Shown here one piece after another: positions 1 to 64,000 of a DNA stretch of 64,000 bases. How positions within the stretch are numbered: position 1 is the first letter of the stretch; each line of letters starts with the position of its first letter. Location: the NCBI GenBank assembly GCA_021234155.1, contig JAJEKV010000049.1, positions 5,778,691 to 5,842,690 of the forward strand. The letters run 5' to 3'. Made by a program: the position numbers and the translations under genes. The DNA comes from Isoetes taiwanensis (Eukaryota; Streptophyta; Lycopodiopsida; Isoetales; Isoetaceae). The notes under the pieces are model-generated. The model searched no databases, had not been told where the DNA came from, and saw nothing but the letters and a program-made list of their open reading frames with translations.

Positions 1-1
1 T

Positions 2-1663
2 TATTTGGAAGTCGTGGCATCATATATTGACATCTTCCTCTCACCTACTTTGGACTTGAGGGCTCGGATTAAAGCTGCTGCAACGGTGTCCTTCTTCTTT
101 AGGTGAGCTGGAATCCTGTTTGCTACTTTCAATCTGGTATTATCTTTAAAACTTTAGGTGCATAACAGGCTTTGGAGGTCATGGTTGACGGCACAAAGAC
201 GCATTCCTTTGAGTAAGAACTTCATTAGTCGGGGAAACCTTTATAGGCGTGCAATTGTCATGCCATTTTGCTTTGTCTTTGCTAATAAAGTATTTTTAGT
301 TCAATTGGGCATTTAGAGTTGCCCTTACAAAGGTACTCGGGATCGACGCGTATGTGAGAACTTCTTCTCTAAAATTCGGTGGCATGGTGCGTAACGAAAA
401 GAGCCTATGGCCAGGGCAGACTTGTTGGAGAGTGCCTCTGCTCTCAATCATATTTCCGTGAGTTTCAAGCAGCCACTACCCTCCTGTTTCCTGCAGCACA
501 TGCTAAGCAAGAACACATTTGGGAAGAGTTAGAAAAGAAGGTAGATACCAATGGGGATGTGCTCACCTGTAACCTTGCAGATTACAGTAGCGTGGATACG
601 GATGACAAGATTATCGAGGCCTTAAAGGAAGGGCTTGTCTTTACCAAAGCATTGTGTACAAGCGTTGGCATTACAATTGAGGAGAATGATGGCTGGTTTA
701 GTGAGCCATGGAAGGCAAGATTGGTTTCATAGTAGTCGTGTGGTAGACCCGAGCTCTACCACATTGGGAGATGAGACCGATGCCACGGAGAGAACATGGA
801 GATTGAAGGTGAAGATCAAAGGAACGAGGTAGTTAGTGAGGATGATGTGGCCAGGTCTCCGATTACGACATGTGTTTGAAAAATGTTAGATGAATCTCGA
901 GAGGAGGAAGCCATCTCATGTTTCTTGGCATGTTGTTATGGAAGGTAAGAAAATCTTCAAGTCAACTATAGTGAGTCATTTGAATGGGAACCGTGGCTAT
1001 CGGCGACGGGTTGACGAGGGTTAAGACTATTGTATATTCTATTGAAGAAAGTAATGTTGATGCACAAACTCGCCGGCATTGGGACGTTTGTGCGGTGTAC
1101 TTCGAAGAACCATTGGAATCAGTGGGCACCACAAACCGCACAAGCTTCAGCAGAAAAAGGAACAAATCTGGCTGCAATTCATAAGGTTTGGTATCTTGGT
1201 AGGGTACTTAGCATGAGGAGGAAATCTGGCAGTGCATGGAAAGAGAGTAGGGAGCCCGTGGACTTAGTTAAACGCCCGTCTTTTGAAGTTCAATTAAATC
1301 TGGCATATTACAGTAAACATTGCAGCAAGGACGGCAAGTCCACTTGGTTTACTTATGATCTGGCCGATAATCGACTTATAGACCTCGAGTCTATCATATC
1401 TCTTGCATCTTTAAGATATGAACCTGCCAAAAACATTTACCATCTGCATGATAATGACAGAGTACAGCTGAATAAGTTTGTCCGTGAACAGAACATTGGT
1501 AGGGTAATATTAAATTAGACGTCTTCAAATGCTTGAATTCTGCTACTAACTGTCTCTTCTCTTTCATTTTTTTTTGTAGGTGACAAGGGCAAGCAGAAGG
1601 TCTAGGGAGTTCATAAGGTTCAGCCAGAACAATGTGAACTACTTTATCAATGATCATTTATGA
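2..1663 (+). pseudogene. Broken mobile-element-like gene, function unknown
   Basis: Protein-like segments follow each other on the + strand with frame changes and stops. The first (from base 2) reads YLEVVASYIDIFLSP and runs on to AATVSFFFR. A second (about 175-312) contains IPLSKNFISRGNLYRR. The piece at 379-732 is a 117-residue acidic stretch. The last (1030-1503) contains VWYLGRVLSMRR, PVDLVKRPSF and FTYDLADNRLIDLESI. A clean intron, 1504-1579 (GTAATA donor, T-rich TTTGTAG acceptor), joins in phase 0 to a last exon that ends FINDHL and a stop at 1661-1663. The order of an FFFRLWRSWL block, a PVDL block and a final Y-rich block recalls unnamed transposon-type proteins in animals and plants. 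That likeness is from memory and weak. Seeing several frames makes decay likely, although sequencing errors could add to it. Confidence 0.4.
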
Positions 1664-1932
1664 TTAAAGCTACCATTTCAACAGTTTAAGTTTAAGAGCA
1701 CTTTTCTGCTTTGTATAAATCTTTGTATAAATCTTGTTTAAACTTTACTTTGAATGCAATAAACAGTGGCTACTGGTTGCCTGTGGAACTAGTTAGTTAG
1801 GTGTGCTTTAAGCCTTTTTGATTCCATTACTCCATGATTTATTTCTGCAGCATTTACAGAAGCATAATAAAATGCTTCCAAAACAGCAGATACTGTTACC
1901 CTACAATCTACTTTAAGGGCATGACGTGAAGA

Positions 1933-2048
1933 CAATAAGACATAATCAAAATCATACTTTAGAAAGAACAAAGCATACAATGTTTGAAGTCAATAAGACA
2001 TAATCAAAATCATACTTTAGAAAGAACAAAGCATACAATGTTTGAAGT
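1933..2048. repeat. 58-bp tandem duplication (two copies)
   Basis: CAATAAGACATAATCAAAAT begins at 1933 and again at 1991, and the two 58-bp units are identical. The stretch 1664-2400 around it is AT-rich and shows no convincing gene. Confidence 0.95.
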
Positions 2049-2404
2049 CTGATTTCTAAGTAATAACATTACATAAAAGAAACATATTAAGAGACAAAAA
2101 GTTAAACACAAGAACAATGTCCTAAACCGCTTCATATTCATATTATAATAATATACTTTACAAAAAGGAAGGTTCACACCTGCGCATGGCAGTTTACATC
2201 CCTGTTTTCATGGCCATTTACAAAACAAAGCAGTCCTAAACAGGGAGCTTTACAAAAAAAAAAACAGATCAGGAGCTTTACAAAACAAGTTCAGGGATAT
2301 TTCGTATGGCAAATAAAAAAACCTAAGCTATCATTGATGACGTCCCGGAGGCATAACCCGGGCACAACTTAGCGGATATCGAAATAACGGGGAACGGAGG
2401 TCGA

Positions 2405-2850
2405 CTAATCCGGAGGCGCTTCACCGACCGCCTGGTGGCATCCTAAGCGGCAAGACATACAGATCGTTCCCTCTTGCCGGATTTTCATTTCCAAAAAGCG
2501 CTCATCTGCAGGAGTCACCCGATCAACCCATTGCTGAACTTTTTTCGATGATATGAGCTCCATGATCTTGCATGTGCACCACTTCCATGCGAGGGAAAAT
2601 TTCGCCGACAACCTTCACTTAGTGCCCTTTGCCTCTTCCTCAGTCGCGGCCTCTTCCTCCGGTAGCGGCCTCTTCCTCGGTAGCGGCCTCTTCCTTGGAT
2701 GGAGCAGCCCACGGATTCTTCGATGGGCAACCCGGAGGTGGTCTTAATCCGCCGCCATTGTCGAATGTGGGAGAGGAATAGGCGGATCGGAGTGTCGGAT
2801 CGGGAGAAGGAGAGGAATAGGCGCTAGAGGGAATGAGCTTCGTTCATTGG
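2405..2850 (-). CDS. Small arginine/glycine-rich ORFs, doubtful
   Basis: On the minus strand two overlapping frames are open. One (2515-2730) contains an RGRGRYRGRGRYRRKRPR run, produced by a short tandem repeat of about 18-21 bp around 2641-2700. The other (2405-2611) reads SSKKVQQWVDRVTPADERFL and then CMSCRLGCHQ, ending in PPD. Neither matches a family that I recognise. The cysteine-containing tail could be a real last exon whose frame changes through an indel or intron. Coding status is uncertain. Confidence 0.2.
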
Positions 2851-4204
2851 CGGCAGCTGCATGGCGAAGTTCACCATAATGACGTCCTTAAAAGACGTGC
2901 CCGAAAATAAAATCATGACCAATAATTAATTTAAATTCATTATTCAATAATCAATAATGAATTTCGTTATGATGTCATCCTAAAATCGATTTAATTAAAA
3001 TAAATAAAATTCCGGTATTTCTTTCTTATTTTTTAGGAGTGACCATTGAACTCAAATGGCGCCACGAAGAACCCTAAATCTTGTTGGATGCAACATTTTA
3101 TGGACTGGATGTAAAAAATACGGTAGAGGGTAGGATACATGAATGAAATTCGGACGTAAAAAATAAGGTTGAGGGTAGGGCAAGAAGAGCTTAGACTGGG
3201 TGTAAAAGTATGGAATCGGGTATGATTCTTCGACAGTATGGGACCGTATACATAGGGGTTTCTATGGAGGGTCAGCTGTATACAGAGGGGTTTCTCCTGA
3301 CTTGATGCACGCACATGCCATATGCCCCTTATATAGAGGTGAACCCCCCGGGTTGGAGATTACATAGAAGCAGAAGAAAGATCTGCTCAGACTTACTCAC
3401 TGTAGAGCTACTGCATACAAGGATACGTTCATGAAGACGGAGATGTAAGCGGTGAGACATGTTTTAAGTATGGTTGGCCAACCAATGTAGCATTCGTAAT
3501 ATCTATTTGCCAAGGGGTTACAAAATGTGCGTAGAGGCATGTTCACTAAACCCACACCAAGTCACTATTTGCAGCAAGCTAGGGAATTAGCTGACTTGAA
3601 AGCTTCTAAGAGGGTCCTAGATCTAGGGAAGGATGTTCAACCTGCAGTTGTCGAAGACATGGAGGCTTCTGTTTTTGAGAATGAACAGGACAGAGTGGCG
3701 CAGCTAGAGGCGATGAACAAACAAGTGAATAAATACTCGACCATTATCCATTGGGTCTTAAGGAAACTTTTGCGATCCATGTGAAGTCCCTCATCCGCTC
3801 ACCAAGCTCCATTTATGTTAGCGAAGATATGATCCGGCACATGCCATGGAGATTGTTCGAGCATGATTAGTAATCCAAATAAATGCCTATGCCAAATGGA
3901 TGTGGGATATGATCTCGAACAAGCCTCTTTGTGTGGATGAACTTCGAGAGTTAATGTTAAATGAAAATATTAAATTGCCGCCATCGACGGGCAAAGATTC
4001 TGTTGAGGCATAGAAGGCCCTCATCGGTGAGGCCGGAACAAACAAAGCCCAAACGCGTTCTACAATCACTATGCATATAGGAGGTGTCGTATCTTGGATG
4101 CCAATATTTCACTGCAGATTTGGTTTGAGATTTAGCGCAACTTTGAATGAAATGGGGAAGACATTTCTATACAAAAGGTAACTAACGCATTAGGATGTTA
4201 GCAT
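2851..4204. other. No convincing gene; one 85-codon ORF
   Basis: This is AT-rich intergenic DNA. Between about 3100 and 3200 there are loose repeats of GGGTAGG and GTAAAAAATA. The ORF 3527-3784 (+) encodes 85 residues with an acidic/glutamine middle (VVEDMEASVFENEQDRVAQLE). It has no recognisable motif and may be chance. Confidence 0.5.
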
Positions 4205-4545
4205 TTTAATATTCACGGCGTGTTTTCAAATCAATCAATTCACGCGGCGTGTTTTCAAATCTACCTAGTTTCATAAATTGTATTCCGCCAGCGTGTTTTC
4301 AAATCAAACCAATTCCGCCCGGTGTTTTCAAATCAATCAATTCACGCCAGGCGTGTTTCAAGTCAACCAATTGATGCGAAAACACGCTGGCGTAATTCGA
4401 TTGATTTGAAAAACGCTGGCATGAATTGGTTTGATTTTAAAGCACTTCTTGGCGTGGATTGCATTAGTAACTTTATTCATTTCACGCCAGGGCGTGATTT
4501 TTCTCTTGATCAATTCTATTCAAATCGCGGCGGCGTGTTTCTATT
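4205..4545. repeat. Array of dyad units CGCC-GGCGTG plus TTTTCAAATCAATC
   Basis: GGCGTGTTTTCAAATC-type units occur at about 4217, 4246, 4290, 4321 and 4350. They are often preceded by AATTCACGCC, so each junction is a dyad. From about 4375 the unit appears in reverse orientation (ACACGCTGGCGTAATTCGAT and GATTTGAAAAACGCTGGC), so the block as a whole is an imperfect inverted repeat. A related dyad set lies at 6617-6758, on the other side of the next gene. Confidence 0.8.
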
Positions 4546-4789
4546 CTATGATCTTTGATTCAATGTCCGTACTATTGCAGTCCATACGTTGAACAACTGC
4601 GCCCGCCCGTCAGCGATTAGGTGGAATATGGCTGCCCATTGCCCACCGACGGTCGGCGGGTCAAAAGTCCGAGGCATTCAAAGCTGCCGGAGCCGGACTC
4701 GTCGCCATAACAATTATCTGAGAGAAGAAGAAGACCGCAAGAAAATCAAAGAAAAAAGGTGGTGATGACATTGCAAATCCTTTCGAAAA

Positions 4790-6640
4790 GCTCATCCAAA
4801 GCGGGACCAACGGACTCGTATAAGATTGTGTTTTGTAAGGAGGCGGTATGGCTCAAGTGGAATGAATTCGGGGCGCTTATGCACAAGGGAAGCTGCGGAC
4901 ACTATGGGTAGGGTGCCTCCTATTGATGTAAGCATATTTGATTTGAATGTGACAGAGATGAGAAAGACTTCGGGGGCTAGGCAGACGACCGAGACCATTT
5001 GGGTTTTAGACCGGTGCTTAAAGAAGGAAGTCTTATACAAGAAGGGTGCTTTCACCAAGGATAGGATGTCCTTCGTTGAGTCTTTGCAGCCCATGTAAAG
5101 GATGTACGTATACAATGAAGTCACCGTAGGGAGCCGAGTTACAAAGGCTATCGGGGATGTGGCATTATCCGAAAATTGGATTCTTCCGGACAAATACAAG
5201 GTCGGTGAATGATGACATCAAGAAGTTTGTATTCGGTCAAAGGACTTCCTAAAGAATTGGAAGGCTAAAAATACAAAACATAAGGAGACTCTACCCCTAA
5301 GGTACTTGGCCGAGTTGAGAAGAAAAGTGGCCCTTGTGAAGAAGATTATTGGAGAAGACGACCCGGCCCGAAGATTCTCCCATTGGGTACAAGGTCTCTT
5401 GCCGGAATCAACTTCCGCCTTAAAAATATATCACTTTGTGTTGGACGGCCCGAGGGGTGGGAGAGGAGATATGGGCATGAACCGTAAAGGACTACAAACA
5501 GCTTCTTTACCAAATTGTATAGGATTGACAACTGAGAGGTCCTTCTCTATTGTCATCGTTTGTCCTTCAGGTGAGTCACATCTGCATGCACTATCCGCTG
5601 CTCATGATCTGGAGTGCCTCAAAGTTATTAGGGAGGGATGCCTAATATATGATGTTAAGGATAATGAGCTGCGAACAGCACGAAAGATGGCACATGTGAT
5701 CTTCATTATGATAGCCATGCTATCAGACGACGAATATGATATTGCTAAGGCCAAGGGTGACAATAGCAGTGCATGGGAATGTTTTCTTCTAGATGATCCA
5801 GACTTAAGAACTATATTCTTTCATACGGATCAGGATCAGTCAGAACAGGATGAGTCAGAAGAGGATGAGGATCGGGACCCCCTCCTAAGTGGGGAAATCA
5901 AGTACGAGCTACAAACTAAGGAGAAGGGCCCCTTAAATAAAAATGGATTTCCCCCGTCTATGGCTGCTTACCTCGTCGAGGCATTTGCTCCAATTGATAC
6001 AACCTGCTTGGAGCTTCATGTTGGAGGTTATATTGCCCGAGAGGCTCTTATGGGTGCAAGAAGATGTCACTGCTTTGTGAGTGATGAGCAGGCCAAAGAC
6101 TTTCTTGAACCATTCCTCATGCATGTGCTTGCCAAGTCTCCTAAAGGCCGTTATGGCGACCTGAAATCATCAGCAATCAAAAGTCTCGTAGACTTGTCCA
6201 ATTCGAAAGTGGACGTTGCTTCTGGTGAGGGACCTAGTAATCTGCAACCTGATAAGGAAAGCAGTAATGAACAAATAGCTGCTAAACTGGCTGCTCAAAG
6301 TACTGTGATGGCGGCGAACTTAGGGAATATTTTTGCCCACATTGCGGGTGATGCAAGCAACAACAGAGTAGATTCACAGGTTAACAATGAAGTAATTGAC
6401 AGGGAAACCGAAAATGAAGGCAATGAAGGCGGCTCTAGTGATTCACAGGTTTGCCAAATCAATAGTAAAATAATGTCAGTTGTGAAGGACGCAGCGGAAC
6501 TAATAGAAAATAACAATTCTAACAGTCAGAAGAAGATGAAGATTAAGGGTGGCGAAGGGGAGAATGACGCCGATGACGGCAGCGAAACTGAAGATGATAG
6601 GTATGGCCTTGCCCACGAAATAGCGCCACGCGTGATTTAA
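4790..6640 (+). pseudogene. Methyltransferase-fold-like gene, 5' part broken
   Basis: The main open frame is 5306-6640 (444 residues). It continues upstream in the same frame (4826-5098 and 5099-5210) across in-frame stops, with at least one frame change near 5215, so the 5' half is disrupted. Recognisable blocks are VFDLNVTEMRKTSG, ETIWVLDRCLKKEVLYKKG, SENWILPDKYK, and PPSMAAYLVEAFAPIDTTCL followed by a GARRCHCFVSDEQAKDFLEP block. The last resembles the SAM-binding motif I and following strand of N4/N6-type DNA methyltransferases (compare DLFCGSG...ALKLGR). Where such enzymes have a DPPY motif, this one reads FSIVIVCPSGES, so catalysis is doubtful. The C-terminus is acidic and asparagine-rich. 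The last residues (EIAPRVI) are encoded by the first dyad of the following repeat array. The methyltransferase link is inference from fold-like pattern only. Confidence 0.5.
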
Positions 6641-6758
6641 TTTGTGTTACCTTTGAATTAAATCGCGCCAAGCGTGCTTTGATTATTTTTCGTTGTCAAA
6701 CTAAATCACGCCGAGCGCGATTTGGTTATGACTATTTCAAATTACGCTTGGCGCGTTT
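6617..6758. repeat. Four dyads AAATnrCGCnnnGCGyGATTT
   Basis: Near-palindromes of about 20 bp lie at 6617-6638, 6660-6680, 6703-6723 and 6739-6758, spaced about 36-43 bp. An example is AAATCACGCCGAGCGCGATT. They begin inside the last codons of the preceding ORF and end just before the phosphatase-like pseudogene. Confidence 0.85.
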
Positions 6759-6820
6759 GTATTGTTTGTGTTATCGTATCTTGCTGACCGGATACATGTT
6801 TGATGTTTCAAAGCTTCCAT

Positions 6821-7452
6821 TGCGCTTTCTAAGAAGGTTGTGGTGTTCGACCTAAACGGAGTCCTTTGCAAGACTTTTCCCGAAAAATAAAGTGGCTAGA
6901 GAACGGTTTCATCGACACCGGTAGAATCAAACACCAAGTGGATCTATCCGCGGCGCACTTTGAAGGAGATGCTAGACGCAGGGCATTCGGGTTATTTCGA
7001 GTTGGTATTTGGTCATCCATGGAACTAAGGAACATCAAGGATACTTTGGAGGCACTGGGGAAATCGTAGACATTGGTTGACCCTTTGGGATCCCGAACAA
7101 ATGTGTGAAGTTCACTAATCCCAAGGATCCAACAGGCAAGCCTATCTTCATCAAACACTTGAGTAACATGATGGACGAACTTGGTATCGAGAATAAGGAT
7201 GATATAATCATAGTGGATGATGATGCTCTCAAATGCTTCTACAATCAAGCGCAGGCCCTGAATCCACCATCCTACGATCCAAAAAACTTTGCGACAGATG
7301 ATTTTCTGGTGAAATTTGTGTCTATTATGCATAATTTGGCTATGGGGAAGACGGTGGGTGAAGTGTTAGATTCGTACCCAGAACTGGATAGAACGGCTGA
7401 CATGGAACCACACCTTGTTAAACACGTGGAAAAACATGGATTGATCCCTTAA
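6821..7452 (+). pseudogene. FCP1/NIF-type HAD phosphatase-like pseudogene
   Basis: The frame beginning at about 6821 reads KKVVVFDLNGVLCKTFP, the first HAD motif of plant FCP1-like proteins. These often have DLNG in place of the DxDxT found in active CTD phosphatases. After a stop at 6888 the match moves to other frames: VGIWSSMELRNIKDTLEALG (the second motif, an IWSS block) and then, from 7105, NPKDPTGKPIFIKHL and DDIIIVDDDALKCFYNQAQA (the third motif, acidic DDD). It ends with a final helix-rich tail and a stop at 7450-7452. The domain order is complete but at least two frame changes break it. The normal partner would be a phospho-serine/threonine substrate. This copy is unlikely to be active unless the breaks are sequencing errors. 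Confidence 0.75.
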
Positions 7453-7701
7453 TGTTTTATTGGAATATATGATATTTTTGTATGATATTTGTGCCATGTA
7501 TCGATAATTTCGAGTCTGGAATTGCCTCGCAAATAATGCAATCTGTTGTTATCAAACCTAATATTATCATCTATCGAGCAAGCAATTTTGGTCTCATCTA
7601 TGTTAGCAACTTGCTCTTCATTTCTGCATATTTCAATTCGCATATGAAAAGTCACACGTGAATCGCAACCTTATGTTATTTTTGAAGTCCAAAAAAAAAG
7701 G

Positions 7702-9623
7702 TTAAAAAAAACAAAAACCCCCTAGAAGACAATAGCAGGTTGGCGTGATTTTGGAGTTGACATAATCCCAATTTAATTGGATGATGGTTGATTCAGGCTG
7801 TTGCTTGTGAAGCTCACCAGGATCATCATTTTTCTCTTGGCTTAAAGACACTGGCTGCTGCTTGAAAAACTCACCAGTTCCTTCCATCTGGGGCTCAACC
7901 CGACCTGGGAAGAGATTCTGAACAGGAAATTCAGATATTTTATGAGAACATTCCCCTTTTCCCGAGCAGATGGGGAATTGGGAGAATTTGGAGAGCTCTT
8001 CCCTGAAGAAGGTTCCCTTATTGTAATTCCTCTGTTCAAAACCTTGACACTCCCTTCATCAGATTTCCTAATCCAAGTCATTTTTCTTTTTTTTTGAGCC
8101 AACAATGTCTGCTCTGCCTTTTCCCGCTCCTCTCTAATTCTCTGCTTGCGAGCCTTTCTTTTCACACTTCCATTAACATTTTGTTTCTTAAGGGCGGAAG
8201 AAGGCTTTTTATAAGGAGTGACCCACTGATTAGAGGGCTCCACATTTATTTTCCTATCTACAAAGCATCTACAGACACCACCTCCGTGCAATCTGATACC
8301 ACATGCACTACAGGGAGTAGGGATTCCACGCCACTGCAAGGGGAGGCATTTCTGCAACCCAAAGTAAACACAGTAGTCAATTCTATCAGGAATTGGCTTG
8401 AGAAGATCCAATTGGACCCAGGGGGCTGATCCGGCATTGTCTCCATACATACGAAATCACCTAATTCCTGAAACAAAATTTTCAAAATCTCCTCACTCCA
8501 GTAAATTGGGCTAAGGCCTTGAACTGAGGTCCATGCAGGGTGGAAAAGCTGCTTAATATCCCGTGGATCAAAGACCGGATACCATTTTTGGAAAAAGATT
8601 TGAGTGTTTGCCTTCGTGATCGTGTCCTGCTTGAGCAGCATTTTGACAGAAATTTCGTTTCCACATTCCACAATAAAGAAAGGAAAATCAAGCCAGTAGA
8701 TTTTTGAAATTGAAATGCTGTCAACTAATTTTTCAAGCTCGGCTCTTATCATTGGGAGTTTCACTCCCTCATGCCTTACACAGCCGATTACTGCTCGATT
8801 AGCCATTTGTTTAAGTCTAGTTTCCACGAATGGGTTTTTCAAGATTTTACCATGGAAAACATGCTTTGCCCTTTGTTCAACAATTCCTGCTTCTTCCTCT
8901 TGCAGATGATTCAAATGCTCCAGAATTGGCTTCACAATGTTTTGTTGTCTCTGAACCGCTCCCATCCCCAGCTGCTGCCTCGTCGCTACCATATTTCCGT
9001 TCGTCTTCTTCGACTCCAACTCTGGCTCCGTCAGATAGGTGAAGAAATCACCAAAGGCTACCAGATGGTCGGAATTCCCTTCGACTTCCTTTTCCTTTCC
9101 CAATTCTTTGACACCATAATTACTGCCTGCTAAATTCTGACTTTTTGCAGAGCCCAAATCCATTAAAATTTGTATCAATTTCTTCTTTTCAATGTCTGGC
9201 ATGACAAACATCCTTTTGGCAATCATTGCTAGATCATTCTGTTCAGAATCTAAAACCTGACATTCCATCCCCTTGTCCGAAATATTTTTTTTTGTTTTCC
9301 ATTGCAAACTAACTGAACTACCACTATTGCTAACAGATTTTGCTATGTTGCATATTCAACTTTTTTGTTTTTTATGAATAAATTCTAACTGAAAATTTTC
9401 CATTTTGCCAACCACAAAAGACCCAGAAAACACCAGTGGCAGCAGCGTTTCTATCCCCCACAAATTCTCCTAACCAAGATTCTTCTGCAAGGACCGACTC
9501 TTCAAGGTTATCCGAAAAAATGGAGGTAAAAAGATGATCAGGAAAGAACTGCTGCATAACCAGTGAATTCCATAGTTCATTTGGTTCTCCTTCAAGCCAA
9601 CCACACGAATCGGAATTCTCCAA
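7702..9623 (-). pseudogene. Retroelement ORF1-type protein (DUF4283 plus zinc knuckle)
   Basis: The main open frame is 8258-9307 and begins MQWKTKKNISDKGMECQVL. Its C-terminal half has the DUF4283 pattern of plant LINE ORF1 and gag-like proteins: FPFFIVECGNEISVKMLLKQ, QKWYPVFDPRD, TSVQGLSPIYWSEEILKI. Near 8430 the match shifts to the frame 7842-8450, which carries a knuckle-like PCSACGIRLHGGGVC and a basic, lysine-rich tail. A third frame (7702-7887) closes the 3' end. Upstream, 9372-9623 (83 residues, SDSCGWLEGEPNELWNSL) may be the N-terminal part. No reverse transcriptase is visible on either side. ORF1 proteins bind element RNA in a particle. This copy is frameshifted. Confidence 0.7.
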
Positions 9624-9700
9624 AACTAAGTTAGATTTACTTTCTTAAACGTTTGGCATTCTCCAAAACTAAGTTAGGTTTACTTTCTTAAACGTTTCTA
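9615..9700. repeat. 43-bp tandem duplication
   Basis: ATTCTCCAAAACTAAGTTAG begins at 9615 and recurs at 9658 with one A/G change in the rest of the unit. Confidence 0.9.
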
Positions 9701-11394
9701 CATTGAAAAGAATAAAGAGAAGTCTGCGTCTCTCTTTTGTAGAACATTAGTAGCTTCTTGATGTAAATAACCCATTTGATCATACATACCATAGAATCAA
9801 AGAAAATCATCACCCAAAGTAATTTAAAATCCCTCAATAAAACAATATGCAATATAAGTTGTTAGAATTGAGCCATCATGAAGTAGCCCAAAGCGCAACA
9901 CATTTAAGAATATAGAAATTTAAGAATATAGAAATGTTGGTTCTAACAAAACATAGATAAGGTTATCATAAAAGGGCCTAGAGGGCAACAATTAAGAAAA
10001 GAAATGTTGGTTCTTGATTCCAACATATGCATATAAACGTTGTTATGTTGTAGATTCTAGCGTATGCCATGTCCTTTTTCTCCAACAACTACAAGGGTCG
10101 TCTAGATTTTGGCATATACCATGTCCTTTTCTTCCAACTACAACTACAAGGGCGTATGAAAAGGAAGGGTGTAATAACGTGGATAAAAGACTTTTTTTAA
10201 AGAACTCTCTCTAAAGGCCATTGCCTTTGTAACCCTTTCACCTGCGATATTTTTTAGTCCTTTCAATCTTCTTTTGGTCACTTATATATGCAACCTCCAA
10301 GCCTTGCAAAGCCTTGCATTTGTAGAGCGCCTAGCTGTATTTTGGGCCAAAGATGGAGGACAACAATGAACACAACTTATGTATCGAAGATCTTGGCATT
10401 GTTAACATAATAATTGAGGGTAAGATATAGTTTTTGTTGCATCCCAAAAAAAATATATCAATTAACAGCAAGTTTTTATTTTACGGGCACCTATAGCTAA
10501 GGATACAGACAATGTGCTCCAACACATCCGATCCGCAGCAACGTTGGGCAATGTCACTATTTTTGGATATTTTGTCATAATAAAATTACTGCATACTTTT
10601 CTCATTGCAGTCATATTTTTGTTATAATAAACACTTTTCTCACTGCAGTCAAAACATTTACAGACTTCTAACTTATGCCTAACAATGTTGGGCACCGTTA
10701 CTAGTATCTAGATAAATATTTATTGTTAGGCTTAGAATGCCTGGAACAATGCAAAAGGCCCATATTCAATACATCTCCAAATCTGATGAGGATGTATTTT
10801 TAGAGTATACATATGATTGATTTTGACTAGCAAACTTCATGAAATCATGTGATCTACTAGTTATTCATAAACATACAATATGTTTCTAGTCTATTACCGT
10901 GCCGACTTTGAGAGTAAGAACTAAGGGGAAAAGACCTAAACATCTTCTTCCAACATAAAAGACAAAAGAAGCAAGCTCGGAGGGGGCTCCTCTGATCAAT
11001 CCAGAGAGCAATTGCCAAATCTTCTGAATAGGAGGCTCCTCAATACTGGGAGCTCCTTAACACCCTGCTCCTCGGGTTTACACGGTTAGATTAAATCTCA
11101 ACCGTTCCTTGGACAGCTGTTACCCACTAATAACGCAACCAGTCCCAAAAAATTTTCAGAGCACAGATCGATTCTCCTAGGATGTTATGGGCTCTGCTCG
11201 ATTCTCCTAGGGCGTTATGCAAGCATCATCGGCACAAAGCTGGGCATGATGGCACAAAGCGGCGCTGCCATCGCTGAGGCAACAAGATCCTTGCCCTGTC
11301 TGATCGGGCACAACAGAGCATCTATGAGATCTTTGTTTTCGACTCTAATTAACTGATTCAGGGACCGGGCTGTGCAAATTTCTGCACTAAGATC
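9701..11394. other. No gene seen; AT-rich, includes one Helitron end
   Basis: Apart from the Helitron terminus described separately, this stretch shows only short repeats. ATTCTCCTAGG(A/G)(T/C)GTTATG occurs twice at about 11170-11217. A 22-codon ORF at 10352 (MEDNNEHNLCIEDLG) has no visible family. Confidence 0.6.
10677..10704 (+). mobile_element. Helitron 3' terminus
   Basis: GCCTAAC-AAT-GTTGGGC (10677-10693) can form a 7-bp stem with one G-U pair. It is followed by ACCGTTA and CTAG (10701-10704), with a T immediately after, as Helitrons end in CTRR before a host T. The last 28 bases match the Helitron end at 25174-25201 except for C/T and G/A changes. I could not place the 5' TC end. Confidence 0.65.
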
Positions 11395-11972
11395 TCAATT
11401 CCCTGCACCATAATGGATGTGGGCAGGAATATTAGCATCCTCTACGATCTCCAATTTAGCGGTCACATCGTTTATGTCATCTCCATCAACCTGCAGCCAA
11501 TCATTTGTAGACCGTCTCACAATCTTACCGTTTCCCATTGATCTAAGAACCACACCATCATGAAAATCAATCTGCTCAAATTGGCAATTGTCATCTTCCA
11601 TTGCCTTCTTTTCGTCCTCAATTTCGAGCGCACCCAAAAGTCAGAGTTCAAATTCCAATACTTTCCCACGCTGCAGCTTCTGATCAGAATCAGACCTCGC
11701 TTTTTGGGAACCGGGACGATCTCGTGCCTGGAACGAAGAATATTAGAATCATCGAGATCGAATTTGGGCCACAGAATTCCCTGTTGTTCCTCTCCACGAA
11801 TGAATTCATGCACTGCTAGCCTTGTGATTCCTAATGTGTATGCCAAGGAAAAGTTGCCCTGCACTGTCAGATAATGTGGAGCATTCTCATCTCGATCGCT
11901 TATTGCTGCAAATCGCGGGATCTCTGACCACTCCACTGGCCTCATCCTCGCAGCTTTCCTTCTGTTCCTCAA
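11395..11972 (-). pseudogene. Amaranthin-like (Agglutinin-domain) lectin, one frameshift
   Basis: The frame 11517-11972 gives IPRFAAISDRDENAPHYLTV, then FDLDDSNILRSRHEIV and a block with IRSCSVGKYWNLNSDFW. Near 11642 the match passes to the frame 11395-11637, giving EDDNCQFEQIDFHDGVVLRS, MGNGKIVRRSTNDWLQ and AKLEIVED. This is the order of the roughly 150-residue beta-trefoil of amaranthin-type lectins: IPRFxxL at the start, kFDxDD, IrSc..gkYW, F.p, vxLRn.GN..cKR, and AxLEvEE at the end. Such domains bind N-acetylgalactosamine-containing glycans and often occur in tandem or fused to other modules. Here one domain is visible, with no signal peptide. The single one-base frame change may be a real mutation or a sequencing error. 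Confidence 0.75.
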
Positions 11973-11999
11973 CTATAGATTTACAGAGAATTGCAACAC

Positions 12000-12689
12000 A
12001 TGCTTGCCTACTTATATTTCTAGCTAATCAGAGTGGGTATCTAAATTAAATATCATTATCAATATCAATACATATATAAGTCAGGTACATTTGTTCGCAC
12101 CCCTAATATTTTTGTTCGCACCCCTAATATTTCTGCCCCAGCAAAAAACCTGGGCATGACACGTTCACATGAAAAACTAGCAAAAAGGCACGCCGGTTGC
12201 GGGCCCCGCTCCAATGATGGTGCTGATAATGTGCTTCATTGACCTGTTCAAGAGCGTCATCATCCCAAAGCTGCTGAGGCATCCCAGAGCTGCTGAGGCA
12301 TCAAGGTAATGTCTCAGGTTGTGGCAATATGCCTATAGAAAATAAAGGCGCAGGATATTCAGGACAAGGTGATTGGATACCAAAAGATAATTGAATTGTT
12401 TTTTACGTTTTTTCAAACCATTTGAAAGACTAATCCTATGTTTAAGGAACCAATATTTCCTAGTTTTAGAAGGGCAGGATATGAGGTTGTTGTAGCTGTC
12501 TTTGTCTTTGGTTGTGTTATACTTGCTCTTCACTTGTCCTTGTCCTGTATATTATGAAATATAAGGGGAATGCTTTACAACTGGCTTGATTAACTATTTT
12601 GACAGTGTTAAAGTCCCTCATTGGCTGACCCATCATGCACGCGGTAGATGTTTCTATTCATGAATGAGATTGGCAAATTTTCTTCTTAA
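12000..12689. other. No gene seen
   Basis: This is AT-rich sequence with a 21-bp tandem copy (TTGTTCGCACCCCTAATATT at 12091 and 12112) and a short repeat (AAAGCTGCTGAGGCATC, then AGAGCTGCTGAGGCATC) near 12275-12302. Confidence 0.6.
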
Positions 12690-12699
12690 ACATAAGATT

Positions 12700-13326
12700 G
12701 AACAGAAAGGGTGAAAATTCCACCATTGATGGCAAACAAGCTCCTTCCAGCTAGCACCAAACGCTGATTAGCAACAATTTCTTCCTTGACTGTGTCATTT
12801 AGCTGCAAAAAGAATGAACAACAGATTTCCCGTCTCAGACCCATGGCCACCACATGCAAGCAATTAAACCGCATGGCCACCACATGCAAGCAATTAAACC
12901 GCCGTAATAGAACACAAATGCATCTAGAAGCATATTATACACTATAAGTGAGCTTTAACTCAATTAAATGTATAATAGGAGTTGAAATATTGAAGCGTGT
13001 TGAACACTTTCGTTTGCAATTATTATTACGTTAGTACCTCTACTACATAGAAAAACACAAGCTCAATAGTTTCCAGTCTCAGGCAATGGCCAGACAACTA
13101 AAAGATCATAAATGCACCTATAAGCATGTTACATACTATAAGTGAAGCTTTAGCTTAAATGGATGTGATAGGGGTTAAATAATGGAACATGCCCACAGCT
13201 TTCATTTGCAATCATTACATTAGTACCTTCATACGCGACAAACACCAAGTTGGAAATATTTTGATTTATTTCTTGCATCAGTCGTAATGGTTCTGCTGCT
13301 TGAATGATTCTTTGAGCAACCAAGAT
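12700..13326 (-). pseudogene. UGGT: UDP-glucose:glycoprotein glucosyltransferase fragment (two exons)
   Basis: Exon 13326-13227 reads ILVAQRIIQAAEPLRLMQEI, then NQNISNLV, and ends SRMK before a GTACTA donor, once a small indel is allowed for. After an intron of about 0.4 kb with a TTTTTGCAG acceptor, the next exon reads LNDTVKEEIVANQRLVLAGR and SLFAING. Plant UGGT has the same run across the same kind of junction (SLSRMKLNESIKDEI...NQRM...G+SLLALNGA). The parent enzyme is a large (about 1,600 residues) ER-lumenal folding sensor that reglucosylates misfolded glycoproteins. No other exons are visible: an LRR gene lies on one side and a lectin gene on the other. This is a fragment, not a working gene. 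Confidence 0.8.
12842..13240. repeat. Nested local duplications in the UGGT fragment intron
   Basis: CATGGCCACCACATGCAAGC begins at 12842 and 12872 (30-bp tandem). A looser duplication of about 190 bp pairs 12930-13045 with 13120-13230; both copies contain ACTATAAGTGA, GCTTTA and TTAGTACCT. Confidence 0.8.
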
Positions 13327-13592
13327 CTGCCAAATCAAAGATCACAATAGCATTACAATTGCCTCGTGACTACAATTTTGCTTGCCTGGCTGACGGGACA
13401 TATACAAACAAGAGAGATGTGCAAAAAGCCCATCATGCTTTTTAAATCCAATGTGATTTTCTGTGCTCTATAGCAGCATTCATGTTAATGGCGATAAAAT
13501 GAGAGGGTGATGCAACTAATTTGTTCATTAAGTTGTTCTTCATGCACAAGACCCCTATTTCCATTCCTTTCTCCAGCCTACCCAAATTTTCA

Positions 13593-14149
13593 TGTGTTAC
13601 AAGCCACATCCCCATGTACAATACGAGGAGAGCACTGAGTATGAAGGAATGCCAAGGCTTTAGCCATTTCCTTGGTGGTCTCTCAATAGCCTTTGGTCTG
13701 AAAATATAGCAGCATAGAATATATATAATAGAACTGCAAACACAGAATAGAACTCCAAGGCCCATCGCAATAATTACAATGGCAGTTCTGCTGAGATGAA
13801 CTCCATGATTCCGAGAACAACTTCCCAATGGTCTGCCACATAGATGAGGATTATGTTCAAATGAATTAAAAACAAATTTTTTCCCAAGAGAAGAAGGAAT
13901 AGTGCCTTTCAGCTTGTTATTTGCAACATCAAACAGATTCCCAAGCTCGAAAGAAATGACTCCTGTGATGTTGTTTCTTGAAAGATCAAGCACCTGCAAA
14001 TTAACAAGCTTGGCAAGTGTCACGGGGTATCACTGCCCAAGGAATTTCCTTCCAAGTGTAGCTTATCAAGATGTGTCAACAACCCTAGCTCAGAAGGAAT
14101 AGAACCATCCAGCTGATTGTTTCCAAGGTCTAGGTACATAAGCCTCTTA
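13593..14149 (-). pseudogene. LRR receptor-like kinase pseudogene, 3' part
   Basis: Reading leftward from 14149, the LRR units are KRLMYLDLGNNQLDGSIPSE, LDKLHLEGNSLG and LVNLQVLDLSRNNITGVISF, then NNKLKGTIPSSLGKKF. The usual juxtamembrane block follows (FEHNPHLCGRPLGSC), then a transmembrane helix (IVIIAMGLGVLFCVCSSIIY) and a short cytoplasmic stretch. In another frame the sequence jumps directly to kinase subdomain VI, KEMAKALAFLHTQCSPRIVH then GDVACNT (13593-13684). The N-lobe is therefore deleted and the C-lobe is cut off after the catalytic-loop HGD. The gene continues upstream beyond the 26-kb insertion, at 40498-42960. Confidence 0.85.
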
Positions 14150-14173
14150 CACAAGGCCCCCAAAAATGAATTG
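14150..14173 (+). repeat. Left terminal inverted repeat
   Basis: The first 17 bp match the right end perfectly. The next seven (TGAATTG) match with two mismatches. The LTR retrotransposon inserted immediately after, at the AATTG. Confidence 0.9.
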
Positions 14174-16707
14174 TGTGACGAGCCTGCCGAGTTGACCCTC
14201 CGGGCAACTCGGGATCTTGTCTGACTTACAACTAGATTTATGCACAGGTGAATTTAGGTGAAGAATCGAATCTTCCTTTGAAAATTAAATCCACAGTTTA
14301 GGCTCAACAAACAACCCTGGTTCATGCATTCAACATATTCACAAGCTTAATATATTCCAAGTTCTAACTGGACAAATCAATAGCGTAAATATTTACAACG
14401 TGCTATCAATATCCATGTACAACAACACTGAGCAAATCAACAGAAACTGCTAGCTCTAGAATTCAAGCACGATTCCCGGCCACATTGCCACCATCAACTT
14501 GGCCGCCACCTTGCGGGTTCACTGCACATGCACTCACTGGGGTTAGTCCTCGTGACTAAGTGGGGATCCCATAGCTGCTGCTGCATACATGGAAACACTC
14601 GGCATCTTGGATAACAAGAACATAGGCAATTCAAACACAAGATTCTATGGTGCAGTGCTAGACAATGACAAGGAAAGAAACATCATAAGCATCGGGAGCA
14701 AAAACACAAAGTCAGAGTACCAAAAGAACATAACAAAGCTCCGGGACAATGGGAAGCTCAGCCAGCCTACATGCAGGCCCTGTTAGCAGAGAAATGCCCG
14801 GCCAGCTCACATTCCGAGCCCCGTTGGCGGAGTTGGTGGGGTGAACCTCGTATGCGCATACCCTTCCCAGCCCACGTCTGGCGCTGGAGGACCTCTTACC
14901 ATGGAGTTCACAAGAGTTGACGTACAACCTCACCGGGAAGCTACGCCCGTGAGGAGGCCACGCCCGGTGTCACAGAGCATAGATACAAAGAGCACAGATG
15001 ACATGAGAATGCCGGAGCTACCCAGGCCACCGAACCTGGAAGTCCGACCCCGGAGGTTCCAAGTACATAACATAATATCACAAGAACAACAGTGGAACAA
15101 TGCAAAAACCATAACATGTGTGTTCATTAGAGAATTTACTATAAATGTGCCTAGGTCATACTCTTAGCCTTCGTCGAGGTTGCCCATACAACCTAACTAT
15201 GCCGAAGTAGCTGGATCGATGATGAAAACCATAATGACAACTCAAATGTTGATGTAGCGTGCTCAACCCCCCTGTAAGGCCGATGCAGGACTCGCTTCAC
15301 CATATTATTTACTTAAGTTCCCTTAGGTATGGTTTCAAGGTTTTAATATTTAAAATTCCACTTCATAGCTAATGAATTAATTGCGCATTCAAACTGGCGC
15401 CTCCAACTTACGCTTTTCCTGCTTAAAAATCCATGGGGTCCCCTGACCGCAACTGCCTGGAACTTCCGTCAAGCAGCTCCCAGGCAAGCCCCATCTCCAG
15501 GAGCAAGCCCGTATAATTATCTTAGATACCTTTGATTTACTAGATTTAATTTACATAATATCTTAGTTAAATGCAACCATTAATAGAATTTCTTACAATT
15601 TGTTATTATTCCGTCGTTGCCTTCATGCTGGAACTTCCTCTATTGGTTACTTCTTCCTTAAACCAGGGTGCATCACAATCCCATCTATGGTTACCTAGCT
15701 TTCTAATTTCTTTTAGCTTGCTAGCAATTGTGCTCAAAGCAACAAATTGGCAATTCTAAATATAAACAACAAATAAGAACCAAAACCCAATAGAATGACA
15801 GGAAGCAGAAAAAACAGCAAATAAGCAAACCAAGATAGACATGTTCGGCCTCTGTGGCCTCTGTGGCTCTGGTTTTGGCATCGATTCACCATCTAGCTAT
15901 GACCCACAACCAAATCGATCTGCTCCAGGCCCAAATCGACCTGATTTAGCTGATTTTGAAGCGTTTTTGGGGCAGTTGGGTCGCTGGAGGATCTCTTCAA
16001 ACACTGCAGAACAGCCATAACGACCCTTGATTCATACCAACCAGCCCTGTAACTTCAATTTCGGCCCCTTTGGATGCTATTGCAGCCCATTTTCCGGAGT
16101 CTCGGAGTTGGATTGTTGCTACCTCAAAGCTGAACCGGTTTTTAAACTCCTGCTAGAAGACTTAATTCCTTCAAATTTGCCTCCGCCCTCTCAGATCTGA
16201 TTGCTAAGAAGCAATTTCGGTGCCTCCTGAGTTGCTTACAGATGACCCATATGCATTAATTCAGCTCCTTCATAAGATCATGTACCATCTTATTAACAAG
16301 GCCTTAACAAGCTATCTCTGAATCCGGTGTTCACAGCAGTTTATAAGCACCCAATCCTTATCCCAAAGCATGAACACTTTTTCTCTTAACAACAACCATA
16401 TGATCCATAAAATCAGCATAAAACCCCACCTGGAAAGGAAGATTTGATGCCGTCTACGCAAGCTCTTGCCTCCAGATAGCCTCCTCCGGCTGCTCTGCAA
16501 CTCAAATCCCTTCTTGGAGCTCCTCTCTTGCAAAAGAAACCTCACGTACCACCAACAAAAGCCCTCTTCTACAATTTTTCCCTTTTTATAGTTTTGCTTA
16601 TGTGGCTTTGCTTATGTGGATATATGCCATGCATATATCCCAATCTATTAGATATATGCTTTATGTGCAGTACCAATGCTGGAGTCTTAGGGCCTAGGAC
16701 CGTTACA
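14174..16707 (-). repeat. LTR copy (3' LTR by element orientation)
   Basis: This copy is about 2,534 bp and is followed directly by ATCTCCCCTTC of the interior. ORFs inside it (for example 15571-15759 and 16312-16545) occur identically in both LTRs and have no protein-family signal; they are not genes. Confidence 0.9.
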
Positions 16708-16809
16708 ATCTCCCCTTCTAAAATTCAACCCATGTCCTCATGGGTCGATCCTAGGAGCTGTCATGCTTATTGACAATTTGCACTAGCAATCTAAAGCAAG
16801 ATACACAGA

Positions 16810-18154
16810 CTGCTACAACAATGAAACAAAAGCAAAACCATCCTGAACCTTACCTGGAATCTGCACTACAGAAGCTCCTTGAGCTCCATCACGTGGAGCT
16901 TCGGCGGCGTACACAACCATTTGATGTTGCGGAAGATCCATCACTGCGGCAGCTCTAGCTTCACCACTCGGCTGCCTTCGCTCAATGATTCTATCGTCTG
17001 TACCCCATCTTTTCTCAGGCTGGCGCTCCCTTTGATTCGAGCGAGGTTCTCCACGGCCTCTGCCTCTACCAGCATTTGGATATCGATTGGATCGTTCTGG
17101 TCCCATGGCACTTCTATCTAGCTGTTGTGAATCCATGGGCATTGAGGAGCTACGTCCCTCAATACTGCCAAATATTGGGCAATTGTTTCTTGTGTGGCCT
17201 GTTGCCCTACAACGAAAACAACGCCCCTCTTCAAAGCACCGCTTTCCTCGTCGATTGAGCCGTGGGGTAACTTACTACCCTCAATCGGCTACTACTTGCC
17301 CGGTTTCTCATATTGTTGCTCAAACCTCCACAGATTGGTTAGCAGATGGCTCCCCTCTAAATGATCGTCTTCGGCCATACGAGCTCTCAACTGGCCAAGA
17401 GGAAGGTGCCTGTCTCTTCCTTTGGGTTTCTAACGCAGCTTTCTCTGCCAAATCTGTTTCTCGGCTTTTGGCAATCCGAACAACCTCCTCAAGGTCCTTA
17501 TAAGCAACTCCTGACATCGTACTCTTGATATCCACATGAAGGCCCTTCACAAATCTAGAACACGCGGCTTGACTTTATCCATATAACAGACAATGAGGTC
17601 GCAACCTTCTAAACCTCTCATTATAATCACGCATCAGTGCCCGTCAGACACAATCGAAGAACTCGTTCATCTTCTCAACCTTGTACCCTGGAGGTGTGAA
17701 ATGACCCTCAAAAGCGGTCTTAAAATCAGCCCATGTAGCCTGGCACTGAGTCTTCCCCAGATCAATCAGGCATGTCTCCCACCAAACTCTTGCAAAGCCT
17801 CCTAACATTGCTTGAGCAAGCAAAGCCTTCACAGAATCCTGTGCTTTGATCAAATCAAAATAAAATTCTACCCCACCTGAGCCGGGCATCGGCATCATCC
17901 CCCTGTTGTGTTCTCACCAGAACACTTCTCTTTGGTGTCCTTTAACACCTTATCAATGGCTTTCTCGGCCTCACTCTTCTCACAAGCGATGCACTTTCTG
18001 GCCGCAAGGCTTGCTGAATAGCTTGCGGGATACTAGTTACATCCGAGCTCCATCGGCCCGTCTCCCCTGCACTACTAGCACCACCAAAGATCCATGATCT
18101 CTTACTAGTGCGCACATAGACAATGGAAACATTAACAACCCACTTCAAGAGCAT
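16810..18154 (-). pseudogene. Retrotransposon gag with zinc knuckle
   Basis: Minus-strand frames give a Retrotrans_gag core, KALLAQAMLGGFARVWWETC then TWADFKTAFEGHFTPPGYKV and EKMNEFF (17644-17898). Next comes YKDLEEVVRIAKSRETDLAE (17320-17550) and a CCHC knuckle CFRCRATGHTRNNC (about 17175-17225, spacing C-x2-C-x4-H-x4-C), then an RGRGRGEP tail (16813-17142). The order is that of Ty3/gypsy-like Gag, which binds and packages element RNA. Several frame changes split it. It is the only protein signal between the LTRs. Confidence 0.8.
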
Positions 18155-18188
18155 GAACCATTCTCAAACTCCCACTAAGATCCAACAT

Positions 18189-18199
18189 GCTCGATACCA
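18189..18199 (-). other. Primer-binding site, initiator tRNA-Met type
   Basis: On the minus strand, just after the LTR, the sequence is TGGTATCGAGC. The common plant primer-binding site is TGGTATCAGAGC, complementary to the 3' end of initiator tRNA-Met. The one missing base falls in a CAG, the trinucleotide at which this tract shows suspected errors. Confidence 0.65.
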
Positions 18200-18203
18200 C
18201 CAA

Positions 18204-20725
18204 TTTAGCGAGCTGCCGAAGTTGACCCTCCGGGCAACTTCGGGATCTTGTCTCGACTTACAACTAGATTTATGCACAGTGAATTTAGGTGAAGAATCAA
18301 ATCTTCCTTTGAAAATTAAATCCACAGTTTTAGGCTCAACAAACAACCCCGGTTCATGCATTCAACATATTCACAAGCTTAATATATTCCAAGTTCTAAC
18401 CGACAAATCAATAGCGTAAATATTTACAACGTGCTATCAATATCCATGTACAACAACACCGAAAGCAAATCAACGTAAACCGCTAGCTCTAGAATTCAAG
18501 CACGATTCCCTACCACATTGCCACCATCAACTTGGCCGCCACCTTTATGTTCACCGCACATGCACTCACCGGGTTAGTCCTCGTGACTAAGTGGGGATCC
18601 CATAGTCTCTTCGCCGCATACATGGAAACACTCTAAGCATCTTGGATAACAAGAACATAGGCAATTCAAACACAAGATTCTATGGTGCGGTGCTAGACAA
18701 TGACAAGGAAAGAAACATCATAAGCATCGGAGCAAAAACACAAAGTCGAAAGTACCAAAAGAACATAACAAAGCTCCGGGACAATGGGAAGCTCAAATGA
18801 CCTACATGCAGTACCTTAGCGAGAGAAATGCCCGCCACCACATTCCGAGCCCGCTATGAGTTGGTGGGTGAACCTGGTGGGGATAACCTTCCCATACCCT
18901 TCCCCGCCCGTCGAGGACCTCTTACCATGGAGTCACAAGAGTTGACGCACAACCTCACCGGAAGCTACGCGAGAGGAGGCCACGCCCGGTCACCGAGCAT
19001 AGATACAAAGAACACGATGACATGAGAATGCCTAACTACCCGGGCCACCGAACCCGAAGTCCGACCCCTGAGGTTCCAAGTACATAACATAATATCACAA
19101 GAACAACAAAGGGAACAATGCAAAACCATAACATGTGTGTTCATTAGAGAATTTACTATAAATGTGCCTAGGTCATACTCTTAGCCCCCTTGTCGAGGTT
19201 GCCCATACAACCTAACTATGCCGGCGAAGTAGATCGATGATGAAAACCATAATGACAACTCAAATGTTGATGTAGCGTGCTCAACCCCCCCTGTAAGGCC
19301 GATGCAGGACTCGCTTCACCATATTATTTACTTAAGTTCCCTTAGGTATGGTTTCAAGGTTTTAATATTTAAAATTCCACTTCATAGCTAATGAATTAAT
19401 TGCGCATTCAAACTGGCGCCTCCAACTTACGCTTTTCCTGCTTAAAAATCCATGGGGTCCCCTGACCGCAACTGCCTGGAACTTCCGTCAAGCAGCTCCC
19501 AGGCAAGCCCCATCTCCAGGAGCAAGCCCGTATAATTATCTTAGATACCTTTGATTTACTAGATTTAATTTACATAATATCTTAGTTAAATGCAACCATT
19601 AATAGAATTTCTTACAATTTGTTATTATTCCGTCGTTGCCTTCATGCTGGAACTTCCTCTATTGGTTACTTCTTCCTTAAACCAGGGTGCATCACAATCC
19701 CATCTATGGTTACCTAGCTTTCTAATTTCTTTTAGCTTGCTAGCAATTGTGCTCAAAGCAACAAATTGGCAATTCTAAATATAAACAACAAATAAGAACC
19801 AAAACCCAATAGAATGACAGGAAGCAGAAAAAACAGCAAATAAGCAAACCAAGATAGACATGTTCGGCCTCTGTGGCCTCTGTGGCTCTGGTTTTGGCAT
19901 CGATTCACCATCTAGCTATGACCCACAACCAAATCGATCTGCTCCAGGCCCAAATCGACCTGATTTAGCTGATTTTGAAGCGTTTTGGGGCAGTTGGGTC
20001 GCTGGAGGATCTCTTCAAACACTGCAGAACAGCCATAACGACCCTTGATTCATACCAACCAGCCCTGTAACTTCAATTTCGGCCCCTTTGGATGCTATTG
20101 CAGCCCATTTTCCGGAGTCTCGGAGTTGGATTGTTGCTACCTCAAAGCTGAACCGGTTTTTAAACTCCTGCTAGAAGACTTAATTCCTTCAAATTTGCCT
20201 CCGCCCTCTCAGATCTGATTGCTAAGAAGCAATTTCGGTGCCTCCTGAGTTGCTTACAGATGACCCATATGCATTAATTCAGCTCCTTCATAAGATCATG
20301 TACCATCTTATTAACAAGGCCTTAACAAGCTATCTCTGAATCCGGTGTTCACAGCAGTTTATAAGCACCCAATCCTTATCCCAAAGCATGAACACTTTTT
20401 CTCTTAACAACAACCATATGATCCATAAAATCAGCATAAAACCCCACCTGGAAAGGAAGATTTGATGCCGTCTACGCAAGCTCTTGCCTCCAGATAGCCT
20501 CCTCCGGCTGCTCTGCAACTCAAATCCCTTCTTGGAGCTCCTCTCTTGCAAAAGAAACCTCACGTACCACCAACAAAAGCCCTCTTCTACAATTTTTCCC
20601 TTTTTATAGTTTTGCTTATGTGGCTTTGCTTATGTGGATATATGCCATGCATATATCCCAATCTATTAGATATATGCTTTATGTGCAGTACCAATGCTGG
20701 AGTCTTAGGGCCTAGGACCGTTACA
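18204..20725 (-). repeat. LTR copy (5' LTR by element orientation)
   Basis: This is the second LTR, about 2,522 bp. From about 18204 to 19225 it differs from the first LTR at many sites, mostly CTG or CAG trinucleotides. From there to 20725 it is nearly identical. Confidence 0.9.
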
Positions 20726-20730
20726 AATTG

Positions 20731-21030
20731 CTATATAAAAACAATACTAGATCATCCGAAAACCATGATAGATGCGGTTTTTCATACAACAATTTTTTCG
20801 ATAGAAGAAAACCACACTCTATAGTGGTTTGTCAAAACCTATAATGGCTTACAACATGGTTATTATTGCTAGTTCTTATGTTACAATGGTTTCTATTAAA
20901 CTGGTTATGCTTAATGAGATGGTTTCAATACAAGCCTTGTGTACCATAGTGGTTTATTAAAACTATTATTGGTTAATTAAAAATAGTAATGGTTTGTTAA
21001 AACCCCTACATGAATAATGACATGATTTAA
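20731..21030. repeat. Subterminal repeats, left side of the TIR element
   Basis: Short motifs of the type ATGGTTTnTTAAAAC recur many times, for example ATAGTGGTTTGTCAAAACC, ATAGTGGTTTATTAAAAC and GTAATGGTTTGTTAAAACC. Dense subterminal repeats are usual in CACTA-type elements, where they bind an element-encoded protein. Before the LTR element inserted, this block lay directly beside the left TIR. Confidence 0.6.
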
Positions 21031-21304
21031 AGATTAGTTTACTATGTTTGAGAACCATGGATGATTACAATATGCATATCTTTTCTTGTGTTCATCTAAT
21101 AGTTCATGTACAAAGTCGAGCATTAGTTTATGCCATAATGGTCTAGATGAGATGACGAACATTGCCACTTTGTCAAAATCATTGCACCTTATATGATGAG
21201 CCAACATTGATCCTCACTTTCGATCCTTTGGCTTATCCGATGGGCTTTTGAACATGTGCCTTCTATGCTCGTCTTCCCAAACACCATCATGCATTTTGTA
21301 TTTT

Positions 21305-21332
21305 TACGCGCGTGTGCGTGCGCGCGTGCATC
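21305..21332. other. Alternating CG/TG tract
   Basis: ACGCGCGTGTGCGTGCGCGC followed by GTGCAT is strictly alternating purine-pyrimidine, in an otherwise AT-rich area. Such tracts can adopt Z-DNA; no function is implied here. Confidence 0.5.
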
Positions 21333-21609
21333 TATATGCAATGCAACTTCTTATGTTAATGAGTTTTTCTTTGTTGGCAACTAAACTGCATTATTTAATC
21401 GGATTCATTGATATAATTATTTGTCTCTCTATTTACCAATTTCATGGCAATTACTCATGAGAAGATGGTACCAAGCCAGGCCCCATTTCGGAACATTTTA
21501 TTGTGTTCTGTGCTTAAAGATGTTTTCAATCATTGCATTTGGAACACATGCAAGCAAGCTACCAATTGCCCTTATTTCAGTGTATCTTATTTGTTGGAAG
21601 TAGTGCTTA

Positions 21610-24600
21610 TCTATATTATAATGTTGTGTAATGGACCACGCCCTAATTTGGGCGGCTCAGAACGTGGCATCATCTTGCACCTTTTTTCCAATCTTATCTT
21701 TTTTTTCTTCTTTTTAGGGTTTTTCTTTACGGGAACAGCGAACAGGGCGAGTAGATTTGACGATCGGATTCATTCTCAAACATACATCTTATCACAAATA
21801 GATACTCTATTTGCAGTTTGTGAAAAAACCCATGCCTGGAAATAAGAGACGGCAGGGCAGGAGCAGCTTCAACACAACAAAGAATAACACAATTCAACGC
21901 TGGTTTTTCTTTAGGGTTTATTCAACGCTGGGCAGGGCAGGGCAGGAGCGGCTCGGTTGCATTTGGATTTAGGGCTCGGTATTTTGTAGAGCCATGGCGG
22001 TGGCACTTGGTTAGGGAGCTCTGCTTAGGGTTATGTCAAACGAAGAGCCGATTTGACACAGATGCCAAAACACTGTATTATCTGGAGCGAAATATCCAGA
22101 TCTTCATGCATTCCTGTTCGTCGGCAAATGAGGAGCCGATTTGATATAGATGGCAAAACATTGTATTAAGTGGAGCAAAACACGGTATTATGTGGAGGAT
22201 TTCATGGTAGTCTAGGTAGCCTACAAGTCCAGTCCACCCCAGAGGCTGGTAATCGATACATGGCTGGTATTGATCTGGAGCGAAATATCCAGATCTTTAT
22301 GCATTCATGTTGGTCGGGAAGCTCTATTTAGGGCTATGGCAAATGAGGATACAGATGGCAAAACACTGTATTATGGGGAGCAATCCAGTAATTATGTTAT
22401 CTATTTAGGGCTATGGCAAAGGAGGAGCACATCCTGAAGCAGATTCTACGTACTGATGTGCAACTGTGGCCTTCAAAAGGTGCATGGCTATGCTTATCAG
22501 GAACGATTTTCATATGGCTGATTGGGAGATCTTGGGAGATCTGAGCCTTGATCTTCAATTTAAGTGCGGGTTCCGTAATACCTAAAGAGATCTTCCACCA
22601 GAGAAATATGAATGATACAATTGATGCTGGACCAAGTGATGATGATTCAAAACAAGATGCTGGATGTAGACGAGCTCCTTATCAGCAGGTTTGATCATTT
22701 ATATTGCTATGAACCAAATCTAAGAGCATGCTTTAATAAGGTAGAAAAGTTATATCATGAATAGTCACAGGGCTGAAAAAAATAGTTGTTTTGCTTTTTT
22801 TCTGATTATTTAAGAATAGTATGTATCTGTTATTGGCTTATATTTCTGGCAGGAGGAACATTCTTGGTCTGGACATAAATTCTATGCTTCTGTATTTGTA
22901 AGACTAAGAGATTAAGGGAATACGAAATGCATGCACATTAGTTGCTTAAGAACTTTGCTAGACAAGGATCCACAGGTTTAATATTGATTATTAATACCCT
23001 TATAGAGGTTAATGCTATGTGGTAGATATGACACAGATTTGTTTTGAAGTGACACAGATTTGTTTTGAAGTGCTAGGATGCTTATTGCCTAAGCCTACAT
23101 CCAAGCCCCAGCAATAACCCCTTCTACCTATTCCTCTTCCTTGCTCGCAGGGTTAATATGTAGCCTTAGAACTTGGTCATTGCAGTAGCATAAGGTCCGC
23201 AAAAGATCCCGTGGGGTCTTTTTCTGAAGGTGGAAGCTTTTTTAATGGTTTGGATTTGGTTTGATTTTCTTTTGGTTTGCAGTAGCAATACAAAAGCAAG
23301 GGAGGTTTTGGGAGAAGCAGAATGAGTAACAGAAACTGTATAGCCTGTGTAAGTAATAACAGTCAAACTGAAGTTTTTATGCAAGGAAATGAAGGCATGG
23401 CTGATTTTCCTTGCTTCTGATTAACAGTTTCCCAGCCGCAGCTAGAATCCAAAGGACAAGTACATTCTGTGCAAAACTATGGTTAGCACCACATTAGACG
23501 TCACATTGTTTTTTCCTCTTTAATTATGAATTTTACTGGCCCTTTAGATTGACATTTAGACAGCTTTTGTAGCAGTTGAGGATATATCTCTACATTAGGA
23601 CCTGGACCATCCACTCAGATATATTTGGCCACTGGAGCTTACAAACGAATACAAGGAATTAATATCTTCTCTTTTTTGCCCATATATGGTTTTTTGTATG
23701 AGTCATCTCAAAGTCAAATTGTATGACATCCCTTTTACTTCCACGTCCACTTCAAGGTTCGTTCCAATGTCCAAAGCATGTTGAACCAAACTTCAAAGCA
23801 ATATGGAATTATTGTAGCCTAAGTTGTTGAACCAAATTTCTAAGAAATTGTGGCTTAAGCAATGTCAGTGAGTTCTGTTGGATTATTGTGAATCCTACAG
23901 CTAGCTTCTGAGCAACTCCATATTTGTTTTAGTGAACTTGCTTAAATAGTAATCTGGAAAATGAGACTAGAGTTTGATGTGTCATGATATTCTTATTTTA
24001 GCATATGCCATAATAGTGAAGGCCCATGTGGTACGTTTGCATGCCAATGCAATGCCATAATGCATTTCGCATCACAGGAATTCATCTGAATATGGTTGAG
24101 TATGTTATGGCTTAAACAAAAATAATGGTCTGGCACTGGCACTGTCCTAGAAGATGCTCGAGGAGGAAAGAGAGATGCAAGAATAGGTGTTTGATCTATT
24201 GAGAACAAGTTAGCATCTCCAGCTACTAAATCTTTGGGCCTACGAGCGTACATGATCTATTGATCAACAAGTTAGCATCTCCATCTACTAAATCTTTGGG
24301 CCTACGAGCATACATGCCCTTTCGACATGTATGTATGTCTGATAGTAGAACTTTATTAAAATCATGGTAAAGATCATGAATTTGGGCCTCAACTTAATGA
24401 GGCAATGTTGTAATCCTTGCAAAGTGGTCCTACATTACATTCTTTGACGATTATAAATGGGATGATATTAAATAATATTATTTATTATAGAATAATAATA
24501 CTACATTTCATGTTATTTGCATTGGTTGTCCAATGGTGGTCAAAGTCCATATGTAATATGTAAGGAGGGATTTGATTAATCAATAAGTTGTTATTTGCAT

Positions 24601-25201
24601 TGTTTGCCCAATGGCGATCACACCAAAGTCCATATGTAAGGAGGGATTCGATTAAGCAATAAGTAGCCATGTGACTGACTGGAGATGCATTTCTAACATA
24701 GGAACAACATGCTGACTTAAAATATATATCAAAGCTTGGATATGAGCTAAATTATCTCTTACTCTTCGTAACACAAAATTCTAATGCTCCTCAATTTGAT
24801 TAGCGGGGAAAAATAAGTCCAAATTGAATGGAATGGTGGCCCTTTGCATTAAGCAAGTCTTTTACAAAGACTCCAATAGATAAGAATGATCTAGCTTAAT
24901 CCAAGTTCAAAAGTGTAACTAGTAGGCCACAAATGCAATGGCAAGATGAATAGAACTACAAACCATACCAAACTCGCACTGTCTTAAATGTCACCGGATA
25001 AAAAGACATGCATTCTATAGGTCTTTGTGGGACGATAAAAATCCATTCAATTCAATTCAAGTCAATTCTATGTTCTACAGAGTGGTGAACCGCAGAATGG
25101 TGAGACTGGTGAGTGGTGAACCGCAGAGTGGTGAGACTGGTGAGTGGTGGCCATTTAAAGGTTTTCAGCTTATGCCCAGCAACGCTGGGCACCGTTACTA
25201 G
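21610..25201 (+). mobile_element. Helitron-like insertion
   Basis: The 3' end is strong: hairpin GCCCAGC-AAC-GCTGGGC (25174-25190), then ACCGTTA and CTAG at 25198-25201, followed by host T. The proposed 5' end is TCTATATTATAATG at 21610, preceded by A, as expected for insertion between A and T; this choice is tentative. No Rep/helicase is visible. The interior is AT-rich with local repeats: a segment containing GAAATATCCAGATCTT recurs in 22036-22330, and a roughly 58-bp pair lies at 24197-24316. A short open exon-like stretch at 22608 (MNDTIDAGPSDDDSKQDAGC) ends at a GT. A non-autonomous copy is likely. Confidence 0.55.
24197..24316. repeat. Direct duplication of about 58 bp
   Basis: ACAAGTTAGCATCTCCA(G/T)CTACTAAATCTTTGGGCCTACGAGC occurs twice in tandem. 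A second looser pair follows at 24500-24665 (both copies contain AGTCCATATGTAA and AAGGAGGGATT). Confidence 0.85.
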
Positions 25202-26931
25202 TTTGTTATATAGCTGTCTTTGAATTTATATAAATATCAACTTTCCCAAATCTACTTAGTAGTGCTATGGAGTCTAAGCAAAATTGGACACTAAGACAAT
25301 GTTCAGAAATAAGTGAAACAAGCTTTGATGAGAAATGAATAAGTAAATTTTTTTAATTCAAGTTTTGTGGCTAGGGAAATTCACTTACAAAAGCATAGGG
25401 TTGAATTCTAGGTAGATACTTGGTGTACTCACATTAAGCTTTCGTGATTTTTTTTTCCATATGGTACCAAACTATGTTAAAGTGAAAGGTACACCATTGC
25501 AAAGCCCAAGCACAATATATAGAATGAAATTCACAAGGCTTTGTTACAAAACAACCAAATTTCTAAGGGTGAGGGGACAACTAACGAGGAATCATCTGTC
25601 AAGAACAACTATTACCACTTTATGGTGGATAGATATCATTGCAAATAGGAACATAGACATTATCGTTGGGTAATTCCCATCCTTAAAAAATAATGCGACA
25701 TTCTATAGACTGCAATTGGAAAATAGGCTTTACGTATGTGGTTTTTAATTTCACTCTTTCAACTTATGATGGAAATAAACTCAACCAAATTATTTTTAGT
25801 CAACGCAAAAGTCGTGAACTTGGGATGCAAATCGATTTCTTTGCAGAATAAAGCCGGATGTGATGATAATCGATTCTGCTAGCCTTGATAATCATCTGCA
25901 TGTCGGTGTGTAAAAGACCTGTGATTTCTTGTATTTCATTCAGCATAGTCACATGTTTAAAACAGCTGGTCCAAAATCTATTCATGTATTTTTCCTGTTA
26001 TATGTTACAATTTTAAGTTTTTACATTTCCTTGATTACAAGAGCTCTAACATGCCATTCGAAACATGGACTTTGACATGGCTTGATAATGTCGGACGCTT
26101 ACCATACCAGATCGCAATGACATACATTCTACAGGGTTTACTGCAAAAATGTTACTTACAGGAATATGCTTTCGAGCAAATTTATAGAACAGGTTTCTTC
26201 TTAAAAATGATGTCTAAAAAGCACCACCTCTTAACAAAAAGATATTCTAGGTTCTGAACATAAAATTATTTAGCTTCTATCTAATAATACGAACAAACTT
26301 GTTGCATCTTTTGACTTCTTTATCATAAACTAACTGGCGCAAACAAAGCTCGTCTAATTTCTTATAGAGAAGTAATTCTAAATTCCTGAAATATTCTAAG
26401 TTCTCAATCTGTGATAAGTGAATACCAGAACTTCGTTTATGCTTTTGCAGTTCTCGTATAACTTCATAACAATTAAGTAGACATCTGCACCAAAACCAGC
26501 TTCAAGCATTGCCATAAATCTTACCTAATAATAAAGAATTTGTTTTACTCCATGCACATATAATGGTAAATGGTAATGAGTGTGACCTTGTTTATTGCTA
26601 CATGAAAAACCTAGGCGGAAAACATCTTTTAAAGTATAAAAAGCTTCAAGTTAATACATTTGTACTCTGCCTGTGATCTAACTTGAAAAGATGACAACCC
26701 CGAAATGGCGACACCAAGGCTTGTAAGAAAAACAATGCTGCTGATAAGCTTGCAGATCCTGGCGGTACAGTTGCCCTTGGGGTTGTAGAATCCACCTAAA
26801 AATGTTACATAGTAGAATGTAAGCTAAGGTACAAGCATCATAAAGAAAAATATTTACTACACTACCTTACCGGACTGAAATATCTCTATATAAGATTCTT
26901 CCTCACAAAGCTAGAGATATATGAAGAAACT
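25202..26931. other. No gene seen inside the TIR element
   Basis: This is AT-rich sequence. The ORFs at 25461-25673 and 26051-26257 lack family signal and have no supporting splice structure. Confidence 0.5.
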
Positions 26932-27280
26932 TTAAACACGAAAATAGCATATATTATGCCCATGTTCCTCCTTTCTACAATTCACGACTCTCAAGAGACA
27001 ACCCCAAGATTGCCATCGTTTCTCTTCATAAGATTTCTGAAAGCATTCTTGTCCTCTCTTGCTTGCTGATTTCAACCATGTTAATTTAACCTTTCTCTCT
27101 GTTTCATTGACTGCAGTAACCATTGCATACCAACATCCATCATATGAACTTAAATGAGGAGCATTACCACGTTTCACTGCTTGAACTGCAACTATATCAC
27201 CTTCTAAAGGCCAAATAGGAAGGTTTCCAACTTTATGTAATTGTAGAAGTCTATCAGGTAGTTTGTTGGTAATCGTTTCA
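26932..27280 (-). pseudogene. Tudor/Agenet-like exon captured in the TIR element
   Basis: The open minus-strand frame reads ITNKLPDRLLQLHKVGNLPI, WPLEGDIVAVQAVKRGNAPH, LSSYDGCWYAMVTAVNETER and KVKLTWLK, then a basic tail. The pattern GDxVAV...YDGCWYAxV...ERxVxLTWL is that of small beta-barrel readers (Tudor/Agenet type) that bind methylated histone tails; the family assignment is tentative. The frame is cut at 27281, exactly where the 650-bp tandem array begins, so the exon was truncated or the array expanded from its edge. Confidence 0.4.
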
Positions 27281-29715
27281 ACTCACTCCTTGCCAGTACG
27301 CTAGTCTAGATATAGTATGTACTCGGCAATATTCGATCGAACCTCTACTCCTCATACATGTGTCCAGGGTAACTCTGACCTTCTAAATGCAACCGCGGAG
27401 TCAAATTGTTATGTTGTACCTTCTGGCATGCCCCGTCGCACGATGTCCAACTTGTTATGAGGCATCCTGATGATGCAAGTTTGGAACCGGTGCCTAGGGA
27501 AGGTTTTTTTGTTCTCTCTTTTCTACTCTCCTTTGGACCCTTGAGAAAACACTACATGCAAGTTCTCGGCTGCTACAGAAGCAAGGAAGGTTGCCAAAAC
27601 CTAAACCCTACAAATTTAGTAGGGTTTAGGTGTCGGGGCACCAAAATTGCTCCATCTGCTAATCCCACCGTTAAAATGGTCGCCCATGTCCCATGGATCA
27701 TCATTGAAAAGAAACAATGGACATCCACCGCAGACGCGCCAATCCCCAAATTTCCCCCTTCCGCCTAGGGGCATGACTGGAAATGGCGTGTTCCTCCAAT
27801 TCGCCATGCTAGTGAGTCTAGAATGCAGTTTGGTCATGCATGAGTCAAGAGCATCTAATTTATCCTAGGGACCAACTATTATGACCAATAGAGCCAAGCT
27901 TGTCTTGTTATGGGAAACTAGTCGACCTTCCGCTCAACTCACTCCTTGCCAGTACGCTAGTCTAGATATTGTATGTACTCGGCAATATTCGATCGAACCT
28001 CTACTCCTCATACATGTGTCCGTGGTAACTTTCGACCTTCTAAATGCAACCGTGGAGTCAAATTGTTATGTTGTACCCTCTTGGCATGCCCCCTGGCCGC
28101 ACGATGTCCAACTTGTTATGAGCCATCCCGATGATGCAAGTTTGGAACCGGTGCCTAGGGAGGGTTTTTGTTCTCTTTTTCTACTCTCCTTTGGACCCTT
28201 GAGAAAACACTACATGCAAGTTCTCGGCCACTACGTATAAGCAGGAAGGTTGCCAAAACCTAAACCCTACAATTTAGTAGGGTTTAGGTGTCGAGCACCA
28301 AAATTGCTCCATCCGCTAATCCCACCGTTAAATGGTCGCCCATGTCCCATGGATCATCAATCAAAAAAAAAAATGGACATCCACCGCCAGACGCGTGCCA
28401 ATCCCCAAATTTCCCCTTTCCGCCTCTAGAGGCATGACGGGAAATGGCGTTCCTCCAATTCGCCATGCTAGTGAGTCTAGAATGCGGTTTGGTCATGCAT
28501 GAGTCCAGAGCATCTAATTTATCCTAGGGACCAACTATTATGACCAATGGAGCCAAGCTTGTCTTGTTATGGGAAACTAGTCGACCTTCCGCTCAACTCA
28601 CTCCTTGCCAGTACGCTAGTTTAGATATAGTATGTACTCGGCAATATTCGATCGAACCTCTACTCCTCATACATGTGTCTAGGGTAACTCTGACCTTCTA
28701 AATGCAACCGCTGAGTCAAATTGTTATGTTGTAATGAGCCATCCTGATGATGCAAGTTTGGAACCGGTGCATAGGGAGGGTTTTTTTGTTCTCTCTTTTC
28801 TACTCTCTCTTTGGACCCTTGAGAAAACACTGCATGCAAGCTCTCGGCCACTACAGAAGCAAGGAAGGTTGCCAAAACCTAAACCCTACAAATTTAGTAG
28901 GGTTTAGGTGTCGGGGCACCAAAGTTGCTCCATCTGCTAATCCTACCGTTAAAATGGTCGCCCATGTTCCATGAAGCGTCACTGAAAAGAAAAAATGGAC
29001 ATCCACCGCACAGACGTGCCAATCCCCAAATTTCCCCCCTTTCCGTCTAGGGGCATGACGGGGAAATGGCGTGTTCCTCCAATAAGGCTATGCTAGTGAG
29101 TCTAGAATGCAGTTTGGTCATGCATGAGTCCAGAGCATCTAATTTATCCTAGGGACCAACTATTATGACCAATAGAGCCAAGCTCGTCTTGTTATGGGAA
29201 ACTAGTCGGCCTTCCGCTCAACTCACTCCTTGCCAGTGCGCTAGTCTAGATATAGTATGTACTCGGCAATATTTGATCGAACGTCTACTCCTCATACATG
29301 TGCCTAGGGTAACTCTAACCTTCTAAATGCAACCGCAGAGTCAAATTGTTATGTTGTACCTTCTGGCATGCCCCGTCGTGCGATGTCGAACTTGTTATGA
29401 GCCATCCTGATGATGCAAGTTTGGAACCGGTGCCTAGGGAGGGTTTTTTTGTTCTCTCTTTTCTACTCTCTCTTTGGACCCTTGAGAAAACCCTGCATGC
29501 AAGCTCTCGGCCACTACAGAAGCAAGGAAGGTTGCCAAAACCTAAACCCTACAGAAGCAAGGAAGGTTGCCAGTGCGCTAGTCTAGATATAGTATGTACT
29601 CGGCAATATTCGATCGATCCTCTACTCCTCATACATGTGTCTAGGGTGACTCTGACCTTCTGAATGCAACCACGGAGTCAAATTGTTATGTTGTACCTTC
29701 TGGCATGGCCGGTCG
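27281..29715. repeat. Tandem array of a ~650-bp unit, four copies plus a partial
   Basis: Units begin ACTCACTCCTTGCCAGT at 27281, 27937, 28596 and 29221 (spacing 656, 659 and 625), with a partial fifth from about 29568. Each full unit contains CTAAACCCTAC...GTAGGGTTTAG, an 11-bp-arm hairpin around ATTT that resembles the plant telomere motif. Copy three lacks about 38 bp after TTATGTTGTA. ORFs in the units (for example 27406-27768) are shared repeat artefacts. Confidence 0.9.
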
Positions 29716-29720
29716 CACAA

Positions 29721-29985
29721 TCTTCCTTTTTAGAAGCATTACCTAATCTCAAAATATTGCATTTATTATATATATGAACTTGACCATCTTCCCCTTCTAG
29801 AAGCCTTATGTAATCTCAAAATAGTACATTTAGTAGTATGTGTATGAACTTCACCATCTTCCTTTCTACCTAATCTCAAAATATTGCATTTAGTGGTATA
29901 TCTATGCACTTGACCATCTTGCTTTTCTAGAAGCCTTATCTAATATCAAAATATTGCATTTACTAGTATATGTGTGAACGTTACC
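29721..29985. repeat. ~70-bp tandem repeats, four copies
   Basis: The unit core is TAATCTCAAAATATTGCATTTA, followed by a TATATNTATGAACTTGACCATCTT-like stretch, in four imperfect copies directly after the 650-bp array. Confidence 0.85.
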
Positions 29986-31345
29986 ATTTTGTTGCAAAGA
30001 ACATATGTGAACCAATGCGGGGATGTTCATATGTGCATGAGCATTATAATAGAGCAGCATTGGCATAACACTCTAATGCATGACAAACACTTTATAAGAA
30101 TCATGACAACATTGCAAGTATGTTCATTCTCAATGCCAACAAGGTGTACTCGATGATCCCGAAAAAGGTAGGGGGCCTTGTGCTATTGGACGCAACTCCA
30201 CAAAGACACGTGGAATGAATCATATCTCGAGATAATATTTCCCTAAGATTTGTGTGATACTAGATTTTTTCTTCAAAAGCGTGGGTTCTAGAGTCCCATA
30301 AAAATCGTGTCTACAACAATAAATCATATCTATATCTCATATCTTAATGTACAAATTAACTTGGACTATTGGCAACGAATTACCTTAGACGTACAACATG
30401 TTTTGAATCCTTTGCAATACAAAATTAATATGAAGCTATAGATAGAAGTTAAGGTGTGCGATAAGGTAGGAAAATTCCTACGCTAATGACATTGAAAAAA
30501 AAATGCAAATATTGGATTCGATTATGTTGTTTCGACATGCAAAAGCAAGGCAAAGACACAATATTTGTTTTCCAAGCGGGTTAGGTCATTTTCGTTTTTC
30601 GAAAAATGTTCAACCAGCTTCTAATGTCGACGGCATGGGGAAAACGGCTGATGGTGCAGCCGTTACACATGAATCATGAATCGAGCTTCATTTTCTTTTC
30701 GAAGCCCTATGCAAAGAGGGTTTGGGCGATTGGGTGTTGTTTTGGGATCATTCAATCCATTCGAAAAACTTGCATCCAAAGATTTCAATCCACGGTACTT
30801 CACATTCTTTGCCCTTCTTTTCTTGAATTGTTAGAGAACCATCTAGATGGAAAGTGCCAATGTATTGCGTTTAAATTAATCTTTCATTATATCAGCCTCT
30901 GCTGGCAATGCATCACAGTTATGAGCCACTGCTTCCTCTACTCTAGGGATTGAAGTATCTAATCACATATCTATCAGTAGCAAGTACAAATAATAGTGGC
31001 AAGTAGAAGTAATCATCTTGTTCACATAATCTTGATAATCAGAAACTGTCTTGTGCTTAAATTAGCAAAGTACCTGCTACTTTTGGAATCTAATTAAACT
31101 TTCATAATAGCAGTCCATTAATATTCTAACTCTTCTATATATGTGAATGGCTGATAAGAGATGCAAAACACAATTTATAAATGCAATCGATTATTGCCTT
31201 AGCTTTGATTGACTAGTGTAGTGTGGATTTCATCAAGTTAATTTAGTGTGCATCAGAGTAGTGTAGACAAAAAGAGATATTCATACTTACTATGTTTAAA
31301 AGTCAGCATTTTCCTAGTTTTATATTGGTTTTTTCTCTCTTGTAG
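29986..31345. other. No gene assigned; one TIR-like end inside
   Basis: GGGGGCCTTGTG at 30171-30182 equals the outer 12 bp of the right TIR. The ORF 30606-30953 has no family signal. The stretch before 31346 ends in a pyrimidine-rich splice acceptor. Confidence 0.4.
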
Positions 31346-31856
31346 ATTATGGATCTCGACATACCTTCCATCTCAATTGTTTCAAGGTGGCAGCCGAAGG
31401 ATGTTGCTGCATATATATGTGATCGGTTTTCATCTCTTCCTTCTGAGAAAATCACAGATTTAATTGTGGAAAATGAGGTTTTGGGTATGACATTTTTGAA
31501 ATATGCCTCTACTGATTGGCTCGATTTAGGATTTGGAAAGGGTACAGCAGTCGGTATTGCAGGATTAAGAGATGAAATCAAAGAGAAGGAATGTATTGCT
31601 ATTGCTACAACAGTGAACATGGTTTCTGCCAAAGCAGCCGCATGTAGCAATTCTGTATCAAGTACTGTTGCCACTCATGGCAGCATAGAAGAGCCCTAGA
31701 CATATCTAACATTTGGCTCATTGAATGCATGAGGAAATATGAAGACCATTGGCTTTCAGAAACACTTGAAGACTCAGTCAAACAGCAAAAGGAACAAATG
31801 TTTAGAAGAACCAAAGAAGGACATTCACATGGTTATCTCAAAATTGGAGGATGGAC
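31346..31856 (+). pseudogene. SAM-domain (sterile alpha motif) gene segment
   Basis: After the acceptor TTTTCTCTCTTGTAG the exon reads MDLDIPSISIVSRWQPKDVA, AYICDRFSSLPSEKITDLIV, ENEVLGMTFLKYASTDWLDL and GFGKGTAVGIAGLRDEI. This has the length (about 65 residues) and helix pattern of a SAM domain: W-xx-DV at the start, xxNE(I/V)xGxxFL in the middle, and a LG..xG...+I final helix. SAM domains mediate protein or RNA binding. The frame stops at 31699. A shifted frame from about 31670 continues RRALDISNIWLIECMRKYED and so on to about 31856, with the change next to a GGCAGC. The gene lies inside the TIR element on the same strand as the 34472-38922 gene. Confidence 0.65.
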
Positions 31857-32474
31857 AAGGTTTTGATTATCATCCAAGGTACTAAAGATCACTCCTACAA
31901 GATTTGAAGTCACTTGTTGAAGAATTGCAAGACATGAGCATGGTATGAAGTCTATTTCATGATTTGAGCATTTGAAGTTTGGATTCTTGATGTTGTAAGA
32001 GTTTTGCCTAGCCAATTTCCCATTTTAATTGCCATTTGACTCATATTCCACCTTCCTATTTCTTGTCATCTCTACACTTCATACTATCATTACCCATACA
32101 TCTATATTTCATCATACCATACTTTGGGATTGTCAATTCACCTTTCCCTAGTCAAAATGACCCACACGCTCATGATCCATCCATACATTCATAAGTTTAC
32201 CAAAAGAAACTAAAAAAATGTTGAGGCATTACCCTACATTATCTCACTTCAAAGACCTAGGGTTAAAATGATCACTAGGTTGAGGAAAGGTGGCTATTCA
32301 AAAGGTTGTCACCTATGTCTAGTTGGCAAAGGGAATTTTTTATGCCCACATCATCACTCACAAGTCCACATCACCATTCATTACACACATTTTCATTCCA
32401 TATCCACCTCATTAAAACAATTTTGACTAGGGAAAAGTTTTTGTCATCCAATGGTACCATCATCAAAGACATTT

Positions 32475-33058
32475 TGCCACCTCACCAAAATTCATGCCTA
32501 GTCACCCCTTCACTCTTTTGACAAAAAATCAAAGTGCTCCAAATCATCTTTTGACAAAACCACCTGGTGGTAGCCCTTGTGAAAATATGCCACCTGGCAC
32601 AAAAAATTTTCAAATTGAGTCTATTTGGACCTCCTTAAGCTACTTCTTGGGAAACGTGCCTTCTTGGAAAAAATGGCAAAACCTACCTACATCTACCCCC
32701 CATCTATCTACCCTCTCATTTTTCCGCCAAAGTGGCGTCCCCTGGCGTGCGTGTCGAAACACTGTTTATCGGCCAGCATTTGCCACCTCACCAAAATTCA
32801 TGCCTAGTCACCCCCTTCACTCTTTTGACAAAAATCAAAGTGCTCCAAATCATCTTTTGACAAAACCACTGGTAGCCCTTGTGAAAAATATGCCACCGCA
32901 CAAAAAATTTTCAAATTGAGTCTATTTGGACCTCCTTAAGCTACTTCTTGGGAAACGTGCCTTCTTGGAAAAATGGCAAAACCTACCTACATCTACCCCC
33001 ATCTATCTACCCTCTCATTTTTCCGCCAAGTGGCGCCCCCAAGTGCGTGTCGAAACAC
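32475..33058. repeat. ~306-bp direct duplication
   Basis: TGCCACCTCACCAAAATTCA begins at 32475 and 32781, and both copies run to GTGTCGAAACAC. They differ chiefly where copy one has CCACCTGGTGG and CCACCTGGCAC, while copy two has CCACTGG and CCACCGCAC. Confidence 0.92.
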
Positions 33059-33394
33059 GAGCCGACGCCGCGTGGGAGGAGACCACGTGTCGATGAAAAC
33101 GGCTTCGAATCAGTATTTATATCCTTGTTTAACTTTTTGCTCTTGGCCTGTGGGATATATCCGTGAAGAAAGCAAGAACCCTTAAAATTTTTGCCAACCA
33201 AGAAACGGAATTTTTGGCGATCCCACCACAAATTAGCATCATTACCTTCCCGAATCCACCTCTGCAACATCAAGAAAACCAAATCGAAGCTAAAAGACAA
33301 AGGATCCGCCAGTAATTCAAGAATTGCAAATGTAACGGGGCCTTTTAAAGAGGGCAAATCTCTATCGCGAAAAATCCAGGGGGCTTTACGCTAA
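33007..33394 (-). CDS. Open frame of unknown family
   Basis: The frame reads KAPWIFRDRDLPSLKGPVTF, DLVFLMLQRWIREGNDANLW and WDRQKFRFLVGKNFKGSCFL. It starts near 33394 without a clear ATG and runs into the 306-bp repeat. The composition looks coding (W, R and D rich), but I do not recognise the family. It may be an exon captured by the surrounding element. Confidence 0.25.
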
Positions 33395-33975
33395 ATTGAA
33401 GACCGCCGGTGTGAAGTACATGCAAAAGCGATCTCCTCACTGCGGATTCGACCATCCTTGCTGTTCAAATTGATCGTTGATCGGTAAAGGCGACCATAAA
33501 CCCAATCCGCTTTTTGAAATATGCTTTGCTCATTAACCGTGGGCATCGAAAATGATGTGATTCCTCCAATTTGATATATCAAGTGAATGAAAATCCAATT
33601 TGGTAATATCTTTCCCTTTGAAAATTGTTGAAGTTCCCAAAAATAGCTCTGAAATAGCTTCTATATTGCATAAAGACTAAAGAAAATTCAAAAAATAGCT
33701 TATTTTGTTTCCTTCAACTAGTATGCATATCAATCAACACCGTTCTATGGTTAATAAAGAAAAAATTTGCTCATCATAATGCAATTCCGCTTTCTCATCA
33801 CTTTAATCGCACCATTGCACACTCTATAGTTGAACTCCCCGGCTCTAGTGGTTTTAATAGCAAGGGTTGATTTAGGATATCTCTATCGCTTTTACATAGA
33901 TTTCCTACTTAAATATCGATAAAATTTGAAAAAGCATTCTCTGTTGCAAAGACACCGCATCTGTCGGTTCATAAA
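33395..33975. other. No gene seen
   Basis: AT-rich sequence between the unknown minus-strand frame and the duplicated block. Confidence 0.5.
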
Positions 33976-35025
33976 ACCCCATAGTTCCAAAATATCTTTA
34001 TTTACGGATCAGTATTAGTGTTTGCACGTAACCCTTTAGACCTTTTAACACCTTTCCGTGGGTTTCATTCAAAAAAGATATTCCTAGAGAATTCTTCAAA
34101 GGAGCTCTCGAGGGGCATTGACCAAATTCTGACCTAGTCAGTTGTGTGATTTTAAAGTACCAAATGATATCTGACTTCAGGATATATTTTGCACATATAT
34201 CACATCAATTGTCTAGTATACTATTGCATTGATTTTAGAAAAAAATTCAACTTATATTGCTCAGAATCTAAAAGTTAGCACTGTGCATTTTCTTCCAATT
34301 TGGGAAGCTGGTTCTAACAGATTTTTTGAAGGTTGTTTCTGCAAATTTTGAGCATAGAGTGGTTGCCTAAAGCAACCTGGAGGTCCTAGACCATTCCAGT
34401 TGAGGGATTGCCAGGAATACCCTCAACATCTTGGAGGCTCCTACCGAGATCCACCCTGGTTCTTGGGAACTATGGCTCCTAGACGAAATGCTGAGACATC
34501 TGAACATGCTGAGGTACAAGATAATGCAGAGGTACAAGCTACACCCCAAGGTATGTCTGTACATCTACCCCATAGTTCCAAAATATCTTTATTTCTGGAC
34601 TGTATTAGTGTTTGCACGTAACCCTTTAGACCTTTTTAACACCTTTCCAGGTGGTTTCATTCAAAAAAGATATTCCTAGAGAATTCTGCAAAAAGGAGCT
34701 CTCTGCCGAGGGCATTGACCAAATTCTGACCTAGTCAGTTGTGTGATTTTAAAGTACCAAATGATATCTGACTTCAGGATATATTTTGCACATATATCAC
34801 ATCAATTGTCTAGTATACTATTGCATTGATTTTAGAAAAAAATTCAACTTATATTGCTCAGAATCTAAAAGTTAGCACTGTGCATTTTCTTCCAATTTGG
34901 GAAGCTGGTTCTAACAGATTTTTTGAAGGTTGTTTCTGCAAATTTTGAGCATAGAGTGGTTGCCTAAAGCAACCTGGAGGTCCTAGACCATTCCAGTTGA
35001 GGGATTGCCAGGAATACCCTCAACA
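33976..35025. repeat. ~455-bp direct repeat flanking exon 1 of the TIR-element gene
   Basis: CCCATAGTTCCAAAATATCT begins at about 33977 and 34568. Both copies run to AGGAATACCCTCAACA (34425 and 35024). The second copy forms almost the whole of the first intron. The copies are nearly identical except at about four CTG/CAG sites in the first 200 bp. Confidence 0.92.
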
Positions 35026-38000
35026 GGTACCACCAACACAATTGACGGTGAAGATCCAAATGCGCAAAGAAAATTCCGTGGGGCTGGTATACTTGTGCAA
35101 TATGGTCAGATACGTTGGGATCGAGTGCCGGAATCTCGTCACGTATTTGTGCTATTGAGTAAAGGAGATGATGTTAGAAGTGGTAAGAAGGCATTAAAAA
35201 AACAGGGCATGATTCACAATGGATGCAAATGGTTGTAAACCATAGAGAGATACGTCATGCTGTTATGGATACTTTTCCAGTTTTTACTCTACCAAGTTTT
35301 ATGCCATGAGAGGAAAACAAAGACTGGAGGAAGAAGAGAGATAAGCTAGTGACTAAACTTTTGGCGAGTGGAAGAATCAAGCCAATAACGTGGCCAGGAG
35401 TATCTTATCCAGTGCCTCCAAAGTTTATTCGTGAAACGATAAGTTTGATAATTACAGGGCAGAAGAGATGGCTGCAAATGAGATCTGAATCTTTTGAGTA
35501 TGAGAGAAATTATCAAGAATGTGCTGAAGTGATGTTGATTGCCTCGTCGAAGACTTTTGCGTTGCATGAGCAAAAATTCTTCGAGGTTCTTTTTTCCTCA
35601 GGTTGCGAGCGGCCGTATTTCTTTGCTAGCGCAGAATTTATAGTGGGAACAGCCCAAGTTAATAATATCATTGAAGAAGATGATTATAAGAAAGTTCAAA
35701 TCAAGATCCCAAGTCTGAACAATAACGGAAAAGATGCCTTTCTTCCATTCGAGAGCTCTAATGCAGGTTCACAACAAAAGATTGGCGATCTCTCCATTGA
35801 GGTAAAATTTCTATAGTACAAGCTTTTAATGATTTTAGAAATCCATTATTCTCACTGTAAATGAGGTGAATTTAAGGGGTATGGATTATAAATTGTTCTT
35901 CTATCGGTGGTGTCAATCTGTTACAATTGGTTAACTAGTTTAAGATCTTTTATTTGTGTATTTACTGGTTCTAGTCAGATGTTTTGTAGTTTGAGATGCA
36001 GTTTGAATTGAAATAGCTTGGATATGTGAGATTATGAATTAAGTGAAGCATGTAGTGCTTATATATAAGAACTGTATGATGTCAGTAGTAAATGTTATTA
36101 TGGCCTCTCTAAATATCATGATATTTTATGGTTTGGTAAGGTTCTTTTGGATGGGTGATTGCTTGTGTTAAGTTGCCGCATGAAGGGTGGTGCCAGGTAG
36201 GTCCATGTGGTTATACAAACTATTTTCCAGATTGAGGCATCTGGGGCTGGTCAGTAGTCTTAGGGAGCATGGTACTGCTTTGAGAACAGGTTAGGTATGC
36301 CATATCATTTATTTCTGGTGCATGCTAGGTTTAGGTCGTTCTGCTGTGCTCAGACCAGGTGAGAGAGCCTTCATTTGTGCTGCACAGGTTTATTAGATGT
36401 TGCTTTAAAAGCTGAAGGTTCATAGCTGGTGTGATAGGTACTTTATGATTTTGATAGAGGTGCAGCCAGCAGTGTTGCTAGGCAAAGCGCCATGTTGCCT
36501 TATTGCAACTCATGTTAAAGTTGAAAAACCACGGTGCAGTCTCTTGAACTGTTTTAGTCGGAGACAGAACTAGAACAAGCTTTCAATGAGGCGCTCCAAC
36601 TATTTGAGAAAATGAAACTAGCTGGTATCACTCTTGCAAATTCCATGCTTGTAGCTATTCTTGATGTATGTACCTTTTTAGGTGCCTTAGAGTCCCTAGA
36701 AGTACATTTTGCGATAATATTTAATAGAGTAGTTTCATGTATTCTCGTAGACAATGATCGAAGCATAATATTGTATCGGGAACTGCAATGATCAGTGGCT
36801 ACATGCACGATGGAAATGTGAATTTGGCTCTGCAACTCTTTTGGAAATGCATGAAGAAAGATAAATCCAAAGAGGATAATCCACTATGGCAGTTATCGAT
36901 ACATGTGCTAGTATATCAGCCGTAATTGAAGGAGTACAGGTCCACGAACTTGTCTTGCATTATGGACTAGAAATAGATACCCTTGTTATGAATTTGATAA
37001 CATTTATGGTAGACGTGGAAGGCTGGCTGAGACAAGTGTTGTCTCACAAAATAATGATGTGCGATGTAACACCATGATTATGATGTGTTGTCAAATTGAT
37101 CATGTAGAGGAAGGCCCTTAGATTGTTTCAGGAGATGAGACTGAAGGTAAGATGCCAACTCATTTTACATGGGCAGCTATTATCAATGCTTACTCTTGTC
37201 TATCTTCCATAGCCAAAGGCTTAGTGTAGAAGGTAGCTAGCATGATTAAAAAGATGCTTTGGAAGCTTGTAATATGAACCAGAGAATAATATGCTTGAAG
37301 CAGATAGTATTATCAAAGATCATCATGGTCTGTTTGTTCTATTTCTATAGATCTATTTTCTAATAATGATTTTTACAGGATGAATTATTGTGGCCCGAGT
37401 GTTTGACATTGTCCACAATGGACAAGGGCTTTGAAAAGGGGTTTGCATCTATTGATGACGAAGATGACGAGGAAGATGCCACCGATAGTGTGAACGAGAT
37501 GGGGACAATATGCAGACCAAACAGGAAGCGTCGTAGTGACTGTAGTGCAAATTCTGGGACATCAAAACAGTCCAATCATGAAAAGGTTTGTCTTCCCAAT
37601 GCATGCAATTTGAGTTTTTTTAATGAAATATTATGTCCTATCTTTACAATTGAAGGTGCAAGAGTTCCATGAGGGTGAATACGTATGTTTAATGCATGAG
37701 GCTGAACCAATTGGAGTGGGGCAGATTCATCAATGTGATCCGATGAAGCTTACCCATGGAATACCTATTGGAGTGGGTAATGTGTCATTGAATATAGATT
37801 TCATTCATGATGGTTGTGAAGGGCTTTCTCTTCCTTTTCCTGCAAATGATGAAGTTATATCATTTGGAGATCTTGGAGAGGAGACAAAGCAGTGGATCAT
37901 CCGTTATCCAAAATCTGCACTTGTAGGCATCTCCAAAGACGAAGCTCAAAAGTTAATCTCTCTTGCGAAGGATAGGAAAAAACGTCTCGAAGAGAGGGAA

Positions 38001-38922
38001 GTCCTGGAAATCTGTGATGAGGTAAATTAGCCATCTCAAATTACTTCAAAGCTTTAATTTGGTTGTTGGAATGATATTAATTATTGTAGATTTGACATGC
38101 ATGCATATGTAAATTTCTGTACCACCATGTTTGAGCAGTTGGAGAATTCGATTTTGAATTGCTTTTCAAATCAGTCTTCCTCCCATTGTGTAAGTTGAAT
38201 CATATAGTGCTGATCATATAGTGTTGATGATCATAGCGGCTGGTCATTTTCTTCATGTAAATCATCTTTTTTAGCAAGCCCCGTGATTTGTAAACTATCC
38301 TTCATAGCAACCCCATAATAGGTCTGCTGTGCATTGTCTTATGAGCATATGTTTCAGGTCTGGTAGCACAATTGTACATAAGCTCTTAAATGTGTTAAAT
38401 ATTTATGGTGGTTTAATGGATTTTGATTGCATGCACCATGCGCATATCTGTTGTAGAGTATTTCTGTGGTAAGATAGAACAACGGGGCAGTCTAGTCATG
38501 CGAGTTATGGGCTTAGAATTTTCTACTTTTAACTCCTTGCAAATAGCAGCTCGTTTATCTTAATTAAGGGTTTGATATTTATACTACTGACATGTCAATG
38601 ATGTATTTTGCAGGTGCAAGTCAATGAGAAACTCTTGCGTGTGCTAGAAAGCATGCCTTATTCGAAGCATAAAATTATTTCCATGGTGGCGCTTGGCAAG
38701 GATAAAGTTAGCGATGTTAGCAGCAGAGACGTACTAGCATTCTGCAAAGACTTCAATGGTAAGCAAAAGAATGCATTTCCAAAAATGTCCAAGCTAAATG
38801 GGCTAGGACTTTACAAGCGCTTTACGGTATTATGTGTGAAGCTGAAGGTAGTGCAGATATCCAAAGATGGATGGAAGACACAGAAATTTGATCGTTCGAC
38901 TATCACAATTAGGCAAATTTAA
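34472..38922 (+). CDS. Five-exon gene of the TIR element, DUF8039-like domain
   Basis: The GT-AG exons are 34472-34550, 35027-35801, 37379-37585, 37656-38021 and 38614-38922, and the junctions keep phase. Exon 1 begins MAPRRNAETSEHAEVQDNAE. Exon 2 begins GTTNTIDGEDPNAQRKFRGA and contains HREIRHAVMDTFPVFTLPSF and WPGVSYPVPPKFIRETISLI; one frame change (about 35232) and one TGA (about 35310) break it. Exon 3 is acidic (SIDDEDDEEDATDS) with a basic RPNRKRRS patch, perhaps a nuclear localisation signal. Exon 4 has VGQIHQCDPMKLTHGIPIGV then SLPFPANDEVISFGDLGEET, like the DUF8039 domain found with plant En/Spm-type transposase genes. Exon 5 is a lysine-rich 102 residues ending RQI. It probably encodes a DNA-binding or accessory protein of the element. 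The ~1.6-kb third-exon approach intron holds a PPR relic. Confidence 0.6.
36554..37130 (+). pseudogene. PPR relic inside an intron
   Basis: In-frame pieces read EALQLFEKMKLAGITLANSM then LVAILDVCTFLGALESLE (36570-36710), AVIDTCASISAVIEGVQVHE (36886-36950) and GRLAETSVVSQNNDV, with stops and frame changes between them. These are the P, L and S-type blocks of pentatricopeptide proteins, which bind organellar RNA. It lies within the 35802-37378 intron and is too degraded to function. Confidence 0.65.
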
Positions 38923-40477
38923 CTTTTTAAGGTTCTTGCAACAATTCTGGGTCTCCAACTGTCATTGTAACAGTTATTAACATAAATATAAGCATTTCTA
39001 TTTTGTGATTTCTATTCACATGTCTGTTTTTAGTTCTGAACCAATTATATCTTGCTATCAGTACACATCATTGATATTACATGGTGTTTGGAATAATGGA
39101 ATGAGGTTTAAAAAATAGATCAACCATTGAAACTACATGGTGTTTGGAATAATGGAATGAGGTTTACAAAAGAGACCAACCATGGTACAATCTGGCAAAC
39201 CATGCATGCTTTTACAAGAATGCATGAGTATTTATAATTATAAATTGCCTTCGATTTTAAATATATTTTTGTATTGCTTACCACTACAAATGGCATAGTG
39301 GTTCAATCACAAAAACATACAATAGACACAATGATATATATGCCAATTCGATTGGATTAACAAGCACTAAACAATACATCTATTTCTCTCAAAATGACAA
39401 TGGTTTATATAAATAAATAAGCTTTGGTTTTGTGAACAACTTATTGTTGGTTCCACGCGCCATTACTGCTGCCTTTATGAGAAAACCAATATGAGGTAGC
39501 GAGGTAAACCTAAGTTATTTTAATTTGTACCATGTAAACTAAAATTGATATGTAATATAAAACATCATTGGTTTGCTTCGAACACAAGATACTTTAAAGA
39601 TGGAATGCCATTATCTATATTTTGATAGAAAACATACATTATCTTTGGTAATAATCTTGAATTCTTATCACATAAGGCAACAATTGCTCATATGAAAAGA
39701 CATTAACGACTACTGTGTGAAGTGCATAAATACTTCAAGCTAAAGCCACTAGTAGTTTACAAATAGAATATGTCTTAGTTTTCTTCCCAAGTTGATACCA
39801 AATGTTAATTCAAACCATAATTGGCTTACCTCATACATAAAATACTTTGAAGATGCAAAGCCACCACGGTATTAAGAGATAACCTGTTAATCGTTTTAAT
39901 AAAGAACTTAAAGCCTTTATTCTATGCAAACACTGGTGGTTTACAAATGGAATATCTCGCAATTTTCTTACTAAACTAAATTCGAAACATAATTGGCTTA
40001 TCCCCAACACAAAATATTTTGAAGATTCAAAGCCAGCACTATGTTGAGACATAAAGTGTTACTTGTTTTCATAAGAAACTTGACGCCTTTATTCGATGCA
40101 ACATCAATGATTCATGCAACAAGATATTAATGAGATGATTCAGAGACCACTATGAGTTGGCCAATTCTTTAAAATTAAAGACACTAGTGGTTTACAACCT
40201 ATACCATTATTTGAGCCACATATCACCTGGCCACAAAACATAGCAATAAACCAACAGAATTGACCACCCTAAGGAGCCATAGTAATAAACTATACCATCA
40301 AACCATAATAAGAAAAAATAGGTACTTACTATGTGGATATACCACATTGAAAAATCTTAGATACAAATCATGCTATTTAACTCCATCTAGTTATTCAACA
40401 TATTAACCCACAAAGTAATATTAGTTTATCCTAGTTGTATAACACAAAAAGTAGCAGAGAAAACTTATAACAATTTT
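38923..40477. repeat. Right subterminal repeat region of the TIR element
   Basis: ACATGGTGTTTGGAATAATG occurs twice at about 39078 and 39132. A roughly 180-bp unit containing GGTTTACAAAT, AAACATAATTGGCTTA and AAAATA(C/T)TTTGAAGAT occurs at about 39550, 39746-39880 and 39929-40060. Many GGTTTA/AAACCA motifs continue up to the TIR, mirroring those at 20731-21030. No gene was seen. Confidence 0.65.
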
Positions 40478-40494
40478 TTTTTGGGGGCCTTGTG
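40478..40494 (-). repeat. Right terminal inverted repeat
   Basis: TTTTTGGGGGCCTTGTG is the exact reverse complement of 14150-14166 and is followed by the TTA duplication at 40495-40497. Confidence 0.92.
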
Positions 40495-40497
40495 TTA

Positions 40498-41031
40498 CAA
40501 CCAACGAGCGCCTCAGGTATGAGCGCCTCAGGTATGTTGCCTGACAATGCATTGCCGTTCAAGTTTAACTTCTACAAACTTGAAAGATTTCCAATCTCCT
40601 TTGGTACAGACCCCTTCTAGAACAGAAAGAGCAGTGCAGTTACCAAATTCACTAGGAATATCACCAGTTAATGGATTATTTGAAAGAAAAAGTGTAGATA
40701 GTTGCACTAAAGCACCCAAAGTTGCAGGTATTTTCCCAATGAACATATTCCCTCTCAAGTCTAGCACTTGCAAGTTCGAAATTTGACTCAATCCAATATA
40801 TATACTACCGTTTAAACGGTTATTTGCAAGGGACAGTACTTGAAGATTCAAAAGTCCTGTAAAAGTATCTGGAATGTTTCCTAACATATTTTGGTTGCTA
40901 GCATCGAACAAGTCCAAAGAACTACATTGGCCTATAGAAAGAGGCATCAGGCCTGAAAGTCTATTGTCACTTAAATCAAGTCCTCTAAGTCTTTGAAGAG
41001 AACCTAGCTGTGATGGAATCACATGTGTCAT
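40498..41031 (-). pseudogene. LRR receptor-like kinase pseudogene, middle part
   Basis: Six or so LRR units follow in order: LQRLRGLDLSDNRLSGLMPL, CSSLDLFDASNQNMLGNIPD, LNLQVLSLANNRLNGSIYIG, NLQVLDLRGNMFIGKIPATL, LSTLFLSNNPLTGDIPSEFG, and, in a shifted frame, LNLNGNALSGNIPEALVGC. The last unit runs straight into the TTA at the TIR end and is completed by KRLMYLDLGNN on the other side (14149 downward). The frame change is near 40560. Such ectodomains sense peptides or steroids at the cell surface. Confidence 0.88.
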
Positions 41032-41039
41032 ACTTCAAT

Positions 41040-42682
41040 GGGGCCATTACATTATATAGCACATGCTTCCTTCTCTAGCTGAACAATTTTGCGGTGAAAG
41101 AGGTATGGCGGCAACTCACGTTAGCAAATGCTATCAATATGCATATCAAACAAGTGCCATTGCCTATTCTACTTTCTTCTTTGAAACAACTTTTCAATCA
41201 ATTGCACATTCTTTCTCCTTCCTTTGCTGTAGAGACTATTTACAGTTACAGAATTAGGAATGAAAGCATACTCTTGACTCTCAGATTGAAGCTCCACTTT
41301 TCAAGATATATCTTGACTTTTCAAGTTATATGGTTTGTTGTATCTCCATGCTTCAAGCTAAGTTAGATAGGAAAAAGGCATGACAGAACAGATAAACTTC
41401 TGATTGAGAATTAAAAAGAAGAATACAAAAGATTCATATGCTTCAAGCCTTTGAGACAAAGTTCTCAAACTAGAAAAGCAATAAAGTATTCCCCAAGATA
41501 GAAAAAAAAGCGAGCGAGTAAAAATGACAGCTTCTTCAATCTCAAGGAAGTGGCATTTTGTAGAAGCAATTGCTTTCAAAACCTCCTGAGACATATTGCT
41601 CGTAGAGGTTGATCGGTACTGGTTCATAGACTCTGCCTAGGAATATGACCATATGATACTGAAATGCCAATTGCATAAGGTCTCATAAAGTCCTTCAGAA
41701 TGTTGCAGTCAGTGAACTGCTATTTAAGCCAAATAGAATAGCTCCAGATCACCTTAAACAGAGTTGGCACCAGAAGAAGTCTAGACCTGAATTAGTAGAA
41801 ATATTGATGACATTTTCATCTTTAAGTCTCGTTATTTATTAAAGGAATTTAAGTCCATCACATCTAGCACTTTTCTCTAAAATCTGCTAAAGCAAGAGGG
41901 GAAAGCGCTAAAGCTCTCATAGATTCGCCCTTAGATGCATGAAGTAAAATAGAAGAATATAGAGCATAGAAGAACAAAGTGAGATGCAAAACAAAAAACC
42001 AAACTAAAGTACCCTTCTACCCGTTGAAACAAACTTTAGATCTGCCCATTTGTACCAGCATAGTAGTCTGAATTCCCATCTCAGATTAATGTTTTGCATA
42101 GCATAGGACATCTGCAATGTATTTTTTGTACTTAATATATGCTTCAACTATACCTTTGTACCCTCAAAAACTTGCTAGGATTCCGATGCCTCTTCTTACG
42201 AGCCTTCTTTACCTTCATCATTGAACAAAGATTGGCATAAACAGTAAGCTTCACCTATGAGGATGTAAGTACGAAAGTTCTAGCAGAGTTACTGGCTATG
42301 ATCGTCCTCTGATAGATATTCACGATAGAAATGTGATGTAGATGGTAATAATAATACCCATAGCAAAAGAATAACTGCAGTCACAGAATATGAATGAATC
42401 AGAGAGCTGCAATATCATGATCCACACATGCATTAGCTTTTTGGCATGTAATTTAAGCAAGGTAGAGGAGTGCTGTTACTTACAATTTGTTGCTGGTTCT
42501 TTCTCTTGACGCTATCACAGTCATTTTAAGCTTCTGCAATTGCAAATGCAGATTAGATATAAATGTTCAGAGATTTCCAAGTTGCACATTTCATTGTTAT
42601 GCAAATTTTACAAATCATTTACGGAAAAATCCTCTAGAAAATTCTACTAGCACACACTATTTCTATTCTTTAAATCACATTG
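41040..42682. other. Interrupting sequence between two LRR blocks
   Basis: The LRR frame stops after AISGSVPVAM (about 42690) and resumes at HVIPSQLGSLQRL (41031). The 1.6 kb between is AT-rich without a recognised gene. The join falls in the middle of one LRR unit, so insertion is at least as likely as an intron. ATGTG lies near both edges, but I could not confirm a target duplication. Confidence 0.4.
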
Positions 42683-42960
42683 CTACAGGAACACTGCCAG
42701 AAATCGCATTATATTGTCGCTCATATGGAGCACTTGAAGGCTGCTGCACTGTCCAAGCTCTCTAGAAATGACCCCTGTCAAAAAATTCAAAAAATTCTGA
42801 GACAGATCCAGCTGTTGCAATTGTTTCAATCTTCCAAATGAAGATGGAACTTGCCCTGTAAGCCCATTTCCTGCAAGGGACAAAGTTTTCAATCCTGAAT
42901 GAATCGATGGGCTCATGCTTTTTAGGGTAATAAATCCGAGGACGGAGGATCGACTTATGG
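42683..42960 (-). pseudogene. LRR receptor-like kinase pseudogene, 5'-most visible part
   Basis: The frame reads LKTLSLAGNGLTGQVPSSFG, RLKQLQQLDLSQN, then SRELGQCSSLQVLHMSDN and, after a one-base shift, NAISGSVP. Upstream of about 42960 the LRR pattern is lost and no signal peptide or LRR N-cap is seen. The block belongs to the same gene as 40498-41031 and 13593-14149. Confidence 0.8.
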
Positions 42961-43399
42961 CCAAGCGGCATCTAAAATCGTTGCTTTTTATTTTGTTGAT
43001 GATGCTCCACACCTTTGAGAAAGCGAGATCCAAACTAATATTTGATGTCAAATGATGAGAGCTTCAATCACAGATCGTTGCCAAGTAACATTTTCTTAGC
43101 ATAGATTTCAAATGCCAAGCATTTGCTCCATTGAGGTATTTTGGCATAACATTTGCTAAAGGCATCATGCTTGACTCCAAGCCCAATGCATGTCTGCATC
43201 AATTTTGCCCATAAATCTGCAGTTCAGATATTCAGAACATTCCCTTGCATTTGGAAGCGGCATCCTTTTCTTTGGACAGAGCTAAATTGCTAGAGGTAAA
43301 TAAAGGAGGAGTATTCATACTATGGATTATGGTGGGAGTGTAGATCAATATTTATCTGCATTGTATCATGATGCATCTTGCATCTTGGCGCCAAGACTA

Positions 43400-44085
43400 C
43401 TACGGCTGTATGCTTAACTTCAAGGCAAACGAACATTCAAACTTTCTGCCAATACCCTTCAGCAAAACGCCTATAGCAAGGACACAATCTCTGAGATGAC
43501 TTTGAAAATCAAATTGTACCATGTAGGCTTGTAAAAATCGTGTTCTCATGCTTTTGCTGGAAAATCGTAGCCTCTGGTTGTACAATGCCACCGTAGGACA
43601 AACTATCAAATACTTTCTTAGCTTCCTCCAAACAGCGAGACTTTGCATGCATATATCAAGAAGAGAACTTCCTACCGCTACATCAGGTTGGTGCCCAGTG
43701 ACTATAAGACAGTTATGAATGCTCCTTCCTTGAGCTAAGTTACGTGTACTACTACATGTTCTTAGTATGCTAGGAAATATAAATTTGTTTGGTTTTGCAT
43801 CCTGGTATTCATTGTATAATACAAATGAAGGACAGTTTCGCTCTTACCAAGTTTAGCATGTCCAATAAAAATTGCATTCCATGTATACTGGTCGGGTTTT
43901 GAATTCCTGTCAAATACGTAATTTGCTTCAGCAATATTTCCACCTGAGGCAAACAAACAGACAAGATAGTTAGCCAAGCCAAGTACAAAACTGAGTCAAG
44001 CCCACTATGAAGCATAAGGGAATTTACTCGCCTGCCAAGTTGAGCATCTTGCAATTTTGTGCACTCAGAAAGCATCCAATGTGCA
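43400..44085 (-). pseudogene. PLS-type PPR pseudogene
   Basis: Minus-strand segments in changing frames read SECTKLQDAQLGRRVNSLML, HSGLDSVLYLANYLVCLFAS, GGNIAEANYVFDRNSKPDQY and TWNAIFIGHAKLGKSETVLH. Further on come LRTCSSTRNLAQGRSIHNCL and VTGHQPDVAVGSSLLDICMQ, then a decayed tail. These are typical PPR units (NxLVxMYAxxGxIxxAxxVFDxxxxxDxxxWNAxIxGxAxxGxxxxAL). Functional members edit or process organellar RNA. The frame breaks make this copy a pseudogene. Confidence 0.8.
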
Positions 44086-44146
44086 AGGGGCTTGGAAATG
44101 CTATGCCTAGCAAATGCAGCGTCCAACCATACTAGAGTAAATGTAG

Positions 44147-44308
44147 ATATGGAATCATGACTTTTTTTGGGAGTCCATGAAGCCAGGAGGTGGCAAAAAA
44201 CCAAGTGGAGAGTTGCTTGAAAAAATTATTGCAGACTTTGGATCATACGATGAATTTGTGCGGCAATTTGTGCGGCAATTTAAGGAAGCTGCTGCAACAC
44301 AATTTGGA
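44147..44308 (+). pseudogene. FSD: Iron superoxide dismutase exon fragment
   Basis: After an AATGTAG acceptor the + strand reads [40 protein letters not shown], then [14 protein letters not shown]. This is the plant FeSOD segment [15 protein letters not shown]...PSGELLELI..DFGS..EFVKQFK.AAATQFG, including the metal-ligand histidine of WNH. A 12-bp tandem duplication (GTGCGGCAATTT, twice) adds four residues, VRQF. The next residues expected (SGWAWL) and a splice donor are missing. No flanking FeSOD exons were found. It is a lone exon relic next to a PPR pseudogene on the other strand. Confidence 0.85.
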
Positions 44309-44911
44309 GAGCCGTGCAAGGCCGATTAGGGGAGATTTGGTGCAAATACAGAAGTAGCACAGGCCGATTTGGGGCAGCCCAGAAAAAGAACCAGCAAGGG
44401 GAAACCTAAATGGCTGATATCAAATTGTGCAAAGCGGCCAAGGCACCAAAGGAAAGCCAGAAGTACAGAACTGGGAAACACAGCCAGCGACGGATTTGGG
44501 TGGGTAGGAGAGATGGTCTGCGACAAAAGCACAAGAGATGCCGGAGCAGAGAGATTGTCGGAGCGGAGAGATTGCGAACGGCTCCATCTCTGTCTGTATT
44601 TTTCTGCCTTTTTCTAATTTTAATAGCGGTCGATCTGCAAATTTGAAGATCTTACGGCTTAGACCATGCCACATCACATTCTGCTGACATGTATAGGCTA
44701 CGTGGATAGCCTAGAATTGCAAGGAGGGTTGCACGCTTGGTTAGGCTGGCGTGCTAAAAATAAAATAAAAAAATAAAAAGTCCCAGAATTTCCCATTTCT
44801 TGCTCTTCAAGCAATCCCTCCGGTGGCTCTCTTCAAGCAATCCTGGATCCCTTTCTTAGCGGCTAAGCATGGATTGTACATTCCAGCTCCATCGCTTTTG
44901 AAGTCCTGAAC

Positions 44912-45672
44912 TTGGCCTTGGCCTGTAAGCTTTCTCTGACCCATTTATTCTGCTCGATTTATTCAGAAGCATCTACCGATTCTACAGAGCCTGTAAACGG
45001 CCTTGAATCTGGCTTGGATTATGAAAAAAGGCTCTACAAGTATCGGAAGGAAGGGATTAAACAACCCAACAAGCATCGGATTGATGGATTTGATGCAAAT
45101 TGTGGCATAAACAAAGTGATTCATCAGAAAAATCAGAAAGGGATTGATAGAAAACGGAGCCAAAATAGAGGAACAATGCTGATCTTATAATGGCTCTTAA
45201 CGGGTTGATCGATCATCAAAATGGGTTTCTGAATGAACCCAATCATGAAAACAGATGGATTGATAAAAAATAGGGGCAGAACAAAGCGATTGTTGTGGAA
45301 AAGAAGGGCAAAATAGAAGAAAACAGAGGAGATGGTTTTGAAATTGGATCGAACAGAGGAATGGAAGCAGAAGGATTGGAAGAAATAAGGATGCATTTAG
45401 CAGATCAGATAGAAATAGTTTGCATGTCTTCGCCGGATTCAAGATGCACAGAGACCCCATTTGTGACACCTTCGACATTGCCCGGTTCGTCTGTTGCTTC
45501 ATTGTCTCCTCCGATGACTCCATTTCGAGAAACTCCGGCGGTTTTTCGAAGAAGATTTAGAAATTCGCCTCCATTTCCGCCATTAAATCCCATGCATGTG
45601 CTTCCATCTCTTCCTGAAATCAGAACTCCCCTTGGATCCTCTCCTCTTACTCCCCCTTCTGAGTTAATTTGA
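44912..45672 (+). CDS. Two small open frames, unknown
   Basis: One frame (44912-45190) is lysine/glutamate rich (YEKRLYKYRKEGIKQPNKHR). Another (45295-45672) begins MEKKGKIEENRGDGFEIG and turns into a proline/serine/threonine-rich stretch (SPDSRCTETPFVTPSTLPGS, SLSPPMTPFRETPAVFRRRF). The second looks like a disordered N-terminal exon of a plant protein, but I recognise no family. Confidence 0.25.
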
Positions 45673-47880
45673 TCACGGTTTCACACTCCAAACCTGGCCA
45701 TTCATCTTTATTCAGAATCTGGCTATCGAAATCTGTGTACATTTGGGCTTCTGCTCAGATAATTTTTGCATGGATGAGCCCTAGAGACCGCCATCGCTAA
45801 CTTACCAGGTCGAATTTTTGGGGTCTACATTGGTTTGATCATCTGCATGCATTTGGCCGAGAGCTGCGTAGCAGAGACCCTTTTCTAGCCATTGAATTGG
45901 CTGGTACTCATTCTTTCTCATTGTTTCTTATTTGTAGACTTCGATTTTGCTGGACCTTCCTTATATTCTGCATCACGTCATCAAATCTATCTAGTTAGCT
46001 GATTTTTCAGGGCAATTCTCGGGTGGGCGTCCAGGACGGATTTGCTGAGCCATAGAATTGGTTGTGCCTTATACTATCTAGATGGGCTTTATTAACCGGC
46101 TAGTTTTACAGTAATTACCATCTATTTTTGCACTAAAAGAGGCGTTATTAGCACAACGATGGTGGCATCCCCTTTTTAAGGGGTGCTCACCTTTAAAATG
46201 CCGTATGTATTCAATTGTGTTCCTCTAAAGGTTCATTAAACTTAAATATTAGACATCATCCCCTTATTTCTTAGTTCCAACTAATTTGTGGGGCTAACCT
46301 TCTTTAGAGTTCCAAGACATTCACTTAACAATTCTTCTCTTATTGCCATCGCCCTTATCCAATCCAAACTACTACCAAATTCCATTTGGTTTTGGGTTTC
46401 TCAGGCTTTGAGGGATGCCATACACTCATTCTCTATTGGTTTTCGGAGTGACATATAATCATCCAATAGTTATTGTCGTTGAAATTGTTATTTCTAACAC
46501 ACAATTCCAGAGTTAGGAGGGAAGCAACATCGAACTTTTATTCATTGATTTTGCGACATTGTACAGGCTTAAGTCGTGACATTGTACGGGCTTAACTTGG
46601 AAGCATCTTGATAAATATTTTCTTCTTTGCACTAAACCTAAAACTTTTGCACCGACTATAATATATAGAGGGTGGCTTTTTCGCTAGGTCGGACCAAAGA
46701 AATGTTCGCGGCGGCCTTGGCCGCCGCGATAAATTTCTTGTATATATAAAGACACTTTGATGTGTGGGACACATGAGTCGCTGGTCTTCATCTAGGCCGT
46801 CGAATCCGAGAGGTTGAATCTTGGCCGCACATTTAAGTGTATAGGCATGTATGGGCATGCATGGGGGGCATGCCTCCCATCTTTAAACCGTTGGATCAGA
46901 GGGGAGGTGCAATCTCGGCGCTTAAATATGTCTAGGAGGTTATGGGGATCTCGGTGCTATAAGATGAGGTGGTACTCAGGTGTACAAGTGGCAGGTTATA
47001 TTAATGGTTTAAAAGCCATTGAAATTAATGCCAACCTCATGAGGTGGCACCACCTCGTATTGTTTTTTAATTTTATCCTAAAAGCCTTAAGGTGACATAT
47101 TTAAATGTCTCTATGACGTGGCATTGCTCTCCGGGCTGCCCTTTCATTTTCACCATTCTTGATTTCTTAGCAATGTTGGAGCTGCTATATCGGTAGTGGA
47201 GATCTTTGAAGCTTTGAAGTGCTATTTGCCTGGGTTCTTTCTATTGTATTGTTTGCTCTAACGGTGTTTGTTTTACGCATATTCAAGCATTTCAACAACG
47301 CAGAAAGGTAATTTGCATGCAAAGAGCATTTCGAAATTCTTCCGAGGTGTAGCGAGAGGTGCTTAAAATGCTATTACAAGCGGCAAAGATTGCTCGCTTT
47401 CGAGAATCGAAAAGGGCCTTTGATTCATCGGTTTTCACAAATGGGTTTTACGTCGGATCTTCAAGAAGGCTCTGCCTTAAGCCATGGTAGTCGTCTTTCT
47501 TATGCTCTCCTTTGTTGCCGGGCCGCGGAACCTTGGCTGCCAGATTGGGGTTTCCTTTTCTTATGCTATGATGAAGACGATGCCTTCCTGCTACCATGCC
47601 GGATCTGGGACGTTTTTTAATCGGCCCAGCTCTGTTTTGTTTCCGCGGTTTTCGATGACATATGCACTCTTTGGCCAATCTTCTATCATATACTTCTATC
47701 ATATACGTATGGTTTGCTTTCTTGTGGATGCCGAATACATCAAGTTGAATCCGATGCAAGTTGATTCTTAGATTTGCAAACCTAATTCGATTTTATCCTT
47801 TGCTATTTCGGCAGCGAGTGGGCCGTTCAGTTCACTTTGACAGTGTTTTTTTGAAGTTGTCCTTCTATTTGAGCTTTAAC
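45673..47880. other. No gene seen
   Basis: ORFs at 46592-46858 (-), 47390-47620 (+) and 47448-47759 (-) have no family signal. A segment at 46752-46830 (ACACTTTGATGTGTGG...GTCGAATC...ATCTTGGCC) is shared with 55671-55745. Confidence 0.5.
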
Positions 47881-47899
47881 GGAAGCGCATTTCTGTTGA

Positions 47900-48010
47900 A
47901 GAAGGATCAAGCCGAGGTATGTCATTTCTTTCAAGACCACTTTTTATTCTGCGCTGATGCTTGGCCATTTCTCTTGAAGAAGGATCGAGGCGGGTTGCCC
48001 TTAAGGGGCG
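47900..48010 (-). pseudogene. Duplicate fragment of the 52733-53011 frame
   Basis: The minus strand reads REMAKHQRRIKSGLERNDIP, matching AKAAKHQRRRKGLEEMTCLD in the 52733-53011 frame. GATCCTTCTTCAA(G/C)AGAAATG also occurs twice here. The edge at 47995-48006 is TTGCCCTTAAGG, whose inverse sits at 52731-52742. Confidence 0.55.
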
Positions 48011-48688
48011 AATTTTAGCCCAATGGCTATATTTATAACATTTGAAAAAATGTTATACGAAACATAACTAGGCTACTATTGAAAAAATAAATTTATTCAT
48101 TCGCCAACTTTTCGTCTATTTTTGCTCCCGCCTTTCTTGAATTAGCCTCGAGCTTTTTGGCTCAAATCCGGCTGTTCGCCTCCATTTCGACAGATCGGAG
48201 GGCCCTAACACATGGATTCGCCTCTTACCACTATTTAAATCAGGTATTTTTTTTGTTAGATCATAAATAGATAGATAGGTAAAAGATCATTCACGGGAGG
48301 TCTTATTATTGTAGATGCACAAGCCAGGCTTATACATCTATTGGAATCCTCCATTTTCTGCAGTGGTGCTCCCTAAGAGAGACATGTAAGTCTTGTATGT
48401 CATGTTTCTTGCATTCTTTAAATTCCCTTTTTCTTCTATCTCCGAATTTAGTTACGTTTTATAGATTGTATATATTTTCTTTTCTTATTGTAGTTGCAAG
48501 CCTGAATCCTCCATTTTCTACAGTTGTGCTCCTTAAGAGGATCAAATAACCTTGTATGGCAATGGCATATTTCTTGAAGTCTTTAAACTCGTTGTTCTTT
48601 TTATCTTCAAATTTTGTTACCAATGTATTCTAAAGTGTCATATTTTCATTCTAAAATATATCATCAGGTTCTGTCTTGCTTGCGAAGA

Positions 48689-50973
48689 ATGTCAAGCAAG
48701 GGCATTATGTCATTTTTTAAGCCTGTCAACAACGATTCAACCAATTGTGGCAGCAATATGGTGATTGTAGGAGAGAATCAGGAAGTTACAATTCAGTTTT
48801 CAACTGAAGAGCAGCCTGGTCTTGAAGGAAATGGCAAAGGCAGGAAAGTAGAAGAGCAGCCTGGTCTTGAGGAAAATGGCAAACGAAGGAAAGTAGAAAA
48901 TGGCAAAGGCAAGAAACGAAAGAGGCAAGCAGGTCAGTGGACTCTAGGTAGAGATTTTCAAGAAGATTGGGCGAGGAGATTTCCATGCATAGGGCCTATA
49001 ATTGAGGAAGATGAATTTGGATTTCCTAGGGCAAGCAGAGCTCGTTGCGATGCATGTTCATGGAAACAAGAAACTAATATTGACATGCAGCTAAAATTGG
49101 ACACAATCGAAAAGCATGCTGGTAAAGTGTATGGTAAAGAGATGGAAGATGGAAAGGAAGTGTGTGTAGTGAGGTGGAAAACCAAGGAGGAGTGTAGGCA
49201 CTTGCAGAATGTTGAGGAGTACATGGAATTTTTATCAAAGACCGATCAAAGACTTGCTTCAAAAGGTGGCTGATAAAACTTTGCAAGCAAGATTGGTGCA
49301 ACTACAAGCTGTATTTCATGTATTAAAAAAAGGGAGACCTATGACTGATTATCCTAAGGAGAAGGAAATCCTAGAAATGCAGCGCTGCCAGAACTTTCCC
49401 ATCTCGCATTGGTCTAAGCAAAGTGGCTGGGAGTTTGCAAAGTGCATAGATGAAGTGCTTCGACAGGATTTGCAAGAGGATCTACGAAAATGTGAGTATT
49501 TTGCTGTCTCATTGGATGAGGCAACGACAAAGGACAATTCTTCATGGCTGTGCATGACAGTATACTTTGTAACCCATTTTGTTAGACGCGCATCTTATGT
49601 TAGAATCACACGCTTGCTAAAAAATGCAACTGCAGAAAATATATATGGTAATCGCTTGAGGAGAGTCCGAAAACTATTATGGGACTTTTCAAAGAATTGA
49701 CATCGCAAAAAGAAGCTGGTTTGCATTGGTTTGATGGTTGTTCTCAGAATGCGGGGATGCCGCAATGGTTTAAGTGTCAAAATGCAAACTGCATTGGCAC
49801 CTTATGCTCTTGGTGTGCATTGCATGGCTCACAGAATGAACCTTGCTTACAAAATTGTTGACAATTTTGCTTCGGTCACAAAGATTGAGGATTTGATAAA
49901 GAATACCTATAACTTCTTCTGCCGAAGCTCAAAAAGGTATGTTTAGTATTGTCTATGTCTTTGTTGTACTTTTCTTTATGTGTTTATAAGTTCTTTGTTT
50001 GATGTTCCTATTTCTAGATTTCGCAAGTTCAAGAAGATGGCAGCAAGTCTGACTAAGGGTAATAAGATGCTAAACACTGTTAGTACGAGATGGATATCAC
50101 TGTACAAACCAGCACAACGTCTATTTTTAGAGTACCCATCCTTGGTTGGGTTAATGGACAAACTATCTTCAAAAAGTGGGCAAGATTCAGAGAAGCCATT
50201 ACAATTGCTTGCTCAACTAGTGGATCTCGAAACCTTGATGACTTTAGCAGGTACAAATATTAATTTGCTACTCGCAGTGCTAGTTTAATATAGAAATCCT
50301 GCCTAGTTGTACTGAACTGAGCTCACTTGTATTTACTTAATTCTGAAATTCCTTGAGCAGGCATACTTCCCATGCTACGGGAGATGAACTTCCTGATAAA
50401 GCTTGCTCAGAAACGTACAATGTACATTTCAGAGTATGTACAAGCAAGACAGATGGCATGTCTTACATTGGATTTCATGTACCCTACTAGTGGTCCGTAT
50501 GATAAGGAAAAATTTGGGCTTTGGAATGACTTACTTGATGTCGATGGGGCTAAGAGCATTCTGGAATTTGATGCAAAGGATACATTATGCATGAAGGTCC
50601 ACTCTCATTTAGTGCAGGTACTATTTCTGCTTGTCAATCAGCAGCTACATTTAATGGAATATAACCTTGTACATTTACTACATTATTGTAATGGAATGTG
50701 CAGATGTATGCACCAAAGACACGGATTCGAGGACGTCTATTGAGGCGAGCTCCAGTAACCAAGGATACATTTGCTGAGATAGTTATTGTTGTGCGCAAGA
50801 ATCTCCATGACATTTCAGGTGCTCTAGCTAAGGAAATACGCGACCGTTTTCCAAGGGACGATCTGCTAGATGCCATGTGTATTGTGTATCCACAGTTTTG
50901 GATCACTACACGTGATGAGCACCATAAACGTTTGAAACAGATTGACTTCAAAAGCAATGTAGATGGCAAATAG
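48689..50973 (+). pseudogene. hAT-like transposase / zinc-finger (C17orf113/DUF4371-like) gene
   Basis: Four exons with good GT-AG junctions: 48689-49936, 50018-50250, 50361-50617 and 50704-50973. It starts MSSKGIMSFFKPVNNDSTN. The N-terminus has two copies of EEQPGLE.NGK.RKVE and a basic patch (GKKRKRQ). Then follow W-ARRFPCIGPI and a finger-like RCDACSWKQ with KLDTIEKHAGKVYG. The RNase-H-like core shows CEYFAVSLDEATTKDNSSWL, RNGLSVKMQTALAPYALGVH and CMAHRMNLAYKIV. Later exons give STRWISLYKPAQRLF and RDRFPRDDLLDAMCIVYPQF. Frame changes occur near 49250, 49660 and 49745. The hAT C-terminal dimerisation block is not visible after FKSNVDGK. It may be a decaying transposase or a host-adopted relative. 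Confidence 0.75.
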
Positions 50974-51664
50974 GTATTAAATTTGGACAGAAGGGCTCTC
51001 TTTTAATTAGCACCACTTTGCTGGACATGCATGCAAAAGGTGGTTTTCATGTTGAGGTACAGGTTGTCTTTGATAGCATGCCAGTTCAAACTTGCACTTT
51101 GCTTTTTCTATGACAGAATACATATATTTTAAATGCTAGATAGTTCATCTGGAATTGAGATATCGTCATTGAAATCTAGTGAGAGTTCATTTGGAATCCT
51201 TGAAAGTGGTGATAGTCTTGGATCAACAAGGCCTAATGATAATACTAGATGTTTTGTTGTGCACAGACTACAACTGTAAGTCTTTTGATTATGTTACTTT
51301 CTTAATATTTTGAGTTGCTCAGGTTCATGTTTCGAGTCAAATAGGGTCTTCAATGAACAGTGCCTGCGGACAAGTACAGAAAAGAAAATGAAATCTTGAA
51401 AATCATTTACTGCCTTTTTTGATGCCGGATTCTGTATTTTCAGCTTGTTTTGGGACTGAACTAACCAGGTCCGAAATGATTTTGGCTAATCCGTGAACTG
51501 AAGCGGCAGTATTTGTGCTTGAATAACAGGGTTCGGGTATTGGCCGATAAGGTAGATACTAACTTTATAATCTTAAATGAAATGTGATGGTAAACATCTC
51601 GCATGTTTTTGCACTACCGAGCACGAAATTTTGCAGTCATTGTTAGCATATTAGAGTCATTGCA

Positions 51665-52235
51665 GTCATTACTCGAGTAAATTTGTTAAAGTGTTAGCAA
51701 TGTGCTCCACACAACAATATCCCTTATAAGCATGCGATCAAACAGTTGCATAGCATCCCCTATGCTTCTACATTTAAAATGCATATTAGCAAGTGCACTT
51801 CCCACAAATAGATCTAATTAGTGTCCGAATTGAACAATCCGTGCATGAAAATATTTGCCTTGTCCCAATAATTCAGGACGGTCACAAAAGTAACATTATT
51901 TGGTGTCAATCCTTCTAATTGCATGGTTTTAAACGGAGAAAATACCTCCTTAAAATTTCCATGATGTGCATATCCTAATATGATTATGTTCCACGAAACT
52001 CCATTCCTTGATCGCATCCACTGATGAGCATGGTCTATGTTCCCAGATTGCATATACATATTGATGATGCATTTCTAACAATAGTGTTAATTCTGGATCC
52101 ACATGAACTTGTTTACCATGTATATCATTATCACAAGCATTAAGAATGCAGACAAAGATTACCTTATCTGGCTTCAATCCTTCTTGTTGCATTCTCTCGA
52201 AAAGGAGAAGTGGCTCTCGAAATTGTCTTAGTATA
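51665..52235 (-). pseudogene. PLS-type PPR pseudogene
   Basis: From right to left: EPLLLFERMQQEGLKPDKVI, FVCILNACDNDIHGKQVHVD, then in another frame MYMQSGNIDHAHQWMRSRNG, VSWNIIILGYAHHGNFKEVF and MQLEGLTPNNVTFVTVLN, and finally (51690-51805) SALANMHFKCRSIGDAMQLF then DRMLIRDIVVWSTLL. The 35-residue rhythm and the FERM.QEG..PDKVTFV..LNAC motif are those of plant PPR proteins. Frame shifts and a missing C-terminal E/DYW domain mark it as a relic. Confidence 0.8.
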
Positions 52236-52732
52236 TTTAATGGTAGACAATGGTTTTGTGTTGGGATAATTATCGGTACACAAATACAATGGTGTTGTCT
52301 TAGGATAATTTATCACAACTACATTTCCATCTTATCTGAGTGGAATTTTATTTCATTTGCGCCCATAAGCAAAGGCAATGTTAAGTTGGTTGGAGTAGTT
52401 GTCTAAGGCCCTTTTTCCACAATAGTCGCAAAATACGACTGCCATATAGCATTTGTGACTCAAGCTAAAAATGAGACACAAGGCCTAAGTTATGTGGTAT
52501 AAACTTATTTTTCACCAATGTGTATGTATTCAAACATGTGGTCATTATTCCCTACTTAAATTTGGGTTGGGCGATCAAACAGTTGCCAATTTCTAGGCTA
52601 AATAGTATTGATCAAGATTTGCCTACGTTTCTATAGCTAAATATTCTGGCCGGGAAAAATTCGCCAATATAACTAATCTCGAAAACTTAAGATTGGCCTA
52701 CCATTCTAAATTACACCTATGCAAATTTGGCC

Positions 52733-53011
52733 TTAAGGGCAATCCTGATCGAGACATGTCATTTCTTCAAGGCCTTTTCTTCTGCGCTGATGCTTGGCCG
52801 CCTTTGCTCTATCAAGTTTTGCCAGATCCTCTTCCAAGGGCTCGAATTCTGTCTTGGTGGCAATACGCTTTGCTTCAAAGCATGTTTGCAATGAAACCGC
52901 TAATGCAATGTTCCGCTTCAGCTCTTGCTTTGCTCTATATTCGGCATGAAATGCAGCTAATTGATGTGATTCTGAGTAGTTTTGTGATTCGATTCTTTCT
53001 TCCGGCGCCAT
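52733..53011 (-). CDS. Charged, coiled-coil-like open frame
   Basis: The 92-residue frame begins MAPEERIESQNYSESHQLAA and continues FHAEYRAKQELKRNIALAVS, FEAKRIATKTEFEPLEEDLA and KLDRAKAAKHQRRRKGLEEM. It is rich in K, E, R and A and probably helical. The same end is duplicated at 47900-48010. The family is not recognised. It stops at the CCTTAAGGGCAA edge. Confidence 0.35.
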   Translation of the reverse strand: MAPEERIESQNYSESHQLAAFHAEYRAKQELKRNIALAVSLQTCFEAKRIATKTEFEPLEEDLAKLDRAKAAKHQRRRKGLEEMTCLDQDCP

Positions 53012-53764
53012 TGATTTTAAATATTGATTTGTATAAAAATTTTACTCTGTTTCTTGAATCTGCTGTCGGCTCTAAATCCATCAAAATGTCCAAATCCGGT
53101 AAGAAATGCAGCTTCTTGATATGAGATAAGTAGTTCTTGATTTGTGCAAGATTGATTACGGGTCCTCTATGACTTGGCAGCAAGAGCAAATTCTGGATTT
53201 TCCTTTCATCTGGGTCTCGCTACCTTGGTTCATGCAGTTTATTTAAATGGACGGTAATTGCAAGAGTAGCATTTGCCAGACCAAGTCATTCTATAGCTGT
53301 AGTGATGGGGATGTGGAGCGTTTGATGGAATTTCGAGATGCTTATATGCTCGGAGCTGCTAGTCTTCTCTATGGCAGTAACACAGAAGAATCATGGCAGA
53401 CTCTTCAATTCACTATAATCTAAGCAGTTTGGACCCTGATCTCTTTCAGGTTCTAAACTGACCATGTGTACTGCTAAATTTTTGGTAAATGGGTCTGATT
53501 TGAAAGTCTCTTCACTTTTGTGTGGTTTGCTTGTCATGAGCTTTCTTTTTTAAAAATCAGTATGTTGTCTAAGAACCTTATGCAGATTAGATGCTATCGT
53601 GATGTAAGGTTTTGAGGCTCACATATTTTTTGCAGCCTTTCATCTTATTGTATGGAATAAGGGAAATTCTCTTGAGAGATAAATCAGGTACATTCTAACT
53701 TAAGTTTAAGTTTGAGTTATTCATTTTGCTGTGTACATACAACATCCCTAATAAAGGAGGCCTT

Positions 53765-54415
53765 GGAATTAGAAATATTCTGGTTTATTTGGCATGCTTA
53801 CACAATGAATTTGAAAAATAAGTACCTAGCGACTTTCGTAGATGATTCTTTGAGCTTTTCAATGCATGCTCATGCTTGAGAAACAGAGTTTGCTTGCTAA
53901 AGTTATGGCCATCTTTCTACGCGGCTGTAAAATTAGAACAGCAATTGCATTTTGCTATATTTGGGCCATTTACAGTAGGAATTTGAAAATTGTGTGCCTA
54001 GCAATATTCTTGGGTCTTTCCTTCATCTTTCCAACGGATACTCCTGCTGCAAAGATAGAGCTTGCATTTGAAAGTTATGTTAAAGTTCTTATAGCCAGCC
54101 CGTAAAATGTACCTTGGATTTAGAACATTCTGGTTTATTTGACATGTTTACATGATTTTGAAAAATATGTATCACTTTCATAGATCATTCTTTGAGCTTT
54201 TCAATGCATGCTCATGCTTGAGAAACAGAGTTTGCTTGCTTTGCAGCTTATGGTCGCCTTTCTACGTTGTTGTGTTTAGAGCATTTACAAAGTGGAATCA
54301 AAATTGTGTGCTAGCAATATTCTTAGATCTTTCTTTGATCTTTTCAACGGATGATCTTATGGTAACGATAGAGCTTGCATTTGAAAGTTATGTTGAAATT
54401 CTTACGGCGAGGCAA
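53765..54415. repeat. ~345-bp imperfect tandem duplication
   Basis: Both copies contain ATTCTGGTTTATTTG(G/A)CATG, TGAGCTTTTCAATGCATGCT and GAGCTTGCATTTGAAAGTTA. The second copy starts at about 54116. Open frames through the repeats (IELAFESYV) are probably incidental. Confidence 0.8.
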
Positions 54416-54530
54416 AAAGCTTCAAAACAAAGTGAAAGGTAAATTCGATTGTCCGTTCGGTCTACGTAAAAATTCTAGAAGAACCGATTTTTGTTTTAGA
54501 TCTTGCTTCTATTCACGCTTCATTGTGTGC

Positions 54531-54690
54531 AGCTATAGTGGAACCGCTAGACCGGTGCAAGAAAGATTGTAAATTCCTCTTCAGATCGATTGTTAGATAG
54601 TAGCTTCCGGCTATGGTGGAGCTGCTAGACCAAAGGTAGTAAAGATTGTAAATTCCTCTTCATATCAACCTGTTAGATAATAGCTTCGGG
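54531..54690. repeat. ~78-bp tandem duplication
   Basis: Both copies contain AAGATTGTAAATTCCTCTTC; the units begin (A/G)GCTAT(A/G)GTGGA at 54531 and 54609. Confidence 0.85.
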
Positions 54691-54699
54691 TCTTTAGAT

Positions 54700-56392
54700 A
54701 TTCAATGAAAAAGAAAGAAAAGAATGTGAAATGCATGTAATTAGCATGTAATTGGTGCGAAGGTGATGGGTATCACTTTCTTTTGATATGTTCACACTTT
54801 GTTCGGATTGTTGAGTTTCGGCTTTTGTGAATGTTCTTTGTCTGCAATTTCGAACAGCTTGATTTTGCTCTCGTCCATTTGCCATCCCATTCTATCGTTG
54901 AAGTATGAGTCATCGAGACCGGGTCGTGGCTTCACGACCGATAAATGGCTACCTTACAAACAATGCTACAGCTAAATATTTGTTGGAGAAGTATGAATAT
55001 AATTCTGAGGAATGAAGCACAATGATAATAAAGCATTTTCCAACTTGAGCAAGAGATTTGGTTGACCTCTATTGTAAAAACTCGAAGGTTTACAAAAAAC
55101 AAACTAGCAAAAAAGAACATTCCACTTGGTGGAAAAGGACAGAGGATCAGCATTTGTAAAGCACAGATGCAATGTTTATTCCTTAACATGGCCAAAGCTA
55201 TTTTGGTTGGATGGTTTACTTTTCAAAGGGAAAAATCTACCCTTTTACCACCCAACACCGAGGGCGCCGGTCCCGCTTGCCCAATTAACTATACCAGATG
55301 TTTAATTAGCCTATTCTGCCAACATCGAGAAAGCCTGACAGAAAATAATTCCTCAAAAATGCTTTACCTTGCGTAGATGGGTCTGACAAACCAGTATCAG
55401 ATCTATTCCTTGGTCAATTAAGACTAAGGTGATGGCCACGGCAACTAAAACTGCAGCACCCACAACATAATTTCGAATGAATTCTAAATCAAAACATGCG
55501 AACTTGATTGCCAATTGATCTCGATCCTGTACTTAAGAATCTTATTATTTCTACCAGCTATTTTTATCGGCACAATTTAGATCTTCATGGAATTTTAACA
55601 AAAAGGGGGCTAAAGATATTTATATCATTTATAGTGCGTGCTTTTCATATGGAGATAAACACACTTTGATGTGTGGTGCACATAAATCGGTCAACTCAAT
55701 TTGTAGCGTCGAATCTTGAAAGTGAGATCTTGACCATAGAATCTAAAGGAATGTAGAAGAATATACACAGAATCTTGGGGAATCTAGAGGAATCTTGGGA
55801 TAAACTCTCATAATCTGGAAGAATCTTAATGGAATCCTATAGAATCTTAAGGATTTTTCATATAATCTAAGGGAATCTAGGAGAATATACATAGAATCTT
55901 CGAAAATATATGTGAACCTTGGGATAATCTTTGAAATTCTAGGGGAAATGTGTAGGCCCTAAATAATAATAAACTTGTATAAATATGAACAAGTTTCCAA
56001 GTTCAAGTCTACTTAGACTTCTATTTAATATTAGTAACTTAGCATGGACCCATTAGATTTAATATAGACGGGACCCAATAAATATATAAAGTGGAGAAGG
56101 AGCCAATGAATGATGTTGGACTGGGAGCGCCTTATTTATCAACCATAATCACGTTAACACTAGCATAAAATAAGAAAAACTCCCATGTGTTTCTTCTTTT
56201 CGCTATAAAATAAAAAAAACTCCCATGTGTTTTTTCTTTCGCTGGTTGAACACGACCCAATAAGTAATATAAAGTGATTGAAGGAAGGAGTCATGTTAGT
56301 GTTGTGTGTGAATACTTAATGCTCTTCGTCTTCTTGTATTTGGCATGCAACTTCGCCCCCACCTTCTTCAACACAACAGCAACAGCTAGATC
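54700..56392. other. No gene seen; GAATCT-rich degenerate repeat
   Basis: From 55735 to 55945 the sequence is an imperfect short repeat of GAATCTnnGG type (for example AGAATCTTGGGGAATCTAGA). A TCCCATGTGTTT segment with CTATAAAATAA repeats near 56190-56240. The ORF 55062-55376 has no family signal. Confidence 0.55.
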
Positions 56393-57696
56393 TGTTGAAA
56401 ATATAACATGCAAGGAATAAAGTGATGCAGCAAGATAAAGAGAACGAGACAGAAAGAACACAAGGTAATCCCAAAGTGAATGTATAATTCATGAAGAGTA
56501 CATGCTCTTATATACAATAATAATGAAGGGCTAATAGGCAAAGACCCTTTTAGCTCCATGAACTATCAATATCAATTAACTATAATCAAAAGATTCATAG
56601 GATGGGTCCTATGACACAACCAAGTGGCCGAAGTGAAGTGGTGTTCTCATTGAGCTTTGTAAAACATTGAGTACAACTGGATCCCTCACTAGGGATAGAT
56701 AAATTTGGGAATATGAACTTCAAATGCTCCGAAACTAGACAATCATCGAGAGCATGATGACACTGAAGAATGCAACAAAAAAGATGGTTTTATCCGCCAC
56801 TTGGTCGATGCAACGGTGAGAAGACTGGGTGACCACCTCTCAGCGGGAAGAAGAACCACACGTTCTTAGGTTTTTGAGGAAACCCAAGCAAATAGTTGAA
56901 GCACGACCCCACGCACTATGGCAACCACAAGACCTTAAACAATCCTGCAGAATCAAGGTTGAAAGAAAAATAACCCGTCAATGAGTTAGATGCCATAGGC
57001 AAGAAGACTCGGAGGCTCCAGGGCCACGCTGAGAAAGAAACAACAGCTGACCAATCGGGAACCGTCCGCGGAATGACCATCGCGGGAAAAAACAACCGAT
57101 TAGTGCTGCCTCGGAGGCTACAGCGCCACGCCGAGGAGAAAATGAAATGACAAGTACTCTCGGAGGCTACAGCGCCACGCCGAGAAAGAATGATAAGTAT
57201 CGGAGGCTATAGCGCCACGCCGAGAGAAATAAAAATATAAGAAGATATGCACTTGCAAAGAACATCGAAAAGACAACATGGGGGGTGCCAGTGGCTGCAG
57301 AGCGACCCAACAAGTATTAAAGATGGTCAACCAAAGAAGGAGAAGAAAACCAAAGAACACGCAAATAACTATTGTCTCAGAGGCGACAATGCCATGCCGG
57401 AAAAGAAATGAATAAGCAAATATGTAGGTCCCAAGACCGCATTCGTGAGTAAACAAAGATAAGTGAAATCCAACTATTCCGCCAGAGAAATCAAGGAAGG
57501 GAGGTTGAGGGAAACTGGTAGGGCAGAGAAGAAGGAGAAACTAGCTCAAGAGAACACCGATGAAATGAAAATAGGAGAAGAGGCAGAATAAATAGAAGAT
57601 GTGAGATGAGGCGTCCCCATCCAAGGAATGTCGGTTATATTGCTATCACAATAGAACCGTGGCATTGTATGGATATATTATAGATACATTCCAACA
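56393..57696 (-). mobile_element. Ty1/copia-type 3' LTR
   Basis: The tract starts TGTTGAAAAT and ends ATTCCAACA (TGTTG...CAACA). On the minus strand it is preceded directly by a polypurine tract (GATTGTAGGGGGGA at 57697-57710) and, upstream of that, by the end of a copia pol (about 57870-57960). About 1.3 kb long. Inside are four copies of CGGAGGCTACAGCGCCACGC-type units (57008-57224), each bounded by CTCGG and CCGAG. The 5' LTR is not found in this window. Confidence 0.75.
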
Positions 57697-57806
57697 TCCC
57701 CCCTACAATCTTGGTCTCTTTGTAAAACAAAATAAGTAGCATGTATCTTCGAGGGTGAGATCAAATGCACAATGTATGATATATGTTCCCCCTGCAGAGT
57801 TGATCT

Positions 57807-58347
57807 CTAGCTCGAGTAAAAAAAAAACCTTTTATGGGAATCAAAAGGAAAAAACCCGAGCTCCCTCATATTCGTAGCACACAGTAAGTGCTTTTGTAAA
57901 TATATCAGCACGTATTTGAGGTGAAGGAAAATCAGTTCCATAAAAAATTGACTCTTTCTCCTTAGGACAGATTTGAATATTTTCAGTGCCACAGCTCTGG
58001 CACTCTCCCTTGACACAGGCCAAACTATGCCACTCTTCGCCTTCCTTGTCACAGACTGTAGCTCTCCACATAGTGCTAACATTTTGAAATGTTTTAGAAG
58101 GAGCTTGGCAGACGCCATTGTTCTCATCTGCTGCACAAACACCACAAGAACATGTACAATTGGCATGAAATTTGCTCCTTAGGACGCTAAATGCTTTTCT
58201 GTATAGCTCAGCTTGTTCATGCTTTATGCAACAACATGTGTTCGTCTCTTTCAACCTTCTTACACACGTAGGCTTAAGCAGCTCGAACATTCTGACGCTA
58301 ATCTTCACTTTAGGATGTTCATCTTTGAACATCTCATACAATTCACC
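57807..58347 (-). pseudogene. Copia pol tail fused to a cysteine-rich exon
   Basis: After a TTTTTTCCTTGCAG acceptor the exon begins GELYEMFKDEHPKVKISVRM and continues FELLKPTCVRRLKETNTCCC, CTCSCGVCAADENNGVC, then EWHSLACVKGECQSCGTENI and CPKE. The spaced CxC/CxxC pairs suggest a metal-binding module; I recall similar unnamed mobile-element proteins but cannot name the family. At about 57960 the same frame changes to FYGTDFPSPQIRADIFTKAL, the end of copia RNase H (QxADIFTKAL). One element therefore inserted into or recombined with the other. The frame ends at 57841. Confidence 0.5.
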
Positions 58348-59158
58348 CTGCAAGGAAAAAAACGGCATGTATAAGTAAAACATAAATTAAAACTACTTAC
58401 GAATTCAAAGATGTTGCAGACATTGCATTAGTTCTATGGCAGTCAGGCCATGATTTGATATACATTCGACTACTATAACACAACATCGTACATATTATGT
58501 ACATGATATGTATAAATATGTAGAAAATGTACTCCAACGCATTCCAGATGTACATACAAAACTCAATATATAACCAGGTCACACACAGTGTCACTGTGTT
58601 ACAGATGTATATATTCAATACTTTTCTTATGGAGGGAAGTACATTTAAATACTTTTATGTATTACCCTATCTTTCAACAGTATCTTGAGATCAGAAAAGC
58701 TCAGAGTGTACTAGCATGTACTTGGGATCTACAAAAACCGAGACTATAAAAACACAGCCTGACTTTCAACACATTTTCTGCCTTCTGCCACATTGGATGT
58801 AATTGGAAGTACATCCAAGTACTTTTCCTGTTAAACATAGCTCATTCAGTACCTCCAAGTGTAAAAATATAATTATTGTAGTTGGATGTACTTCAATGTA
58901 TATCAGATACATCCCTTGCATGGAATGCAAATAGGATTACTAAACTTATCCAGGGTGCACAGAAGCTAGCTTCTATCGAGGTGATCAATTGGCATAGGAG
59001 GTGGTGGTGGCAAGGGGGGGTTCACAGTTTTGGGCGTATAACCCATCTGCATGCACGGGAAGGGGGTTTTTTGGACCCATTTTCGTACATATACAGTCGG
59101 CAGGGGGTCCTTTTTCTGGTATTTTTTGCACTATCCTAGGTAGGGTCAAAATTTGCTT
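58348..59158. other. No gene seen; inverted repeat at the right edge
   Basis: Variants of AAGTACATnnAAgTACTTTT recur between 58630 and 58830. CCATCTGCATGCACGGG (59043-59059) is inverted at 59194-59210 with one mismatch, and G-runs with T-runs lie just inside each arm. Confidence 0.6.
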
Positions 59159-59585
59159 TTAAAGATCCGTATACAGGGGGGTTTTTTTGCCACCCCATGC
59201 ATGCAGATGGCATATCCCCCTGAGTGAATCCCCCTTGGGTGGTGGCTGCTGATGGCGCAACAGGGCAACCCCTGGATCGACGGTGGTGGCGGCAAGGAAA
59301 GCAATCTCCGATGGGTAAGCAGTGGCCAAAGGGGCGGCCACAAGGAGCTTCATGCTCATCCACGGTGCTATATCTTGGCCCAAGGGAGTTAGAGCGAAGT
59401 CCCGACGCACGAGCACGTAGGTGAAGGTGTGATAAGGGAGCTTCTTATGGCCTGCCAAGGTGGATAATGCACAGAGGGGCCACCACGATGCTTCGGCCTC
59501 TGGAGCTAGGTCTCGTGCCACAAAAAGGACCTGTCCCTGCCAGAAAGCTGATAGGAAGAAGCATGTGAGGTGATTTCCCAACGCT

Positions 59586-60597
59586 TTAACCTATGGTGTG
59601 ACAGAGGTAGCTACTTCTTTGTCGAGGTCCATTGGTGGCCTCTTCCTCCTTAAGTTCCTGCTTTTCTTTCCTCAGATGACCTGGGTTATTGTAGAGATTC
59701 TTCTCTTCTTCATCTGATTCCGAAGGAACATCGGCCGTATTGATATTCGGGACGTGAGGTCCTATGGCAGTAAAAGCTTCCTGAGGAGGCTGAGACGGAG
59801 GATCCTGGAGCATAAGATCTCTTAGTCGGAGGAGTGTGTCAACCAGCTCAATGGTTTCCTGTTGAAATTGGAGTAGTTGTTGTACCTCTGTAGGGAGCTC
59901 AACTGGCATAAAGTCGATGAAGTCATCCATACAATACTTAGCGAGCCCATAAAGTACTTGCGCTTTCATTCTGGCCTTCAAGCCAGCCACTACATGGTAT
60001 GTCCACATAACATCCTCCAATAGGAGGTACTCCTGCCTCTGGTGATAGATAACTGGGAGGGCGTCCAAACCAGTCAATCGTGCCCCCTGGTCTCGATGTG
60101 GAGCCATCTATTCTGCTAGTTGCTTCCACTAGACGAAGTCATCCTCTTGGATGCACTCGTCGTCTTCCTCATCAAAGGACTCGGGTGCTTTGCCCTTTTC
60201 TGCTGGCAAAGTATCATCCTCCACATACTGATCCATAAGAATGGCAAGCGCAAAGGTCACTTCAAGGTATTGCTGGCCCTCATGTGTCACTACTGGCAGA
60301 TTTCGGCCCCATCTGAGCTTGCCCTTGAGAACATCGTAAGCATGCATATCACCTCCCAACATCTTCCTTACTATAGCTATTTTTAAATAGAGCTGGGCCG
60401 GATCCCCTAGAGGGATGCAAAGAGGGAGCATCTCTTGAGTATAAAACTCAAGGAAGCCTGCATAATCAGGGTGGGCCTGCATGATTGATGATGGGGTCCA
60501 CGTTCTGGAGCATATAAGGTTGTAAAAGGTCAAAGGGGACTTGAGAATCCCAGTGCTCTCTGTCTTGGTACCATTGGAGCAAGGTTGGAGTCGTCAT
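59586..60597 (-). pseudogene. Orphan gag-like protein, one in-frame stop
   Basis: The likely start is ATG at 60597 (MTTPTLLQWYQDREHWDSQV). One frame change near 60490 leads into MQAHPDYAGFLEFYTQEMLP. The frame then stays open to 59586 except for a single TAG at 60129 (DDFV-stop-WKQLAE). The product is about 330 residues, helical in the middle (LRWGRNLPVVTHEGQQYLEV, VQQLLQFQQETIELVDTLLR) with an acidic linker (EEDDECIQEDD) and a charged C-terminal end. Length and composition resemble a retroelement capsid protein, but there is no zinc knuckle or known motif. Downstream, 59159-59581 is open in another frame. The call is inference. Confidence 0.4.
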
Positions 60598-60693
60598 TGA
60601 AGATGCAAGTCATGGAGGAGGAAGAAGAAACAAGAGAAGCAAGAGAAAGAATGAAACCCAAAAGGTCATTAACTACACTTTTAACTTTTTATG

Positions 60694-60709
60694 CTGACGT
60701 CAGCGTCAG
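60694..60709 (-). promoter_or_regulatory. as-1-like / bZIP site upstream of the gag-like ORF
   Basis: CTGACGTCAGCGTCAG contains the palindrome TGACGTCA plus a second CGTCA, giving two TGACG cores on the minus strand, about 95 bp upstream of the ATG at 60597. On that strand CATAAAAAGTTAAAAG follows and could act as a TATA-like element. TGACG-binding TGA factors use such paired sites in plant and retroelement promoters. Confidence 0.45.
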
Positions 60710-60798
60710 TAATTAAATAATTAATTTTATTTTATTTTTTTATTTTTTTCCAGACAAGCTTGGATAAACAAGATTTGATTATTATGTATATATATCTT

Positions 60799-60964
60799 CC
60801 TAAATATAAGATTACTTATTTTTGGAATTATCTACGCCGGCCGGAATGGCTTTGTAGACTACTTTTCCCCGTCCCATCCTAAATATCTAATACCTAAATA
60901 TAAGATTACTAATTTTTGGAATTATCTACGCTGGCCGGAATGGCTTTGTAGACTACTTTTTCCG
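60799..60964. repeat. 94-bp duplication
   Basis: CCTAAATATAAGATTACT begins at 60799 and 60893. Both copies continue through GGAATTATCTACGC and CCGGAATGGCTTTGTAGACT. Confidence 0.9.
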
Positions 60965-61140
60965 GTTGAAGCTAACGTGGCTGTCTTGGCAAAGCGCCAC
61001 TGAGACTCACCCAACACCTTCGTACCAGGAAAGACCCCAAGGAGTGAAGCACTGCCATACAAATATAGGTACGTTCTTGAGTCAATTCCTAGATTAGTGA
61101 AGTTGGCTATTTAGCTGAAGTGTAGGTTTAATTCTCGTAA

Positions 61141-62228
61141 ACCGCTGGTTTGTAGAAATTCTTAGAATATTCCCTATTTCTTTACTTAGGTATTTTTTGG
61201 TTTATGTTGTTCTAGCGGCGCCGCTTATAGTGCCGCCATAGCAGAGCACCTTTGCAGGCAGAGTATTCTTGCCGGCGGAATGATCTTGCCGACGGAATGA
61301 TCTTGCAGGCAGAGTATTCTTGCCGACGTTTGCCACGCAGAATATTCTTGTGTCTGCAGCGGCCGCCAAGCTTCAGTGGAACTTTATTTCAAGATCTGCT
61401 TCAGTGACGGTTTCTTAATCCAGTTTCTTAAGCTAGATCCAACTTGCAGATCCGGCAAAGCTTCAATGCATCAAGCAACGAAACAGGAACGGAGGACAAT
61501 AATTATTTCTGCAATAATCTATTTAGAAGGACCTATTTTCTTTTTCTTTTGAAAAGCCAAAACAGAGCCTTACCGGCGACAAGCTGATGCACAGGAGCGG
61601 CCTCAAGACCCTGATATTGGCCGGAATGTCCAGAGCTTTTTCATAAAAAAGAAAAATTGCAAAAGAGACCCTGTCTGGCCTAGCCGCTTCTCTAAGAAAA
61701 TCGGTTCTCAGCAAATACCAAATGGAAAGGACCTCTAGAGACTTCTAGAGGGTCGGCTTGGCAAAGACCTCCAGGGAATCGGCTTGGCAGAGAAATCAGC
61801 TTTCAGCAGAGACCTCTATAGGCAGCTTATTAGGACGAAAAAGCCTGGCTCCCACTTCAAAAATTGCAGAAAGGAAGAGAGTAGATGGATTCACTGTTTC
61901 TGTAGTTAGATCTTCTGATTTCTTACTGCAGATAGGCCGGGTCTTCTATAGTGGCACCAGATCTTCAGGAGGATCTAGAAGGCTCTATGCTCCTGTTTCA
62001 GAGCGCAAACAGGCAAATCGATGTTTCCAAAGTAAACGATGAGACTAGGAATGGCAAAACAATGCCATACTCGCCCATGCCGGAACGACCTCCATAGTCG
62101 GACCTCTGCTCATAGAAATATAATACAAAATGCATCAGCTGCTCGCTTCTTCTTTCTCAACTCTGGTGCCCTCTTCTTCCGCTGTTCGCCCGCCGGAAAC
62201 AAGCACGGAATTTCTACAAACCAGCGGT
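61141..62228. repeat. 21-bp perfect inverted repeat, ~1-kb spacer
   Basis: ACCGCTGGTTTGTAGAAATT plus C (61141-61161) is exactly inverted at 62208-62228. The interval is richer in GC and holds repeats of GGCAGAGTATTCTTGCC type (61254-61345) and GGAATCGGCTTGGCA (about 61745-61785). ORFs 61758-62042 and 62039-62359 show no family signal. Confidence 0.75.
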
Positions 62229-62359
62229 TCACGCTGGGTAGCCGGCTGCATCTCGGGGTTTCCAGCCGGTTACCTAGCATTTACACTGCCAAGCTTGAAC
62301 GCTGGCGTTTCGCGTGCTGCCGTTCACCAATTGCGTTAAACTTCAAAAAATGTTTTTGA

Positions 62360-63668
62360 GTAAGCACATTGTACGAAAAGCCCGAGTCAAAGATCATTAC
62401 AAATCGATCTTTAAAAGTCGGGTTTGGATTTTGTTCCGGTAAGGTATTCCTACGGGTTTGGATTTATGATTTTATGGATTAGGTGCGGGCCAAGAGAATA
62501 CGGCCAAAAGTAAAACTTTTTGTTACAGAGTAATATAAGTAGCCAGAGTGAACGAAGATTGCAGAATAACAATGCCGCGATCCCAATATAGACAGAGGAT
62601 GCCCACGAAACCCATGCCAGTGAGGGTGTTCTAGCTTATTAGTTTTCAATTTATTGGAGTTAGTTCTTAAATTTCCCTTTTTGCCATGGCAATGGATTCG
62701 GCTGCTGTGTTCTCTCCAGATTATAGAGTCAGCAAAGAACCGAATTCAACCGAATTATTTACGCGATTCTTTGCCACATGATATTATAATGTAGCATGTT
62801 CAAGAGGCGTGATTGGAACAAATCAAGGAATCCATCAGTAAAAAGGGGCCTGAAATCATATGAACTCGATGGATTAATGGGAAGTTTTAACTCTGGGCCT
62901 GCAAATTTCCGCTGTTTTTTTAAATTGTTTTAAAGAAGAGCAGTCTCTGTGTCTTCTGAGATGCTGGGTCCAGCTATAATGACTATTTTTTGTGCTGGAT
63001 GCTCTTTGATCATTGCACGAGGCCACAAATTTGATACGATAAATATGCCGATGTGTTCCATATAGGCCAAGAACCGCAGCAAAGGCTTGAATCAGGGAAA
63101 AAAATGCAAGGGCTTGCAGGTGTGAAGAGGGGAAATGCATTTAGCAGACAGGGCACAGATTAAATGTAATACTAAGCTAAGAATCATGGCATGTTATCTT
63201 CGGATTTTGCAATAGAGTTTCTAGATGGTCCGGCCAAGGGTCTATTGAGTTGCAGAAAGGTCCTTGCAAAATTTGAGGCAAATGAAGCACTCAGGTAGTA
63301 ACATGGGTAATTTGATTTCAAACTCTGATATGTACTTTGCAAATAACAATCCAAGCAGAGGATATATGGAGTTGGTTCTTAAATTTCCTTTTTTGCCATA
63401 GCAACGGCTTCGCCTACTATTTTCTCTCGAAAAAATGGAGTTGAAACTGTCCATATGCTGTCGATGTGTTGTTTAAACTGACAGAAATTAATGAGAAGTA
63501 AACAATACAAAGTTTGCATATGCCATATTTACCATTTCTGGTATGAGGATTGAGAAATCAAAGGCTGATTATATGCTTTATGTGGGCATAAAGCAGGGGA
63601 TAGGAGCTGAAATTCGGCTTATGAAAAAGTACAGGAACCAAAAATAATAGACATTATGGAGTTTGGAT
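62360..63668. other. No gene seen; one dispersed pair
   Basis: A segment of about 65 bp, GGAGTTAGTTCTTAAATTTC with TTTTTGCCATGGCAA, at 62657 recurs with changes at 63369. Confidence 0.6.
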
Positions 63669-64000
63669 TCAAATCCGGCATGAAACACGGAGTAAAATTC
63701 TTTTGAAGGTCAAATATGGCAATAAGCAGAGATTTGACATAAAAATTTGGATGAAATCCGAAAATAAAGATTCACTTGAAAGCCTAGTCATGAATTCATT
63801 TATGCAAAATAGATTGCTAGAAGCTATTGTTGCAGATTCATTAAAGAGGTTTTCGCAAAACTGTTCCTTCATACCATGACTATCAAAATAGCAGCGCTCT
63901 TTATCCGCATCACTTATATTCTTCAAAACTCTAACAGCCATAACTCTCCTTGGACCATCCATTTCTTGCACGTTCAATTTATTAATTGAAGTATCAGGTT
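63669..64000 (-). CDS. Possible exon, unknown family, runs off the window
   Basis: The open minus-strand frame reads LNVQEMDGPRRVMAVRVLKN, ISDADKERCYFDSHGMKEQF and CENLFNESATIASSN, and is open to the right edge of the window. Its composition is coding-like near the edge and degrades to the left. No motif recognised. Confidence 0.3.
   Translation of the reverse strand, partial: PDTSINKLNVQEMDGPRRVMAVRVLKNISDADKERCYFDSHGMKEQFCENLFNESATIASSNLFCINEFMTRLSSESLFSDFIQIFMSNLCLLPYLTFKRILLRVSCRI

Follow-up and report, generated by a model that had tools for sequence, protein, structure and literature searches.

Insertion of a terminal inverted repeat element in an LRR exon

The window (i.e., the whole stretch of 64,000 nucleotides of Isoetes taiwanensis DNA that was analysed) contains an LRR exon on the minus strand, the upstream part of which (40498-41034; LRR_1, E 5.6e-17 for 40528-41034) is separated from the downstream part (13442-14146) by an element of 26,345 bp. 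The element is flanked by target-site duplications of TTA at 14147-14149 and 40495-40497 and is bounded by exact 17-bp terminal inverted repeats, CACAAGGCCCCCAAAAA at 14150-14166 on the plus strand and its counterpart at 40478-40494 on the minus strand. At up to 3 mismatches, the 17-bp end matched the whole window at these two positions only, compared with 0.16 matches expected, and two matches were reached in 1 of 100 shuffled windows.

Removal of the element with one TTA joined the LRR frame, as claimed in an earlier reading made from the sequence alone, but only between two stop codons. Since further stops and frameshifts were present on both sides of the insertion in this LRR copy, and since a 15-bp tandem duplication adjoined the insertion site, the restored frame alone was weak evidence. 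The uninterrupted paralogue that the sequence-only reading had called for was found: the right LRR flank matched 15 places in the genome, five of which were cut out (the window and loci L041-L044), and all four paralogous loci were uninterrupted at this point, where TTA stood only once. These paralogues and the end search described below confirmed the insertion of a TIR element with exact ends and a TTA duplication in the LRR exon.

The exact 17-bp end was present in 939 copies in the 1.66-Gb genome, in which plant-type rbcL was also identified, whereas a reversed control gave none. Matching 3-bp target duplications of varied sequence were noted in 18 of 19 two-ended copies (the window, L001-L010, C176, C942, C1040, C1067, C43, C376 and C80), the remaining copy (C3) having no matching duplication. 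In agreement with the earlier reading, the ends of the window copy were not of the CACTA type; termini of both the window copy and C43 read CACAAGG, and the left end of C176 read CATAAGG. Agreement of ends is partly by construction, the other copies having been found through these ends or their neighbours. The proposal of a candidate family was upheld by the number of exact ends and by the two-ended copies with 3-bp duplications. No transposase match was seen in any of L001-L010 and a trace of the partner gene described below was seen in L007 only. Among the canonical TNP2 matches listed (part of 167) and the CACAAGG ends listed (the first of 939), no overlap was noticed by eye, a comparison too limited to serve as a test.

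Nested segments and gene remnants in the window copy

The 26-kb size given in the earlier reading was correct as a span, but about 13.5 kb of it consisted of three nested segments, leaving an element core of about 12.8 kb. The outermost on the left was a 6,552-bp LTR retroelement on the minus strand (14174-20725) with a 5-bp duplication, AATTG, at 14169-14173 and 20726-20730. Its LTRs (14174-16707 and about 18204-20725) were 95.7% identical and separated by 1.5 kb, and a zinc-knuckle ORF inside it (16813-17271, minus strand) scored 18.6 bits, just under the Pfam cut-off of 20.8. This retroelement was absent from the 60-70 bp adjoining the ends of L001-L010 and C176, and beyond it the terminal repeat continued as a left subterminal region (20726-21610, plus strand) common, wholly or partly, to the relatives compared. 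A second segment of 3.59 kb (21611-25201), repeated elsewhere in the genome, was absent at the exact point from C176 and C942 and showed no clear duplication at its edges. The third, of about 3.36 kb (31661-35023; most likely bounded at 31666 and 35020 by the imperfect pair AGTAC/GGTAC), split an exon of the partner gene and was absent from C963. Rfam returned nothing at gathering score.

A SAM domain, a Tudor-like exon and a DUF8039-like gene had been read as cargo of the element, but comparison with C43, a complete relative, indicated that these pieces belong to the element's own two genes. Thus, the Tudor-like exon (26941-27279, minus strand) corresponded to the C-terminal 113 or so residues of the family transposase, was 62% identical to the C-terminus of the C43 protein and had no Tudor match in Pfam, its four sub-threshold matches (E 0.04-0.11) including one to an SH3-B domain. 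The window yielded no further piece of the transposase. A single-sequence structure prediction of 26935-27282 (minus strand) had a mean pLDDT of 39.9 and was not used.

Four window segments, all on the plus strand, matched the C43 partner gene: a SAM-like first part (31316-31660), a middle part (35024-35813), a third exon (37571-38027) and a last exon (38602-38919). The middle part was 93-97% identical to a C963 frame, which was uninterrupted over 368 residues, and shifted frame near 35187-35208. The third exon is the former DUF8039-like gene; no DUF8039 match was seen in Pfam at E<=1 among window or C43 exons, and 37614-38027 gave 84 genome matches, itself included. With respect to SAM, the one match obtained was that of the C43 partner copy (E 5.6e-5), window and C963 copies each alone giving none, while a three-row partner profile gave E 0.028 and Pfam no SAM match for the partner. 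Partner exons of the window and C43 likewise had no match to any TNP1 family in Pfam. The partner is a second gene of the element, a designation that does not imply identity as TNP1.

Tandem repeats with units of about 656 bp occupied 27278-29721, and related arrays were present in C43 (between transposase and partner), C963, C942, C1067, C1040, C1027 and L009. The right subterminal region (39935-40494, plus strand), for which there were 40 scored genome candidates, window included, carried AAACCACTA-type motifs. In 12 elements pooled, the density of AAACCACTA was 4.43 per kb over the outermost 800 bp on each side versus 0.44 inside, a tenfold enrichment of a motif that was chosen after looking. 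In 5 of the 12 elements no shuffle equalled the best subterminal 10-mer (that of L007 being TA-rich); it was reached in 2 of 60 shuffles for L009 and in 6-47 of 60 for the other six, and that of the window was not significant (6 of 60). A filler segment (35850-37234) was unlike the sequence that C176 and C963 carry at this point, the latter two being 88% alike. Patches of it matched scattered genome loci, a PPR-like ORF within it (36558-36788) fell below the Pfam cut-off, and its scanned ORFs had no match above any Pfam cut-off; it may contain captured fragments.

A transposase and a divergently oriented partner in related copies

A relative with a TNP2-type transposase, of the kind that the earlier reading had proposed to look for, is C43, an element of 15,076 bp with a GTT/GTT duplication and both ends, the right one with 1 mismatch. 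C43 was the only copy in which transposase, partner and both ends occurred together, the two genes being arranged head to head. The first of its two transposase ORFs scored 29.0 bits to PF02992 (cut-off 28.6), a marginal match that suggests a TNP2-type protein. The C1083 frame scored 21.7 bits, below this cut-off, and the C963 frame had no PF02992 match at E<=0.1. When profiles were compared, the family transposase matched four canonical TNP2 proteins from the same genome with a probability of 68% (E 4.7e-5), the DG and DxP motifs being aligned, and comparison of the second C43 transposase frame with PDB gave two chance-like matches (E 0.015 and 0.73). Pfam matches to TAD, DUF4218 or DUF4216 were absent from C43 frames at E<=1 and from C1083 and C963 frames at E<=0.1, and the Pfam scan of C43 frames found no PIF-type transposase or Myb-like family.

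A partner gene lay within 25 kb at 24 of 55 transposase loci, compared with 0.13 expected, and 23 of these 24 pairs were divergent, C135 being the exception. A left end whose flank matched was not found in 26.5 kb around the C963 transposase (one site had 3 mismatches), and around that of C1083 no end at <=3 mismatches was found in 14.5 kb. A C963 fragment (L031 4927-5446, minus strand), considered as root-cap-like, had no Pfam match at E<=0.1 and was not retained as such.

Relationship to known transposons

PIF/Harbinger elements encode a PIF-type DDE transposase and a Myb-like protein. A PIF/Harbinger element with a TTA target, the possibility raised in the sequence-only reading, agrees with the duplication in the window and with the TTA/TAA duplications described for the majority of PIF elements in rice and maize (PMC8903248), but only 4 of the 18 duplications were TTA or TAA and the transposase of C43 was of the TNP2 type with no PIF-type Pfam match; this reading was rejected on the varied 3-bp duplications and is very improbable. 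The probability of an assembly join, or of two unrelated single ends, is practically nil. Nothing was found in its favour, and the same TTA on both sides, the uninterrupted paralogues and other, close two-ended copies argue strongly against it; it was rejected on the empty sites and other copies.

That the element is of a Pack type, in which the SAM, Tudor-like and DUF8039-like pieces are captured host genes, would be in keeping with the patchwork at 35850-37234 and with an apparent host fragment in L007 (NIF phosphatase domain, 49.1 bits). The named pieces are, however, homologous to a gene pair that recurs in the same orientation at all but one of its loci, so that the cargo reading was rejected once C43 had been found and is now unlikely; L007 itself, with the NIF fragment between its ends and no transposase match, does fit a Pack-TYPE element. 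It is also improbable, to a somewhat greater degree, that the gene pair hitchhikes while the CACAAGG ends are moved by some other transposase that has not been seen. The lack of a complete pair of ends around the C1083 and C963 transposases and the near absence of both genes from L001-L010 accord with such hitchhiking, whereas the TNP2 relationship of the first gene and the completeness of C43, with ends and duplication, speak against it.

The window copy is very probably a non-autonomous, internally deleted, CACTA-related (TNP2-type) cut-and-paste transposon inflated by three nested segments. Features shared with CACTA/En-Spm elements are the 3-bp duplication, ends that start with CAC, a TNP2-related transposase, a second gene encoded by the element, the occurrence of copies that have no transposase and, possibly, subterminal regions enriched in a motif, albeit one selected after inspection. 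The duplication of CACTA elements is given as 3 bp in one source (PMC8978399) and as 5 nt for rice and maize in another (PMC8903248). Differences are the CACAAGG ends, the marginal TNP2 match, the lack in the family frames scanned of Pfam matches to TAD, DUF4218 and DUF4216, which form the basic CACTA ORF1 set (PMC8978399), and the SAM-like character of the partner and its head-to-head position relative to the transposase. As the ends lack the CACTA motif and no domain that usually accompanies TNP2 was detected, the family was not filed as canonical CACTA.

Among the large soybean CACTA elements, TgmR* (13 kb, classed as CACTA on the basis of its termini and its tnp2 transposase) and Tgmt (20.5 kb) are comparable in size class, in having a tnp2 ORF1 with a smaller ORF2 and in insertion in a host gene (PMC4219821). 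Like Pack-CACTA elements as described in PMC8903248, the family includes non-autonomous copies with intact ends and a host-gene fragment in at least one copy (L007), but the three pieces of the window copy are element-encoded. An internal tandem-repeat array is shared with CACTA elements related to Jozin, which carry a 171-bp satellite near the 3' end (PMC8978399), in contrast with the longer units found here. The open-access literature yielded nothing joining CACTA with CACAAGG or CACAA ends, nothing joining a CACTA transposase with a sterile alpha motif in plants, and nothing on a divergent CACTA transposase/TnpA with TIR or on DUF8039; the family may nonetheless have been described elsewhere. 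CACTA, SAM domain and transposon do co-occur in one paper, on miRNA targets.

A C43-type transposase would cut at the CACAAGG ends. In En/Spm, TnpA multimerises and brings the two ends together; by analogy, the partner protein would bind AAACCACTA-type subterminal motifs and multimerise through its SAM-like part, thereby drawing the ends together. The window copy would have moved in trans, since it has kept both ends and only the C-terminus of the transposase, and the nested segments would have entered later. More tentatively, the family could stand apart from canonical plant CACTA as a major lineage of its own, a doubtful proposal at present, with CACAAGG ends, a TNP2-related transposase that has a C-terminal extension peculiar to it, a divergent SAM-like partner that would draw the ends together by SAM polymerisation, and tandem arrays in the intergenic region.

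A family with this many exact ends in one plant genome would be overlooked by annotation based on CACTA termini. Nested insertions together with element-encoded genes can mimic both giant size and cargo, and the head-to-head pair with its SAM-like partner offers an alternative to the TnpA model, open to testing, for the way in which CACTA-type ends are brought together.

The insertion site in the LRR exon

The element is real and its location is right. Ends of 17 bp (CACAAGGCCCCCAAAAA) were noted at 14150-14166 and, inverted, at 40478-40494, these being the only matches in the window at up to 3 mismatches (0.16 expected), and TTA was present on both flanks of the 26,345-bp element. As the sequence-only reading had proposed, removal of the element plus one TTA joined the minus-strand LRR frame, but this closure is weak evidence by itself because further stops and frameshifts occur in the interrupted LRR copy on either side of the site. 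The better test of insertion was the comparison with empty sites. Of 15 genome matches to the right flank, five were cut out (i.e., the window and the paralogous LRR loci L041-L044), and all four fetched paralogues, which were 90-94% identical, were continuous at this position, each with one TTA. The predicted TIR element and the predicted uninterrupted LRR site elsewhere were both found. Next to the insertion, the LRR exon of the window has a 15-bp tandem duplication (40506-40535) that was missing in all four fetched paralogues.

Copies of the ends elsewhere in the genome

Further copies of the ends, also predicted, were evident from a search of the genome (1.66 Gb in 1110 contigs, with the window at C1055:5778691-5842690), which gave 496 forward and 443 reverse exact matches as opposed to none in either direction for the reversed pattern. 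Matching 3-bp duplications were noted in 11 of 11 close-spaced plus/minus pairs drawn from the end matches listed, a sample biased to short, perfect-ended copies; these were CTA, TTA, TAA, CTA, ATG, ATT, TAT, AAA, TAA and ATG for L001-L010, in order, and ATG for C80. The duplications of other two-ended copies were CAC (C176), TTG (C942 and C1040), TGT (C1067), GTT (C43) and TTC (C376), while C3, flanked by TGG and GAG, had no matching duplication. With the window counted and three copies that had one usable end each (C1060, C1027 and C963) excluded, matching duplications were present in 18 of 19 two-ended copies, 4 of the 18 being TTA or TAA.

The relative at C1027:14500450-14523800 (L012-L014) contained two left ends, with 98.7 and 98.9% identity to that of the window, and one right end, which was 13 bp short and stopped exactly at the start of the second left end, with TTT before the latter. 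Such an arrangement is that of one copy inserted in, or fused to, the terminus of another.

A subterminal motif, AAACCACTA, was picked from the best 10-mers in the outer 2x400 bp of 12 elements by comparison with shuffles. With up to one mismatch, 85 occurrences were counted in the ends (12 x 1.6 kb) versus 36 in the interiors (81.3 kb), in elements that are related and so do not provide twelve independent observations. The best 10-mer was unmatched by any shuffle in 5 of the 12 elements (that of L007 being TA-rich), equalled in 2 of 60 shuffles for L009 and equalled in 6 to 47 of 60 for the other six, including the window (6).

Nested segments and the gene pair

The 26 kb taken earlier as the element's own size includes three nested segments. 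An LTR retroelement (14174-20725), with LTRs 95.7% identical and a 5-bp AATTG duplication, lies 7 bp inside the left TIR, and subterminal sequence that aligns with relatives picks up again at 20726. The second segment (21611-25201) is repeated elsewhere in the genome and missing at the same point in C176 and C942; since no clear duplication was seen at its edges, its status as an insertion depends on these two copies. The third (about 31661-35023) is missing in C963, where the same exon is a single uninterrupted frame of 368 residues. Without these segments the element is 12,847 bp, inside the range of measured copies, from 3.7 kb (L003) to 15.1 kb (C43). TRIM-like direct repeats, 96.5% identical and 138 bp apart, were noted at 33976-34428 and 34567-35025, within the third segment and at its edge.

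The complete copy C43 (15,076 bp, flanked by GTT on each side, with an exact left end and one mismatch in the right) carries two long minus-strand frames of 614 and 627 residues. The first scored 29.0 bits against PF02992 (TNP2; cut-off 28.6), a marginal match; a relative with a TNP2-type transposase was one of the things that the sequence-only reading had proposed to look for. A profile of three family transposases aligned with four canonical TNP2 proteins from the same genome (E 4.7e-5, probability 68%) at 30% identity over 115 columns that covered the DG and DxP motifs. The plus strand of C43, which carries the partner gene, has frames of 416, 121 and 121 residues, the first with a SAM-like N-terminus (2eap, E 5.6e-5). 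This match was not reproduced with the window and C963 copies by themselves, was weak with a three-row profile (E 0.028) and was not given by Pfam.

The SAM, Tudor-like and DUF8039-like pieces of the window, read earlier as cargo, are instead the element's own genes, because they are homologous to the C-terminus of the C43 transposase and to its plus-strand gene. The "Tudor-like exon" corresponds to roughly the C-terminal 113 residues of the transposase, at 62% identity, and no part of the transposase further upstream was found in the window. The plus-strand gene has counterparts in the window at 31316-31588, 35190-35813, 37638-37982 and 38575-38904. Among L001-L010, tblastn at E<=1e-4 gave no match to the transposase and a trace of the partner only in L007.

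Among scored candidates (transposase, 92 places at 55 loci; partner, 84 places at 81 loci), the partner lay within 25 kb of 24 of 55 transposase loci, where a uniform density would give 0.13. All but one of these 24 linked pairs (23) were head-to-head, the exception being C135. Tandem arrays separate the two genes of C43 (6494-8870 of the fetched stretch), and in the window, repeats of about 656 bp (27278-29721), also present in C43, C963 and others, occupy the interval from the transposase remnant to the partner. This region is possibly a shared promoter region.

A NIF phosphatase domain (49.1 bits) inside the two-ended copy L007 (5611-5997, plus strand) is apparently a captured host fragment. 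Between partner exons, the window sequence at 35850-37234 is unrelated to that in C176 and C963, which have a common segment, 88% alike, at this place, as if cargo had been swapped. Outside the element, two ORFs at 48587-49700 appear hAT-transposase-like by eye.

A divergent CACTA-like lineage

The ends, the duplications, the empty sites in paralogues and the linked gene pair are established. In the En/Spm model, the ends are cut by a transposase of the TNP2 type, and a second protein, bound to motifs in the subterminal regions, draws the two ends together. By analogy, the transposase of this family would cut the CACAAGG ends, the partner protein would bind the subterminal motifs and unite the ends, perhaps via SAM contacts, and the window copy would have been mobilised in trans.

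According to PMC8978399, CACTA elements require an intact CACTA motif, have a 3-bp duplication and encode TAD, Transposase_21, DUF4218 and DUF4216 domains in ORF1; PMC8903248 gives a 5-nt duplication in rice and maize. Compared with the former description, this family is without the CACTA motif, and three of the four ORF1 domains were not found in the frames scanned; it is for this reason named CACTA-like rather than a canonical member. That it would work like a CACTA element is the better-supported claim. Within a known kind, the family forms a divergent CACTA-like lineage whose partner gene is unusual, and this CACAAGG-ended lineage is worth naming.
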